Positions 1 to 64,000 of a DNA stretch of 64,000 nucleotides are shown piece by piece. The notes beneath the pieces are model-generated. The model saw only the letters and a program-made list of their open reading frames with translations, made no database searches and was not told the DNA's origin. The translations under genes were made by a program, and so were the position numbers. The stretch comes from Siphonodentalium dalli. Its lineage: Eukaryota > Mollusca > Scaphopoda > Gadilida > Siphonodentaliidae. The stretch's first letter is position 1. Each line of letters opens with the position of its first letter. The stretch lies in assembly GCA_032622095.1 (NCBI GenBank), contig CP136064.1:178328247-178392246 (forward strand), in the 5' to 3' direction.

Positions 1-42
1 ACTCTTAAAAGTCTGATGCTCTACCGACTGAGCTAACCGGGC
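1..42 (-). tRNA. tRNA-Lys, partial at window edge
   Basis: The 5' part of a tRNA-Lys gene (acceptor strand, D arm and part of the anticodon arm), cut by the window start. It matches the same bases of the complete copies. Confidence 0.85.
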
Positions 43-293
43 TGGTTGCTAGTGGGGCCACCATTTGCTTTCTGCACAAAACGGGTGATATCTATTTGAG
101 AAGTTTGTGGCGCCAAATTTTAAGGCCAGAATATTATGCGCACAGCATATAAGTGGAATAATTTGGGGCTCGATTTTATTGTGTATTGCGCAAACACGCT
201 ATTTGATGTTTGTAAACTATCCAATTGGGAACCAGGTGGTCGGGTGTTATGATTTTGTGATGGAAACCGAGATGGTGCATCGTTTTCGAGTAT

Positions 294-298
294 AAAAA
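294..298 (-). terminator. Pol III terminator (T5) after tRNA-Lys
   Basis: On the minus strand a TTTTT run begins 8 nt past the tRNA 3' end, a typical RNA polymerase III stop. The same run follows almost every gene in the arrays. It is lengthened to T7 in the units at 54941-54947 and 56731-56737. Confidence 0.8.
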
Positions 299-305
299 CT
301 AACGT

Positions 306-400
306 CGCCCGATATGGGACTTGAACCCATGACCCTCAGATGACTCTGAATTTAGCAGACTCTTAAAAGTCTGATGCTCTACCGACTGAGCTAACCGGGC
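306..400 (-). tRNA. tRNA-Lys(UUU) with 22-nt intron (reference copy)
   Basis: Carries lysine for AAA/AAG codons. Read on the minus strand it folds as a full cloverleaf: acceptor GCCCGGT/ATCGGGC, D stem GCTC/GAGC, anticodon stem TCAGA/TCTGA, 5-base variable loop, T stem ATGGG/CCCAT with loop TTCAAGT, discriminator G. Removing a 22-nt intron leaves 73 nt with anticodon loop CTTTTAA, anticodon TTT. The intron sits at the canonical 37/38 position; it begins and ends with AGAGTC, and the 3' AGAGTC can pair with exon GACTTT, as expected for a bulge-helix-bulge splice site. The A box (TAGCTCAGTCGG) and B box (GGTTCAAGTCC) are intact. CCA is not encoded, as is normal in eukaryotes. I cannot test whether all copies are expressed. 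Confidence 0.95.
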
Positions 401-663
401 TGGTTGCTAGTGGGGCCACCATTTGCTTTCTGCACAAAACGGGTGATATCTATTTGAGAAGTTTGTGGCGCCAAATTTTAAGGCCAGAATATTATGCGCA
501 CAGCATATAAGTGGAATAATTTGGGGCTCGATTTTATTGTGTATTGCGCAAACACGCTATTTGATGTTTGTAAACTATCCAATTGGGAACCAGGTGGTCG
601 GGTGTTATGATTTTGTGATGGAAACCGAGATGGTGCATCGTTTTCGAGTATAAAAACTAACGT

Positions 664-758
664 CGCCCGATATGGGACTTGAACCCATGACCCTCAGATG
701 ACTCTGAATTTAGCAGACTCTTAAAAGTCTGATGCTCTACCGACTGAGCTAACCGGGC
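664..758 (-). tRNA. tRNA-Lys(UUU), intron-containing
   Basis: Identical to 306-400. Confidence 0.93.
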
Positions 759-1021
759 TGGTTGCTAGTGGGGCCACCATTTGCTTTCTGCACAAAACGG
801 GTGATATCTATTTGAGAAGTTTGTGGCGCCAAATTTTAAGGCCAGAATATTATGCGCACAGCATATAAGTGGAATAATTTGGGGCTCGATTTTATTGTGT
901 ATTGCGCAAACACGCTATTTGATGTTTGTAAACTATCCAATTGGGAACCAGGTGGTCGGGTGTTATGATTTTGTGATGGAAACCGAGATGGTGCATCGTT
1001 TTCGAGTATAAAAACTAACGT

Positions 1022-1116
1022 CGCCCGATATGGGACTTGAACCCATGACCCTCAGATGACTCTGAATTTAGCAGACTCTTAAAAGTCTGATGCTCTACCG
1101 ACTGAGCTAACCGGGC
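1022..1116 (-). tRNA. tRNA-Lys(UUU), intron-containing
   Basis: Identical to 306-400. Confidence 0.93.
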
Positions 1117-1379
1117 TGGTTGCTAGTGGGGCCACCATTTGCTTTCTGCACAAAACGGGTGATATCTATTTGAGAAGTTTGTGGCGCCAAATTTTAAGGC
1201 CAGAATATTATGCGCACAGCATATAAGTGGAATAATTTGGGGCTCGATTTTATTGTGTATTGCGCAAACACGCTATTTGATGTTTGTAAACTATCCAATT
1301 GGGAACCAGGTGGTCGGGTGTTATGATTTTGTGATGGAAACCGAGATGGTGCATCGTTTTCGAGTATAAAAACTAACGT

Positions 1380-1474
1380 CGCCCGATATGGGACTTGAAC
1401 CCATGACCCTCAGATGACTCTGAATTTAGCAGACTCTTAAAAGTCTGACGCTCTACCGACTGAGCTAACCGGGC
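1380..1474 (-). tRNA. tRNA-Lys(UUU), A26G variant
   Basis: One change, at 1449: A26 becomes G in the tRNA. This is the hinge between D and anticodon stems and a tolerated purine swap. Confidence 0.93.
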
Positions 1475-1737
1475 TGGTTGCTAGTGGGGCCACCATTTGC
1501 TTTCTGCACAAAACGGGTGATATCTATTTGAGAAGTTTGTGGCGCCAAATTTTAAGGCCAGAATATTATGCGCACAGCATATAAGTGGAATAATTTGGGG
1601 CTCGATTTTATTGTGTATTGCGCAAACACGCTATTTGATGTTTGTAAACTATCCAATTGGGAACCAGGTGGTCGGGTGTTATGATTTTGTGATGGAAACC
1701 GAGATGGTGCATCGTTTTCGAGTATAAAAACTAACGT

Positions 1738-1832
1738 CGCCCGATATGGGACTTGAACCCATGACCCTCAGATGACTCTGAATTTAGCAGACTCTTAAAA
1801 GTCTGATGCTCTACCGACTGAGCTAACCGGGC
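1738..1832 (-). tRNA. tRNA-Lys(UUU), intron-containing
   Basis: Identical to 306-400. Confidence 0.93.
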
Positions 1833-2095
1833 TGGTTGCTAGTGGGGCCACCATTTGCTTTCTGCACAAAACGGGTGATATCTATTTGAGAAGTTTGTGG
1901 CGCCAAATTTTAAGGCCAGAATATTATGCGCACAGCATATAAGTGGAATAATTTGGGGCTCGATTTTATTGTGTATTGCGCAAACACGCTATTTGATGTT
2001 TGTAAACTATCCAATTGGGAACCAGGTGGTCGGGTGTTATGATTTTGTGATGGAAACCGAGATGGTGCATCGTTTTCGAGTATAAAAACTAACGT

Positions 2096-2190
2096 CGCCC
2101 GATATGGGACTTGAACCCATGACCCTCAGATGACTCTGAATTTAGCAGACTCTTAAAAGTCTGATGCTCTACCGACTGAGCTAACCGGGC
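2096..2190 (-). tRNA. tRNA-Lys(UUU), intron-containing
   Basis: Identical to 306-400. Confidence 0.93.
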
Positions 2191-2453
2191 TGGTTGCTAG
2201 TGGGGCCACCATTTGCTTTCTGCACAAAACGGGTGATATCTATTTGAGAAGTTTGTGGCGCCAAATTTTAAGGCCAGAATATTATGCGCACAGCATATAA
2301 GTGGAATAATTTGGGGCTCGATTTTATTGTGTATTGCGCAAACACGCTATTTGATGTTTGTAAACTATCCAATTGGGAACCAGGTGGTCGGGTGTTATGA
2401 TTTTGTGATGGAAACCGAGATGGTGCATCGTTTTCGAGTATAAAAACTAACGT

Positions 2454-2548
2454 CGCCCGATATGGGACTTGAACCCATGACCCTCAGATGACTCTGAATT
2501 TAGCAGACTCTTAAAAGTCTGATGCTCTACCGACTGAGCTAACCGGGC
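2454..2548 (-). tRNA. tRNA-Lys(UUU), intron-containing
   Basis: Identical to 306-400. Confidence 0.93.
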
Positions 2549-2811
2549 TGGTTGCTAGTGGGGCCACCATTTGCTTTCTGCACAAAACGGGTGATATCTA
2601 TTTGAGAAGTTTGTGGCGCCAAATTTTAAGGCCAGAATATTATGCGCACAGCATATAAGTGGAATAATTTGGGGCTCGATTTTATTGTGTATTGCGCAAA
2701 CACGCTATTTGATGTTTGTAAACTATCCAATTGGGAACCAGGTGGTCGGGTGTTATGATTTTGTGATGGAAACCGAGATGGTGCATCGTTTTCGAGTATA
2801 AAAACTAACGT

Positions 2812-2906
2812 CGCCCGATATGGGACTTGAACCCATGACCCTCAGATGACTCTGAATTTAGCAGACTCTTAAAAGTCTGATGCTCTACCGACTGAGCTAA
2901 CCGGGC
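2812..2906 (-). tRNA. tRNA-Lys(UUU), intron-containing
   Basis: Identical to 306-400; a spacer change lies nearby at 3069. Confidence 0.93.
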
Positions 2907-3169
2907 TGGTTGCTAGTGGGGCCACCATTTGCTTTCTGCACAAAACGGGTGATATCTATTTGAGAAGTTTGTGGCGCCAAATTTTAAGGCCAGAATATTA
3001 TGCGCACAGCATATAAGTGGAATAATTTGGGGCTCGATTTTATTGTGTATTGCGCAAACACGCTATTTAATGTTTGTAAACTATCCAATTGGGAACCAGG
3101 TGGTCGGGTGTTATGATTTTGTGATGGAAACCGAGATGGTGCATCGTTTTCGAGTATAAAAACTAACGT

Positions 3170-3264
3170 CGCCCGATATGGGACTTGAACCCATGACCCT
3201 CAGATGACTCTGAATTTAGCAGACTCTTAAAAGTCTGATGCTCTACCGACTGAGCTAACCGGGC
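3170..3264 (-). tRNA. tRNA-Lys(UUU), intron-containing
   Basis: Identical to 306-400; last intact gene before LINE A. Confidence 0.93.
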
Positions 3265-3527
3265 TGGTTGCTAGTGGGGCCACCATTTGCTTTCTGCACA
3301 AAACGGGTGATATCTATTTGAGAAGTTTGTGGCGCCAAATTTTAAGGCCAGAATATTATGCGCACAGCATATAAGTGGAATAATTTGGGGCTCGATTTTA
3401 TTGTGTATTGCGCAAACACGCTATTTGATGTTTGTAAACTATCCAATTGGGAACCAGGTGGTCGGGTGTTATGATTTTGTGATGGAAACCGAGATGGTGC
3501 ATCGTTTTCGAGTATAAAAACTAACGT

Positions 3528-3602
3528 CGCCCGATATGGGACTTGAACCCATGACCCTCAGATGACTCTGAATTTAGCAGACTCTTAAAAGTCTGATGCT
3601 CT
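3528..3602 (-). pseudogene. tRNA-Lys split by LINE A (3' 75 nt)
   Basis: The 3' 75 nt of a tRNA-Lys gene (positions 21-73 plus the intron). The missing 20 nt were displaced to the far side of LINE A. The break is the shared insertion point, after 'gatgctct' on the plus strand. Confidence 0.93.
3585..3602. repeat. Target-site duplication of LINE A, left copy
   Basis: 18 bp, identical to 11671-11688. In tRNA terms it spans A21 to the first intron base, so the second-strand cut fell at the exon-intron border. Confidence 0.93.
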
Positions 3603-6162
3603 TTTTTTTTTTTTTATCTTTTATTATAAAAACATTATTAAGCAATGTGCTACAGTAAAAACAAAACGACAACATTTGTATACACATGAGATTACAATGA
3701 AAACAATGATAGTTCTTATATGTTATGTTTCCTAATAGAAAGCTGAATAGAAGCCTATAGTATGAAATATATATCAGGTATATGCGATAGTTGTCGTTGG
3801 TTGTTGACTTTCCTTGTTAATTTTTAATTATTTCCTCGACTAATGTTAGTTCCATGGAATTTTTAGCAGTGTATCGAAATTATAATGTTTCGGTATGATG
3901 TAGGCGAAGTAACTCTAAAATTTGTCGAGTATTTGCATTTGGCAATCTCCGTGTATCTCCGTAAGCATACGAAGATTGACGAGGTTTACGGAATTATTCG
4001 GACCAGTTATTGCACGTGTTTTTGGCTAAACATTTTCTTTCTAAAATGGACTAATATCCATATAATTAGGTTATTGAAGTGTTGTCGATGTTGACTGTTA
4101 TCTCTATGAAATCTACGGTGAGTTTCCCAAAGTAAAATAACCATATTTCTGTAGGAAAAAGCACTTTTGTTTCGCCAAATTTTTGTGTTGATGTCTTCGG
4201 CATCTTCCGTGTTCAGCCGAGCCCGATGGGGCCAACATCGGTCATCCAATGTGAAACATGTCAAAATGTGAATATGAAAATTGGTACTGATGCTGTGATA
4301 GAATTTTTACTTCAAGAGTCTTAATTTGACATGATAGTTAAACATCTCACCAGTTTTTGTGATAAAATGAATATGATTTTATGAATATATTTGTTGTTTC
4401 GCCTTGCAATTGGGTGAATTTATAAATTATAAATAATGTTTAATAATAATAATATATTAATAATAAATTGGTTTGTTATTATACCATCAACATGACTTCC
4501 CGGTGCGCCACGGTTCATCGGCATCCCGACATGAATGACCAACAACCATAAGGCCCACCAGAGGCCCGAGACAACAGTCAAAGGCCTCTAATAGGCCCGA
4601 GGGCCGCCAAACACGCATGGAGGTCTGCCAAAAAATATATACACCATGGCGCCTGACAAAAAAACGCCGTTACTTTTATTACCATTCTGGCCTGGTATGA
4701 TCACGTGGTCTGTGACTTGACCAGAAAAGGGCGGCGGCCCCAGCGAAAACAAAAATTCACTAAATCTTGCCGCACACCTCTAGTCAATTTTATCTCAAAC
4801 TTGTAAATCTTATTGTGCAGGTAAATACTCTTAATCTACTTGAGAAAGCCCTCTAAAATGGTAATAATTATTCATAGCAACATACATGCACATGATTCTG
4901 TGTACATTTATATTTTTACGACTGATTTGTGTTAACATTGTTCCATTATGATAATCATGAAATCTGAATGGCATAGAATTGTGTCTGTTTTGCATACAGA
5001 TGGATACTTATTGTCTGTTTACTTGTTTTTTCCAGGTAAAACTTATTTGTATGCTGCATCTGACGACTCGGTGACAAGTTGGAAATTTCAGAAACTGGCA
5101 CTTGTGGGATTTGGCCTTGAATAGGTATTCTTCGGCATGTCGGTTTGACTATGCTCTGTTCTAGAAAAGGGCTGCAGACCAAAACTTATCAGTTATGATG
5201 TGTCTTATCCCATGATACAGTCTGTGAACAGTGGACCAGTTTTCTTGTATGGCTTAAAACTGGGATCTAAAGATCAATAACATATTTTTAGGTGAGAAAA
5301 AGTCATGTAAAGTATCCATACTCAATGTACTCACTATCGTATATATTACATTACATCCTCCGGGAAAATCTGTGGGTTCTGTGAGGTTTCGGCAGCTTTG
5401 TATAGTAAATGTGTTGTGGCGAGCGCCAACTTATCACTGTGTATCATGCATAATGCTACACTAGTGATTGCGTACTCCATCACAGAACCCAGAGACACCC
5501 CTAAGGACAAAATATAAATTATACATGTAATACTTAGGATAACTGACAAAGTACATATGACCTTTTAAATGTCTGTGAAAGGAAAAGTATACAAACATTT
5601 AACAACAACAACAAAAAAAAACCACCTAGATGTATGCATTGCAATAGAAATATATATATACTGGGTTTTAAATTGTAGTGAGGTCCTACCGGTATAGTTT
5701 TACTGGGTTATAAATTAAGGTGGAGTCCTATAGTTTACACAAGTGTTTCTTTGCAAAATTTTAATTGTTGAAAATTTGATTTAAAAAAAAACAAGAAAAC
5801 ATTCTTTTGTCTGGGACGTCGCGTGCCTTATCAGTACACATTGGCGATGTTGATGAGGGGGCAGTGTGTAACCTTTTAAAGTTGCTAGAACCAAAAATAT
5901 TAATATATATATTAGTTCTTTGAAAAAATAGTTCATATTACATTAAGCTAATGGAAACACCCTTCTGGTATAGGTTGTTCAGGTCTGCCGCTTTCAATAA
6001 AAAAATAAAAAAGGGGGGGGGGTCTTTTTCGAATAATTTCTGGAAGGCGTTTTTCTGTGAGGATGTTTATGGGAGGATATTCATGATATCCTTAGCATTC
6101 TCTACTGTATGCTTTTATACCGTATGTTACTTTCTTCAGAAATATTTTTATAATTTTATTTC
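3603..6162 (-). other. LINE A 3' UTR
   Basis: About 2.56 kb without a credible gene on either strand, from the ORF2 stop to the poly(A) tail. Its last bases before the tail (TTTTTATAATAAAAGAT on the element strand) closely resemble those of LINE C and may be the template end recognised by the reverse transcriptase. It includes a G9 run near 6015 and a (TAA)n-like stretch near 4440. An unusually long 3' UTR is shared with LINE C once the MITE in C is removed (about 2.5 kb). Confidence 0.75.
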
Positions 6163-9100
6163 TTAACTCAAATCCAATTTTGGTTCTGATCCCTGATAAT
6201 AGAAAATAGGGTTTCCTTCTACAAAATATTTTATAAAAAGAGAATGGCTGCTATTGTTTTGTGTATAATTGAAATACATTTCTTTATGATTGATTAGCAT
6301 CTTGGTGAATAAAAAGTCAATATCAATTACTTTCCCCTCCATCAAGCAATAATTACGTCTTCGCCACACTGATAATCTATAGCAACTATATAATAAATTC
6401 AGAAAGTAATAGTTAGGCAATTTTGATTTTGTATTGTTGCCTAACAATAAATTGATTTGGAAATCTTTCTCTTTTACACAACCTGTTCCACTGTGCATTA
6501 TATCAATATATCTTCTGAACTTTGACTGAAAATTTTTCAGACAGGGACATGACAGAAATAAATGAATGATATCTTCCTGGTGACTCTTACAAATTGGACA
6601 AATATTGGTTTCACTAGCTCCAGTCAATGATTGTTTCTTCAATGTGTAAACTATATTCTGATGTACTTTGAAATCTAAATCTTTCATTTCCGAAGACTTT
6701 GGCTGAATATAAATAGATTTCCATGAAATCTCTCTCTGAATTTGATTGATTTGAAAGTACTTTTCCCAAAATGATTCACCTGTGGCCGGTTTAAAGAATT
6801 TTGATCTCATGATATCATAAGCTATCTTTGTTGATATATTTCGAATATCAAGTAAATCTCCTTTTGGATGCAGATATTTTAGAGGGACCGGTTCCCTTCC
6901 TTGACTGTTTTCAGCTACTGCTGAATGTGATATAATTTCTTTCCACTTATGTGGTATAGACTCTATGATAATCTCATATTGTTTTGTCACTTTACAGCTT
7001 TTGCATGATGACGAGCCACATACTAGATCATGAATGGAACTACTGGGCAAAAATCCAGGTACATATTCATATATAATGTCTTGAATCTTTGTAATGCCTT
7101 TCTCCACAAAATTTGTGAAACTAATGGGTTTTTGTTGAAAAGTTATTTGATTGTTATCAAAAAGACACATATATTGTATGTCGGCATCTTCATAGATGAA
7201 TTTGCCTTCTCTGCGAGACATCAAATTCCATGCATATAAAACTTCTCTATAAAATAGAGGCATGTGTTTGGTGTGCTTTTGATCAATATTTTGAAAATAT
7301 ATACCTTTACCCAGGCTGTATGATTTATACTCTCTGAAATAATATTCCATAAAAATGACCCATGGAAAATTACTGGTGTAACTTCTTTTGATCCACTTTA
7401 TTCTCATTGCATCTCGTTTTAGAATTAGGTCTGCTAAATTGAGACCTCCATCTGAAATTTTACCAATCACTGTGCTGTATTTGATAACGTTATAACTACT
7501 TCCCCATAAGAAATTTAAGCATAGAGATTTAATTTTATTGACATACAATTCTGGCATTGGTATAACATTTAAAGGATACCATAGTGTTGACAATAATAGA
7601 CTATTGATTACTAAACATTTTCCATGTAATGTTAAATTCCTTTCTTTCCAAAAATGTAAGGTGCAGGAAATTTTCTGGACTTTCTTTGACCAATTAAGTG
7701 TTTCACATTCTTTTTCATCATTTCCCAAATAAATACCCAATATTTCTATGCTTTTGTCTGTGCATTGGAGTGGTAAATTTTCTCTGGTCTCAATCTTGGA
7801 TGAACCAAGAGGAAGAATTTTAGATTTTGCTTTATTGATAATAGAACAGGAACCTTTTGAAAACATTTCAAAACATTTCATTACTTCTACTATAGAATTT
7901 TTGTCTGACACCGTGACCTTGTTATCATCTGCATGTTGAAATATTTTACATTCTTTATTAGTGAATGGTATTTTTATTCCCTTTATATTCAGGTTCTGAT
8001 TGATCATAGCTGCTAGGGGTTCAGAGCAAATGACATAAAGAAGAGGTGACAAAGGACATCCTTGTCTAACTGAAGATTCAACTGGGAAGTAGGAAGATGT
8101 GTGTCCATTAATTTTGATGCAGCTTTTACAATTTGAGTACATGAGTTTAATTCTGTTAATGAACCTTTCGCCAAAGTTGAAATTCTTCAAAACATCAAAC
8201 ATATACTGGTGTGAAATCTTATCAAAGGCTTTATACAAATCCAATTTCATGAGATAACCTGGATAGTTATGTGCTTCTGTGAAATCTACTATATCCCGAA
8301 TACTGGAAACTGTTTCGCTGAGATCGCGACCGGGGATGCTGCAAGTTTGGAAAGGAGAGATAATGTCTGGTAGAAACATTTTAACTCTATCGGCCAGAAC
8401 CTTCGCAAATAACTTTCGATCTACGCCTAGAAGTGAGATTGGCCTCCAATTTTCTAAGGATGTCTTGTCACCTTTCTTGTATAATAAAGTAATAAGACCA
8501 CGATCCATAGACCTTGGCATTATACCTTCCTGCTCTGCGGTATTGAATATGTATACAAGTGTGTGTCCTAATTGTTCCCAGAATTTCAATAGAAAATTTC
8601 TAGTTATACCATCGAGACCTGGCGATTTGGAGGGAGCCATTGATTTTAGAGCCTGATGCAATTCTTCGTGAGTAAGTGGCTGTTCAAGTGCTAAACACTG
8701 ATCCTCTGATAACTTATTCTGGATTGAATTGAGCAATGAATTTTCTGCTTCGGGTTCTATTGCGTTTTTCTGATATAATTTGGTGTAAAAATCTTCAGCC
8801 ACTTTAAGTATATCAAAAATACTCTTAACCTCATTTCCATGTGAATCATTTAATTGCCGTATAGAATTTTTTTCCTGCCTGTAGCGTTCTAATTGTAAGA
8901 AATATTTAGTACTTTTATCACTTTCCAAATGATGTTTTGATTTTGACCTGAGGATAGCTGCTTGGCATTTCTGTTCCTCAAATTTGGCCAAAGAATTCTT
9001 TAAATCTACTATTTTATATAAATTTTGGAATTGTTGAGGTCTAGATAACTCAATACATAATTGTTTTTGTAAGTTCCTCTCTTCTGCTTTTTCATTCTGA

Positions 9101-10044
9101 TTTTTACTTTTTGAATACTGTTGACTAAATTTTTTTATCTGGTATTTTAAATTATCCCACCATATCAATGGCTCTCTCTCAAATAGGGGACACTCTTCGG
9201 ACTTTGCTATGAGATTCTTGATGTCGTTAACAAAATCTTCATCACATAGCAAAGTGTCGTTCAATATCCATACGCCAGGGCCTCGGTCAATTTTTTCAAC
9301 ATTTATTTTTGCAACTAGAATAGCATGGTCGCTGAATGAGCTGTACTGTATGTATGAGTATTGGGTAAATTGTTTGATATTTTTGGAGCATAATATATAA
9401 TCAATTCTACTTTGCTGCAAGAGACCAAGTTTTAACTTATGCCACGTGTATTGTCTTTTATCATAGTTTTTGTACCGCCATATGTCTGTTAGGTCTTGTT
9501 TTGCAACAAAAATTTTAAAATCTTTTGATGAAATATCTTCTAGACCTGTTTGTCTATCAATACCTTCTAATACTGTGTTAAAATCTCCCATGATGATACT
9601 TTGTTCCATATCTTTCACATACTCGCGCAAATCTGTTAAGAAAACTTTTCTCTGTCTATGCTTGTTGGGCAAATATACATTTATTAGATCAAGAATCTGG
9701 TCTTCTATCTGTATATTTAAATGAATTAGTCTCCCTTCTGAATCAATTTGAACATTTTTGACACAATGCTTGAATTGTTTTGAGATTAAAAAGGCAACTC
9801 CATTAGACTGATTACTAAAATGACTACACTTTATTGTTCCATTCCACATGTGTTTGACTTGTTTAACAAAATCCTCATCCCAATGGGTCTCTTGCAGCGC
9901 AATAAAGTCATACCGTTTCAAATCACATAATTCAAAAACATTTTTAACCTTTTTAAAGCTACGTAGGCCATTCACATTGAAGGTAGCAAACAATACCATT
10001 ATAATGGTTAAAAAGTTATATGTTATTGTTACAACAAAAGCCAT
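6163..10044 (-). CDS. LINE A ORF2: APE endonuclease / reverse transcriptase
   Basis: About 1293 residues from the ATG at 10044; a longer open frame starts with TTG at 10053. The product nicks the target and copies its own RNA into it. Residues 16-250 are an apurinic-type endonuclease with the expected motifs: FNVNG (N23), LQET (E52), GDFN (154-156), RIDYI (213-217), SDH (238-240). The reverse transcriptase lies at about 470-770: GLITLLYKKGDK, RPISLLGVDRKL, LDLYKAFDKISH (D602), QGCPLSPLLY (661-670) and the catalytic HADD (704-707), where His replaces the usual aromatic residue. A C-terminal C-x2-C-x8-H-x4-C finger lies near 1150-1167. ORF1 ends in TAACAATGG, so ORF2 begins 2 nt after the ORF1 stop, which suggests reinitiation. 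No stop or frameshift is visible. Confidence 0.95.
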   Translation of the reverse strand: MAFVVTITYNFLTIIMVLFATFNVNGLRSFKKVKNVFELCDLKRYDFIALQETHWDEDFVKQVKHMWNGTIKCSHFSNQSNGVAFLISKQFKHCVKNVQIDSEGRLIHLNIQIEDQILDLINVYLPNKHRQRKVFLTDLREYVKDMEQSIIMGDFNTVLEGIDRQTGLEDISSKDFKIFVAKQDLTDIWRYKNYDKRQYTWHKLKLGLLQQSRIDYILCSKNIKQFTQYSYIQYSSFSDHAILVAKINVEKIDRGPGVWILNDTLLCDEDFVNDIKNLIAKSEECPLFEREPLIWWDNLKYQIKKFSQQYSKSKNQNEKAEERNLQKQLCIELSRPQQFQNLYKIVDLKNSLAKFEEQKCQAAILRSKSKHHLESDKSTKYFLQLERYRQEKNSIRQLNDSHGNEVKSIFDILKVAEDFYTKLYQKNAIEPEAENSLLNSIQNKLSEDQCLALEQPLTHEELHQALKSMAPSKSPGLDGITRNFLLKFWEQLGHTLVYIFNTAEQEGIMPRSMDRGLITLLYKKGDKTSLENWRPISLLGVDRKLFAKVLADRVKMFLPDIISPFQTCSIPGRDLSETVSSIRDIVDFTEAHNYPGYLMKLDLYKAFDKISHQYMFDVLKNFNFGERFINRIKLMYSNCKSCIKINGHTSSYFPVESSVRQGCPLSPLLYVICSEPLAAMINQNLNIKGIKIPFTNKECKIFQHADDNKVTVSDKNSIVEVMKCFEMFSKGSCSIINKAKSKILPLGSSKIETRENLPLQCTDKSIEILGIYLGNDEKECETLNWSKKVQKISCTLHFWKERNLTLHGKCLVINSLLLSTLWYPLNVIPMPELYVNKIKSLCLNFLWGSSYNVIKYSTVIGKISDGGLNLADLILKRDAMRIKWIKRSYTSNFPWVIFMEYYFREYKSYSLGKGIYFQNIDQKHTKHMPLFYREVLYAWNLMSRREGKFIYEDADIQYMCLFDNNQITFQQKPISFTNFVEKGITKIQDIIYEYVPGFLPSSSIHDLVCGSSSCKSCKVTKQYEIIIESIPHKWKEIISHSAVAENSQGREPVPLKYLHPKGDLLDIRNISTKIAYDIMRSKFFKPATGESFWEKYFQINQIQREISWKSIYIQPKSSEMKDLDFKVHQNIVYTLKKQSLTGASETNICPICKSHQEDIIHLFLSCPCLKNFQSKFRRYIDIMHSGTGCVKEKDFQINLLLGNNTKSKLPNYYFLNLLYSCYRLSVWRRRNYCLMEGKVIDIDFLFTKMLINHKEMYFNYTQNNSSHSLFIKYFVEGNPIFYYQGSEPKLDLS

Positions 10045-10046
10045 TG

Positions 10047-11462
10047 TTAACAAGATTGGTTTTGGGTATTAGATGAATTCACTCCCTGATGTTTCATCCG
10101 TTCATCGTGCGCCTTCTTAGCTGCCTCCACATTAGGCGCTGGGTGAAATCGCTTATGTTTTTTGTACTTCTGTGATTTCCCGATATTTGATGATTGAGTT
10201 TGCCACCCCTCGTCATCAAAACCGTTACTTTCCTTCGTGTCATTAAATTCATCAGTTTCATCAATTCTGGTACCGACTCCTGACATTAGATCTTCATTCT
10301 CTGTTACATTAGTTTTTACACTTTCTGTCATCTCACCTTTCTTCTCTTCTGATATTTTTACCTCCTTCTTTGCATTTCCTTCTATGTCTTGACTCTCCTT
10401 TTCTATGTTTTCCTCGGTTTGTTCTCCTATGATCTCCATAGACTCCATTCCTTCTTTGCATTCACATTCACCTGACAACCCACAGCTGAAACATAAAACT
10501 GGTGGCTCAGACTGATCATTGCCAGGTGTGTCCTCCTTTATTTGAACATTTTCGAACTGTTTTTCCTCTGCAATTTTAACAGTGTCTTCTTGCGGTACTT
10601 CACTGTGATTTTCCTTATCATTTTCCTTCGCACTTTTCTTTTCTTCTTCATACTTGCGAATTAACTTTTTCTCGAGCTCTGATTTTCTTCTTAATTCTTC
10701 TATGTCTGTTTCTATTTCATCTTCTTCTCCACATGTGCAGTCTGATGTCATTTCTTTGCATCCAGGGCAACAAACTCTGTCTATTTTCCTATGTCCACTC
10801 CTTGAACAGTTATAACACACAAGATTTGGGCAAGATTTATATTCGTGTTGGTCCGAGTAACACAAACTGCAGACTTTCCTCTGACCGTTGTGAATTAAGC
10901 GATATGACTTGGATCCATCGACTGTATTGAAGCGAACCAAATTTGGTAATGACCTAATTTCCGGAGGAAATGTGACTTTTGCGTACCTCGTTCCATCTGC
11001 AATATTTGTATTTCTGTAATACCGTCTCCTTAAATCTTCAATTTCGGTGATTCCAAAAGATTTAAGTTTCTCTTTTATTTCATCATCTGTGATGTATGCT
11101 GGTAAATGCATAAAAGAAACAGTCATTCTGTTGTCAGAAATCAACTTTGGCCTGAATTGGGGCCTTGTAACTGCTAACTTTTCAACTAATAGTTCTGCAT
11201 GCTCTCTTTTTTCCATTGTTAACTCGTAACTGTTATTTCCAACCGGTACGCAAGCAACCACTGAGTCGAAGCCCACCATTTTTTCCACATTTTCAATAGT
11301 TTTAGCTGCAGATACTGTTCTGATATCCCCCACTGTTAGCCTCAGTGTTGACTCCTTCTGAAAATGTGAACGTTCACATTTAAATTCTTCATTTTTAAGG
11401 GCATTAGCATATGATGACTGTCCCTGTCCCTGGTCCACATCTCCCATTTTCGAAGTAGCCAT
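10047..11462 (-). CDS. LINE A ORF1: RRM-like and zinc-knuckle RNA-binding protein
   Basis: 471 residues from the ATG at 11462; the frame is open to a TTG at 11474. As an ORF1 protein it should bind element RNA in the ribonucleoprotein. Two RRM-like segments are suggested at about 40-100 and 112-195 (VSFMHLPAYITDDEI...SFG). Then come knuckles at C198-x2-C201-x4-H206-x4-C211 and C216-x2-C219-x4-H224-x6-C231, plus a Cys cluster at 232-244. The C-terminal half is Glu/Lys-rich, low-complexity and probably disordered, ending in a basic stretch (KSQKYKKHKRFHP). LINE C and element D carry related proteins. The fold assignment is by pattern only. Confidence 0.9.
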   Translation of the reverse strand: MATSKMGDVDQGQGQSSYANALKNEEFKCERSHFQKESTLRLTVGDIRTVSAAKTIENVEKMVGFDSVVACVPVGNNSYELTMEKREHAELLVEKLAVTRPQFRPKLISDNRMTVSFMHLPAYITDDEIKEKLKSFGITEIEDLRRRYYRNTNIADGTRYAKVTFPPEIRSLPNLVRFNTVDGSKSYRLIHNGQRKVCSLCYSDQHEYKSCPNLVCYNCSRSGHRKIDRVCCPGCKEMTSDCTCGEEDEIETDIEELRRKSELEKKLIRKYEEEKKSAKENDKENHSEVPQEDTVKIAEEKQFENVQIKEDTPGNDQSEPPVLCFSCGLSGECECKEGMESMEIIGEQTEENIEKESQDIEGNAKKEVKISEEKKGEMTESVKTNVTENEDLMSGVGTRIDETDEFNDTKESNGFDDEGWQTQSSNIGKSQKYKKHKRFHPAPNVEAAKKAHDERMKHQGVNSSNTQNQSC

Positions 11463-11670
11463 CTCCCCCACCAAAAGAAATAAAGAAACAACTCACTATT
11501 GGTGAGTATTTACCTCTGTATTTCTGATCACATGTTTGCCTTTAAAGTCTAAATGATTTTCTTTATAAATCAGTTGTGAAATGTCGAGTTATTGCCGATA
11601 ATTCTTCAAAATATCTTCGTCGAAAATCGGGTTTGTTTATCCCGCCATTGACAACCGGAAGTGTCTCCTG
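11463..11670 (-). other. LINE A 5' UTR
   Basis: About 208 bp between the element start (CAGGAGACACTTCCGG on its strand, right beside the target duplication) and ORF1. It presumably holds an internal promoter; I recognise no specific motif. Confidence 0.6.
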
Positions 11671-11847
11671 TTAAAAGTCTGATGCTCTACCATTTGGGAA
11701 CCAGGTGGTCGGGTGTTATGATTTTGTGATGGAAACCGAGATGGTGCATCGTTTTCGAGTATAAAAACTAACGTCGCCCGATATGGGACTTGAACCCATG
11801 ACCCTCAGATGACTCTGAATTTAGCAGACTCTTAAAAGTCTGATGCT
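11671..11847 (-). repeat. Remnant tRNA unit between LINE A and LINE B
   Basis: Opens with the right copy of the LINE A target duplication (11671-11688) plus 'acc', then jumps to 'atttgggaacc' in the spacer, so most of one unit was deleted. The join is at similar short words (ctacc / tatcc). It then runs into the 3' 73 nt of a tRNA-Lys gene (11775-11847), which LINE B interrupts. Confidence 0.9.
11775..11847 (-). pseudogene. tRNA-Lys split by LINE B (3' 73 nt)
   Basis: The 3' part of a tRNA-Lys gene ending at 'gatgct', two bases short of the break used by LINE A, LINE C and D. Confidence 0.9.
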
Positions 11848-11909
11848 GAATCTGAATGGTTTCCGCTGCAGATCCCAATTCTGGTAATTTCGCAGCGGTC
11901 GAGAGAGTC
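11848..11909 (-). other. LINE B 3' UTR: hairpin and ATTCAG repeats
   Basis: On the element strand, CCGCTGC and GCAGCGG pair across a loop of about 22 nt, then come AAACC and tandem ATTCAG words running into the target. In the CR1/L2 group a 3' stem-loop plus short repeats is what the reverse transcriptase recognises; the role here is inferred. Confidence 0.7.
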
Positions 11910-14900
11910 TCAGATATTTTCCTTCAGCGCACTCTTGAAGGAATCCACAGGCTGTTGTTGTAGTATTAAGGATTCCTCCAGCTGATTCCAGTCGCATATA
12001 GTTCTAACAAATATGGAATTAGCGAACTGAGCTGACACGTATGGTATTGCCTCGTAGCACTGACTGTTGTTTCTTATTAGGTGTCGAGGAATTTGGCTGG
12101 TGACGTAGCCTGTCAGAATTTTGCTTTGCGATCTAAGACGCCTTGTTTCGGGTGTAAAGTATTGATTAGGGGGTATAGCCGGGACCAATCCGCCCACCAC
12201 CTTACTCATGAATCCCAGTCGGTTTATTTTTCGCCGTTTCTTCAGTGTTGGTAGATCTAGCTCGTGGAGGATCTTGGTCATGTATCCGTCTTCTTTGCTT
12301 TTGTAGTCTCTTTTGATGAACCGGGCTGCTCTACGCTGGATTCTTTCCAGCTTGTCGATGTGGTTTTGTTGGTAGGGGTCCCAGATGGTGTCTGCGTAGT
12401 CCATGATGGATCTGACCAGCGATATGTAGCCCATTTTTCTGCAGTCCTCTGAGCAGTGTCGTATGTTTCTTCGCAGGAAGCCAAGAGTGCATGCTGCTTT
12501 CCTGGAAACATTTCTAATGTGGGCGTCCCATGTCATGGTGTTGCTTATAGTTAGGCCAAGGTACGGGTGTTCTTGTACTTCCTTAAGTATATCTCCTTTC
12601 AGTCTGTAGTAATAGTCGGTGATTTTCCGGGATGACATTATGAAGCATTTTTTGGTGTTAAATTTCATTCCCCATGTGTCGGCCCATTCATCCAGGATGG
12701 AGAGATCTTCCTGCATGGCTAGGTGGTCCTCAAAGTTGTCGATTTCTCGATACAGGAGACAGTCGTCAGCAAATAGACGCACCTTCGATTGGATCTTGTT
12801 TGGGAGGTCGTTAATGTGACATAGAAATAATAATGGACCGAGTACAGTCCCCTGTGGTACCCCGGAGTCTACTGTTTCCTCTCTTGATGTTTTCCCATCT
12901 ACTACTACGCGCATTTTTCTGTTTACGAGGAATGATGTCATCCATCTCAGTAGTGGTCCTCTGATCCCGTAGTTTTCCAATTTTTGTAGTAATCTCCGGT
13001 GAGGCACGGTGTCAAATGCCTTTGAGAAATCGAGGATGGCAATGTCCACTTGTCGCCGATTGTCAAATGATTGGAGTAGGTCATGTGTGGTGACGGCCAG
13101 TTGTGTCTCGCATGAAAAACCGCGCCGAAAACCATGGTTCAACGATGTGAGGATCTCGTGCTGCTCTAGATGGTTGAGGACATGTCTACATACGATATGT
13201 TCGAGTATTTTACATGGAACAGATGTTAAAGATACCGGTCTGTAGTTCTCGGCAGCATGCTTGTCCCCTTTCTTGTATATGGCCGATATATTTGCACTCT
13301 TCCAGTCTGATGGTAGTGTCCCCGTTTTTATAGACTGCTTGAAGATCCTGGTGAGTGGTGGTGCTATATCCCTTGCACATTCTTTAAGCACCATGTTTGG
13401 GATGTTGTCCGGTCCTGGTGCTTTGTGAACATTCTGTTTTCGCAGCAACTTTTCGACTCCTTCGACTGCTATTTCTAGGTCTGGTATCGAAGGTAGGTGG
13501 AGGTCGTCCAGTTTCGGCGGCTGTCGTTTAGGGTCATCGATGGTGAATACGGATTTGAATTGTTTCAGCAATATTTCTGCTTTTTCCTGTGGGTCTGGTG
13601 TGATGTTCCCATCCATCTTAAGGGGCGCCACTCCGATTGAGTCATTTCTCTTTGATTTGATGTAGCTCCAGAAGGGTTTAGAATTATTTTTGTCAAAGCC
13701 TTCTTTGATGTTGTTGTTTATATATGTCCACTCTGATTTCCTTATGGATCTTTGACACTCCTTCTGGTAATGGCGATAGTTTTTCCAGTCGTTTTTCTTT
13801 CTCGCTTGTTTGTATAGCCTCTTCTTCTTCCTCAGCATCTTATGGATTGATCTATTGATCCATGGTGGGTTGTGATTTGTCCTGACCACTGACGATGGTA
13901 TATGCTTCTCCATGGATTTGGTTACAGCATCTCTGAATTTTGTCCACATGTTATCAGTGTCTTGTTCACCTGCTATCACGCTGCGCAACATGTCAATATC
14001 GGCTTGTCTGATGTCTGCTTGAATTAGGTCCCATTCTGCCTTTTTGAAGTTGAAGCGTCGACGTTTACATTTCGGAGCGTAGTGTGGTTTCGTCTCCATG
14101 TCTGTAATAATGATGTCATGGTCTGATAGTCCTGGGATGTTTGTGGTGTTTTTTATCAATGAGGCGTTTGATGTAAATACTAGATCAAGTAAATTGTCTC
14201 CTCTAGTGGGTTTCCTTTGTACTTGCGTCAGTCGGTCGGTGATGTCTACTAGCTTCTGGTGTATGGCTTTATCTGGCGCATCCTTGTCGATGGTAAGGGA
14301 ATCCCAATTTATCCCAGGGCAGTTGAAGTCACCCGTCAGAAAGATGTTTTGTTGGCTTGTTTGCCGTATTTTCTGTAGAGAGTCGTCAAGTAGCTTCAGG
14401 TCACTCTCATTTCTATGTGGCATATAGAAAGAACCAATCAGTAAATCTTTGCTGTTGATTAGCTTCACCTTCACCCATTCCAGCTCGCATTCTGTAACGT
14501 ACTCAGCCCTTTCTTCTGAGATCAGCTCTTTGTTGACTAATATGAAGACACCCCCGCCTAGTGAGTCTCTATCATTTCGGTATACCTCATATCCAGGTGG
14601 AAACACTTCACAGGATTTTGTTGAGTTCTGGGTTGGGTTTTGTCCAGGTTTTATCCCCCTTAACCAAGATTCACAACCGCATATGACATCAGGTTTGGTG
14701 TAATTTAGAAGGGCGTGGAATTCTGATGTTTTCCCATTGATACTTTGGCAGTTGATAGTCATTACTCTTAGGTTTTCTTTCGGTTTCGGGTTGCAGATGT
14801 TTGATGACATGGATCCGTGGTCCGAGGCATGTATGTTTGGGCTTGGTATGTCCCGCGGACTGCTTGCCTTAAGAGGGCTGAATGTGGTGCTGTTTAGCGT

Positions 14901-15404
14901 CGTATTCAGTGTTATGTTGGATTGGTCCAATGGGTCATAATAGTTTGAGCAGTTGACCTCATAACTGTGGAAGGTGAATGATGATACGTTTATGTTGTCG
15001 CATCGACAGCACAGCCATGACACGTTTTTTAGGTTGCTGATTTCTCGGGTACACATTTCAAGGCAGGACTTATGGTACCATATACTACATTTGTCGCAGC
15101 ATGCTCCTCCATTTGTCCAGTTGGTGGCGTCATCACAGAAACCGCATGGGAAGATATTTGCATCCTTCTTGGTGGGACCAGGATTTTTCTCGATATCTCC
15201 TGCTAGCACAAGCAGTAAGAGGATGATGGGTGTGTTACTGCCAGATTTTATGGGCAACGTTATGGGCGAGCTCCCAGAAGACCTCAGTCTTTGCTGTAAT
15301 AGTGACGCTACTTGTTGATAGTTGGTTGGGATCTCAGTGTTCTTCCTTATCAAATAGTGAGCGATGGCGAATGGAATCAACAGACATAGTACAAACTTCC
15401 ACAT
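11910..15404 (-). CDS. LINE B ORF2: 2A-like leader, PHD finger, APE endonuclease, reverse transcriptase
   Basis: 1164 residues from the ATG at 15404. Residues 1-18 are hydrophobic and signal-like (WKFVLCLLIPFAIAHYL). A second hydrophobic run leads into a 2A-like motif, LAGDIEKNPGP (about 67-77); ribosomal skipping would separate it at G76/P77. Next is a Cys/His-rich PHD-type finger (C87, C90, C102-106, H111, C114, then WLCCRC). The APE endonuclease follows (INCQS, CESW, GDFNCPGINWD, DNLLDLVFT, SDHDII), then the reverse transcriptase (NYRPVSLTSV, LDFSKAFDTVPH, GVPQGTVLGPLLF, LFADDCLLY) and a thumb/C-terminal region (RIQRRAARFI, TICDWNQL). No stop interrupts it. 2A-like peptides are reported in several CR1-related LINEs of marine invertebrates. 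Confidence 0.93.
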   Translation of the reverse strand: MWKFVLCLLIPFAIAHYLIRKNTEIPTNYQQVASLLQQRLRSSGSSPITLPIKSGSNTPIILLLLVLAGDIEKNPGPTKKDANIFPCGFCDDATNWTNGGACCDKCSIWYHKSCLEMCTREISNLKNVSWLCCRCDNINVSSFTFHSYEVNCSNYYDPLDQSNITLNTTLNSTTFSPLKASSPRDIPSPNIHASDHGSMSSNICNPKPKENLRVMTINCQSINGKTSEFHALLNYTKPDVICGCESWLRGIKPGQNPTQNSTKSCEVFPPGYEVYRNDRDSLGGGVFILVNKELISEERAEYVTECELEWVKVKLINSKDLLIGSFYMPHRNESDLKLLDDSLQKIRQTSQQNIFLTGDFNCPGINWDSLTIDKDAPDKAIHQKLVDITDRLTQVQRKPTRGDNLLDLVFTSNASLIKNTTNIPGLSDHDIIITDMETKPHYAPKCKRRRFNFKKAEWDLIQADIRQADIDMLRSVIAGEQDTDNMWTKFRDAVTKSMEKHIPSSVVRTNHNPPWINRSIHKMLRKKKRLYKQARKKNDWKNYRHYQKECQRSIRKSEWTYINNNIKEGFDKNNSKPFWSYIKSKRNDSIGVAPLKMDGNITPDPQEKAEILLKQFKSVFTIDDPKRQPPKLDDLHLPSIPDLEIAVEGVEKLLRKQNVHKAPGPDNIPNMVLKECARDIAPPLTRIFKQSIKTGTLPSDWKSANISAIYKKGDKHAAENYRPVSLTSVPCKILEHIVCRHVLNHLEQHEILTSLNHGFRRGFSCETQLAVTTHDLLQSFDNRRQVDIAILDFSKAFDTVPHRRLLQKLENYGIRGPLLRWMTSFLVNRKMRVVVDGKTSREETVDSGVPQGTVLGPLLFLCHINDLPNKIQSKVRLFADDCLLYREIDNFEDHLAMQEDLSILDEWADTWGMKFNTKKCFIMSSRKITDYYYRLKGDILKEVQEHPYLGLTISNTMTWDAHIRNVSRKAACTLGFLRRNIRHCSEDCRKMGYISLVRSIMDYADTIWDPYQQNHIDKLERIQRRAARFIKRDYKSKEDGYMTKILHELDLPTLKKRRKINRLGFMSKVVGGLVPAIPPNQYFTPETRRLRSQSKILTGYVTSQIPRHLIRNNSQCYEAIPYVSAQFANSIFVRTICDWNQLEESLILQQQPVDSFKSALKENI

Positions 15405-15477
15405 CACAACAAGTATAGCGTGGAAAAACCCACAGCTGACTTGCGTGATAATGTGAAAGTGTATACCCTGGTGTGTT

Positions 15478-15817
15478 TTACTCCTCTTCCCAGCAGTCCC
15501 TCTTCATTTGTTCACCAATCTTTTTGAGCCAAGCCTTTGCGAGAGTCGGTGATGGATGCAGTCCGTCTGTGTATACGTTGAAATTATACACGTGTCTTGG
15601 TAACTTCGAATTTTTCTTTGATGTTACCGGATTTCTGGAGATATCACTAGAGAATTGTGGTGAGTGAGAATTTAGTTCCCCATTTAGCCTTCTAATCCCG
15701 CTATTAAGTTGGTAGACTTGTTCCAGTAGTAGCTTGTCACTATCGGCAAATATTGATGGGTCTTGGTGTTTTCTGCTTCGATTAAACTCTACTATTGAAT
15801 AGATTGGAGTCTCTAGT
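15478..15817 (-). CDS. LINE B ORF1, C-terminal fragment (SGNH-like end)
   Basis: An open frame of about 112 residues with no start, because the element is truncated here. It ends with TAA at 15480-15478. The end reads VYTDGLHPSPTLAKAWLKKI; a D-G-x-H-P motif near the C-terminus is the catalytic Asp/His signature of SGNH (GDSL) esterases, a domain common in ORF1 of CR1/L2-type LINEs. The call rests on this motif and position alone. Only the last third or so of a normal ORF1 would be present. Confidence 0.65.
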
Positions 15818-15841
15818 CTCTACCGACTGAGCTAACCGGGC
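15818..15841 (-). pseudogene. tRNA-Lys 5' fragment beside LINE B
   Basis: The first 24 nt of a tRNA-Lys gene, partner of 11775-11847 across LINE B. Together the two restore all 97 minus 2 bases, so LINE B caused no target loss. Confidence 0.85.
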
Positions 15842-16104
15842 TGGTTGCTAGTGGGGCCACCATTTGCTTTCTGCACAAAACGGGTGATATCTATTTGAGA
15901 AGTTTGTGGCGCCAAATTTTAAGGCCAGAATATTATGCGCACAGCATATAAGTGGAATAATTTGGGGCTCGATTTTATTGTGTATTGCGCAAACACGCTA
16001 TTTGATGTTTGTAAACTATCCAATTGGGAACCAGGTGGTCGGGTGTTATGATTTTGTGATGGAAACCGAGATGGTGCATCGTTTTCGAGTATAAAAACTA
16101 ACGT

Positions 16105-16199
16105 CGCCCGATATGGGACTTGAACCCATGACCCTCAGATGACTCTGAATTTAGCAGACTCTTAAAAGTCTGATGCTCTACCGACTGAGCTAACCGGGC
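16105..16199 (-). tRNA. tRNA-Lys(UUU), intron-containing
   Basis: Identical to 306-400. Confidence 0.93.
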
Positions 16200-16462
16200 T
16201 GGTTGCTAGTGGGGCCACCATTTGCTTTCTGCACAAAACGGGTGATATCTATTTGAGAAGTTTGTGGCGCCAAATTTTAAGGCCAGAATATTATGCGCAC
16301 AGCATATAAGTGGAATAATTTGGGGCTCGATTTTATTGTGTATTGCGCAAACACGCTATTTGATGTTTGTAAACTATCCAATTGGGAACCAGGTGGTCGG
16401 GTGTTATGATTTTGTGATGGAAACCGAGATGGTGCATCGTTTTCGAGTATAAAAACTAACGT

Positions 16463-16557
16463 CGCCCGATATGGGACTTGAACCCATGACCCTCAGATGA
16501 CTCTGAATTTAGCAGACTCTTAAAAGTCTGATGCTCTACCGACTGAGCTAACCGGGC
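16463..16557 (-). tRNA. tRNA-Lys(UUU), intron-containing
   Basis: Identical to 306-400. Confidence 0.93.
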
Positions 16558-16820
16558 TGGTTGCTAGTGGGGCCACCATTTGCTTTCTGCACAAAACGGG
16601 TGATATCTATTTGAGAAGTTTGTGGCGCCAAATTTTAAGGCCAGAATATTATGCGCACAGCATATAAGTGGAATAATTTGGGGCTCGATTTTATTGTGTA
16701 TTGCGCAAACACGCTATTTGATGTTTGTAAACTATCCAATTGGGAACCAGGTGGTCGGGTGTTATGATTTTGTGATGGAAACCGAGATGGTGCATCGTTT
16801 TCGAGTATAAAAACTAACGT

Positions 16821-16915
16821 CGCCCGATATGGGACTTGAACCCATGACCCTCAGATGACTCTGAATTTAGCAGACTCTTAAAAGTCTGATGCTCTACCGA
16901 CTGAGCTAACCGGGC
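16821..16915 (-). tRNA. tRNA-Lys(UUU), intron-containing
   Basis: Identical to 306-400. Confidence 0.93.
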
Positions 16916-17178
16916 TGGTTGCTAGTGGGGCCACCATTTGCTTTCTGCACAAAACGGGTGATATCTATTTGAGAAGTTTGTGGCGCCAAATTTTAAGGCC
17001 AGAATATTATGCGCACAGCATATAAGTGGAATAATTTGGGGCTCGATTTTATTGTGTATTGCGCAAACACGCTATTTGATGTTTGTAAACTATCCAATTG
17101 GGAACCAGGTGGTCGGGTGTTATGATTTTGTGATGGAAACCGAGATGGTGCATCGTTTTCGAGTATAAAAACTAACGT

Positions 17179-17273
17179 CGCCCGATATGGGACTTGAACC
17201 CATGACCCTCAGATGACTCTGAATTTAGCAGACTCTTAAAAGTCTGATGCTCTACCGACTGAGCTAACCGGGC
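17179..17273 (-). tRNA. tRNA-Lys(UUU), intron-containing
   Basis: Identical to 306-400. Confidence 0.93.
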
Positions 17274-17536
17274 TGGTTGCTAGTGGGGCCACCATTTGCT
17301 TTCTGCACAAAACGGGTGATATCTATTTGAGAAGTTTGTGGCGCCAAATTTTAAGGCCAGAATATTATGCGCACAGCATATAAGTGGAATAATTTGGGGC
17401 TCGATTTTATTGTGTATTGCGCAAACACGCTATTTGATGTTTGTAAACTATCCAATTGGGAACCAGGTGGTCGGGTGTTATGATTTTGTGATGGAAACCG
17501 AGATGGTGCATCGTTTTCGAGTATAAAAACTAACGT

Positions 17537-17631
17537 CGCCCGATATGGGACTTGAACCCATGACCCTCAGATGACTCTGAATTTAGCAGACTCTTAAAAG
17601 TCTGATGCTCTACCGACTGAGCTAACCGGGC
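17537..17631 (-). tRNA. tRNA-Lys(UUU), intron-containing
   Basis: Identical to 306-400. Confidence 0.93.
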
Positions 17632-17894
17632 TGGTTGCTAGTGGGGCCACCATTTGCTTTCTGCACAAAACGGGTGATATCTATTTGAGAAGTTTGTGGC
17701 GCCAAATTTTAAGGCCAGAATATTATGCGCACAGCATATAAGTGGAATAATTTGGGGCTCGATTTTATTGTGTATTGCGCAAACACGCTATTTGATGTTT
17801 GTAAACTATCCAATTGGGAACCAGGTGGTCGGGTGTTATGATTTTGTGATGGAAACCGAGATGGTGCATCGTTTTCGAGTATAAAAACTAACGT

Positions 17895-17989
17895 CGCCCG
17901 ATATGGGACTTGAACCCATGACCCTCAGATGACTCTGAATTTAGCAGACTCTTAAAAGTCTGATGCTCTACCGACTGAGCTAACCGGGC
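17895..17989 (-). tRNA. tRNA-Lys(UUU), intron-containing
   Basis: Identical to 306-400. Confidence 0.93.
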
Positions 17990-18252
17990 TGGTTGCTAGT
18001 GGGGCCACCATTTGCTTTCTGCACAAAACGGGTGATATCTATTTGAGAAGTTTGTGGCGCCAAATTTTAAGGCCAGAATATTATGCGCACAGCATATAAG
18101 TGGAATAATTTGGGGCTCGATTTTATTGTGTATTGCGCAAACACGCTATTTGATGTTTGTAAACTATCCAATTGGGAACCAGGTGGTCGGGTGTTATGAT
18201 TTTGTGATGGAAACCGAGATGGTGCATCGTTTTCGAGTATAAAAACTAACGT

Positions 18253-18347
18253 CGCCCGATATGGGACTTGAACCCATGACCCTCAGATGACTCTGAATTT
18301 AGCAGACTCTTAAAAGTCTGATGCTCTACCGACTGAGCTAACCGGGC
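18253..18347 (-). tRNA. tRNA-Lys(UUU), intron-containing
   Basis: Identical to 306-400. Confidence 0.93.
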
Positions 18348-18610
18348 TGGTTGCTAGTGGGGCCACCATTTGCTTTCTGCACAAAACGGGTGATATCTAT
18401 TTGAGAAGTTTGTGGCGCCAAATTTTAAGGCCAGAATATTATGCGCACAGCATATAAGTGGAATAATTTGGGGCTCGATTTTATTGTGTATTGCGCAAAC
18501 ACGCTATTTGATGTTTGTAAACTATCCAATTGGGAACCAGGTGGTCGGGTGTTATGATTTTGTGATGGAAACCGAGATGGTGCATCGTTTTCGAGTATAA
18601 AAACTAACGT

Positions 18611-18705
18611 CGCCCGATATGGGACTTGAACCCATGACCCTCAGATGACTCTGAATTTAGCAGACTCTTAAAAGTCTGATGCTCTACCGACTGAGCTAAC
18701 CGGGC
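18611..18705 (-). tRNA. tRNA-Lys(UUU), intron-containing
   Basis: Identical to 306-400. Confidence 0.93.
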
Positions 18706-18968
18706 TGGTTGCTAGTGGGGCCACCATTTGCTTTCTGCACAAAACGGGTGATATCTATTTGAGAAGTTTGTGGCGCCAAATTTTAAGGCCAGAATATTAT
18801 GCGCACAGCATATAAGTGGAATAATTTGGGGCTCGATTTTATTGTGTATTGCGCAAACACGCAATTTGATGTTTGTAAACTATCCAATTGGGAACCAGGT
18901 GGTCGGGTGTTATGATTTTGTGATGGAAACCGAGATGGTGCATCGTTTTCGAGTATAAAAACTAACGT

Positions 18969-19063
18969 CGCCCGATATGGGACTTGAACCCATGACCCTC
19001 AGATGACTCTGAATTTAGCAGACTCTTAAAAGTCTGATGCTCTACCGACTGAGCTAACCGGGC
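18969..19063 (-). tRNA. tRNA-Lys(UUU), intron-containing
   Basis: Identical to 306-400; the spacer before it has a private change near 18863. Confidence 0.93.
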
Positions 19064-19326
19064 TGGTTGCTAGTGGGGCCACCATTTGCTTTCTGCACAA
19101 AACGGGTGATATCTATTTGAGAAGTTTGTGGCGCCAAATTTTAAGGCCAGAATATTATGCGCACAGCATATAAGTGGAATAATTTGGGGCTCGATTTTAT
19201 TGTGTATTGCGCAAACACGCTATTTGATGTTTGTAAACTATCCAATTGGGAACCAGGTGGTCGGGTGTTATGATTTTGTGATGGAAACCGAGATGGTGCA
19301 TCGTTTTCGAGTATAAAAACTAACGT

Positions 19327-19421
19327 CGCCCGATATGGGACTTGAACCCATGACCCTCAGATGACTCTGAATTTAGCAGACTCTTAAAAGTCTGATGCTC
19401 TACCGACTGAGCTAACCGGGC
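19327..19421 (-). tRNA. tRNA-Lys(UUU), intron-containing
   Basis: Identical to 306-400. Confidence 0.93.
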
Positions 19422-19684
19422 TGGTTGCTAGTGGGGCCACCATTTGCTTTCTGCACAAAACGGGTGATATCTATTTGAGAAGTTTGTGGCGCCAAATTTT
19501 AAGGCCAGAATATTATGCGCACAGCATATAAGTGGAATAATTTGGGGCTCGATTTTATTGTGTATTGCGCAAACACGCTATTTGATGTTTGTAAACTATC
19601 CAATTGGGAACCAGGTGGTCGGGTGTTATGATTTTGTGATGGAAACCGAGATGGTGCATCGTTTTCGAGTATAAAAACTAACGT

Positions 19685-19779
19685 CGCCCGATATGGGACT
19701 TGAACCCATGACCCTCAGATGACTCTGAATTTAGCAGACTCTTAAAAGTCTGATGCTCTACCGACTGAGCTAACCGGGC
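19685..19779 (-). tRNA. tRNA-Lys(UUU), intron-containing
   Basis: Identical to 306-400. Confidence 0.93.
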
Positions 19780-20042
19780 TGGTTGCTAGTGGGGCCACCA
19801 TTTGCTTTCTGCACAAAACGGGTGATATCTATTTGAGAAGTTTGTGGCGCCAAATTTTAAGGCCAGAATATTATGCGCACAGCATATAAGTGGAATAATT
19901 TGGGGCTCGATTTTATTGTGTATTGCGCAAACACGCTATTTGATGTTTGTAAACTATCCAATTGGGAACCAGGTGGTCGGGTGTTATGATTTTGTGATGG
20001 AAACCGAGATGGTGCATCGTTTTCGAGTATAAAAACTAACGT

Positions 20043-20137
20043 CGCCCGATATGGGACTTGAACCCATGACCCTCAGATGACTCTGAATTTAGCAGACTCT
20101 TAAAAGTCTGATGCTCTACCGACTGAGCTAACCGGGC
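20043..20137 (-). tRNA. tRNA-Lys(UUU), intron-containing
   Basis: Identical to 306-400. Confidence 0.93.
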
Positions 20138-20400
20138 TGGTTGCTAGTGGGGCCACCATTTGCTTTCTGCACAAAACGGGTGATATCTATTTGAGAAGTT
20201 TGTGGCGCCAAATTTTAAGGCCAGAATATTATGCGCACAGCATATAAGTGGAATAATTTGGGGCTCGATTTTATTGTGTATTGCGCAAACACGCTATTTG
20301 ATGTTTGTAAACTATCCAATTGGGAACCAGGTGGTCGGGTGTTATGATTTTGTGATGGAAACCGAGATGGTGCATCGTTTTCGAGTATAAAAACTAACGT

Positions 20401-20495
20401 CGCCCGATATGGGACTTGAACCCATGACCCTCAGATGACTCTGAATTTAGCAGACTCTTAAAAGTCTGATGCTCTACCGACTGAGCTAACCGGGC
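20401..20495 (-). tRNA. tRNA-Lys(UUU), intron-containing
   Basis: Identical to 306-400. Confidence 0.93.
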
Positions 20496-20758
20496 TGGTT
20501 GCTAGTGGGGCCACCATTTGCTTTCTGCACAAAACGGGTGATATCTATTTGAGAAGTTTGTGGCGCCAAATTTTAAGGCCAGAATATTATGCGCACAGCA
20601 TATAAGTGGAATAATTTGGGGCTCGATTTTATTGTGTATTGCGCAAACACGCTATTTGATGTTTGTAAACTATCCAATTGGGAACCAGGTGGTCGGGTGT
20701 TATGATTTTGTGATGGAAACCGAGATGGTGCATCGTTTTCGAGTATAAAAACTAACGT

Positions 20759-20853
20759 CGCCCGATATGGGACTTGAACCCATGACCCTCAGATGACTCT
20801 GAATTTAGCAGACTCTTAAAAGTCTGATGCTCTACCGACTGAGCTAACCGGGC
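20759..20853 (-). tRNA. tRNA-Lys(UUU), intron-containing
   Basis: Identical to 306-400. Confidence 0.93.
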
Positions 20854-21116
20854 TGGTTGCTAGTGGGGCCACCATTTGCTTTCTGCACAAAACGGGTGAT
20901 ATCTATTTGAGAAGTTTGTGGCGCCAAATTTTAAGGCCAGAATATTATGCGCACAGCATATAAGTGGAATAATTTGGGGCTCGATTTTATTGTGTATTGC
21001 GCAAACACGCTATTTGATGTTTGTAAACTATCCAATTGGGAACCAGGTGGTCGGGTGTTATGATTTTGTGATGGAAACCGAGATGGTGCATCGTTTTCGA
21101 GTATAAAAACTAACGT

Positions 21117-21211
21117 CGCCCGATATGGGACTTGAACCCATGACCCTCAGATGACTCTGAATTTAGCAGACTCTTAAAAGTCTGAAGCTCTACCGACTGA
21201 GCTAACCGGGC
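21117..21211 (-). tRNA. tRNA-Lys(UUU), A26U variant
   Basis: One change, at 21186: A26 becomes U. The same change recurs in 23267-23361. Confidence 0.92.
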
Positions 21212-21474
21212 TGGTTGCTAGTGGGGCCACCATTTGCTTTCTGCACAAAACGGGTGATATCTATTTGAGAAGTTTGTGGCGCCAAATTTTATGGCCAGAA
21301 TATTATGCGCACAGCATATAAGTGGAATAATTTGGGGCTCGATTTTATTGTGTATTGCGCAAACACGCTATTTGATGTTTGTAAACTATCCAATTGGGAA
21401 CCAGGTGGTCGGGTGTTATGATTTTGTGATGGAAACCGAGATGGTGCATCGTTTTCGAGTATAAAAACTAACGT

Positions 21475-21569
21475 CGCCCGATATGGGACTTGAACCCATG
21501 ACCCTCAGATGACTCTGAATTTAGCAGACTCTTAAAAGTCTGATGCTCTACCGACTGAGCTAACCGGGC
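21475..21569 (-). tRNA. tRNA-Lys(UUU), intron-containing
   Basis: Identical to 306-400. Confidence 0.93.
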
Positions 21570-21834
21570 TGGTTGCTATAGTGGGGCCACCATTTGCTTT
21601 CTGCACAAAACGGGTGATATCTATTTGAGAAGTTTGTGGCGCCAAATTTTAAGGCCAGAATATAATACGCACATCATATAAGTGGAATAATTTGGGGCTC
21701 GATTTTATTGTGTATTGCGCAAACACGCTATTTGATGTTTGTAAACTATCCAATTGGGAACCAGGTGGTCGGGTGTTATGATTTTGTGATGGAAACCGAG
21801 ATGGTGCATCGTTTTCGAGTATAAAAACTAACGT

Positions 21835-21929
21835 CGCCCGATATGGGACTTGAACCCATGACCCTCAGATGACTCTGAATTTAGCAGACTCTTAAAAGTC
21901 TGATGCTCTACCGACTGAGCTAACCGGGC
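21835..21929 (-). tRNA. tRNA-Lys(UUU), intron-containing
   Basis: Identical to 306-400; belongs to the 360-bp unit. Confidence 0.93.
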
Positions 21930-22192
21930 TGGTTGCTAGTGGGGCCACCATTTGCTTTCTGCACAAAACGGGTGATATCTATTTGAGAAGTTTGTGGCGC
22001 CAAATTTTAAGGCCAGAATATTATGCGCACAGCATATAAGTGGAATAATTTGGGGCTCGATTTTATTGTGTATTGCGCAAACACGCTATTTGATGTTTGT
22101 AAACTATCCAATTGGGAACCAGGTGGTCGGGTGTTATGATTTTGTGATGGAAACCGAGATGGTGCATCGTTTTCGAGTATAAAAACTAACGT

Positions 22193-22287
22193 CGCCCGAT
22201 ATGGGACTTGAACCCATGACCCTCAGATGACTCTGAATTTAGCAGACTCTTAAAAGTCTGATGCTCTACCGACTGAGCTAACCGGGC
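22193..22287 (-). tRNA. tRNA-Lys(UUU), intron-containing
   Basis: Identical to 306-400. Confidence 0.93.
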
Positions 22288-22550
22288 TGGTTGCTAGTGG
22301 GGCCACCATTTGCTTTCTGCACAAAACGGGTGATATCTATTTGAGAAGTTTGTGGCGCCAAATTTTAAGGCCAGAATATTATGCGCACAGCATATAAGTG
22401 GAATAATTTGGGGCTCGATTTTATTGTGTATTGCGCAAACACGCTATTTGATGTTTGTAAACTATCCAATTGGGAACCAGGTGGTCGGGTGTTATGATTT
22501 TGTGATGGAAACCGAGATGGTGCATCGTTTTCGAGTATAAAAACTAACGT

Positions 22551-22645
22551 CGCCCGATATGGGACTTGAACCCATGACCCTCAGATGACTCTGAATTTAG
22601 CAGACTCTTAAAAGTCTGATGCTCTACCGACTGAGCTAACCGGGC
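22551..22645 (-). tRNA. tRNA-Lys(UUU), intron-containing
   Basis: Identical to 306-400. Confidence 0.93.
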
Positions 22646-22908
22646 TGGTTGCTAGTGGGGCCACCATTTGCTTTCTGCACAAAACGGGTGATATCTATTT
22701 GAGAAGTTTGTGGCGCCAAATTTTAAGGCCAGAATATTATGCGCACAGCATATAAGTGGAATAATTTGGGGCTCGATTTTATTGTGTATTGCGCAAACAC
22801 GCTATTTGATGTTTGTAAACTATCCAATTGGGAACCAGGTGGTCGGGTGTTATGATTTTGTGATGGAAACCGAGATGGTGCATCGTTTTCGAGTATAAAA
22901 ACTAACGT

Positions 22909-23003
22909 CGCCCGATATGGGACTTGAACCCATGACCCTCAGATGACTCTGAATTTAGCAGACTCTTAAAAGTCTGATGCTCTACCGACTGAGCTAACCG
23001 GGC
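22909..23003 (-). tRNA. tRNA-Lys(UUU), intron-containing
   Basis: Identical to 306-400. Confidence 0.93.
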
Positions 23004-23266
23004 TGGTTGCTAGTGGGGCCACCATTTGCTTTCTGCACAAAACGGGTGATATCTATTTGAGAAGTTTGTGGCGCCAAATTTTAAGGCCAGAATATTATGC
23101 GCACAGCATATAAGTGGAATAATTTGGGGCTCGATTTTATTGTGTATTGCGCAAACACGCTATTTGATGTTTGTAAACTATCCAATTGGGAACCAGGTGG
23201 TCGGGTGTTATGATTTTGTGATGGAAACCGAGATGGTGCATCGTTTTCGAGTATAAAAACTAACGT

Positions 23267-23361
23267 CGCCCGATATGGGACTTGAACCCATGACCCTCAG
23301 ATGACTCTGAATTTAGCAGACTCTTAAAAGTCTGAAGCTCTACCGACTGAGCTAACCGGGC
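23267..23361 (-). tRNA. tRNA-Lys(UUU), A26U variant
   Basis: One change, at 23336: A26 becomes U, as in 21117-21211, six units away; a trace of unit exchange. Confidence 0.92.
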
Positions 23362-23624
23362 TGGTTGCTAGTGGGGCCACCATTTGCTTTCTGCACAAAA
23401 CGGGTGATATCTATTTGAGAAGTTTGTGGCGCCAAATTTTAAGGCCAGAATATTATGCGCACAGCATATAAGTGGAATAATTTGGGGCTCGATTTTATTG
23501 TGTATTGCGCAAACACGCTATTTGATGTTTGTAAACTATCCAATTGGGAACCAGGTGGTCGGGTGTTATGATTTTGTGATGGAAACCGAGATGGTGCATC
23601 GTTTTCGAGTATAAAAACTAACGT

Positions 23625-23699
23625 CGCCCGATATGGGACTTGAACCCATGACCCTCAGATGACTCTGAATTTAGCAGACTCTTAAAAGTCTGATGCTCT
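23625..23699 (-). pseudogene. tRNA-Lys split by LINE C (3' 75 nt)
   Basis: Cut after 'gatgctct', exactly as in 3528-3602. No matching 5' fragment is found on the far side of LINE C. Confidence 0.92.
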
Positions 23700-24312
23700 T
23701 TTTTTTATCTTTTATTTATAAAAATCATAATGTAATATGACATATACAAAATATTATAACATTGCACAAACATATAAAAATAATGATAATAATAACAGTA
23801 TTCACTACAATAAATGGAATTTGTCATCACTTGTTGTTATATAACATGTGTTCTTACAATACAAAATTGTATGCTGTATTTATGTAGCGAACTCTATTCT
23901 TATTCCTAAAAGGAAGTTGAACTGGATTTTTAGCATTATAAACTGGATCTCCTGTTATTCAATTGGTAAATAGCTGATATGATTCAAATTTATTTGTGAT
24001 AATATTCAACTCGATTGTACTATGACGTACAGTTTTGTCGGCAAATTGTCGTACAGTAATCGATAGCGTGGAAGTGATGATAGAGTTACTTCCCTTCCGT
24101 TGCACATGGAATTTTGAAAAAGAAAAGTTTTTTCTGCTGGAGATTATTGTAAAATTCCAAATAACCATGGGTCTATATGCTCTTTAATCTAATTCGAAAG
24201 GTATGTAAGAGTGTTGTCTCGGCGAGGATAGGGTTCCATAGTGTTCAGGGCGGTTATGAAAGGCGTCAACGTTTGAGCAAAATGTACGTGTCCATTTTTC
24301 GTGTAATCCCAG

Positions 24313-25570
24313 TTCAGCCACAGGTTTTGGTAGTTTTATAAAAAAAAAAAGGACTATATGTAAGAATAAAGTCCAGGTATATAAGTAATTATGTAGCAGA
24401 AATCACGAAATTTTAAAACATGTTTTTTATTTACCCACACTTCCGAAATGTCTGTACTATACACGCTTATATATACTTAATGACATCAAGATATATAATA
24501 CTACCTTCTTTTGCCACAATTCGTACCTTGAAATGTTTATTTTGAAGTAATAAATTTGTTAAAATATTACGTCTGTTTCAGGTAGCACCATTACTTTAGT
24601 TGTACTCGATTACAGAACTAGCTACTCCCGGTTGTGTTCGATTGCCGAGCCCGTGATGTTCCAGCTGCCCAGACTAAGCCGGCACTCTTTGTCAATAGCA
24701 AGAACTTGAAATGTTATATTGTCTATTAAAAGTTTTAAAAATATTTTGATGTAAAAAATGATAAAAATAAAGTTGCCATATTTATGTGGGTTTTATGTTG
24801 TATATATATCAATTCTCCTTTCTATATTTCTTTGTTACCAATAGTGTTTAATTGAATGGGTCACGGTGCGACTAAATATAGAAGTTACAAGGAAAACCAG
24901 TTCTATTTATATTCACTAGGCTTGATACATGAATGGAGTTTGAGCACATTTGAATGATTTTGAGTGATAGAATACCCCGTGCGTTAATTTCCCCTTGACC
25001 CGATTCCACGTTGCATGGTCGAATCACGAATGTCGATAAAAGTTGAAACATAAGACTTACAAATTATCTGTTTAGTTTTTTTCATTTGTGATTGGCATAA
25101 CTTACCACAAACCAAAATTCATCATTATTGGAATTATATTAACGACAATAAACGAAATTGAAACTCCCAACTACACATTTTACTGGACTCGACCTCGGAC
25201 TCGGACTACAACTATTAGTGTGTCCCAATTGAACCGGAACTAAGTTCTGGTGTCACGCGGGTGCTCAACCGACAGAAACATTCCCGTAAACGGTTGCAAA
25301 AAACCTTTGTTTCTTTCTAATAGTTGGAAGAATCTATAGTAAGACGAACACTGTAAGTAAAGCTAGTGTTAATTATATGTGTATGAACGCGCGACGGTTA
25401 ATTAACGTCGATAGGGTAAATAGTATTACAACGAAAGAAATTCCAATTTCCTCACTGGATATTTAATCTACTTCCGGTTTTCTAGTTAGACACCTGGTCA
25501 TTTATTTACTAGAATGGTCATCTCATTCTCATGAAAAAGGTCTATAAAACTACCAAAACCTGTGGTTCAG
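24313..25570. mobile_element. MITE-like DNA element inside the LINE C 3' UTR
   Basis: Perfect 23-bp terminal inverted repeats beginning CCACAGGTTTTGGTAG at 24318-24340 and 25543-25565. They are flanked by direct TTCAG words (24313-24317, 25566-25570) that look like a 5-bp target duplication. The 1248-bp body has no convincing ORF, so the element is non-autonomous. Removing it brings the LINE C 3' UTR to about 2.5 kb, matching LINE A. The superfamily is not assignable from these ends. Confidence 0.75.
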
Positions 25571-25667
25571 CGTGACAACAATCGTGACCTCATATCTATA
25601 TTGAGATTGAAAATTACCAATCTAACGTTATCCATCAAATATATTAACTGGTTCCCCCAGTTGTATG

Positions 25668-25985
25668 TTCAGCTATCATCAGCCATTGACTCGGCACCCT
25701 AGATCATGCCACGAATCCCCACTCTGGCTACTGCATAGTGGAGATTCGTGGCATGATCCATCGGCACCCCAGGCCTCTGTCAGTGTCAAATCTGATTACG
25801 ACAATGGCGACTCCAGTAGTATTTTCAGCAATCATCAGCCATTGACTAGGCACTCTAGATCATGCCATGAACCTCCACTCTGGCTAACGCCCGTGTATAG
25901 TAGAGATTCATGGCATGATCCATCGGCACCCCAGACCTCTGTCAGTGTAAATTCTGTTTACGACAATGGTGATTCCTCCTCTTAA
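25668..25985 (-). repeat. Tandem hairpin pair in the LINE C 3' UTR
   Basis: Two direct copies (25668-25823 and 25824 to about 25980, period 156). Each holds a long hairpin with 22-bp arms: 25702-25723 with 25737-25758, and 25858-25879 with 25899-25920. The copies differ at five arm positions. One pair is a compensatory C-G to T-A change and the other three all keep pairing if the RNA is read from the minus strand, as G·U wobble. The structure, not the exact sequence, has therefore been kept on the LINE's coding strand. The role is unknown; an RT- or ORF1-binding element is one possibility. Confidence 0.75.
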
Positions 25986-27029
25986 AATTCTGTTCTGAAA
26001 ATAATCGTTTCGTGTAAATGTGCAATTTATAATTTAATAATACAGTTATGTACACATAATTTTTCAACATTATTGTGGGCACATGATGATGCCGCACATC
26101 CGAGCAGCTTCACCATAATATTTATTTCTTTTTTTCCTTTAAAATGATCATTCACTAATTTGTTATGCCTTAATATGAGAAGCGTAGCATATCGCTTAAC
26201 ATTAAATGTTGTTCCTGAATAACTTTCTTCCCGTGGCAAATTTTCGACTCGTAAATAAACCATTTATTGATTCTGAACTCCTTGTGACCTACTTGCGATT
26301 ACCAGTTTGTCACGTGATCTTCGAAATTAATCTAATTTGAAATATACATATTCTTTCAGATACCCATTGGAAGTTAACAGAAATTGGTACGGTTATGGCT
26401 CCCTGCTAACATGGGTGCAGATAATCGGATGAGAATAAGGTAATTATTACTAGTTAGAAGCATGTCTAGTAAATTATAAGATATTTCAGCTATGAAACAA
26501 ACTCTAATAGAGCACTACTAGTACTGGTGGCCACATGAAATCAGTCAAAATGACAGGCTATATTTTCTGAATGGTTACTTAATTAATCACAAAGGGTGAC
26601 TGTTAGTGTTTCCTGTAGCATGGCATACGCTCCACAATAAACATCAACCCTTTATAATAAGGCCAGGAGTGGTATGAATAATGGGGTGGGTGATGTGGTT
26701 CGGGGGGGGTGTAATTGGGATGCATTGAAATATAAAAACAATTTAAAAAACTGGAAAGTTTGGTCATGATAATCCTTTTACACTCTTTCTCTTTGATAGC
26801 TCGCTAGCATTGTAATAACATTTCTGCCGGGATGTTTACGAGACCGGGCGAGGGGGGGGGGTGCCAAAAATTAGAATTTTTCCTTTATATATATATAATT
26901 TTTCTCATTTTAGTTCTTTTCTACTTTGTAAATTATTCGTGATCCACTTTTTTTTGTTTTTTGGAGGATTTGGGTGGAGTATACAAAAAAAAAAAAAAAA
27001 AAAAAAAAAAAATTAAAATTTTTTTCAAT

Positions 27030-27070
<41 letters not shown>

Positions 27071-27446
27071 TAAACTTTTGACTTTTATTGATTGCTGCTT
27101 AATGCCATCTCAGTTATTACATTGTTGATATGAATTTTTAACCAATTTTCTTATTTATATGTTTTGTTATTCTATTTCAGCACAGATATGCATGGGCATC
27201 TCTACCAGAATCCAGAACTGAAAAAAGAATGGATACTGCTGGATGAAGTTGTTTTGTATGACAGATCTTGCTAATTACATTTGACATTGGTTGCTCAACA
27301 TTAAAAGGAAACAGCTTCATATACATTGGATTGCCGTTGGAAAATCATATGCATGTCAGGTCATGCATGCAAGCTAATTCTTTCTACGGTTTCTTAACTT
27401 TAAAGGAGGATATCTTTATATGGATCAGAAGTTGTGTCTTCTGTTT
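25986..27446 (-). other. LINE C 3' UTR, proximal part
   Basis: No credible gene on either strand between the hairpin pair and the ORF2 stop. It contains G-runs near 26702 and 26850 and the homopolymer pair. The distal part (23700-24312) is also non-coding and ends with the LINE A-like terminus. Confidence 0.65.
26975..27064. repeat. Poly(A) / poly(T) inverted homopolymers
   Basis: About 27 A, a short AT-rich spacer, then about 29 T, inside the LINE C 3' UTR. Such tracts are slippage-prone, and the exact length in the assembly should not be trusted. Confidence 0.8.
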
Positions 27447-30400
27447 TCAAATTGAAAAGTGGATCTGTTCGGCGATATAATATATTAGTGTGTTATTATT
27501 CAGGATAAATTTATCGAATAATTCAGACTTGTTTTTCCTATCGTAATAAATCCTCAGCATTGTTATGTGATTTTTCAAAACTGGCTGTAGTAATTTATTT
27601 GCTGGTAATCTTTTGTTATCATACAAGTAGAAATTCCTTGACCGATATACAGCTATTCTGTATGCACTCAATAACAGGTTGATAAACATAATATTTATAT
27701 TTTTTCCTTTTCTACCTGAGCCGAAGATCAACATTTTGCTAAATTCATCTTCGGTGACAATTTTGTCTTTTGCAAAGAGGTGATCTATATATAGTCTACA
27801 TTTATCTTTAATCTCCTGTAAATATTTACATCCAAAAAATATATGCTTTATATCCTCAACGTCAATGTGACATAAAGGACATGTATCAGTGTCTGATTGC
27901 TTGACTATAAATTGTCTGCGCCGAGTAAATAACATGTTATGATATATTTTCAGATCCAGTTCAATCATCTCTGTTGACTTTACACATAAATGGACTAAAG
28001 TCCAATTCAATTTGAAATCGGGACCATATTGCTTCTGCCAATAGGACACACTTGTTGGCATTTCAAATACCTTTGCTATTATTTGTAAATATGCAATCTT
28101 AGTGGTAAGATGAGAAGTAGATGTTAGTTCTCCATTGTTAACGAATGGAATGGCATTTTCCCCACAGGTTTTTCCATTTATATCACTGTAGGAATTTGCC
28201 ATTTCATTTCCATTAACAAGTTCTTTCCATTCACAAGGCAGTGCATTCAAAATAGACGTGTAGTTATTCGATACAGTTACACAGTTACACATTGAATCAC
28301 CGCATACCATTTCATGTATGGCCATTTCTGGCAAAAATCCAGGAATGACCTCATATGTCAGGTGTTTAATTCTTACTAGCCCAGCCATAACAAAGGAGTC
28401 AAAATAGAACATTTTCCCCTCTGATGTTATTAGCCCATTGTCAAATAAGGGTTGGTCTAGTACATTTAACGTGGAATTAATGAGATGACGCGAATCGTCA
28501 GTTATGATTTTCCAAGCTCTTAAGACATCAGCATAGAACTGAGGTAATTTGACTGCATACCTCTCATATATATTAATGAAGAGTGTGTCTTTTCCTAATC
28601 TTAAGTTACGGTACTTATCAAAATAGAAAAGCATAAAATATTTCCAAGGGAATTGACTGACTTCCATTTTTTTTATCCATTTGCATCTCAAGGCTAATTT
28701 TTTCTTTTCAACATCGGGTAGCTTTAATCCGCCCACATTAAGGTCACCAATCAAGGTTGTGTACTTAATTTTATGGATCGTATTATCCCAAAGAAAGCTC
28801 AACACTATTGCTTTTAGCTTCTTCTCGTACATTTCTGGCAATTCTGTTACATTTAAAGTGTACCACAATGTTGAAAGATAAAGTGATTGAAGAACAGTAA
28901 TTTTACCTTTAATAGTTAACTTTCTTTGCTTCCATAAATGCAAAATATTAGAAATTTTCTGTAACTTTTTGGACCAATTTACATCAATTGCTTCTTTCTC
29001 ATTATTGCCGAGATAAATTCCTAAGATTTCAACTGGACCTTGAACAATTTGTAAAGGCAAATCTCTGGGCAAAATTACATTGCCAATAGGCATTATCTCT
29101 GATTTATCATAATTAATTTGACTTCCTGATCCTTTTGCAAATGTTTCGAAACATTGTAAAACTAATTTGACTGAATTCTCATCAGCAACGACTAATTTGT
29201 TATCATCAGCATGTTGGAAGAGCTTTGCTGGCATATTACATCCTGGAATGGGAATACCCCGTATGTTATGATTATTATTTATCAATTGTGCAATAGGTTC
29301 TGAACACAGTATATACAAGAGTGGTGACAAAGGGCATCCCTGTCTAACTGAAGATTCAATTTTGATCCATGAAGATAAATGACCATTCATTTTTATACTG
29401 CTTTTCGAATTTTGATACAAAATTTTAACCCAACGGACAAAATTTTCACCAAAGCCTACTTCCTCTAGAACTTTGAAAAGGTAACCGTGGTCAATTTTGT
29501 CGAAAGCTTTATACAAATCTATCTTCAAAAGGACTGCATCCAGATTGCTGTCGTTAATATACCGAATCATGTCTTTTAGACTTAGAACGGTTTCACTCAA
29601 GTCTCTACCTGGTACTGAGCAAGTTTGAAAATCGGATACTAATGTTGCAATAATCGTCTTCATCCTATTGGCTAGAATTTTGGCAATTAATTTTCTATCA
29701 ACACCTAATAAGGAAATTGGTCTCCAGTTAGAGAGGTCTCTCTTGTCACCTTTTTTCTTATAAATCAAAGTGATAAGGCCTTTTTCCATTGAAGGAGATA
29801 GTCTGCCATTACAACTAATTTCTGTGATCAGCTTTACAAACAGCGGTTCAAAAATGGTATAAAACCTCTTTAAAAATGTTGCTGTTAATCCATCTAAACC
29901 TGGGGATTTCCCATCTGACATTGAAAATAAGGCCTCATAAATTTCACTACTTTCAAAATCAGTGTCAATTATATCTGAATTTTCTTTGTTCAGTTTTTTC
30001 TCAATCACTTCAAGTAAAATATTTTGTTTTTCCTCTATGATAATTGGTGTTGAATATAGATTTCCATAGAAGTGTTCGGCTATTTTCAACATATCAAATG
30101 GATTGGTGACAATTGAACCATTCCTATCTACAACTGCTGGAAATGTGTTGAAATCTTGTCTGTATTTTTCCAAAGACAAAAAATATTTTGTACAACGGTC
30201 ATCTTCAAATGCATGATTACACTTACTTCTTATGATAGCTCCCTGGCATTTGAGTATTTCATGTTCTTCGATATCGGATTTTAGAAGGGAAATTTTGGAA
30301 ATGTCTGTAAATTGAGAGGGTCTGCTTAATTCAATCGAAAGTTTTCTTTGTAGCTCATATTCATTTGACTTGCGCTCTCTAGATAATTTTTGAGCATAAA

Positions 30401-31316
30401 AGATAGAGGCTTTCTTTATTTTATACTTTAGATTGTCCCACCATACCAGATATTCCCTGTCAAATAATGGACAACTTTTTTCTTTGTTGACTAGCTCATT
30501 TATTAACAACACATAGTTGGGATTGTCTAAAAGTGAGTCATTCAGGATCCAAACGCCTGGACCTTTCTCTACCCCATGGAAATTAAACTTGGCAATTACC
30601 AGGGAGTGATCACTAAAGGAAGTGTAGTTCATGAAACAATACATATTCAAGCTAATCAATGAGTTTGTACATAAAATATAATCAATTCTGCTTTGTTGTA
30701 ATTTATTTTCAACAATTCTGAGCCAGCTGTATTGTTTTTTCCCGGGGTTTCGATACCTCCAAGAATCTAGTAAATGATTTTTAGTTAAAAAATTTTGAAA
30801 GTCCACTGTTGTTCCATCAGTGTTGCCACTGTATCTGTCAATACTCTGGTACACTGTGTTGAAATCACCCATGATAATCTTTTCTGAACTAATTTTACAG
30901 ATGTTTTCTAGGGATTTGAGGAAAAGTTTCCGGTCTTTATAATCATTCGGGGCATATACTGAAAAAAAGGAATATTTTTTGTCATTGAACATTAAGTTAA
31001 TGCCAACTAGTCGTCCATGGTCATCTTTAATTTTTAATTCACATGTTTTACCAAATTCTTTGCTGACCAAAATAGCTACACCTCTGCTGTTATCTTTATA
31101 GTTGGAGCTGAAACATTTACCCTTCCACAAGTGCTTAATGCTATCAACATAATCATCATCCCAAAAAGTCTCCTGTAAAGCAATCACGCCAAATCTGCGC
31201 TCCTCAAATAAGCTGAACAACCCTTTAATCTTATTCACATTTCTCATACCTCTCACATTCAAGGAGCACAGAGTTGCCATGAATGCAACCAGAAAAACTT
31301 TCTGCAAAAATTCCAT
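27447..31316 (-). CDS. LINE C ORF2: APE endonuclease / reverse transcriptase
   Basis: 1289 residues from the ATG at 31316, 9 nt after the ORF1 stop. Endonuclease motifs are LCSLNVRGMR, ALQETFWDD, IMGDFNTVY, QQSRIDYIL and SFSDHSLV. Reverse transcriptase motifs are GLITLIYKKKGDK, RPISLLGVDRKL, LKIDLYKAFDKIDH, VRQGCPLSPLLY and LFQHADDNKL, again with His before ADD. The C-terminal finger CPLCHIDVEDIKHIFFGC is C-x2-C-x8-H-x4-C. It aligns along its whole length with LINE A ORF2 but is clearly diverged, so A and C are distinct subfamilies. No stop interrupts it, so the enzyme could still act, on its own or other RNAs, even though ORF1 is broken. Confidence 0.94.
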   Translation of the reverse strand: MEFLQKVFLVAFMATLCSLNVRGMRNVNKIKGLFSLFEERRFGVIALQETFWDDDYVDSIKHLWKGKCFSSNYKDNSRGVAILVSKEFGKTCELKIKDDHGRLVGINLMFNDKKYSFFSVYAPNDYKDRKLFLKSLENICKISSEKIIMGDFNTVYQSIDRYSGNTDGTTVDFQNFLTKNHLLDSWRYRNPGKKQYSWLRIVENKLQQSRIDYILCTNSLISLNMYCFMNYTSFSDHSLVIAKFNFHGVEKGPGVWILNDSLLDNPNYVLLINELVNKEKSCPLFDREYLVWWDNLKYKIKKASIFYAQKLSRERKSNEYELQRKLSIELSRPSQFTDISKISLLKSDIEEHEILKCQGAIIRSKCNHAFEDDRCTKYFLSLEKYRQDFNTFPAVVDRNGSIVTNPFDMLKIAEHFYGNLYSTPIIIEEKQNILLEVIEKKLNKENSDIIDTDFESSEIYEALFSMSDGKSPGLDGLTATFLKRFYTIFEPLFVKLITEISCNGRLSPSMEKGLITLIYKKKGDKRDLSNWRPISLLGVDRKLIAKILANRMKTIIATLVSDFQTCSVPGRDLSETVLSLKDMIRYINDSNLDAVLLKIDLYKAFDKIDHGYLFKVLEEVGFGENFVRWVKILYQNSKSSIKMNGHLSSWIKIESSVRQGCPLSPLLYILCSEPIAQLINNNHNIRGIPIPGCNMPAKLFQHADDNKLVVADENSVKLVLQCFETFAKGSGSQINYDKSEIMPIGNVILPRDLPLQIVQGPVEILGIYLGNNEKEAIDVNWSKKLQKISNILHLWKQRKLTIKGKITVLQSLYLSTLWYTLNVTELPEMYEKKLKAIVLSFLWDNTIHKIKYTTLIGDLNVGGLKLPDVEKKKLALRCKWIKKMEVSQFPWKYFMLFYFDKYRNLRLGKDTLFINIYERYAVKLPQFYADVLRAWKIITDDSRHLINSTLNVLDQPLFDNGLITSEGKMFYFDSFVMAGLVRIKHLTYEVIPGFLPEMAIHEMVCGDSMCNCVTVSNNYTSILNALPCEWKELVNGNEMANSYSDINGKTCGENAIPFVNNGELTSTSHLTTKIAYLQIIAKVFEMPTSVSYWQKQYGPDFKLNWTLVHLCVKSTEMIELDLKIYHNMLFTRRRQFIVKQSDTDTCPLCHIDVEDIKHIFFGCKYLQEIKDKCRLYIDHLFAKDKIVTEDEFSKMLIFGSGRKGKNINIMFINLLLSAYRIAVYRSRNFYLYDNKRLPANKLLQPVLKNHITMLRIYYDRKNKSELFDKFILNNNTLIYYIAEQIHFSI

Positions 31317-31325
31317 TATTAAAAA

Positions 31326-32997
31326 TTATACATTCTGATCATTCGAAGCATCAATATCAATATTAACTTTAGATTTTATCTTAATTTTAGATCTCTTGTT
31401 ATTGTCAATTGGTTGATCTTTGACTTCCTGTTTCGGAGAACCGTCTCTGTCATGTTTTCTCTTAATTGAACTTTTCCTGGTTTCCTCTCCCATTTCGTGA
31501 TCAGACTCAGAATAACTAATGGAAAGGCGAGAATCGTTCATCTCAGAATCTGCATCCTCGAAATACTCCTCTCCCTCAGATTTTGAACTACCAAGAGGTG
31601 AATAGGTGAATTCTTCCATTTCCACTCCATCGATAGAAACTTTTACTTTTCCATCAGAATTTTCTGCTGATCCAGTCTTCACTGTTTCCAAACTTTTAAT
31701 TGTCAAATTTTCTTTCACAGAATTTTCCTCTGACCCAACCACATTTTCCTCCGACATTTTTTCCTTCGTTAGATTTTCCTTTTCAGAATTTTCCACTGAC
31801 ACAATAACCACATTTTCTTCAGGTAATTTATCTGTCGTTAAATTTTCCTTTTCAGAATTTTCCGCTGACCCAATAACCACATTTTCTTCAGGTAATTTAT
31901 TTGTCGTTGAATTTTCCTTCGCAGAATTTTCCGCTGACCCAATAACCACTTTTTCCTCAGACATTTTTTCCTTTGAATTTTCCTTTTCAATTTTTTCAGA
32001 AATGTTCGCATCATCAGCTTCTTTATCCCAATCTTCCTTTTCACCCGTTTCCTGAATTTTTTCCTTAGGGGCGGGGCCTTCAATGTCCAAGGTTCTGTCG
32101 TCGCAGCTGCCCAATTACCACTGTCGCTTGAAGGCTGGATTATTCCTTCATTTTCCTCCGCGTTGTCTTGCTCCATATCGTTCGCTGCTGATTTATTAAC
32201 ATTTCCTTTTTTGGCATTCCTTTCCCTGCGTTCTTCTTCAAATCTCGGGCATACACAGACATATCTTGCACATGTAAAACATTTCGTCTTCTCACACCGT
32301 CTGGAAACATGACCATATTCTCGACATTTAAAACATTGAGTCTTCGGACATGAGACATAGATATGTTGATCAGACCCACACTCTGAACAAACTTTGACTT
32401 GATTGTCATGTAACACTCGAAAATATCTAAAACTGTCAGCCGTCTCGAATTTCATTGAGTAAGGTAGAGCCTTTACTTCTGGTGGGAACTCCACTTTCAT
32501 GAATCGTGTTCCATCTAGTCTACTATATTGGTTTTTGGATAAACTCTTCGTTTAATTGGCGAAATGATTTTCAGATTAAAGTCATTTGTTAATCTCTCTG
32601 TAATTTTTTCATCAGTGATATATGCGGGCAAATGTAGTATTGATACAACTACCTGCCTTGTGTAAACACGCGCTCCATTTATCTTCTTGCCATGAACCTC
32701 GATTCCACCACTGAGAATATCAGTGGCAGCTATGTCACAGACTGTCACCTCAAATGTATCACTGCCAACTGGGACACAAGCCAGAATAGCATCATTCCCA
32801 CAAAAGCTGCCTGTAGCTTCAATAATATCAATAGCTTTGATTTTGCTATTATCACCAACATTTAGTCGGACAGTGTGTTCTTTTATTGGAGGGCCACTGT
32901 TGCCCTCCACACCCATTTTCGTTTCAATTTCGTCTGCTCCACATTTTTGTAAATGCGTTTTTTTGGAAGGTATTTTTGGCTGAGCGTGTCGGCCCAA
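31326..32997 (-). pseudogene. LINE C ORF1, broken by two frameshifts
   Basis: Homologous to LINE A ORF1, in three frames. 32515-32997 (first ATG at 32916) covers the first RRM-like region and ILHLPAYITDEKI. A frame change near 32505-32520, apparently an insertion of about 5 nt, leads to 32500 downward: FPPEVKALPY, then knuckles CSECGSDQHIYVSC and CFKCREYGHVSRRC and a third Cys cluster. A second change near 32100 leads to 31326-32114, an acidic tail with four degenerate repeats of about 25-30 residues (SAENSEKENLTT...). The same breaks may be assembly errors in low-complexity sequence, but the first lies in complex sequence. Confidence 0.85.
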
Positions 32998-33455
32998 CCT
33001 CTACCTGCAACATGTTCGCAGCCCAAATATCACCAGGTCAAACACCAAAAATCTCCTATAATTCTTAGGCCTCTTCATTTACACAGAGATAGTCAGTTAC
33101 CTTACTGTATGTATACCGAGCAGAAGATTTCAATGACTCGCGTTAATTTATTCCGAGGTTTACGAACACCATATTGTCATATCTAATTGCACTGAAGTTT
33201 AAATGTTATCTATTATTGTGGAATGTAATATCATTAAAAATTAATTCTATCACATTTAATACTCTATTTTCTTTCTGCTCGGTCTTTAGCGCAACCCGTG
33301 ACTTGTGGTTCCATGTGACGGTGCATGATGCGACCCTTTGGTAATAGCGGCATGATGCTTGAAACTAAACTCTCACGAAATGTCTCTAATAAATACAGAC
33401 AATTAAGATATCGCTATGAACCATCACACCATATTATAGTCGAGAATGTCTCCTG
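32998..33455 (-). other. LINE C 5' UTR
   Basis: About 460 bp with no credible gene. It ends at CAGGAGACATTCTCGAC on the element strand, which resembles the LINE A start. The boundary is inferred from that match only. Confidence 0.5.
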
Positions 33456-33829
33456 TCCAACCGCGCATGTGACATCTTCATAAGTCAAGGCACCCAGGAG
33501 CCATGGAGGTTTTAATATATGTGGCAAAAATCTTTCGGTTGATGGGCGTGGCTTCTAAAGGTCATAATCTCGAAGAGTTCATCGTATACACCGTACAGTT
33601 CTAGTAAATTGAGACTCATCGTGGTCGCAAAAAAGATGAAATCTATCAAATCGAGAATTCCCTGATAGTTGGTGAACTCGATTTCACGCGAAATGGCGGA
33701 TAAATGCCTGTTTGAACGCAATTGCAAATATCTGGTCGCAAAAAGGGTAATCTTCATTTTGACGCGGGGCGGAGCTAATTTAAATATTTTTTTGTATTTC
33801 CGACGAAACGAAATAGCTAGTTGTGTTGC
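33456..33829. other. Unexplained 374-bp stretch between LINE C and the array
   Basis: Neither LINE-like nor tRNA unit. It joins the array at 'ttgctttctgcac', in the spacer just upstream of the tRNA, not at the LINE target. A minus-strand frame of 121 codons (33512-33877) runs from the unit into this stretch, but I recognise no domain. It could be original DNA at an array edge, a 5' addition of LINE C, or a join made by rearrangement. Confidence 0.5.
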
Positions 33830-34066
33830 TTTCTGCACAAAACGGGTGATATCTATTTGAGAAGTTTGTGGCGCCAAATTTTAAGGCCAGAATATTATGC
33901 GCACAGCATATAAGTGGAATAATTTGGGGCTCGATTTTATTGTGTATTGCGCAAACACGCTATTTGATGTTTGTAAACTATCCAATTGGGAACCAGGTGG
34001 TCGGGTGTTATGATTTTGTGATGGAAACCGAGATGGTGCATCGTTTTCGAGTATAAAAACTAACGT

Positions 34067-34161
34067 CGCCCGATATGGGACTTGAACCCATGACCCTCAG
34101 ATGACTCTGAATTTAGCAGACTCTTAAAAGTCTGATGCTCTACCGACTGAGCTAACCGGGC
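34067..34161 (-). tRNA. tRNA-Lys(UUU), intron-containing
   Basis: Identical to 306-400. Confidence 0.93.
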
Positions 34162-34424
34162 TGGTTGCTAGTGGGGCCACCATTTGCTTTCTGCACAAAA
34201 CGGGTGATATCTATTTGAGAAGTTTGTGGCGCCAAATTTTAAGGCCAGAATATTATGCGCACAGCATATAAGTGGAATAATTTGGGGCTCGATTTTATTG
34301 TGTATTGCGCAAACACGCTATTTGATGTTTGTAAACTATCCAATTGGGAACCAGGTGGTCGGGTGTTATGATTTTGTGATGGAAACCGAGATGGTGCATC
34401 GTTTTCGAGTATAAAAACTAACGT

Positions 34425-34519
34425 CGCCCGATATGGGACTTGAACCCATGACCCTCAGATGACTCTGAATTTAGCAGACTCTTAAAAGTCTGATGCTCTA
34501 CCGACTGAGCTAACCGGGC
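34425..34519 (-). tRNA. tRNA-Lys(UUU), intron-containing
   Basis: Identical to 306-400. Confidence 0.93.
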
Positions 34520-34782
34520 TGGTTGCTAGTGGGGCCACCATTTGCTTTCTGCACAAAACGGGTGATATCTATTTGAGAAGTTTGTGGCGCCAAATTTTAA
34601 GGCCAGAATATTATGCGCACAGCATATAAGTGGAATAATTTGGGGCTCGATTTTATTGTGTATTGCGCAAACACGCTATTTGATGTTTGTAAACTATCCA
34701 ATTGGGAACCAGGTGGTCGGGTGTTATGATTTTGTGATGGAAACCGAGATGGTGCATCGTTTTCGAGTATAAAAACTAACGT

Positions 34783-34877
34783 CGCCCGATATGGGACTTG
34801 AACCCATGACCCTCAGATGACTCTGAATTTAGCAGACTCTTAAAAGTCTGATGCTCTACCGACTGAGCTAACCGGGC
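34783..34877 (-). tRNA. tRNA-Lys(UUU), intron-containing
   Basis: Identical to 306-400. Confidence 0.93.
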
Positions 34878-35140
34878 TGGTTGCTAGTGGGGCCACCATT
34901 TGCTTTCTGCACAAAACGGGTGATATCTATTTGAGAAGTTTGTGGCGCCAAATTTTAAGGCCAGAATATTATGCGCACAGCATATAAGTGGAATAATTTG
35001 GGGCTCGATTTTATTGTGTATTGCGCAAACACGCTATTTGATGTTTGTAAACTATCCAATTGGGAACCAGGTGGTCGGGTGTTATGATTTTGTGATGGAA
35101 ACCGAGATGGTGCATCGTTTTCGAGTATAAAAACTAACGT

Positions 35141-35235
35141 CGCCCGATATGGGACTTGAACCCATGACCCTCAGATGACTCTGAATTTAGCAGACTCTTA
35201 AAAGTCTGATGCTCTACCGACTGAGCTAACCGGGC
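35141..35235 (-). tRNA. tRNA-Lys(UUU), intron-containing
   Basis: Identical to 306-400. Confidence 0.93.
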
Positions 35236-35498
35236 TGGTTGCTAGTGGGGCCACCATTTGCTTTCTGCACAAAACGGGTGATATCTATTTGAGAAGTTTG
35301 TGGCGCCAAATTTTAAGGCCAGAATATTATGCGCACAGCATATAAGTGGAATAATTTGGGGCTCGATTTTATTGTGTATTGCGCAAACACGCTATTTGAT
35401 GTTTGTAAACTATCCAATTGGGAACCAGGTGGTCGGGTGTTATGATTTTGTGATGGAAACCGAGATGGTGCATCGTTTTCGAGTATAAAAACTAACGT

Positions 35499-35593
35499 CG
35501 CCCGATATGGGACTTGAACCCATGACCCTCAGATGACTCTGAATTTAGCAGACTCTTAAAAGTCTGATGCTCTACCGACTGAGCTAACCGGGC
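35499..35593 (-). tRNA. tRNA-Lys(UUU), intron-containing
   Basis: Identical to 306-400. Confidence 0.93.
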
Positions 35594-35856
35594 TGGTTGC
35601 TAGTGGTGCCACCATTTGCTTTCTGCACAAAACGGGTGATATCTATTTGAGAAGTTTGTGGCGCCAAATTTTAAGGCCAGAATATTATGCGCACAGCATA
35701 TAAGTGGAATAATTTGGGGCTCGATTTTATTGTGTATTGCGCAAACACGCTATTTGATGTTTGTAAACTATCCAATTGGGAACCAGGTGGTCGGGTGTTA
35801 TGATTTTGTGATGGAAACCGAGATGGTGCATCGTTTTCGAGTATAAAAACTAACGT

Positions 35857-35951
35857 CGCCCGATATGGGACTTGAACCCATGACCCTCAGATGACTCTGA
35901 ATTTAGCAGACTCTTAAAAGTCTGATGCTCTACCGACTGAGCTAACCGGGC
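35857..35951 (-). tRNA. tRNA-Lys(UUU), intron-containing
   Basis: Identical to 306-400. Confidence 0.93.
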
Positions 35952-36215
35952 TGGTTGCTAGTGGGGGCCACCATTTGCTTTCTGCACAAAACGGGTGATA
36001 TCTATTTGAGAAGTTTGTGGCGCCAAATTTTAAGGCCAGAATATTATGCGCACAGCATATAAGTGGAATAATTTGGGGCTCGATTTTATTGTGTATTGCG
36101 CAAACACGCTATTTGATGTTTGTAAACTATCCAATTGGGAACCAGGTGGTCGGGTGTTATGATTTTGTGATGGAAACCGAGATGGTGCATCGTTTTCGAG
36201 TATAAAAACTAACGT

Positions 36216-36310
36216 CGCCCGATATGGGACTTGAACCCATGACCCTCAGATGACTCTGAATTTAGCAGACTCTTAAAAGTCTGATGCTCTACCGACTGAG
36301 CTAACCGGGC
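36216..36310 (-). tRNA. tRNA-Lys(UUU), intron-containing
   Basis: Identical to 306-400. Confidence 0.93.
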
Positions 36311-36573
36311 TGGTTGCTAGTGGGGCCACCATTTGCTTTCTGCACAAAACGGGTGATATCTATTTGAGAAGTTTGTGGCGCCAAATTTTAAGGCCAGAAT
36401 ATTATGCGCACAGCATATAAGTGGAATAATTTGGGGCTCGATTTTATTGTGTATTGCGCAAACACGCTATTTGATGTTTGTAAACTATCCAATTGGGAAC
36501 CAGGTGGTCGGGTGTTATGATTTTGTGATGGAAACCGAGATGGTGCATCGTTTTCGAGTATAAAAACTAACGT

Positions 36574-36668
36574 CGCCCGATATGGGACTTGAACCCATGA
36601 CCCTCAGATGACTCTGAATTTAGCAGACTCTTAAAAGTCTGATGCTCTACCGACTGAGCTAACCGGGC
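36574..36668 (-). tRNA. tRNA-Lys(UUU), intron-containing
   Basis: Identical to 306-400; 5' flank reads 'ggttgatag'. Confidence 0.93.
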
Positions 36669-36931
36669 TGGTTGATAGTGGGGCCACCATTTGCTTTCTG
36701 CACAAAACGGGTGATATCTATTTGAGAAGTTTGTGGCGCCAAATTTTAAGGCCAGAATATTATGCGCACAGCATATAAGTGGAATAATTTGGGGCTCGAT
36801 TTTATTGTGTATTGCGCAAACACGCTATTTGATGTTTGTAAACTATCCAATTGGGAACCAGGTGGTCGGGTGTTATGATTTTGTGATGGAAACCGAGATG
36901 GTGCATCGTTTTCGAGTATAAAAACTAACGT

Positions 36932-37026
36932 CGCCCGATATGGGACTTGAACCCATGACCCTCAGATGACTCTGAATTTAGCAGACTCTTAAAAGTCTGA
37001 TGCTCTACCGACTGCGCTAACCGGGC
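36932..37026 (-). tRNA. tRNA-Lys(UUU), U12G variant in D stem and A box
   Basis: The change at 37015 turns U12 into G, breaking the 12-23 pair of the D stem and altering the A box. Expression or stability may be reduced. Confidence 0.88.
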
Positions 37027-37289
37027 TGGTTGCTAGTGTGGCCACCATTTGCTTTCTGCACAAAACGGGTGATATCTATTTGAGAAGTTTGTGGCGCCAA
37101 ATTTTAAGGCCAGAATATTATGCGCACAGCATATAAGTGGAATAATTTGGGGCTCGATTTTATTGTGTATTGCGCAAACACGCTATTTGATGTTTGTAAA
37201 CTATCCAATTGGGAACCAGGTGGTCGGGTGTTATGATTTTGTGATGGAAACCGAGATGGTGCATCGTTTTCGAGTATAAAAACTAACGT

Positions 37290-37384
37290 CGCCCGATATG
37301 GGACTTGAACCCATGACCCTCAGATGACTCTGAATTTAGCAGACTCTTAAAAGTCTGATGCTCTACCGACTGAGCTAACCGGGC
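37290..37384 (-). tRNA. tRNA-Lys(UUU), intron-containing
   Basis: Identical to 306-400. Confidence 0.93.
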
Positions 37385-37647
37385 TGGTTGCTAGTGGGGC
37401 CACCATTTGCTTTCTGCACAAAACGGGTGATATCTATTTGAGAAGTTTGTGGCGCCAAATTTTAAGGCCAGAATATTATGCGCACAGCATATAAGTGGAA
37501 TAATTTGGGGCTCGATTTTATTGTGTATTGCGCAAACACGCTATTTGATGTTTGTAAACTATCCAATTGGGAACCAGGTGGTCGGGTGTTATGATTTTGT
37601 GATGGAAACCGAGATGGTGCATCGTTTTCGAGTATAAAAACTAACGT

Positions 37648-37742
37648 CGCCCGATATGGGACTTGAACCCATGACCCTCAGATGACTCTGAATTTAGCAG
37701 ACTCTTAAAAGTCTGATGCTCTACCGACTGAGCTAACCGGGC
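37648..37742 (-). tRNA. tRNA-Lys(UUU), intron-containing
   Basis: Identical to 306-400. Confidence 0.93.
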
Positions 37743-38005
37743 TGGTTGCTAGTGGTGCCACCATTTGCTTTCTGCACAAAACGGGTGATATCTATTTGAG
37801 AAGTTTGTGGCGCCAAATTTTAAGGCCAGAATATTATGCGCACAGCATATAAGTGGAATAATTTGGGGCTCGATTTTATTGTGTATTGCGCAAACACGCT
37901 ATTTGATGTTTGTAAACTATCCAATTGGGAACCAGGTGGTCGGGTGTTATGATTTTGTGATGGAAACCGAGATGGTGCATCGTTTTCGAGTATAAAAACT
38001 AACGT

Positions 38006-38100
38006 CGCCCGATATGGGACTTGAACCCATGACCCTCAGATGACTCTGAATTTAGCAGACTCTTAAAAGTCTGATGCTCTACCGACTGAGCTAACCGGGC
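38006..38100 (-). tRNA. tRNA-Lys(UUU), intron-containing
   Basis: Identical to 306-400. Confidence 0.93.
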
Positions 38101-38363
38101 TGGTTGCTAGTGGGGCCACCATTTGCTTTCTGCACAAAACGGGTGATATCTATTTGAGAAGTTTGTGGCGCCAAATTTTAAGGCCAGAATATTATGCGCA
38201 CAGCATATAAGTGGAATAATTTGGGGCTCGATTTTATTGTGTATTGCGCAAACACGCTATTTGATGTTTGTAAACTATCCAATTGGGAACCAGGTGGTCG
38301 GGTGTTATGATTTTGTGATGGAAACCGAGATGGTGCATCGTTTTCGAGTATAAAAACTAACGT

Positions 38364-38458
38364 CGCCCGATATGGGACTTGAACCCATGACCCTCAGATG
38401 ACTCTGAATTTAGCAGACTCTTAAAAGTCTGATGCTCTACCGACTGAGCTAACCGGGC
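38364..38458 (-). tRNA. tRNA-Lys(UUU), intron-containing
   Basis: Identical to 306-400. Confidence 0.93.
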
Positions 38459-38721
38459 TGGTTGCTAGTGGGGCCACCATTTGCTTTCTGCACAAAACGG
38501 GTGATATCTATTTGAGAAGTTTGTGGCGCCAAATTTTAAGGCCAGAATATTATGCGCACAGCATATAAGTGGAATAATTTGGGGCTCGATTTTATTGTGT
38601 ATTGCGCAAACACGCTATTTGATGTTTGTAAACTATCCAATTGGGAACCAGGTGGTCGGGTGTTATGATTTTGTGATGGAAACCGAGATGGTGCATCGTT
38701 TTCGAGTATAAAAACTAACGT

Positions 38722-38816
38722 CGCCCGATATGGGACTTGAACCCATGACCCTCAGATGACTCTGAATTTAGCAGACTCTTAAAAGTCTGATGCTCTACCG
38801 ACTGAGCTAACCGGGC
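38722..38816 (-). tRNA. tRNA-Lys(UUU), intron-containing
   Basis: Identical to 306-400; last gene before transposon G. Confidence 0.93.
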
Positions 38817-38979
38817 TGGTTGCTAGTGGGGCCACCATTTGCTTTCTGCACAAAACGGGTGATATCTATTTGAGAAGTTTGTGGCGCCAAATTTTAAGGC
38901 CAGAATATTATGCGCACAGCATATAAGTGGAATAATTTGGGGCTCGATTTTATTGTGTATTGCGCAAACACGCTATCTG

Positions 38980-41772
38980 CAGTCAGATGCTCGTACCCCG
39001 TTTATATATAACCATGGGTATATGCGAAAAATACACAACGAAAACACACTCCACAGTTTGGATCGATAAGTCTTGCCCTGTGTATTTTGATGTTGAATTT
39101 TTTGACAATCGGTCTTTCGTATCAATTCTACAACACAATTATCGTCTTACTTGCAGCACGACTTTATCCATATGTTATCGTGTGATCGTCACGGAAGCGT
39201 TTTATTTCAGAGTATGGTTAATACATTGCTGCCGGTGAAGTGTATTATCGGATAAGAAACAAATAAGCCTATGCCGAGGGCAGAAACTAAAGTTGCGAGA
39301 GGCACCCCTGGTTGAGTGTGGGATATTTGGCAGTCGAGACTTGGTTAGAGGGTTTTCGTTGGGGTGGTCTCCACCTTGGAATTTCCAACTGCACCCCCAC
39401 CCCATTGAACCACACCAAACTCATAAATTTGCGTAAATTAATTTGCACCCCCCCCCCCCTTTGATTTTTCCCAAATGTTCCCTCACAGACTACCAGATGG
39501 TAGACTATTCCAAATGAACCAGTAATATTGTGGCCACTTGTCGTGCGGGGGGGGGGGGGTGAAAAAGATGGTTCGGCCCAGTATGAGATTAAAACATCTT
39601 AACATCTAGTGGTATAACACCACTCAAATTTACACCCCGATCTATTTGTTCTTAAATTAATTAGCGAGTAACTACTGGCAAGGACACATAACACACGGGT
39701 CGGCCGATGGTTAGGCCCGATGTGAGAACATTTTTGAAATATGAACATGAACATTTGACAATCCTATAGCAAAGACCGGCCTCAAGTTTTCCAATTCTGG
39801 GAAATTATTAACCTGACACTCACCCATAGGTTTCAAAATTGACAACAGATGGCCATTTGATTTTTTTGTCTAAAAACAACGAATTCGTCACTAAGAAAGT
39901 GTTGGAAAATCAAACTACGAGAACAATTTCAACCTAATTTTGGTGTGAATTTTCCAATTAATTTTGCTCGGGGTATTAGGTATGACTAGAATTGGGGGTA
40001 AGACCCCTGCATAACCACCCCTGTCGACAATTCCTACTTGACACCCCATTCTAAATAATCGATACTAAGTTATGTTGGGTGGCACCGGGGGGAGTCAGGG
40101 GCTACATCCCAGCCCTGTCGGGGAGTCATAGCCATCCCCCGTCGGTGAGTTATGTAATTGTCAACCCGGCAGCTAGAGCCCGCCCCCTGTCGGGGATATC
40201 CTGGTGCCACCCCTGTTTGAAATCATATAAACTTTTAAAGAAGCAGACCACATATTGAACAGAAATCAGGGGGAAATGAGCTCCCGTAACCACAAAAGTG
40301 CACTAAAGACATCCCAATAAATCCAAATTAGATGCAACCGTAAATTGTATATATATGGTATCGTTCTGTTTGCCTCTCTATATCCAGGGACGTGGCTATA
40401 TGGTTTCCGTTAGGGGTGTCCACCATGGGAAATTCCAACTGCACCCCCCTTGAATCAGAATCACCCCAAACACAAATTCCATTTGTACCACCCCCTTACA
40501 TCAGTGCTCACGCCTAATATCCTATATATTTTTTTTTTTAAACCTATATTCCAGGTTTGAAAATTCAGATAGTTTAACCTGAACAATTGCATAAATCATA
40601 ACATCTAATGGTCTAACTCCAGACAAATTCCCACGGCTACGGGCAAGAGGCGGGGACACACCGGATTGGCCATGGTTATTCGGCCCGGTGTGAGAAAAAT
40701 GTTAAAACTATAAAAGAAAATATTAAATCCTAGCATGCATCTAGACTGGCCTCAATTGAACCTTTCCTGGTGTTGGAAATATCCAACCTCATACTCCCCC
40801 TCAGGTTGGAAAACTCTCCAACTGATGACTATTTCAGTCCACAAGTTTGACCAAATGAAGTAAAATATGTTTTGCAGTTTTGTATTGGCCACGGGGGAAT
40901 GGACAATGACAACGATAGTCGGCAATTTTTTTTTAATCTGAACAAGAAAATCTCAAAATCCTAGCATCTAGACTAGCCTCAAACCTTCCTAGAGTTGGAC
41001 ATTTCAAACCTGACACCCCACTTAGGTTGGAAAATTTCAACTGATGACAATTCCAATGACAATATTTACCAAATGCATGACAGTATTGTTTTCTTAAATT
41101 AACTAGCAGTTTTTTTGACTGGCCACGGGGGAGGGACCAGGACACAAACTGTCCAAGTGTTGGAAATTTCCAACCTGTCACCCTCCTAAGGTTGGAAATT
41201 TCCGACTGATGACCATTTCAGTCCAAAATATTTACCAAAAATAGGAAAATATGCAAATAAACTGTTTGAAAATAAAACTACAAGAACATTTTCAACTTAA
41301 TGTTGGTGTGAAATTTCCAACTAATGTTTTGGCAGGTATGAAATTTCCAACTGTTGAACATTTTGACCAAAGTTTGGGGGTGAGACATCCCAACCCCCAC
41401 CCCTGTCGCCACGTCTCTGTCTATATCATATAAATACTTTTTCTAAAAACCTTAAAACAACTCGACGTGCGATTTCCCTGCGCTCCTGTTGCGCAAATTC
41501 TAGTATAAAAAGTGCGTCTATTTCAGACAAAGTTCAAACAGTAAATGTGACCAGACAAGACATAGAAACCGCTAATCTCATATTACCAATCTGACAACAC
41601 CAGTCGAACATGATTACCTTTCAAAGCAATAACACCGGGCACCATGTTACGGACAACCACAGGCACGCACACCATGGATAAATACACGGTGAAAAGAACG
41701 GCGTTTTTTTTGTACGGTTATATCTGACATATACCCATGGTTATATATAAACGGGCTACGAGCATCTGACTG
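38980..41772. mobile_element. DNA transposon G, non-autonomous, 45-bp inverted ends
   Basis: A 2.79-kb element inserted in the spacer. Its ends (38980-39024 and 41728-41772) are inverted repeats of 45 bp with one mismatch, starting CAGTCAGATGCTCGTA. 'ctg' lies outside each end, a possible 3-bp target duplication, although the normal unit reads 'ttg' there. No transposase is visible. The interior from about 39,770 to 41,400 holds degenerate repeats built on the palindrome TTGGAAATTTCCAA with 'ctgatgaccatttcagtcc'-like linkers, and G/C-runs near 39448 and 39550. The superfamily is uncertain. Confidence 0.85.
39770..41400. repeat. Degenerate internal repeats of transposon G
   Basis: At least four irregular blocks share 'aacctgacac..ccc..aggttggaaa..ttccaactgatga'. 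They are best preserved near 40,790-40,850, 41,005-41,060 and 41,165-41,230. The function is unknown; they may be old tandem duplications within the transposon. Confidence 0.6.
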
Positions 41773-41875
41773 CTGATGTTTGTAAACTATCCAATTGGGA
41801 ACCAGGTGGTCGGGTGTTATGATTTTGTGATGGAAACCGAGATGGTGCATCGTTTTCGAGTATAAAAACTAACGT

Positions 41876-41970
41876 CGCCCGATATGGGACTTGAACCCAT
41901 GACCCTCAGATGACTCTGAATTTAGCAGACTCTTAAAAGTCTGATGCTCTACCGACTGAGCTAACCGGGC
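41876..41970 (-). tRNA. tRNA-Lys(UUU), intron-containing
   Basis: Identical to 306-400. Confidence 0.93.
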
Positions 41971-42233
41971 TGGTTGCTAGTGGGGCCACCATTTGCTTTC
42001 TGCACAAAACGGGTGATATCTATTTGAGAAGTTTGTGGCGCCAAATTTTAAGGCCAGAATATTATGCGCACAGCATATAAGTGGAATAATTTGGGGCTCG
42101 ATTTTATTGTGTATTGCGCAAACACGCTATTTGATGTTTGTAAACTATCCAATTGGGAACCAGGTGGTCGGGTGTTATGATTTTGTGATGGAAACCGAGA
42201 TGGTGCATCGTTTTCGAGTATAAAAACTAACGT

Positions 42234-42328
42234 CGCCCGATATGGGACTTGAACCCATGACCCTCAGATGACTCTGAATTTAGCAGACTCTTAAAAGTCT
42301 GATGCTCTACCGACTGCGCTAACCGGGC
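42234..42328 (-). tRNA. tRNA-Lys(UUU), U12G variant in D stem and A box
   Basis: The same U12G change as 36932-37026, here at 42317. Confidence 0.88.
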
Positions 42329-42591
42329 TGGTTGCTAGTGGGGCCACCATTTGCTTTCTGCACAAAACGGGTGATATCTATTTGAGAAGTTTGTGGCGCC
42401 AAATTTTAAGGCCAGAATATTATGCGCACAGCATATAAGTGGAATAATTTGGGGCTCGATTTTATTGTGTATTGCGCAAACACGCTATTTTATGTTTGTA
42501 AACTATCCAATTGGGAACCAGGTGGTCGGGTGTTATGATTTTGTGATGGAAACCGAGATGGTGCATCGTTTTCGAGTATAAAAACTAACGT

Positions 42592-42686
42592 CGCCCGATA
42601 TGGGACTTGAACCCATGACCCTCAGATGACTCTGAATTTAGCAGACTCTTAAAAGTCTGATGCTCTACCGACTGAGCTAACCGGGC
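42592..42686 (-). tRNA. tRNA-Lys(UUU), intron-containing
   Basis: Identical to 306-400. Confidence 0.93.
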
Positions 42687-42949
42687 TGGTTGCTAGTGGG
42701 GCCACCATTTGCTTTCTGCACAAAACGGGTGATATCTATTTGAGAAGTTTGTGGCGCCAAATTTTAAGGCCAGAATATTATGCGCACAGCATATAAGTGG
42801 AATAATTTGGGGCTCGATTTTATTGTGTATTGCGCAAACACGCTATTTGATGTTTGTAAACTATCCAATTGGGAACCAGGTGGTCGGGTGTTATGATTTT
42901 GTGATGGAAACCGAGATGGTGCATCGTTTTCGAGTATAAAAACTAACGT

Positions 42950-43044
42950 CGCCCGATATGGGACTTGAACCCATGACCCTCAGATGACTCTGAATTTAGC
43001 AGACTCTTAAAAGTCTGATGCTCTACCGACTGAGCTAACCGGGC
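42950..43044 (-). tRNA. tRNA-Lys(UUU), intron-containing
   Basis: Identical to 306-400. Confidence 0.93.
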
Positions 43045-43307
43045 TGGTTGCTAGTGGGGCCACCATTTGCTTTCTGCACAAAACGGGTGATATCTATTTG
43101 AGAAGTTTGTGGCGCCAAATTTTAAGGCCAGAATATTATGCGCACAGCATATAAGTGGAATAATTTGGGGCTCGATTTTATTGTGTATTGCGCAAACACG
43201 CTATTTGATGTTTGTAAACTATCCAATTGGGAACCAGGTGGTCGGGTGTTATGATTTTGTGATGGAAACCGAGATGGTGCATCGTTTTCGAGTATAAAAA
43301 CTAACGT

Positions 43308-43402
43308 CGCCCGATATGGGACTTGAACCCATGACCCTCAGATGACTCTGAATTTAGCAGACTCTTAAAAGTCTGATGCTCTACCGACTGAGCTAACCGG
43401 GC
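43308..43402 (-). tRNA. tRNA-Lys(UUU), intron-containing
   Basis: Identical to 306-400. Confidence 0.93.
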
Positions 43403-43665
43403 TGGTTGCTAGTGGGGCCACCATTTGCTTTCTGCACAAAACGGGTGATATCTATTTGAGAAGTTTGTGGCGCCAAATTTTAAGGCCAGAATATTATGCG
43501 CACAGCATATAAGTGGAATAATTTGGGGCTCGATTTTATTGTGTATTGCGCAAACACGCTATTTGATGTTTGTAAACTATCCAATTGGGAACCAGGTGGT
43601 CGGGTGTTATGATTTTGTGATGGAAACCGAGATGGTGCATCGTTTTCGAGTATAAAAACTAACGT

Positions 43666-43760
43666 CGCCCGATATGGGACTTGAACCCATGACCCTCAGA
43701 TGACTCTGAATTTAGCAGACTCTTAAAAGTCTGATGCTCTACCGACTGAGCTAACCGGGC
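43666..43760 (-). tRNA. tRNA-Lys(UUU), intron-containing
   Basis: Identical to 306-400; its 3' side is left-type and its 5' flank right-type, so the subfamily switch falls in this gene. Confidence 0.93.
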
Positions 43761-43920
43761 TTGTTGCTAGTGGGGCCACCATTTGCTTTCTGCACAAAAC
43801 GGGCGATATCTATTTGAGAAGTTTGTGGCGCCAAATTTTAAGGCCAGAATATTATGCGCACAGCATATAAGTGGAATAATTTGGGGCTCGATTTTATTGT
43901 GTATTGCGCAAACACGCTAT

Positions 43921-43958
43921 TTAAAAGTCTGATGCTCTACCGACTGAGCTAACCGGGC
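43921..43958 (-). pseudogene. tRNA-Lys 5' fragment at a deletion join
   Basis: The spacer word 'cgctattt' joins directly to 'aaaagtctgatgc' of the tRNA gene. The deletion removed the 3' half of the gene and about 100 bp of spacer, with short homology (ttaaaa / ttt) at the join. Confidence 0.88.
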
Positions 43959-44221
43959 TTGTTGCTAGTGGGGCCACCATTTGCTTTCTGCACAAAACGG
44001 GTGATATCTATTTGAGAAGTTTGTGGCGCCAAATTTTAAGGCCAGAATATTATGCGCACAGCATATAAGTGGAATAATTTGGGGCTCGATTTTATTGTGT
44101 ATTGCGCAAACACGCTATTTGATGTTTGTAAACTATCCAATTGGGAACCAGGTAGTCGGGTATTATGATTTTGTGATGGAATCCGAGATGGTGCATCGTT
44201 TTCGAGTATAAAAACTAACGT

Positions 44222-44316
44222 CGCCCGATATGGGACTTGAACCCATGACCCTCAGATGACTCTGAATTTAGCAGACTCTTAAAAGTCTGATGCTCTACCG
44301 ACTGAGCTAACCGGGC
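44222..44316 (-). tRNA. tRNA-Lys(UUU), intron-containing
   Basis: Identical to 306-400, in a right-type unit. Confidence 0.93.
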
Positions 44317-44579
44317 TTGTTGCTAGTGGGGCCACCATTTGCTTTCTGCACAAAACGGGTGATATCTATTTGAGAAGTTTGTGGCGCCAAATTTTAAGGC
44401 CAGAATATTATGCGCACAGCATATAAGTGGAATAATTTGGGGCTCGATTTTATTGTGTATTGCGCAAACACGCTATTTGATATTTGTAAACTATCCAATT
44501 GGGAACCAGGTAGTCGGGTATTATGATTTTGTGATGGAAACCGAGATGGTGCATCGTTTTCGAGTATAAAAACTAACGT

Positions 44580-44674
44580 CGCCCGATATGGGACTTGAAC
44601 CCATGACCCTCAGATGACTCTGAATTTAGCAGACTCTTAAAAGTCTGATGCTCTACCGACTGAGCTAACCGGGC
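44580..44674 (-). tRNA. tRNA-Lys(UUU), intron-containing
   Basis: Identical to 306-400. Confidence 0.93.
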
Positions 44675-44937
44675 TTGTTGCTAGTGGGGCCACCATTTGC
44701 TTTCTGCACAAAACGGGCGATATCTATTTGAGAAGTTTGTGGCGCCAAATTTTAAGGCCAGAATATTATGCGCACAGCATATAAGTGGAATAATTTGGGC
44801 CTCGATTTTATTGTGTATTGCGCAAACACGCTATTTGATGTTTGTAAACTATCCAATTGGGAACCAGGTAGTCGGGTATTATGATTTTGTGATGGAAACC
44901 GAGATGGTGCATCGTTTTCGAGTATAAAAACTAACGT

Positions 44938-45032
44938 CGCCCGATATGGGACTTGAACCCATGACCCTCAGATGACTCTGAATTTAGCAGACTCTTAAAA
45001 GTCTGATGCTCTACCGACTGAGCTAACCGGGC
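44938..45032 (-). tRNA. tRNA-Lys(UUU), intron-containing
   Basis: Identical to 306-400. Confidence 0.93.
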
Positions 45033-45295
45033 TTGTTGCTAGTGGGGCCACCATTTGCTTTCTGCACAAACCGGGTGATATCTATTTGAGAAGTTTGTGG
45101 CGCCAAATGTTAAGGCCAGAATATTATGCGCACAGCATATAAGTGGAATAATTTGGGCCTCGATTTTATTGTGTATTGCGCAAACACGCTATTTGATGTT
45201 TGTAAACTATCCAATTGGGAACCAGGTGGTCGGGTGTTATGATTTTGTGATGGAAACCGAGATGGTGCATCGTTTTCGAGTATAAAAACTAACGT

Positions 45296-45390
45296 CGCCC
45301 GATATGGGACTTGAACCCATGACCCTCAGATGACTCTGAATTTAGCAGACTCTTAAAAGTCTGATGCTCTACCGACTGAGCTAACCGGGC
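45296..45390 (-). tRNA. tRNA-Lys(UUU), intron-containing
   Basis: Identical to 306-400; both flanks are left-type although the neighbours are right-type. Confidence 0.93.
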
Positions 45391-45653
45391 TGGTTGCTAG
45401 TGGGGCCACCATTTGCTTTCTGCACAAAACGGGCGATATCTATTTGAGAAGTTTGTGGCGCCAAATTTTAAGGCCAGAATATTATGCGCACAGCATATAA
45501 GTGGAATAATTTGGGCCTCGATTTTATTGTGTATTGCGCAAACACGCTATTTGATGTTTGTAAACTATCCAATTGGGAACCAGGTAGTCGGGTATTATGA
45601 TTTTGTGATGGAAACCGAGATGGTGCATCGTTTTCGAGTATAAAAACTAACGT

Positions 45654-45748
45654 CGCCCGATATGGGACTTGAACCCATGACCCTCAGATGACTCTGAATT
45701 TAGCAGACTCTTAAAAGTCTGATGCTCTACCGACTGAGCTAACCGGGC
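45654..45748 (-). tRNA. tRNA-Lys(UUU), intron-containing
   Basis: Identical to 306-400. Confidence 0.93.
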
Positions 45749-46013
45749 TTGTTGCTAGTGGGGCCACCATTTGCTTTCTGCACAAACCGGGTGATATCTA
45801 TTTGAGAAGTTTGTGGCGCCAAATGTTAAGGCCAGAATATTATGCGCACAGCATATAAGTGGAATAATTTGGGCCTCGATTTTATTGTGTATTGCGCAAA
45901 CACGCTATTTGATGTTTGTAAACTATCCAATTGGGAACCAGGTAGTCGGGTATTATGATTTTGTGATGGAAACCGAGATGGTGCACATCGTTTTCGAGTA
46001 TAAAAACTAACGT

Positions 46014-46108
46014 CGCCCGATATGGGACTTGAACCCATGACCCTCAGATGACTCTGAATTTAGCAGACTCTTAAAAGTCTGATGCTCTACCGACTGAGCT
46101 AACCGGGC
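46014..46108 (-). tRNA. tRNA-Lys(UUU), intron-containing
   Basis: Identical to 306-400; the unit has a 2-bp 'ca' insertion in the spacer, shared with 58537-58631. Confidence 0.93.
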
Positions 46109-46248
46109 TTGTTGCTAGTGGGGCCACCATTTGCTTTCTGCACAAAACGGGTGATATCTATTTGAGAAGTTTGTGGCGCCAAATTTTAAGGCCAGAATAT
46201 TATGCGCACAGCATATAAGTGGAATAATTTGGGGCTCGATTTTATTGT

Positions 46249-48914
46249 CTACTAGCAGGGTTACCCGGCGTTGCCCAGGTTAATGCGATGTGAAACCATA
46301 TGTATGCTGTGGATATTTGTTGGGAATAAAGAACACTCTTGTTCAAAGTGTTATACGTTTTCTCATAAATTGTATATTCAAATAGCATCACAAAACATGA
46401 TTATTACAGTCATGGAATATAAGTAGTGGCCCACCTTGTCAATTGTCATTCTGTTTATCGCGATTAATCCGTTCCACCAATAATGAAGTATTTATTTATT
46501 TACAACTGCGTATACGTCAGACGTTATAATATGATACATGGACATCATAAAGACATTAGTTCGCATAAATAAAAGATGACAATTGGGTTTTACATATTGA
46601 GATGCATCAATCAATCTAGTGGGTTGGACTAAGATCTCGAGGATACCTGGCTATCATATCTCCATGAAGATACAGATGTTTTAAAGAAATTTCCAGGTGC
46701 TCCTCTGTTCATGGTGCTATATATTGGCTAAATATTCTCAGTTTCAACGAAATGTTGCTGCGCGGGCATATCAGCTACATTTGCCAGACACAGAGCGAGA
46801 TTTTGAGTTGTTTATGGCAGTCGATGAGTCTGTTATAAACCCCTTGTCAGATGTCAGTATTGGGAGGATCCTGAAAAGTCATGTGCTATATACTAACTGC
46901 ATTTTATTGTATATCAGAAGAAACTATATATGACTGCACACTGTGACCACTATTTTTGAACAGGCCTTCCATATATCCTGACAAATTGTAACTTTTTTTG
47001 TGGAAACTGTATTGAATGGAACAGACTCAATTTTGTTATAATATATATGCAATCCTCTGACGGTTCGAGGTCTCTCAGTTTATACGTTTAATGCTTCTTC
47101 TATGTATCTCTTTTTGCTATCTCATTGTGTGAATGTCCTGATTGCCATCCCCATATAAATATGACAATTAAGAAGATATAATTGTTCAAGTGACTTATAA
47201 GTAGGTTACCATTTGTCGGGATTGTGAAATGTGAACGCCCAAATCTCCTTAAAATGATATGGAGATGGCCAGGGTGACTATATATAACTTATATGTGGAT
47301 ATCGGCGAATAGCAATCTTATCTATAATACTGCATATCCGCTCGCCACCCGTGACGCAAACGACACCAAATGTGATTTAATTCATGGTATATCATTAGAT
47401 AAAAACATGTATGAATTTGTTGGAAATATATTTGTATCAGCTTTTGCCTCTTCGATTGTTCCGCGTGAAGTTATATATATAACACACAGACAGACAGAAA
47501 GACAGACAGCACAATTTGATTTATTGTATCATTTGAGAAGAACGTGTCTGAATTTGATGGTAATTGGTACTAAAACTATTTTGTATCAGTTTTTGGTGAC
47601 CCCCCCCCCCCCCCGTCCCTATTTCGGACTCAAGCTGCACACACTAAGTAAGTCTCATTAGAGATTAGAGATGCATATATATGAAATTGGTGAAAATTGG
47701 CGAGTATACAAATTCGTATCAAATTGAAGTTCCCCATATCTCTCACCCATAGGGCACCAATTTGTTGTGTCTAAACAACACGATAAGATTCCTCGTATAA
47801 CGGAGAAGAATATGTATCAATCTGGTGGAAATCGGCCATAAACATATAAATATAAAGTCCCTCTCATCTCTATACACCACTGACTCGAATGGCCCCACTT
47901 GTGACATCCTTAAACCACACAATTACACTCCTGATATCATGTTGATGATTGTTTATAAGTTTGGTGATAATCGGCGACTAAACAATGTTTTTTTTAATCA
48001 AATTTTGTGTCAATCCCTCCCTCCCCATCTCTCACCTAAACAGCACCACTATGGCGTCTTTAAATCACACAATCAGATTCCTCGTATCATGGATAAGAAC
48101 GTGTATCAATTTGGTGGAAATTGGCGCCAAAAAAAATGTGCATCAATTTTGGTGCCCCTGTCCCTTTCAATACACCCCTGACTCGAATGAGGCCACACTT
48201 GACAGATATAAGCCACACCATTAGACTCCTCATACCATGGGGATGCTTTTGTATAAGTGTGGTGGCAATCGGCGACTAAACCAATTATTATCAAATTTAG
48301 TGCCCACCCCCCCCCCCCTCCCAATCTCTCATCCAAAACGACAACAATTTGGTGTTGTTGAATCGCACAATTAGATTCCTTGTATCATGAAGAAGAATAT
48401 ATATCAATTTGGTGGAAATCGGCGCTAAAATTAGTTTTTATCAATTTTGGTGCCCCTCTCCCCTTTCGTGCAAATCTGACTCGAACGACGCCACTTTCGA
48501 CATATTTAAACCATACCGTTGGATTCTTCATATCATGGGGATAATTATATGTAAGTTTCGTGGCAATCGGCGACAGAAAAAAAAATCTGCCCCCCCCCCC
48601 TTCCGGGCACCCCTGACGCGAACGGCGCGACTTTTGCCATATTTAAAACACACCATTAGATTCCTCATATTATGGGGATGATTATATATAAGTTTCGTGG
48701 CAATCGCCGACAATATTTTTTTCTGCCCCTCCCCATTTTCTGCCCCTGACAACAACGGCGTCACTTTAGAAAATTTTAACCCCGACCATTATCTTTCTCG
48801 TAAAAAGTTACTCCTAGTAGACCCCTTTGGCATCATCTAGATGGTCCGCTGTGAATTTCTATAGAACACAGACAGACAGACAGACAGACAGACATTCGCA
48901 AATATAGATATAGA
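46249..48914. mobile_element. Interspersed repeat E, copy 1
   Basis: A 2.67-kb insertion in the spacer after 'gattttattgt'. It starts CTACTAGCAGGGTTACCCGG and ends with an (ACAG)n run followed by TTCGCAAATATAGATATAGATT-like sequence. About 47,690-48,770 consists of roughly seven degenerate repeats of about 145 bp, alternating two forms ('tatcaatttggtggaaatcgg' and 'taagtttggtggcaatcgg'). A second ACAG-type tract at 47,487-47,510 hints at nesting. There is no convincing ORF and no clear target duplication. The head and tail resemble RTE-type or related retroelement ends, but I cannot class it firmly. Confidence 0.75.
47690..48770. repeat. Degenerate ~145-bp tandem repeats inside E
   Basis: Repeat anchors fall at about 47792, 47930, 48085, 48228, 48380, 48525 and 48664. 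Odd and even members resemble each other more, giving a dimer of about 290 bp. C-runs separate many of them. Confidence 0.75.
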
Positions 48915-49211
48915 TTGCGCAAACACACTATTTGATGTTTGTAAACTATCCAATTGGAACCAGGTAGTCGGGTATTATGATTTTGTGATGGAATCCGAGA
49001 TGGTGCATCGTTTTTCGAGTATAAAAACTAACGTCGCCCGATATGGGACTTGAACCCATGACCCTCAGATGACTCTGAATTTAGCAGACTCTTAAAAGTC
49101 TGATGCTCTACCGACTGAGCTAACCGGGCTTGTTGCTAGTGGGGGCCACCATTTGCTTTCTGCACAAAACGGGTGATATCTATTTGAGAAGTTTGTGGCG
49201 CCAAATTTTAA
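48915..49211 (-). repeat. tRNA unit between E and F
   Basis: Spacer remainder, one intact tRNA gene and the 5' flank up to the TTAA where transposon F inserted. Confidence 0.92.
49035..49129 (-). tRNA. tRNA-Lys(UUU), intron-containing
   Basis: Identical to 306-400. Confidence 0.93.
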
Positions 49212-52072
49212 AGACCAGCTGAATAATACAATTAATTTAGCTCCCAAACATATCTAAATATGTCTTACTCATGCTAAATAAGGTTTATAACATGTATCCT
49301 TTCCATTTTGTTCACATTTTTACAAAAAAGTACTATTTCCAGACATTTGAATAAAACGGCTTCTTTGTTTACAATAGTCATTTTTGAATCGGGTGTTTCC
49401 GTCGCGACTCGGAAATGACGTCACCGAGGGTACACAGACGGAAGAAATTTTATGCGCCGTTTTTAAAATCACGTATTTTGAAATCGTCTTTTTTTTATTG
49501 TTGTTTATTTTTTTGAAGAATAAAACGTATTCGTCGCTACATGGCTGCAAACTGTAGCCATAAATGTTCAAGTGGCACAAGAATTAATGCAGCCATTCAA
49601 CAACAGTGGACGGCGTTTGTCCACAACCGTTGACAACGAGAGTTTGGAATTGGAATGGGCTGTCACAATACAGCTGCTTGTGTTCCAAGCACTTTGAAGA
49701 AGGATCTTTCACAAATATTGTGAAATGCAAGTTGGGACATACAAAAGTGTGATTCACATTGTCAAACAAAATGTTATCTACGTGAATACCGGTACCAATA
49801 AACACCCATGCACTCACGGTCCTTGTGGTGGGGGGGGGGGGGGGGGGGGGGGGGTAACAGTAGTCTAGTAGACCTACGGCTACGTCGTAGTACATGGATC
49901 ATACATGAGGATTTACTTTCGGCGATGTGTGAATCGTGACTTGTTCTACTCAAGCGTGAATACATAAATCGGCACCTTGACAATACAAAATGTCAGCTAT
50001 GCATGACAATATGCAAAATTAAGCATGATTTACAAGGCTACCAATCAACAATCTGTGTAATATAAGTGACTGTTCTACGTTAATTCTAGTCTAACGTGAC
50101 GTAAACATCGATTAGAACCTGAACTTGAAATGTAATGATTCAATGAAAATCATTAGTAAGTCTACTCACCAGATTGAATGTTTCGAATAATTAAATTCCA
50201 ATACGAATCACCAATGTATTAATCCATTTGTGAAAGCATATAAATGAAATCAGACGAAAAGGTACCGCACTGCATCCACGTGTTATAGTGTTACGAGCTG
50301 TGTCGATCATGTCAGTTTGTCACGATTTTTCGCCAATATTTCCACCAACAAAACATAATTCCTTGTATTCCAATCGAATTGTTCAGAGAAATTCTTGACG
50401 GTACTTCGAATTATATACATGGCTACGATTTATATGACTACATCAGTCATTAAGCAGTAACCGAGCATTAACAAACTGGTATTTGAACTATAAACACAAA
50501 CAATATTATGCAGGTGATGTGACCTATACATCTGACCTTACCTCGACGTCATACACGTGCGTGTGCATATCCATACTCGACAATAATTTGTCTAAAGTTG
50601 ACTATGAAACACCTACTATCGTAAAAGATAGATCAATTATGGAATTATGTCACCTTTTAACATGCCTTCAGTCCACTGTATGGGTATTATTTTTAAAATA
50701 AGAACAGCAATCGCGAGGGACTATTTTGTTTTTGCGAACGTAGCTTGCGTAAAATATCGTTCGATTTGTGATCAAAGCGCAGTGACCGTAGGCCTCGTAA
50801 GTACTACGTTCGTCATATGCACAGGAACGCCCACATTTCCACCGAGTGTGGTAGATATATAGGCCCTAGAAAGTTGGTCCGTGTGGAAATTGTGCGTACT
50901 GGTCTTGATTCATTTGAAACAATAAATTGAATAAACATAATACATACTGAAAATAATATATATACGTACGCCTTTTGCGGTTTTTGTTTTGTTGACAGAT
51001 TGTCAAAAAATGTGTTTTATATGATAATCTAAAGGCAATGCATGATACTGCATTTAGACTTCAGGTCAGTATCGGTACGTAGACAGCAATTTGGAAATTC
51101 TTGATAGTATAAAATGTTTGATGTTTCACACTTATACCTACCATTAGTGACAAGACATTCTCAATGAGAACTTGGGTGTCTATATAAAGCCAGTTGAAAA
51201 ATTTAAACATAAAGAGCATTTAATTGGAGGATTATAGGGCCTACTATAGTAATGGAATATATATAGGTCAAGCTTTTGCGGATTTCTGCTCACTATGTTC
51301 ATGACTGACTAGATGAAATAATTACATACCAACAAATCTAATACCCAGTATCGTGAATATCAAGTTAAAACATAATTGTTTATTTAATCATGGAGCGATC
51401 TACTTGTGATATGCAGTTTCTGCATAAATGGTGAAAGGGTGTGTCTCCCACCCCCCCCCCCCCCACCCGCAGTTAACTGCTTGACGTACACAACATAAGT
51501 TGAAAATTATACACCACATACAGCCATGATACAGGCTGAACTGTCTAACTGTTTGAATTTCAATTCAGTTATTGTTGAGGATTGGGAAATGTGTTGACGT
51601 TTAGACCAACGTACAGCAGCATATCTTTCTACTTTTGGTCCGAAAGAGGGGGAACCGGTGCAAATGCATGGTCCATGGATGCGATGATTTATTGTCGGAT
51701 CGTCGGTCACCGGTCTCTCGCCGATATGTGGAGGATCATTGTCATCAGGCTCGAATGCAGCAAGATCAAAATCATCTTTACAACGTTAGCGCTGACCTGC
51801 CATCGCCATTATAGCCGCACGTTGCAATGACGCAAAGCAGAACTGTGCATTTGTGTTCCCTCCGTGACGTCATGTCACGTGCTCCTCCATAGCCATGTGC
51901 GCGCAGTGCAAAATGAAAACAAATCTTCGGCGACTGTTTCGTTCCAATATATAAAAAATAATTGCAGGATATTTTGACGGGATTTTTTTTGCGGATTTGT
52001 GTTAAGGGACTTAGATACACACGGGATGATATATCAATACTCAAATTAGGTTACAGTTCAGCTGGACTTTAA
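49208..52072. mobile_element. Kolobok-like DNA transposon F (TTAA target, THAP remnant)
   Basis: Element body 49212-52068 (2857 bp). The ends AGACCAGCTGAA and AGTCCAGCTGAA (read inward) are inverted repeats with one mismatch, flanked by TTAA on both sides (49208-49211, 52069-52072). Removing the body and one TTAA restores the tRNA-unit spacer perfectly. The left part holds a decayed THAP zinc finger. TTAA duplication plus THAP fits the Kolobok superfamily; piggyBac also uses TTAA but lacks THAP and has other ends. The rest (50,000-52,000) shows no intact transposase, and it carries homopolymers at 49830-49854 and 51449. Confidence 0.82.
49541..49752 (+). pseudogene. Decayed THAP-domain exon of transposon F
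   Basis: Begins MAANCSHKCSSGTRINAAIQQQW and stops after 30 codons. A second frame resumes at 49651 with WNGLSQYSCLCSKHFEEGSFTN. This is the THAP pattern: paired Cys near the start, Trp, then C-S-x-H-F. The frame is interrupted, so no full domain is made unless an intron is removed. Confidence 0.7.
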
Positions 52073-52338
52073 GGCCAGAATATTATGCGCACAGCATATA
52101 AGTGGAATAATTTGGGGCTCGATTTTATTGTGTATTGCGCAAACACACTATTTGATGTTTGTAAACTATCCAATTGGGAACCAGGGGAACCAGGTAGTCG
52201 GGTATTATGATTTTGTGATGGAATCCGAGATGGTGCATCGTTTTCGAGTATAAAAACTAACGTCGCCCGATATGGAACTTGAACCCATGACCCTCAGATG
52301 ACTCTGAATTTAGCAGACTCTTAAAAGTCTGATGCTCT
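52069..52338 (-). repeat. tRNA unit part between F and D
   Basis: Spacer resuming at TTAA, with a local duplication 'ccaggggaaccagg', ending in the tRNA gene interrupted by D. Confidence 0.92.
52264..52338 (-). pseudogene. tRNA-Lys split by D (3' 75 nt), C61U
   Basis: Cut after 'gatgctct'. It carries a private change at 52276 (C61U, a G·U in the T stem) shared only with 62993-63067. Confidence 0.92.
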
Positions 52339-52869
52339 TTTTTTTTTTTTTTTTAAATATAAAATCGACTCAGTTCTGGTTTTCGGGCTCACGGGACCAC
52401 AAACCAGAAACTATTTTCTGGTGTAAGACGCATTAATTGTGTGGTCTGCGAGTATGCGAATAACCGGTTCATCACTGTCGAAATGGGGATAACTTTATTG
52501 AAAAGAAAATACAATACAAAATTATTACAAAAAAACAAAACGAGAACTAGTAAGAGAGCAAGATATTGAGAAAAAGAACATCATATAAGAAGAGAAAAAG
52601 AAGTCCGAAAAAATTAGAAGCATGCAGCAAAGGGCAGAAAGATAAAGATAATCATCAGTATCAGAGCTAAAGTGAAGAAGGAAGCAGCAAGAAGGTAAGT
52701 ACAATTAAAGGTTTGTAAACTCAATAATAAATTACCATAGTCTTTCTATGAAAAGCTAAATTCTATGTATTTACAAATTATCGTGCTCGTAACACGAATT
52801 GGAAACAAAAATAAACTTGTATTAAATTGATCTGAACACGCCAATTAACTGATCAAAGATACGAAAATT

Positions 52870-52990
52870 TTGCGAAATAAGTCTAATAATAATTAAAAAA
52901 AAAAAAAAAAAAAAATAAATTAAAATAAATAAATAAATAAATAAATAAAAAAAAAAATTAAAAAATATATGATTCAAAATGAAAACATTT
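52870..52990. repeat. (TAAA)n / poly(A) low-complexity tract in D
   Basis: An A-rich run with (AAAT)n repeats in the D 3' UTR. The second D copy has a longer (AAAT)n at 63625-63680, so this tract is the most variable part between copies. Confidence 0.8.
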
Positions 52991-53097
52991 TTTTTTTATC
53001 TAGGCAATATGTGTTTATATCCGAAATCTAGCTCAAAATTCAATAGACATAGCAACGGTCGTTATACTCAATGTTCAGGATGTGGAACTTTAAAAAC

Positions 53098-54159
53098 TCA
53101 TCCAACCTGCATGTCGTCTGGATCGATCATCTGAAGTCCCGGTTGCCGCTCATACCAATACATAAACGAACAAGTAAGTTTTGACAACCTCTCTCCCATA
53201 ACTGCACGCTTCAGGGTGTGCACATATTTCCTATATAAACCTCCCGGGTCATAATCAGCATACTTTTCATCCTGTTTCAACAAGATCGACATCGGCGTCC
53301 GGTCTACACCGTCAAATTTCTCAGCTCGATAACATTTGGGAATTGTTTCAACATGCATTCTGTCGACCTTGACATCAGATGGTGTCAGATAGTACTTTTC
53401 GTGCGCCGAGTCATCTTTCTTTAAAGAATTATTGGTTCTGGGTTTCTCAATTGTACTGTCTTGTTTGGATTTCACATCTCGAACACTTTCCTTCTCTATC
53501 GGCTTTGCAATTTCAATAGCATCGGTCTGAGTAGATGCTTCGTGTACGTCCTGTGCGGATGAAATACCATCTGTTTGCGTATAAATATCCACTGGTCTCA
53601 CTGGAATTTTGTTTTGAGTACATGAACTTATTTTGTGGTTTGGAGACAGACATCTCACACAAACATGCGGGCGGCCAAGCATGGTGATTATAGCATGACC
53701 ATTTTCGAAGTTAATCACATAAGGCACCTCATTGAAATCAGCGACAACAATGATTAGTTCGCGAACACCATCTCGGATAAACACACCGTCACACTCTATA
53801 CCCATATAGCGATGATTGACAAGTCTCCCGAAAGAAGAACAAAGCGACGCTACTTCCTCAGGAGACACACGATATGGTAAACCATGCACACGCACTGATG
53901 CGATCACTGAATTGGGCTCAAATAAACACAGCGTTGATCCGTCTGCACTAAATGGCGATAAACCAACAGCATTAATCATCGCGTCACGGTCTCTAAACAC
54001 AACTGTCCAGTCGTTCTGTTGGCCACTGCACACCGCTTCGACATCGCTCAGATTAACACAATGGCCGACCAGCTTTAACACGGTACGATGATCACGTCCA
54101 CCAGGACCGCTGACAATCAGCCTCGCACTTCTCTCAATAATTTCATCCACGCAGCCCAT
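53098..54159 (-). CDS. Element D ORF1-type zinc-knuckle protein
   Basis: 353 residues from the ATG at 54159, uninterrupted. An RRM-like region (SVIASVRVHGLPYRVSPEEVAS..SFG, about 85-165) is followed by a CCHC knuckle, CVRCLSPNHKISSC (C-x2-C-x4-H-x4-C). The order and spacing match LINE A ORF1 (HLPAYITDDEI..SFG..DGTR..VC..C....H....C), so the two are related but diverged. The second half is a charged linker and a conserved-looking C-terminus (MSILLKQDEKYADYDPGGLYRKYVHTLKR). It probably binds RNA; an open frame without ORF2 implies that this protein, or the RNA alone, is what keeps D moving. Confidence 0.85.
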   Translation of the reverse strand: MGCVDEIIERSARLIVSGPGGRDHRTVLKLVGHCVNLSDVEAVCSGQQNDWTVVFRDRDAMINAVGLSPFSADGSTLCLFEPNSVIASVRVHGLPYRVSPEEVASLCSSFGRLVNHRYMGIECDGVFIRDGVRELIIVVADFNEVPYVINFENGHAIITMLGRPHVCVRCLSPNHKISSCTQNKIPVRPVDIYTQTDGISSAQDVHEASTQTDAIEIAKPIEKESVRDVKSKQDSTIEKPRTNNSLKKDDSAHEKYYLTPSDVKVDRMHVETIPKCYRAEKFDGVDRTPMSILLKQDEKYADYDPGGLYRKYVHTLKRAVMGERLSKLTCSFMYWYERQPGLQMIDPDDMQVG

Positions 54160-54596
54160 TTCGGATCAAATAATATTTCACGTACCTTGAATATAAACTA
54201 TCCAACAATCATACGTCGAATTTAGGGCCAGATGACCCTCACAAATACAATAAATCACCGGATTTTCATAGACACAAATCAAACACGACCTCCGTCATCA
54301 ACAGCTATACCGCTCTTCCTGAGCTAACCGGGCTTGTTGCTAGTGGGGCCACCATTTGCTTTCTGCACAAAACGGGTGATATCTATATGAGAAGTTTGTG
54401 GCGCCAAATTTTAAGGCCAGAATATTATGCGCACAGCATATAAGTGGAATAATTTGGGGCTCGATTTTATTGTGTATTGCGCAAACACGCTATTTGATAT
54501 TTGTAAACTATCCAATTGGGAACCAAGTAGTCGGGTATTATGATTTTGTGATGGAAACTGAGATGGTGCATCGTTTTCGAGTATAAAAACTAACGT

Positions 54597-54691
54597 CGCC
54601 CGATATGGGACTTGAACCCATGACCCTCAGATGACTCTGAATTTAGCAGACTCTTAAAAGTCTGATGCTCTACCGACTGAGCTAACCGGGC
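54597..54691 (-). tRNA. tRNA-Lys(UUU), intron-containing
   Basis: Identical to 306-400. Confidence 0.93.
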
Positions 54692-54954
54692 TTGTTGCTA
54701 GTGGGGCCACCATTTGCTTTCTGCACAAAACGGGTGATATCTATTTGAGAAGTTTGTGGCGCCAAATTTTAAGGCCAGAATATTATGCGCACAGCATATA
54801 AGTGGAATAATTTGGGGCTCGATTTTATTGTGTATTGCGCAAACACGCTATTTGATGTTTGTAAACTATCCAATTGGGAACCAGGTAGTCGGGTATTATG
54901 ATTTTGTGATGGAAACCGAGATGGTGCATCGTTTTCGAGTAAAAAAACTAACGT

Positions 54955-55049
54955 CGCCCGATATGGGACTTGAACCCATGACCCTCAGATGACTCTGAAT
55001 TTAGCAGACTCTTAAAAGTCTGATGCTCTACCGACTGAGCTAACCGGGC
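54955..55049 (-). tRNA. tRNA-Lys(UUU), intron-containing
   Basis: Identical to 306-400; terminator lengthened to T7. Confidence 0.93.
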
Positions 55050-55312
55050 TTGTTGCTAGTGGGGCCACCATTTGCTTTCTGCACAAAACGGGTGATATCT
55101 ATTTGATAAGTTTGTGGCGCCAAATTTTAAGGCCAGAATATTATGCGCACAGCATATAAGTGGAATAATTTGGGGCTCGATTTTATTGTGTATTGCGCAA
55201 ACACGCTATTTGATGTTTGTAAACTATCCAATTGGGAACCAGGTAGTCGGGTATTATGATTTTGTGATGGAAACTGAGATGGTGCATCGTTTTCGAGTAT
55301 AAAAACTAACGT

Positions 55313-55407
55313 CGCCCGATATGGGACTTGAACCCATGACCCTCAGATGACTCTGAATTTAGCAGACTCTTAAAAGTCTGATGCTCTACCGACTGAGCTA
55401 ACCGGGC
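55313..55407 (-). tRNA. tRNA-Lys(UUU), intron-containing
   Basis: Identical to 306-400. Confidence 0.93.
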
Positions 55408-55670
55408 TTGTTGCTAGTGGGGCCACCATTTGCTTTCTGCACAAAACGGGTGATATCTATTTGAGAAGTTTGTGGCGCCAAATTTTAAGGCCAGAATATT
55501 ATGCCCACAGCATATAAGTGGAATAATTTGGGGCTCGATTTTATTGTGTATTGCGCAAACACACTATTTGATGTTTGTAAACTATCCAATTGGGAACCAG
55601 GTAGTCGGGTATTATGATTTTGTGATGGAATCCGAGATGGTGCATCGTTTTCGAGTATAAAAACTAACGT

Positions 55671-55765
55671 CGCCCGATATGGGACTTGAACCCATGACCC
55701 TCAGATGACTCTGAATTTAGCAGACTCTTAAAAGTCTGATGCTCTACCGACTGAGCTAACCGGGC
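55671..55765 (-). tRNA. tRNA-Lys(UUU), intron-containing
   Basis: Identical to 306-400. Confidence 0.93.
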
Positions 55766-56028
55766 TTGTTGCTAGTGGGGCCACCATTTGCTTTCTGCAC
55801 AAAACGGGTGATATCTATTTGAGAAGTTTGTGGCGCCAAATTTTAAGGCCAGAATATTATGCGCACAGCATATAAGTGGAATAATTTGGGGCTCGATTTT
55901 ATTGTGTATTGCGCAAACACGCTATTTGATATTTGTAAACTATCCAATTGGGAACCAGGTAGTCGGGTATTATGATTTTGTGATGGAAACCGAGATGGTG
56001 CATCGTTTTCGAGTATAAAAACTAACGT

Positions 56029-56123
56029 CGCCCGATATGGGACTTGAACCCATGACCCTCAGATGACTCTGAATTTAGCAGACTCTTAAAAGTCTGATGC
56101 TCTACCGACTGAGCTAACCGGGC
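56029..56123 (-). tRNA. tRNA-Lys(UUU), intron-containing
   Basis: Identical to 306-400. Confidence 0.93.
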
Positions 56124-56386
56124 TTGTTGCTAGTGGGGCCACCATTTGCTTTCTGCACAAAACGGGTGATATCTATTTGAGAAGTTTGTGGCGCCAAATT
56201 TTAAGGCCAGAATATTATGCGCACAGCATATAAGTGGAATAATTTGGGGCTCGATTTTATTGTGTATTGCGCAAACACACTATTTGATGTTTGTAAACTA
56301 TCCAATTGGGAACCAGGTAGTCGGGTATTATGATTTTGTGATGGAATCCGAGATGGTGCATCGTTTTCGAGTATAAAAACTAACGT

Positions 56387-56481
56387 CGCCCGATATGGGA
56401 CTTGAACCCATGACCCTCAGATGACTCTGAATTTAGCAGACTCTTAAAAGTCTGATGCTCTACCGACTGAGCTAACCGGGC
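56387..56481 (-). tRNA. tRNA-Lys(UUU), intron-containing
   Basis: Identical to 306-400. Confidence 0.93.
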
Positions 56482-56744
56482 TTGTTGCTAGTGGGGCCAC
56501 CATTTGCTTTCTGCACAAAACGGGTGATATCTATTTGAGAAGTTTGTGGCGCCAAATTTTAAGGCCAGAATATTATGCGCACAGCATATAAGTGGAATAA
56601 TTTGGGGCTCGATTTTATTGTGTATTGCGCAAACACGCTATTTGATGTTTGTAAACTATCCAATTGGGAACCAGGTAGTCGGGTATTATGATTTTGTGAT
56701 GGAAACCGAGATGGTGCATCGTTTTCGAGTAAAAAAACTAACGT

Positions 56745-56839
56745 CGCCCGATATGGGACTTGAACCCATGACCCTCAGATGACTCTGAATTTAGCAGACT
56801 CTTAAAAGTCTGATGCTCTACCGACTGAGCTAACCGGGC
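56745..56839 (-). tRNA. tRNA-Lys(UUU), intron-containing
   Basis: Identical to 306-400; terminator lengthened to T7, as in 54955-55049. Confidence 0.93.
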
Positions 56840-57102
56840 TTGTTGCTAGTGGGGCCACCATTTGCTTTCTGCACAAAACGGGTGATATCTATTTGATAAG
56901 TTTGTGGCGCCAAATTTTAAGGCCAGAATATTATGCGCACAGCATATAAGTGGAATAATTTGGGGCTCGATTTTATTGTGTATTGCGCAAACACGCTATT
57001 TGATGTTTGTAAACTATCCAATTGGGAACCAGGTAGTCGGGTATTATGATTTTGTGATGGAAACTGAGATGGTGCATCGTTTTCGAGTATAAAAACTAAC
57101 GT

Positions 57103-57197
57103 CGCCCGATATGGGACTTGAACCCATGACCCTCAGATGACTCTGAATTTAGCAGACTCTTAAAAGTCTGATGCTCTACCGACTGAGCTAACCGGGC
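57103..57197 (-). tRNA. tRNA-Lys(UUU), intron-containing
   Basis: Identical to 306-400. Confidence 0.93.
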
Positions 57198-57460
57198 TTG
57201 TTGCTAGTGGGGCCACCATTTGCTTTCTGCACAAAACGGGTGATATCTATTTGAGAAGTTTGTGGCGCCAAATTTTAAGGCCAGAATATTATGCCCACAG
57301 CATATAAGTGGAATAATTTGGGGCTCGATTTTATTGTGTATTGCGCAAACACACTATTTGATGTTTGTAAACTATCCAATTGGGAACCAGGTAGTCGGGT
57401 ATTATGATTTTGTGATGGAATCCGAGATGGTGCATCGTTTTCGAGTATAAAAACTAACGT

Positions 57461-57555
57461 CGCCCGATATGGGACTTGAACCCATGACCCTCAGATGACT
57501 CTGAATTTAGCAGACTCTTAAAAGTCTGATGCTCTACCGACTGAGCTAACCGGGC
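57461..57555 (-). tRNA. tRNA-Lys(UUU), intron-containing
   Basis: Identical to 306-400. Confidence 0.93.
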
Positions 57556-57818
57556 TTGTTGCTAGTGGGGCCACCATTTGCTTTCTGCACAAAACGGGTG
57601 ATATCTATTTGAGAAGTTTGTGGCGCCAAATTTTAAGGCCAGAATATTATGCGCACAGCATATAAGTGGAATAATTTGGGGCTCGATTTTATTGTGTATT
57701 GCGCAAACACGCTATTTGATATTTGTAAACTATCCAATTGGGAACCAGGTAGTCGGGTATTATGATTTTGTGATGGAAACCGAGATGGTGCATCGTTTTC
57801 GGGTATAAAAACTAACGT

Positions 57819-57913
57819 CGCCCGATATGGGACTTGAACCCATGACCCTCAGATGACTCTGAATTTAGCAGACTCTTAAAAGTCTGATGCTCTACCGACT
57901 GAGCTAACCGGGC
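57819..57913 (-). tRNA. tRNA-Lys(UUU), intron-containing
   Basis: Identical to 306-400. Confidence 0.93.
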
Positions 57914-58176
57914 TTGTTGCTAGTGGGGCCACCATTTGCTTTCTGCACAAAACGGGCGATATCTATTTGAGAAGTTTGTGGCGCCAAATTTTAAGGCCAG
58001 AATATTATGCGCACAGCATATAAGTGGAATAATTTGGGGCTCGATTTTATTGTATATTGCGCAAACACACTATTTGATGTTTGTAAACTATCCAATTGGG
58101 AACCAGGTAGTCGGGTATTATGATTTTGTGATGGAAACCGAGATGGTGCATCGTTTTCGAGTATAAAAACTAACGT

Positions 58177-58271
58177 CGCCCGATATGGGACTTGAACCCA
58201 TGACCCTCAGATGACTCTGAATTTAGCAGACTCTTAAAAGTCTGATGCTCTACCGACTGAGCTAACCGGGC
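58177..58271 (-). tRNA. tRNA-Lys(UUU), intron-containing
   Basis: Identical to 306-400. Confidence 0.93.
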
Positions 58272-58536
58272 TTGTTGCTAGTGGGGCCACCATTTGCTTT
58301 CTGCACAAAACGGGCGATATCTATTTGAGAAGTTTGTGGCGCCAAATTTTAAGGCCAGAATATTATGCGCACAGCATATAAGTGGAATAATTTGGGCCTC
58401 GATTTTATTGTGTATTGCGCAAACACGCTATTTGATGTTTGTAAACTATCCAATTGGGAACCAGGTAGTCGGGTATTATGATTTTGTGATGGAAACCGAG
58501 ATGGTGCACATCGTTTTCGAGTATAAAAACTAACGT

Positions 58537-58631
58537 CGCCCGATATGGGACTTGAACCCATGACCCTCAGATGACTCTGAATTTAGCAGACTCTTAAAAG
58601 TCTGATGCTCTACCGACTGAGCTAACCGGGC
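58537..58631 (-). tRNA. tRNA-Lys(UUU), intron-containing
   Basis: Identical to 306-400; duplicate of the unit at 46014-46108. Confidence 0.93.
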
Positions 58632-58771
58632 TTGTTGCTAGTGGGGCCACCATTTGCTTTCTGCACAAAACGGGTGATATCTATTTGAGAAGTTTGTGGC
58701 GCCAAATTTTAAGGCCAGAATATTATGCGCACAGCATATAAGTGGAATAATTTGGGGCTCGATTTTATTGT

Positions 58772-61440
58772 CTACTAGCAGGGTTACCCGGCGTTGCCCA
58801 GGTTAATGCGATGTGAAACCATATGTATGCTGTGGATATTTGTTGGGAATAAAGAACACTCTTGTTCAAAGTGTTATACGTTTTCTCATAAATTGTATAT
58901 TCAAATAGCATCACAAAACATGATTATTACAGTCATGGAATATAAGTAGTGGCCCACCTTGTCAATTGTCATTCTGTTTATCGCGATTAATCCGTTCCAC
59001 CAATAATGAAGTATTTATTTATTTACAACTGCGTATACGTCAGACGTTATAATATGATACATGGACATCATAAAGACATTAGTTCGCATAAATAAAAGAT
59101 GACAATTGGGTTTTACATATTGAGATGCATCAATCAATCTAGTGGGTTGGACTAAGATCTCGAGGATACCTGGCTATCATATCTCCATGAAGATACAGAT
59201 GTTTTAAAGAAATTTCCAGGTGCTCCTCTGTTCATGTTGCTATATATTGGCTAAATATTCTCAGTTTCAACGAAATGTTGCTGCGCGGGCATATCAGCTA
59301 CATTTGCCAGACACAGAGCGAGATTTTGAGTTGTTTATGGCAGTCGATGAGTCTGTTATAAACCCCTTGTCAGATGTCAGTATTGGGAGGATCCTGAAAA
59401 GTCATGTGCTATATACTAACTGCATTTTATTGTATATCAGAAGAAACTATATATGACTGCACACTGTGACCACTATTTTTGAACAGGCCTTCCATATATC
59501 CTGACAAATTGTAACTTTTTTTGTGGGAAACTGTATTGAATGGAACAGACTCAATTTTGTTATAATATATATGCAATCCTCTGACGGTTCGAGGTCTCTC
59601 AGTTTATACGTTTAATGCTTCTTCTATGTATCTCTTTTTGCTATCTCATTGTGTGAATGTCCTGATTGCCATCCCCATATAAATATGACAATTAAGAAGA
59701 TATAATTGTTCAAGTGACTTATAAGTAGGTTACCATTTGTCGGGATTGTGAAATGTGAACGCCCAAATCTCCTTAAAATGATATGGAGATGGCCAGGGTG
59801 ACTATATATAACTTATATGTGGATATCGGCGAATAGCAATCTTATCTATAATACTGCATATCCGCTCGCCACCCGTGACGCAAACGACACCAAATGTGAT
59901 TTAATTCATGGTATATCATTAGATAAAAACATGTATGAATTTGTTGGAAATATATTTGTATCAGCTTTTGCCTCTTCGATTGTTCCGCGTGAAGTTATAT
60001 ATATAACACACAGACAGACAGAAAGACAGACAGCACAATTTGATTTATTGTATCATTTGAGAAGAACGTGTCTGAATTTGATGGTAATTGGTACTAAAAC
60101 TATTTTGTATCAGTTTTTGGTGACCCCCCCCCCCCCCCCCGTCCCTATTTCGGACTCAAGCTGCACACACTAAGTAAGTCTCATTAGAGATTAGAGATGC
60201 ATATATATGAAATTGGTGAAAATTGGCGAGTATACAAATTCGTATCAAATTGAAGTTCCCCATATCTCTCACCCATAGGGCACCAATTTGTTGTGTCTAA
60301 ACAACACGATAAGATTCCTCGTATAACGGAGAAGAATATGTATCAATCTGGTGGAAATCGGCCATAAACATATAAATATAAAGTCCCTCTCATCTCTATA
60401 CACCACTGACTCGAATGGCCCCACTTGTGACATCCTTAAACCACACAATTACACTCCTGATATCATGTTGATGATTGTTTATAAGTTTGGTGATAATCGG
60501 CGACTAAACAATGTTTTTTTTAATCAAATTTTGTGTCAATCCCTCCCTCCCCATCTCTCACCTAAACAGCACCACTATGGCGTCTTTAAATCACACAATC
60601 AGATTCCTCGTATCATGGATAAGAACGTGTATCAATTTGGTGGAAATTGGCGCCAAAAAAAATGTGCATCAATTTTGGTGCCCCTGTCCCTTTCAATACA
60701 CCCCTGACTCGAATGAGGCCACACTTGACAGATATAAGCCACACCATTAGACTCCTCATACCATGGGGATGCTTTTGTATAAGTGTGGTGGCAATCGGCG
60801 ACTAAACCAATTATTATCAAATTTAGTGCCCACCCCCCCCCCTCCCAATCTCTCATCCAAAACGACAACAATTTGGTGTTGTTGAATCGCACAATTAGAT
60901 TCCTTGTATCATGAAGAAGAATATATATCAATTTGGTGGAAATCGGCGCTAAAATTAGTTTTTATCAATTTTGGTGCCCCTCTCCCCTTTCGTGCAAATC
61001 TGACTCGAGCGACGCCACTTTCGACATATTTAAACCATACCGTTGGATTCTTCATATCATGGGGATAATTATATGTAAGTTGCGTGGCAATCGGCGACAG
61101 AAAAAAAAATCTGCCCCCCCCCCCCCTTCCGGGCACCCCTGACGCGAACGGCGCGACTTTTGCCATATTTAAAACACACCATTAGATTCCTCATATTATG
61201 GGGATGATTATATATAAGTTTCGTGGCAATCGCCGACAATATTTTTTTCTGCCCCTCCCCATTTTCTGCCCCTGACAACAACGGCGTCACTTTAGAAAAT
61301 TTTAACCCCGACCATTATCTTTCTCGTAAAAAGTTACTCCTAGTAGACCCCTTTGGCATCATCTAGATGGTCCGCTGTGAATTTCTATAGAACACAGACA
61401 GACAGACAGACAGACAGACATTCGCAAATATAGATATAGA
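58772..61440. mobile_element. Interspersed repeat E, copy 2
   Basis: Nearly identical to 46249-48914, with the same insertion point in the unit and the same flanking variants. It is therefore a product of segmental duplication, not a second insertion. Differences are single bases and C-run lengths. Confidence 0.9.
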
Positions 61441-61560
61441 TTGCGCAAACACACTATTTGATGTTTGTAAACTATCCAATTGGGAACCAGGTAGTCGGGT
61501 ATTATGATTTTGTGATGGAATCCGAGATGGTGCATCGTTTTCGAGTATAAAAACTAACGT

Positions 61561-61655
61561 CGCCCGATATGGGACTTGAACCCATGACCCTCAGATGACT
61601 CTGAATTTAGCAGACTCTTAAAAGTCTGATGCTCTACCGACTGAGCTAACCGGGC
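61561..61655 (-). tRNA. tRNA-Lys(UUU), intron-containing
   Basis: Identical to 306-400. Confidence 0.93.
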
Positions 61656-61918
61656 TTGTTGCTAGTGGGGCCACCATTTGCTTTCTGCACAAACCGGGTG
61701 ATATCTATTTGAGAAGTTTGTGGCGCCAAATTTTAAGGCCAGAATATTATGCGCACAGCATATGAGTGGAATAATTTGGGGCTCGATTTTATTGTGTATT
61801 GCGCAAACACGCTATTTGATATTTGTAAACTATCCAATTGGGAACCAGGTAGTCGGGTATTATGATTTTGTGATGGAATCCGAGATGGTGCATCGTTTTC
61901 GAGTATAAAAACTAACGT

Positions 61919-62013
61919 CGCCCGATATGGGACTTGAACCCATGACCCTCAGATGACTCTGAATTTAGCAGACTCTTAAAAGTCTGATGCTCTACCGACT
62001 GAGCTAACCGGGC
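61919..62013 (-). tRNA. tRNA-Lys(UUU), intron-containing
   Basis: Identical to 306-400. Confidence 0.93.
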
Positions 62014-62276
62014 TTGTTGCTAGTGGGGCCACCATTTGCTTTCTGCACAAACCGGGTGATATCTATTTGAGAAGTTTGTGGCGCCAAATTTTAAGGCCAG
62101 AATATTATGCGCACAGCATATGAGTGGAATAATTTGGGGCTCGATTTTATTGTGTATTGCGCAAACACGCTATTTGATATTTGTAAACTATCCAATTGGG
62201 AACCAGGTAGTCGGGTATTATGATTTTGTGATGGAAACCGAGATGGTGCATCGTTTTCGAGTATAAAAACTAACGT

Positions 62277-62371
62277 CGCCCGATATGGGACTTGAACCCA
62301 TGACCCTCAGATGACTCTGAATTTAGCAGACTCTTAAAAGTCTGATGCTCTACCGACTGAGCTAACCGGGC
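62277..62371 (-). tRNA. tRNA-Lys(UUU), intron-containing
   Basis: Identical to 306-400. Confidence 0.93.
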
Positions 62372-62634
62372 TTGTTGCTAGTGGGGCCACCATTTGCTTT
62401 CTGCACAAAACGGGTGATATCTATTTGAGAAGTTTGTGGCGCCAAATTTTAAGGCCAGAATATTATGCGCACAGCATATAAGTGGAATAATTTGGGGCTC
62501 GATTTTATTGTGTATTGCGCAAACACACTATTTGATATTTGTAAACTATCCAATTGGGAACCAGGTAGTCGGGTATTATGATTTTGTGATGGAATCCGAG
62601 ATGGTGCATCGTTTTCGAGTATAAAAACTAACGT

Positions 62635-62729
62635 CGCCCAATATGGGACTTGAACCCATGACCCTCAGATGACTCTGAATTTAGCAGACTCTTAAAAGTC
62701 TGATGCTCTACCGACTGAGCTAACCGGGC
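62635..62729 (-). tRNA. tRNA-Lys(UUU), C68U variant
   Basis: The change at 62640 gives C68U, a G·U pair in the acceptor stem; the fold is kept. Confidence 0.92.
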
Positions 62730-62992
62730 TTGTTGCTAGTGGGGCCACCATTTGCTTTCTGCACAAAACGGGTGATATCTATTTGAGAAGTTTGTGGCGC
62801 CAAATTTTAAGGCCAGAATATTATGCGCACAGCATATAAGTGGAATAATTTGGGGCTCGATTTTATTGTGTATTGCGCAAACACACTATTTGATGTTTGT
62901 AAACTATCCAATTGGGAACCAGGTAGTCGGGTATTATGATTTTGTGATGGAATCCGAGATGGTGCATCGTTTTCGAGTATAAAAACTAACGT

Positions 62993-63067
62993 CGCCCGAT
63001 ATGGAACTTGAACCCATGACCCTCAGATGACTCTGAATTTAGCAGACTCTTAAAAGTCTGATGCTCT
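62993..63067 (-). pseudogene. tRNA-Lys split by D copy 2 (3' 75 nt), C61U
   Basis: The same break and the same private C61U change (63005) as 52264-52338. Confidence 0.92.
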
Positions 63068-63632
63068 TTTTTTTTTTTTTTTTAAATATAAAATCGACTC
63101 AGTTCTGGTTTTCGGGCTCACGGGACCACAAACCAGAAACTATTTTCTGGTGTAAGACGCATTAATTGTGTGGTCTGCGAGTATGCGAATAACCGGTTCA
63201 TCACTGTCGAAATGGGGATAACTTTATTGAAAAGAAAATACAATACAAAATTATTACAAAAAAACAAAACGAGAACTAGTAAGAGAGCAAGATATTGAGA
63301 AAAAGAACATCATATAAGAAGAGAAAAAGAAGTCAGAACAAATTAGAAGCATGCAGCAAAGGGCAGAAAGATAAAGATAATCATCAGTATCAGAGCTAAA
63401 GTGAAGAAGGAAGCAGCAAGAAGGTAAGTACAATTAAAGGTTTGTAAACTCAATAATAAATTACCATAGTCTTTCTATGAAAAGCTAAATTCTATGTATT
63501 TACAAATTATCGTGCTCGTAACACGAATTGGAAACAAAAATAAACTTGTATTAAATTGATCTGCACACGCCAATTAACTGATCAAAGATACGAAAATTTT
63601 GCGAAATAAGTCTAATAATAATTTTAAAAAAA

Positions 63633-63663
<31 letters not shown>

Positions 63664-64000
63664 AAAAAAAATAAAAAAATATATGATTCAAAATGAAAAC
63701 ATTTTTTTTTTATCTAGGCAATATGTGTTTATATCCGAAATCTAGCTCAAAATTCAATAGACATAGCAACGGTCGTTATACTCAATGTTCAGGATGTGGA
63801 ACTTTAAAAACTCATCCAACCTGCATGTCGTCTGGATCGATCATCTGAAGTCCCGGTTGCCGCTCATACCAATACATAAACGAACAAGTAAGTTTTGACA
63901 ACCTCTCTCCCATAACTGCACGCTTCAGGGTGTGCACATATTTCCTATATAAACCTCCCGGGTCATAATCAGCATACTTTTCATCCTGTTTCAACAAGAT
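63068..64000 (-). mobile_element. Element D, copy 2 (runs past window end)
   Basis: Matches 52339 onward from the poly(A) tail through the 3' UTR into the end of ORF1. The shared flanking change shows that it came with the same duplication as E copy 2. Confidence 0.9.
63812..64000 (-). CDS. Element D copy 2 ORF1, C-terminal part
   Basis: The last 60 or so codons of the same zinc-knuckle protein as 53098-54159; the residues visible are identical. The 5' part lies beyond the window. Confidence 0.85.
   Translation of the reverse strand: MLLKQDEKYADYDPGGLYRKYVHTLKRAVMGERLSKLTCSFMYWYERQPGLQMIDPDDMQVG

Follow-up and report, generated by a model that had tools for sequence, protein, structure and literature searches.

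We consider it likely, at a probability of about 0.85, that LINE A of Siphonodentalium dalli is an autonomous element of the L1 group that uses tRNA genes of many isotypes as its insertion site, entering them at about nucleotides (nt) 21/22. The element was identified in a window of 64,000 nucleotides (the whole stretch of DNA that was analysed), in which LINEs interrupt a tandem array with a repeat unit of 358 bp. The array genes, 95 nt long, encode tRNA-Lys(TTT) and contain an intron. The features of the array and of the related LINEs A and C are the following.

1..3602, minus strand: first block of the 358-bp tandem array of intron-bearing tRNA-Lys(TTT) genes
15818–23699, 33826–38976, 41774–46248, 48914–49218, 52068–52338, 54319–58771 and 61440–63067: other array blocks
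3585..3602, plus strand: target site of A, left copy of the 18-bp duplication TTAAAAGTCTGATGCTCT
3603..11670 (end at 11673 in one analysis), minus strand: LINE A, ca 8.07 kb, with its poly(A) end against the tRNA 3' half
6163..10068, minus strand: A ORF2, 1301 aa stop to stop, with APE-type endonuclease, reverse transcriptase and zf-RVT (the last under its cut-off)
10047..11492, minus strand: A ORF1, 481 aa stop to stop, zinc-knuckle-like (weak, E 0.039)
11671..11688, plus strand: right copy of the A target-site duplication; a partial, rearranged array unit comes next, up to 11847
23700..33825, minus strand: LINE C, 10.1 kb, at a bond identical to that of A
27447..31325, minus strand: C ORF2, 1292 aa stop to stop
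31326..33000, minus strand: C ORF1 in three overlapping frames, with pieces of 262, 237 and 161 aa

The T-runs starting at 3603, 23700, 52339 and 63068 each follow directly after GATGCTCT within a tRNA-Lys(TTT) gene, and in all four the sequence before the T-run is that of the A target site given above. The bond lies after nt 20 of the tRNA-Lys gene; as A21 reads as T on the forward strand, one T is ambiguous and the cut is at either 20/21 or 21/22. In the window there are 78 tRNA 3' halves (counted with one exact 30-mer), five of which belong to interrupted genes, namely those at the four T-runs and the one at element B (11848), while 73 tRNA-Lys copies are intact. The probability that A, C and D share one bond and strand of the 358-bp unit by chance is ca 2e-6, and ca 1.4e-8 once B, within 2 nt, is included; both figures assume a uniform null and were calculated post hoc, with the pattern already noticed. 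The generic preference of the L1 endonuclease, TTTT^AA, was rejected as the cause of the pattern, since the array unit has two perfect sites of this kind, both unused, and the used bond scores 3 out of 6.

Both A and C have the Pfam domains Exo_endo_phos and RVT_1, with the endonuclease and reverse transcriptase (RT) domains in uninterrupted ORFs, and this combination of an apurinic-type endonuclease and RT is that of the L1 group. A is autonomous. Its best PDB matches are LINE-1 ORF2p structures (human L1, E ca 1e-79), and A and C group together with full support in two trees of database relatives, with 72 and 32 rows. The two ORF2 proteins are only 44% identical across 1295 aligned columns, which indicates that the insertions are independent; a single insertion spread by array conversion was rejected on the same grounds. 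The 18-bp target-site duplication of A is as target-primed reverse transcription predicts, and the 5' end of C joins the array ca 42 bp further on (counted by eye), that is, with a target deletion. The initial annotation had already claimed independent insertions at one bond, a D-arm cut close to positions 20/21 and a fit to target-primed reverse transcription, and these points are borne out.

The same annotation had also described a LINE lineage specific for tRNA-Lys, and here the check that it had itself suggested, a 3'-end search of the whole assembly, leads to a different result. With the 3' end of A, 41 match rows were obtained (the best 40 of 274 candidates were scored). Thirty loci were cut out; 26 of them, including the window copy, reach the 3' end, and L137–L140 are internal only. 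The other 11 rows are nine short internal pieces and two on C1 near 42.738 Mb, which look like one broken copy. Among the matches listed, where copies of A beyond tRNA genes may be missing, a tRNA 3' half was found by eye directly beside the T-run in all 26 loci, and an automatic check detected the T-arm motif in all 26 flanks. By this count A is a target-specific element. For the copies outside the window the reading concerns the 3' flanks, duplications and nt 1–21 being seen in the window alone.

The targets of A among these matches cover ca 13 isotypes (Lys, Asp, Leu, Tyr, Ile, Glu, Gly, Val, Arg, His, Asn, Ser and Thr) and 18 anticodons. In 25 of the 26 loci the junction is at one structural place, ca nt 21/22, where the A box ends on its 3' side. 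Read by eye, the flank begins at nt 22 in 17 loci, at nt 23 in eight and elsewhere in one. The eight are Leu, Ser and Arg-ACG genes, in which an A at nt 22 would hide in the T-run, and the exception (L122) is a copy in tRNA-His whose junction is ca 12 nt upstream.

We now consider element D, which differs from A in coding capacity.

52339..54318, minus strand: element D, copy 1 (D1), 1980 bp, with poly(A) and an ORF1-like protein only
53098..54165, minus strand: D ORF, 355 aa, with weak likeness to the RRM/zinc-knuckle portion of the A and C ORF1
63068..64000, minus strand: element D, copy 2 (D2), cut at the window end

The single ORF of D above 150 aa has no significant Pfam match, a protein search with it gave no match, and its likeness to ORF1 is weak (hhalign E 4.8e-4, probability 32%). 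Its predicted fold has a mean pLDDT of 36 and is unusable. The 3' ends of D and A have no significant likeness, the score being reached by 1143 of 2000 shuffles. Judged from its sequence, D is probably non-autonomous, with an ORF1-like protein only, and it is a candidate for a HAL1-like half-LINE, a type of element that keeps ORF1, lacks RT, has a poly(A) tail and is moved by another element. The two D copies match at 97.9% over a 1008-bp stretch that takes in 60 bp of flank, and they have the flank variant ATATGGAACTTG in common; they are thus most simply one duplicated insertion, as had been proposed. The 5' end of D2, in the next stretch (L042), joins the array exactly where that of D1 does.

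The search with D gave 40 rows, two of them in the window. Nineteen of those outside it were read: 10 of 11 strong matches and nine of 27 weak ones, seven of these nine being in tRNA genes. In total, 17 of the 19 flanks are in tRNA genes at the bond of A, with nine further anticodons, and the other two (L159 and L160, 77–78% matches) are not tRNA. At L147, a tRNA-Glu is disrupted in the T-arm. The orientation of insertion is identical in all 43 tRNA-flanked loci of A and D, and six junction-side 12-mers are common to the two elements, five of them tRNA and one a mis-cut spacer string. The matches of A and D also cluster together, at C1 42.3–42.8 and 135.4–135.6 Mb, C3 125.9–126.1 Mb, C6 4.3–4.6 Mb, C8 150.9–151.3 Mb and C9 62.9–63.1 Mb.

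Some of the copies look like array duplicates (L141/L143 and L144/L145, perhaps also L113/L118/L126), and the independent events are therefore fewer than the loci; the distinct anticodons suggest ca 18 for A and ca 10 for D, Lys included. It is to be noted that the A and D counts rest on raw flank reading and that the anticodons were assigned partly by eye. The automatic flank cut mis-cut L128, L130, L147, L149 and L152, was doubtful at L134 and passed the non-tRNA flank of L160, and the automatic anticodon calls were wrong for L111, L116, L122 and L123 owing to introns or the cut rule.

A lineage specific for tRNA-Lys, with an endonuclease that reads the tRNA-Lys sequence around GATGCTCT^ACC, would explain why every window junction is in tRNA-Lys and why the sisters A and C use one bond. 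Among the matches listed, however, only one of the 26 A loci is tRNA-Lys, and the remaining 25, like the 17 loci of D, are in other isotypes, on which grounds we reject this specificity for both elements. Furthermore, 96 sites of GATGCTCTTTTTT outside the window were read (100 listed of 189), and none is tRNA-Lys; the pattern has 189 genomic sites against 49 for the reversed-pattern control, much of the excess being a dispersed repeat. The specificity is thus very improbable, although C alone could be Lys-specific. The flanks of A and D that were read elsewhere are not mostly unrelated sequence but other tRNA genes, so that the targeting proposed in the initial annotation holds while its restriction to tRNA-Lys does not. 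Judged by their flanks, A and D appear to target tRNA genes in general. C, known from one copy, is the sister of A at the same bond and probably belongs to the same targeting system.

In the mechanism that we propose, the machinery of A would nick tRNA genes of many isotypes on their antisense strand, presumably with its own endonuclease, at ca nt 21/22 on the 3' boundary of the A box, and reverse transcription of the A poly(A) RNA would be primed from the nick. D would depend for its mobility on A or on one of its relatives. Since the sequence 3' of the bond varies by isotype, the gene is probably recognised via the conserved A box/D-loop (G18 G19 ... A21) or via bound Pol III factors.

A narrower form of this explanation is that TFIIIC, TFIIIB or Pol III on the tRNA gene brings in the LINE complex, and that the geometry of the bound assembly or a stretch of open DNA, rather than the bases themselves, sets the bond. 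Against a need for such contact speaks the conservation of the A box, which is high enough for direct reading. On the other hand, the bond adjoins the A box and the sequence 3' of it is unrelated between isotypes; the dictyostelid tRNA-gene elements are described at set distances from tRNA genes (PMC5006619), and for TRE5-A the targeting is described as mediated by a host protein (PMC3706591). The single-nucleotide precision of 25 of the 26 A copies is nevertheless tighter than the approximate distances of the TRE elements, and we regard recruitment by these factors as possible, without favouring it.

The remaining LINE at this site, B, is of a different kind.

11848..15817, minus strand: LINE B, CR1-like, 3.97 kb, without poly(A), ending in ATTCAGATTC
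11910..15503, minus strand: B ORF, 1197 aa, with a 2A-like GDIEKNPGP, a weak PHD finger (E 0.027), endonuclease and reverse transcriptase

B is CR1-like and a candidate member of the CR1 group, which is marked by its RT and endonuclease, a PHD finger and a 3' tail of short repeats in place of poly(A); B itself has an endonuclease and RT, the weak PHD finger, the 2A-like motif and the ATTCAGATTC tail. It sits after A and before the array block that comes next, and interrupts a fifth tRNA-Lys gene at most 2 nt from the bond of A, C and D. On the tRNA strand its flanks are GGTAGAG and AGCATC, both in register, with at most a 2-bp AG duplication. One way to explain the unrelated B is that the bond is a fragile or accessible place open to any LINE, in line with its flanks within 2 nt of the bond and with the four LINE insertion events of the window that fall here, E1, E2/E3 and F sitting in the array spacer. 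We consider this improbable, as B was seen in one copy and the 26 readable A copies, all in tRNA genes, point to targeting by A rather than passive accessibility. Alternatively, B may be a CR1-group LINE that targets tRNA genes and has reached the same bond independently, for which the in-register flanks and the precedent of Keno and Utopia at U2 (PMC4640811) can be cited. With one copy seen, and a chance of 5/716 (uniform null) of landing at most 2 nt away on that strand, this is rather doubtful. Tentatively, the broader picture would be of LINEs that recognise tRNA genes as a group, whether by the A box or by the Pol III assembly on it, and cut a structurally fixed bond in every isotype, with a non-autonomous, ORF1-only partner and an unrelated CR1-group LINE that has converged on the same site.

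To our knowledge, the CR1-group LINEs with a PHD finger have no site-specific member, and B differs from them in its position at the tRNA bond. They are described with the PHD domain ahead of the endonuclease and RT (PMC4120745), an order to which the weak PHD finger of B would correspond, and the length of B is near the mean given for bivalve CR1, 3791 bp (PMC10294476).

As for A, the LINEs Tx1L, Keno, Mutsu and Dewa are generally placed in the Tx1 clade and, like A, are L1-group elements with an apurinic-type endonuclease and multicopy targets. A, which like C may be a member of this clade, differs in that its copies lie within tRNA genes and share one structural bond across many isotypes. 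Also specific for tRNA genes are NeSL-1_TV (tRNA-Pro), LIN15_SM (tRNA-Arg) and LIN25_SM (tRNA-Glu), which unlike A are described as NeSL-related, of the restriction-like endonuclease clade, and are each reported from a single isotype (PMC4640811). The dictyostelid TRE5, TRE3 and their kin are described as convergent elements that, like A, have tRNA genes in general as targets, but their insertions lie upstream or downstream of the gene, at approximate distances (PMC5006619), whereas the A and D junctions are inside the gene near nt 21/22. Some families of the Dada DNA transposons, which include Dada-tK, use more than one isotype (PMC8869645); these are not retrotransposons but have a DDE transposase and 6–7 bp duplications (PMC3706591). 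As far as the cited papers describe them, LINEs inside tRNA genes are known from one isotype each, and general users of tRNA genes insert beside the gene.

A may show a route by which retrotransposons use tRNA genes generally as landing sites, and it is a candidate for insertion into a large and redundant set of sites. An element with many isotypes and one bond would also offer a natural way to ask whether an apurinic-type endonuclease can read the A box or is guided by Pol III factors: the isotypes form a built-in alignment, in which the feature common to all targets would be the recognised one.

Finally, the tRNA-Lys junction was not found in the viral and prokaryote collections; nine short-pattern matches there were without tRNA context, and L010 and L011 were without tRNA by ARAGORN. 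A pattern search of 40 kb beside the window gave 47 more intact sites and no more interrupted ones. The stretch to the right of the window contains a 12.6-kb insert and a 5'-end piece of D, which is probably an array copy.

The window consists of a tandem array of 358-bp units, each with a tRNA-Lys(TTT) gene of 95 nt on the minus strand; 73 intact gene copies are present. The array and its inserts are as follows.

306-400, minus strand: example gene copy from the large array, containing a ~22-nt intron
3603-11670, minus strand: A, LINE with poly(A)
11848-15817: B, second LINE, placed after A and before the array resumes; endonuclease and reverse transcriptase
23700-33825, minus strand: C, LINE with poly(A)
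38977-41773: E1, insert of 2.8 kb bounded by nearly perfect terminal inverted repeats (about 40 bp)
46249-48913 and 58772-61439: E2 and E3, spacer copies, 99.6% identical
49213-52069: F, 2.9-kb spacer insert; short inverted termini AGACCAGCTGAA, duplication resembling TTAA (by eye)
52339-54318 and 63068-64000: D1 and D2, copies of element D
L040/L041 (flank stretches), joined coordinates 2712-11228: palindromic 8.5-kb insert in array spacer, with an apparent duplication CTCGAT

In A, C, D1 and D2 alike the T-run starts right after GATGCTCT, as the initial annotation had described. The insertion point, called the bond below, is thus 20/21 or 21/22 of tRNA-Lys, the ambiguity of one T arising because A21 gives T on this strand. 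One exact 30-mer search found 5 of the 78 tRNA 3' halves in the window to be interrupted, all five at A's bond or within 2 nt of it, while E1, E2/E3 and F lie in the spacer and not in the tRNA gene. B is flanked on the tRNA strand by GGTAGAG and AGCATC, at most 2 nt from A's bond, and encodes the 2A-like motif GDIEKNPGP together with a weak PHD match. The 3' junctions of the window elements are precise and the 5' junctions variable: beyond the 5' end of A a second copy of 18 bases, TTAAAAGTCTGATGCTCT, constitutes a target-site duplication, while about 42 bp of target are lost at C and about 5 bp at D (both counted by eye). The same combination is reported for Utopia (PMC4640811).

The ORF2 proteins of A and C are 44% identical over 1295 aligned columns, which bears out the earlier view that the two are diverged and inserted independently. 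They are sisters with full support among database relatives, both in a quick tree of 72 rows and in a careful one of 32, and B is only 23–25% identical to either over 295–375 residues of the reverse transcriptase region. D1 and D2 are most simply a single insertion duplicated together with its flank, again as first proposed, and the window therefore holds four insertion events. Of the named proteins related to A and B, most are molluscan (Mytilus, Patella, Nucella, Batillaria, Pinctada), some come from echinoderms and a few carry bacterial MAG labels, so that the host is probably a mollusc or close to one; the clade names used here are in part provisional.

A and C also have a common 3' terminus, ATAAAAGAT(A)n (3603-3640 and 23700-23740), which includes a poly(A) signal; its score was reached by 3 of 2000 shuffles. 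Beyond this terminus, blastn found no further likeness between their 3' UTRs.

These insertions had been attributed to a tRNA-Lys-specific LINE lineage, but the check proposed with that reading, a 3'-end search of the assembly (2.23 Gb, 9 contigs), returned flanks in many isotypes when run with A and D. For A there were 41 match rows, 30 with loci. The 3' end is included at 26 of these loci, and at each of them, among the matches listed, the T-run adjoins the 3' half of a tRNA, in which the anticodon arm and a T-arm motif are present. The targets among these matches comprise 18 anticodons, assigned by eye, in part by comparison with known tRNA sequences: Lys TTT, Asp GTC, Leu AAG/CAG/CAA/TAG, Tyr GTA, Ile TAT, Glu TTC/CTC, Gly TCC, Val AAC, Arg ACG/TCT, His GTG, Asn GTT, Ser GCT and Thr AGT. 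The base next to the T-run is nt 22 at 17 of the 26 loci and nt 23 at eight, all in Leu, Ser or Arg-ACG genes, in which an A at nt 22 would be absorbed into the T-run. In one misfit, in tRNA-His (L122), the base next to the T-run is at about nt 10. Seven of the 26 loci form a subfamily with about 78% identity over the part used as query.

The 3' end of D gave 40 rows among the matches listed, 13 at 94–100% and 27 at 77–81% identity over about 160–190 bp. Outside the window, 17 of the 19 flanks read are tRNA genes cut at the same bond (Leu AAG/CAA/TAG, Arg TCG/ACG, Glu CTC/TTC, Thr CGT, Asn GTT), and the two others, both from weak rows, are not tRNA. The weaker matches suggest a wider set of elements in tRNA genes that have D's last ~180 nt in common, and these may include an autonomous partner for D. 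Several A and D copies share chromosomal clusters and isotypes, and some resemble array duplicates. Copies of A and D outside the window were read on the 3' flank side, those of B and C within the window and the 40 kb beside it.

In the assembly, GATGCTCTTTTTT is present 189 times (reversed control, 49). Of the 100 sites that were listed, 96 lie outside the window, and not one of these falls in tRNA-Lys. By our own rule, 43 of the 96 are explained by a dispersed repeat that contains GTGACGTGGCAAGATGCTC followed by a T-run (L014-L016, L018, L020-L023 and others), which is unrelated to tRNA.

What is established is where and in which orientation the elements lie, their poly(T) start, one duplication and the many isotypes. 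As to the likely mechanism, A's endonuclease would nick the antisense strand of the tRNA gene at A21, and the 3' OH would then prime on poly(A) RNA. The bases 3' of the bond are an unlikely recognition signal, since they differ between isotypes. The A box and D-loop, with the Pol III factors bound there, are common to tRNA isotypes; the enzyme could either read the former directly or be recruited by the latter. Insertion parts the A box from the B box, so that the tRNA copy should fall silent, a loss that would be tolerable because the array is redundant.

Among the open-licence papers searched, we recognised none that describes a LINE using a single bond within tRNA genes of many isotypes. 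The nearest systems are Dewa, Dada transposons, dictyostelid TRE elements and LINEs of single tRNA isotypes. The last enter one isotype each, whereas A and D enter many; the TRE elements lie beside tRNA genes, whereas A and D are inside them.

Regarding the spacer inserts, the repeat end of E1 resembles the tRNA target (AGTCAGATGCTCGTACC vs AGTCTGATGCTCTACC; the score is reached by 9 of 2000 shuffles). E2 and E3, whose ends we take to be Helitron-like, may lie, together with D1 and D2, within a larger duplicated segment. The palindromic insert carries a 603-aa zinc-finger-like ORF on each of its two arms.
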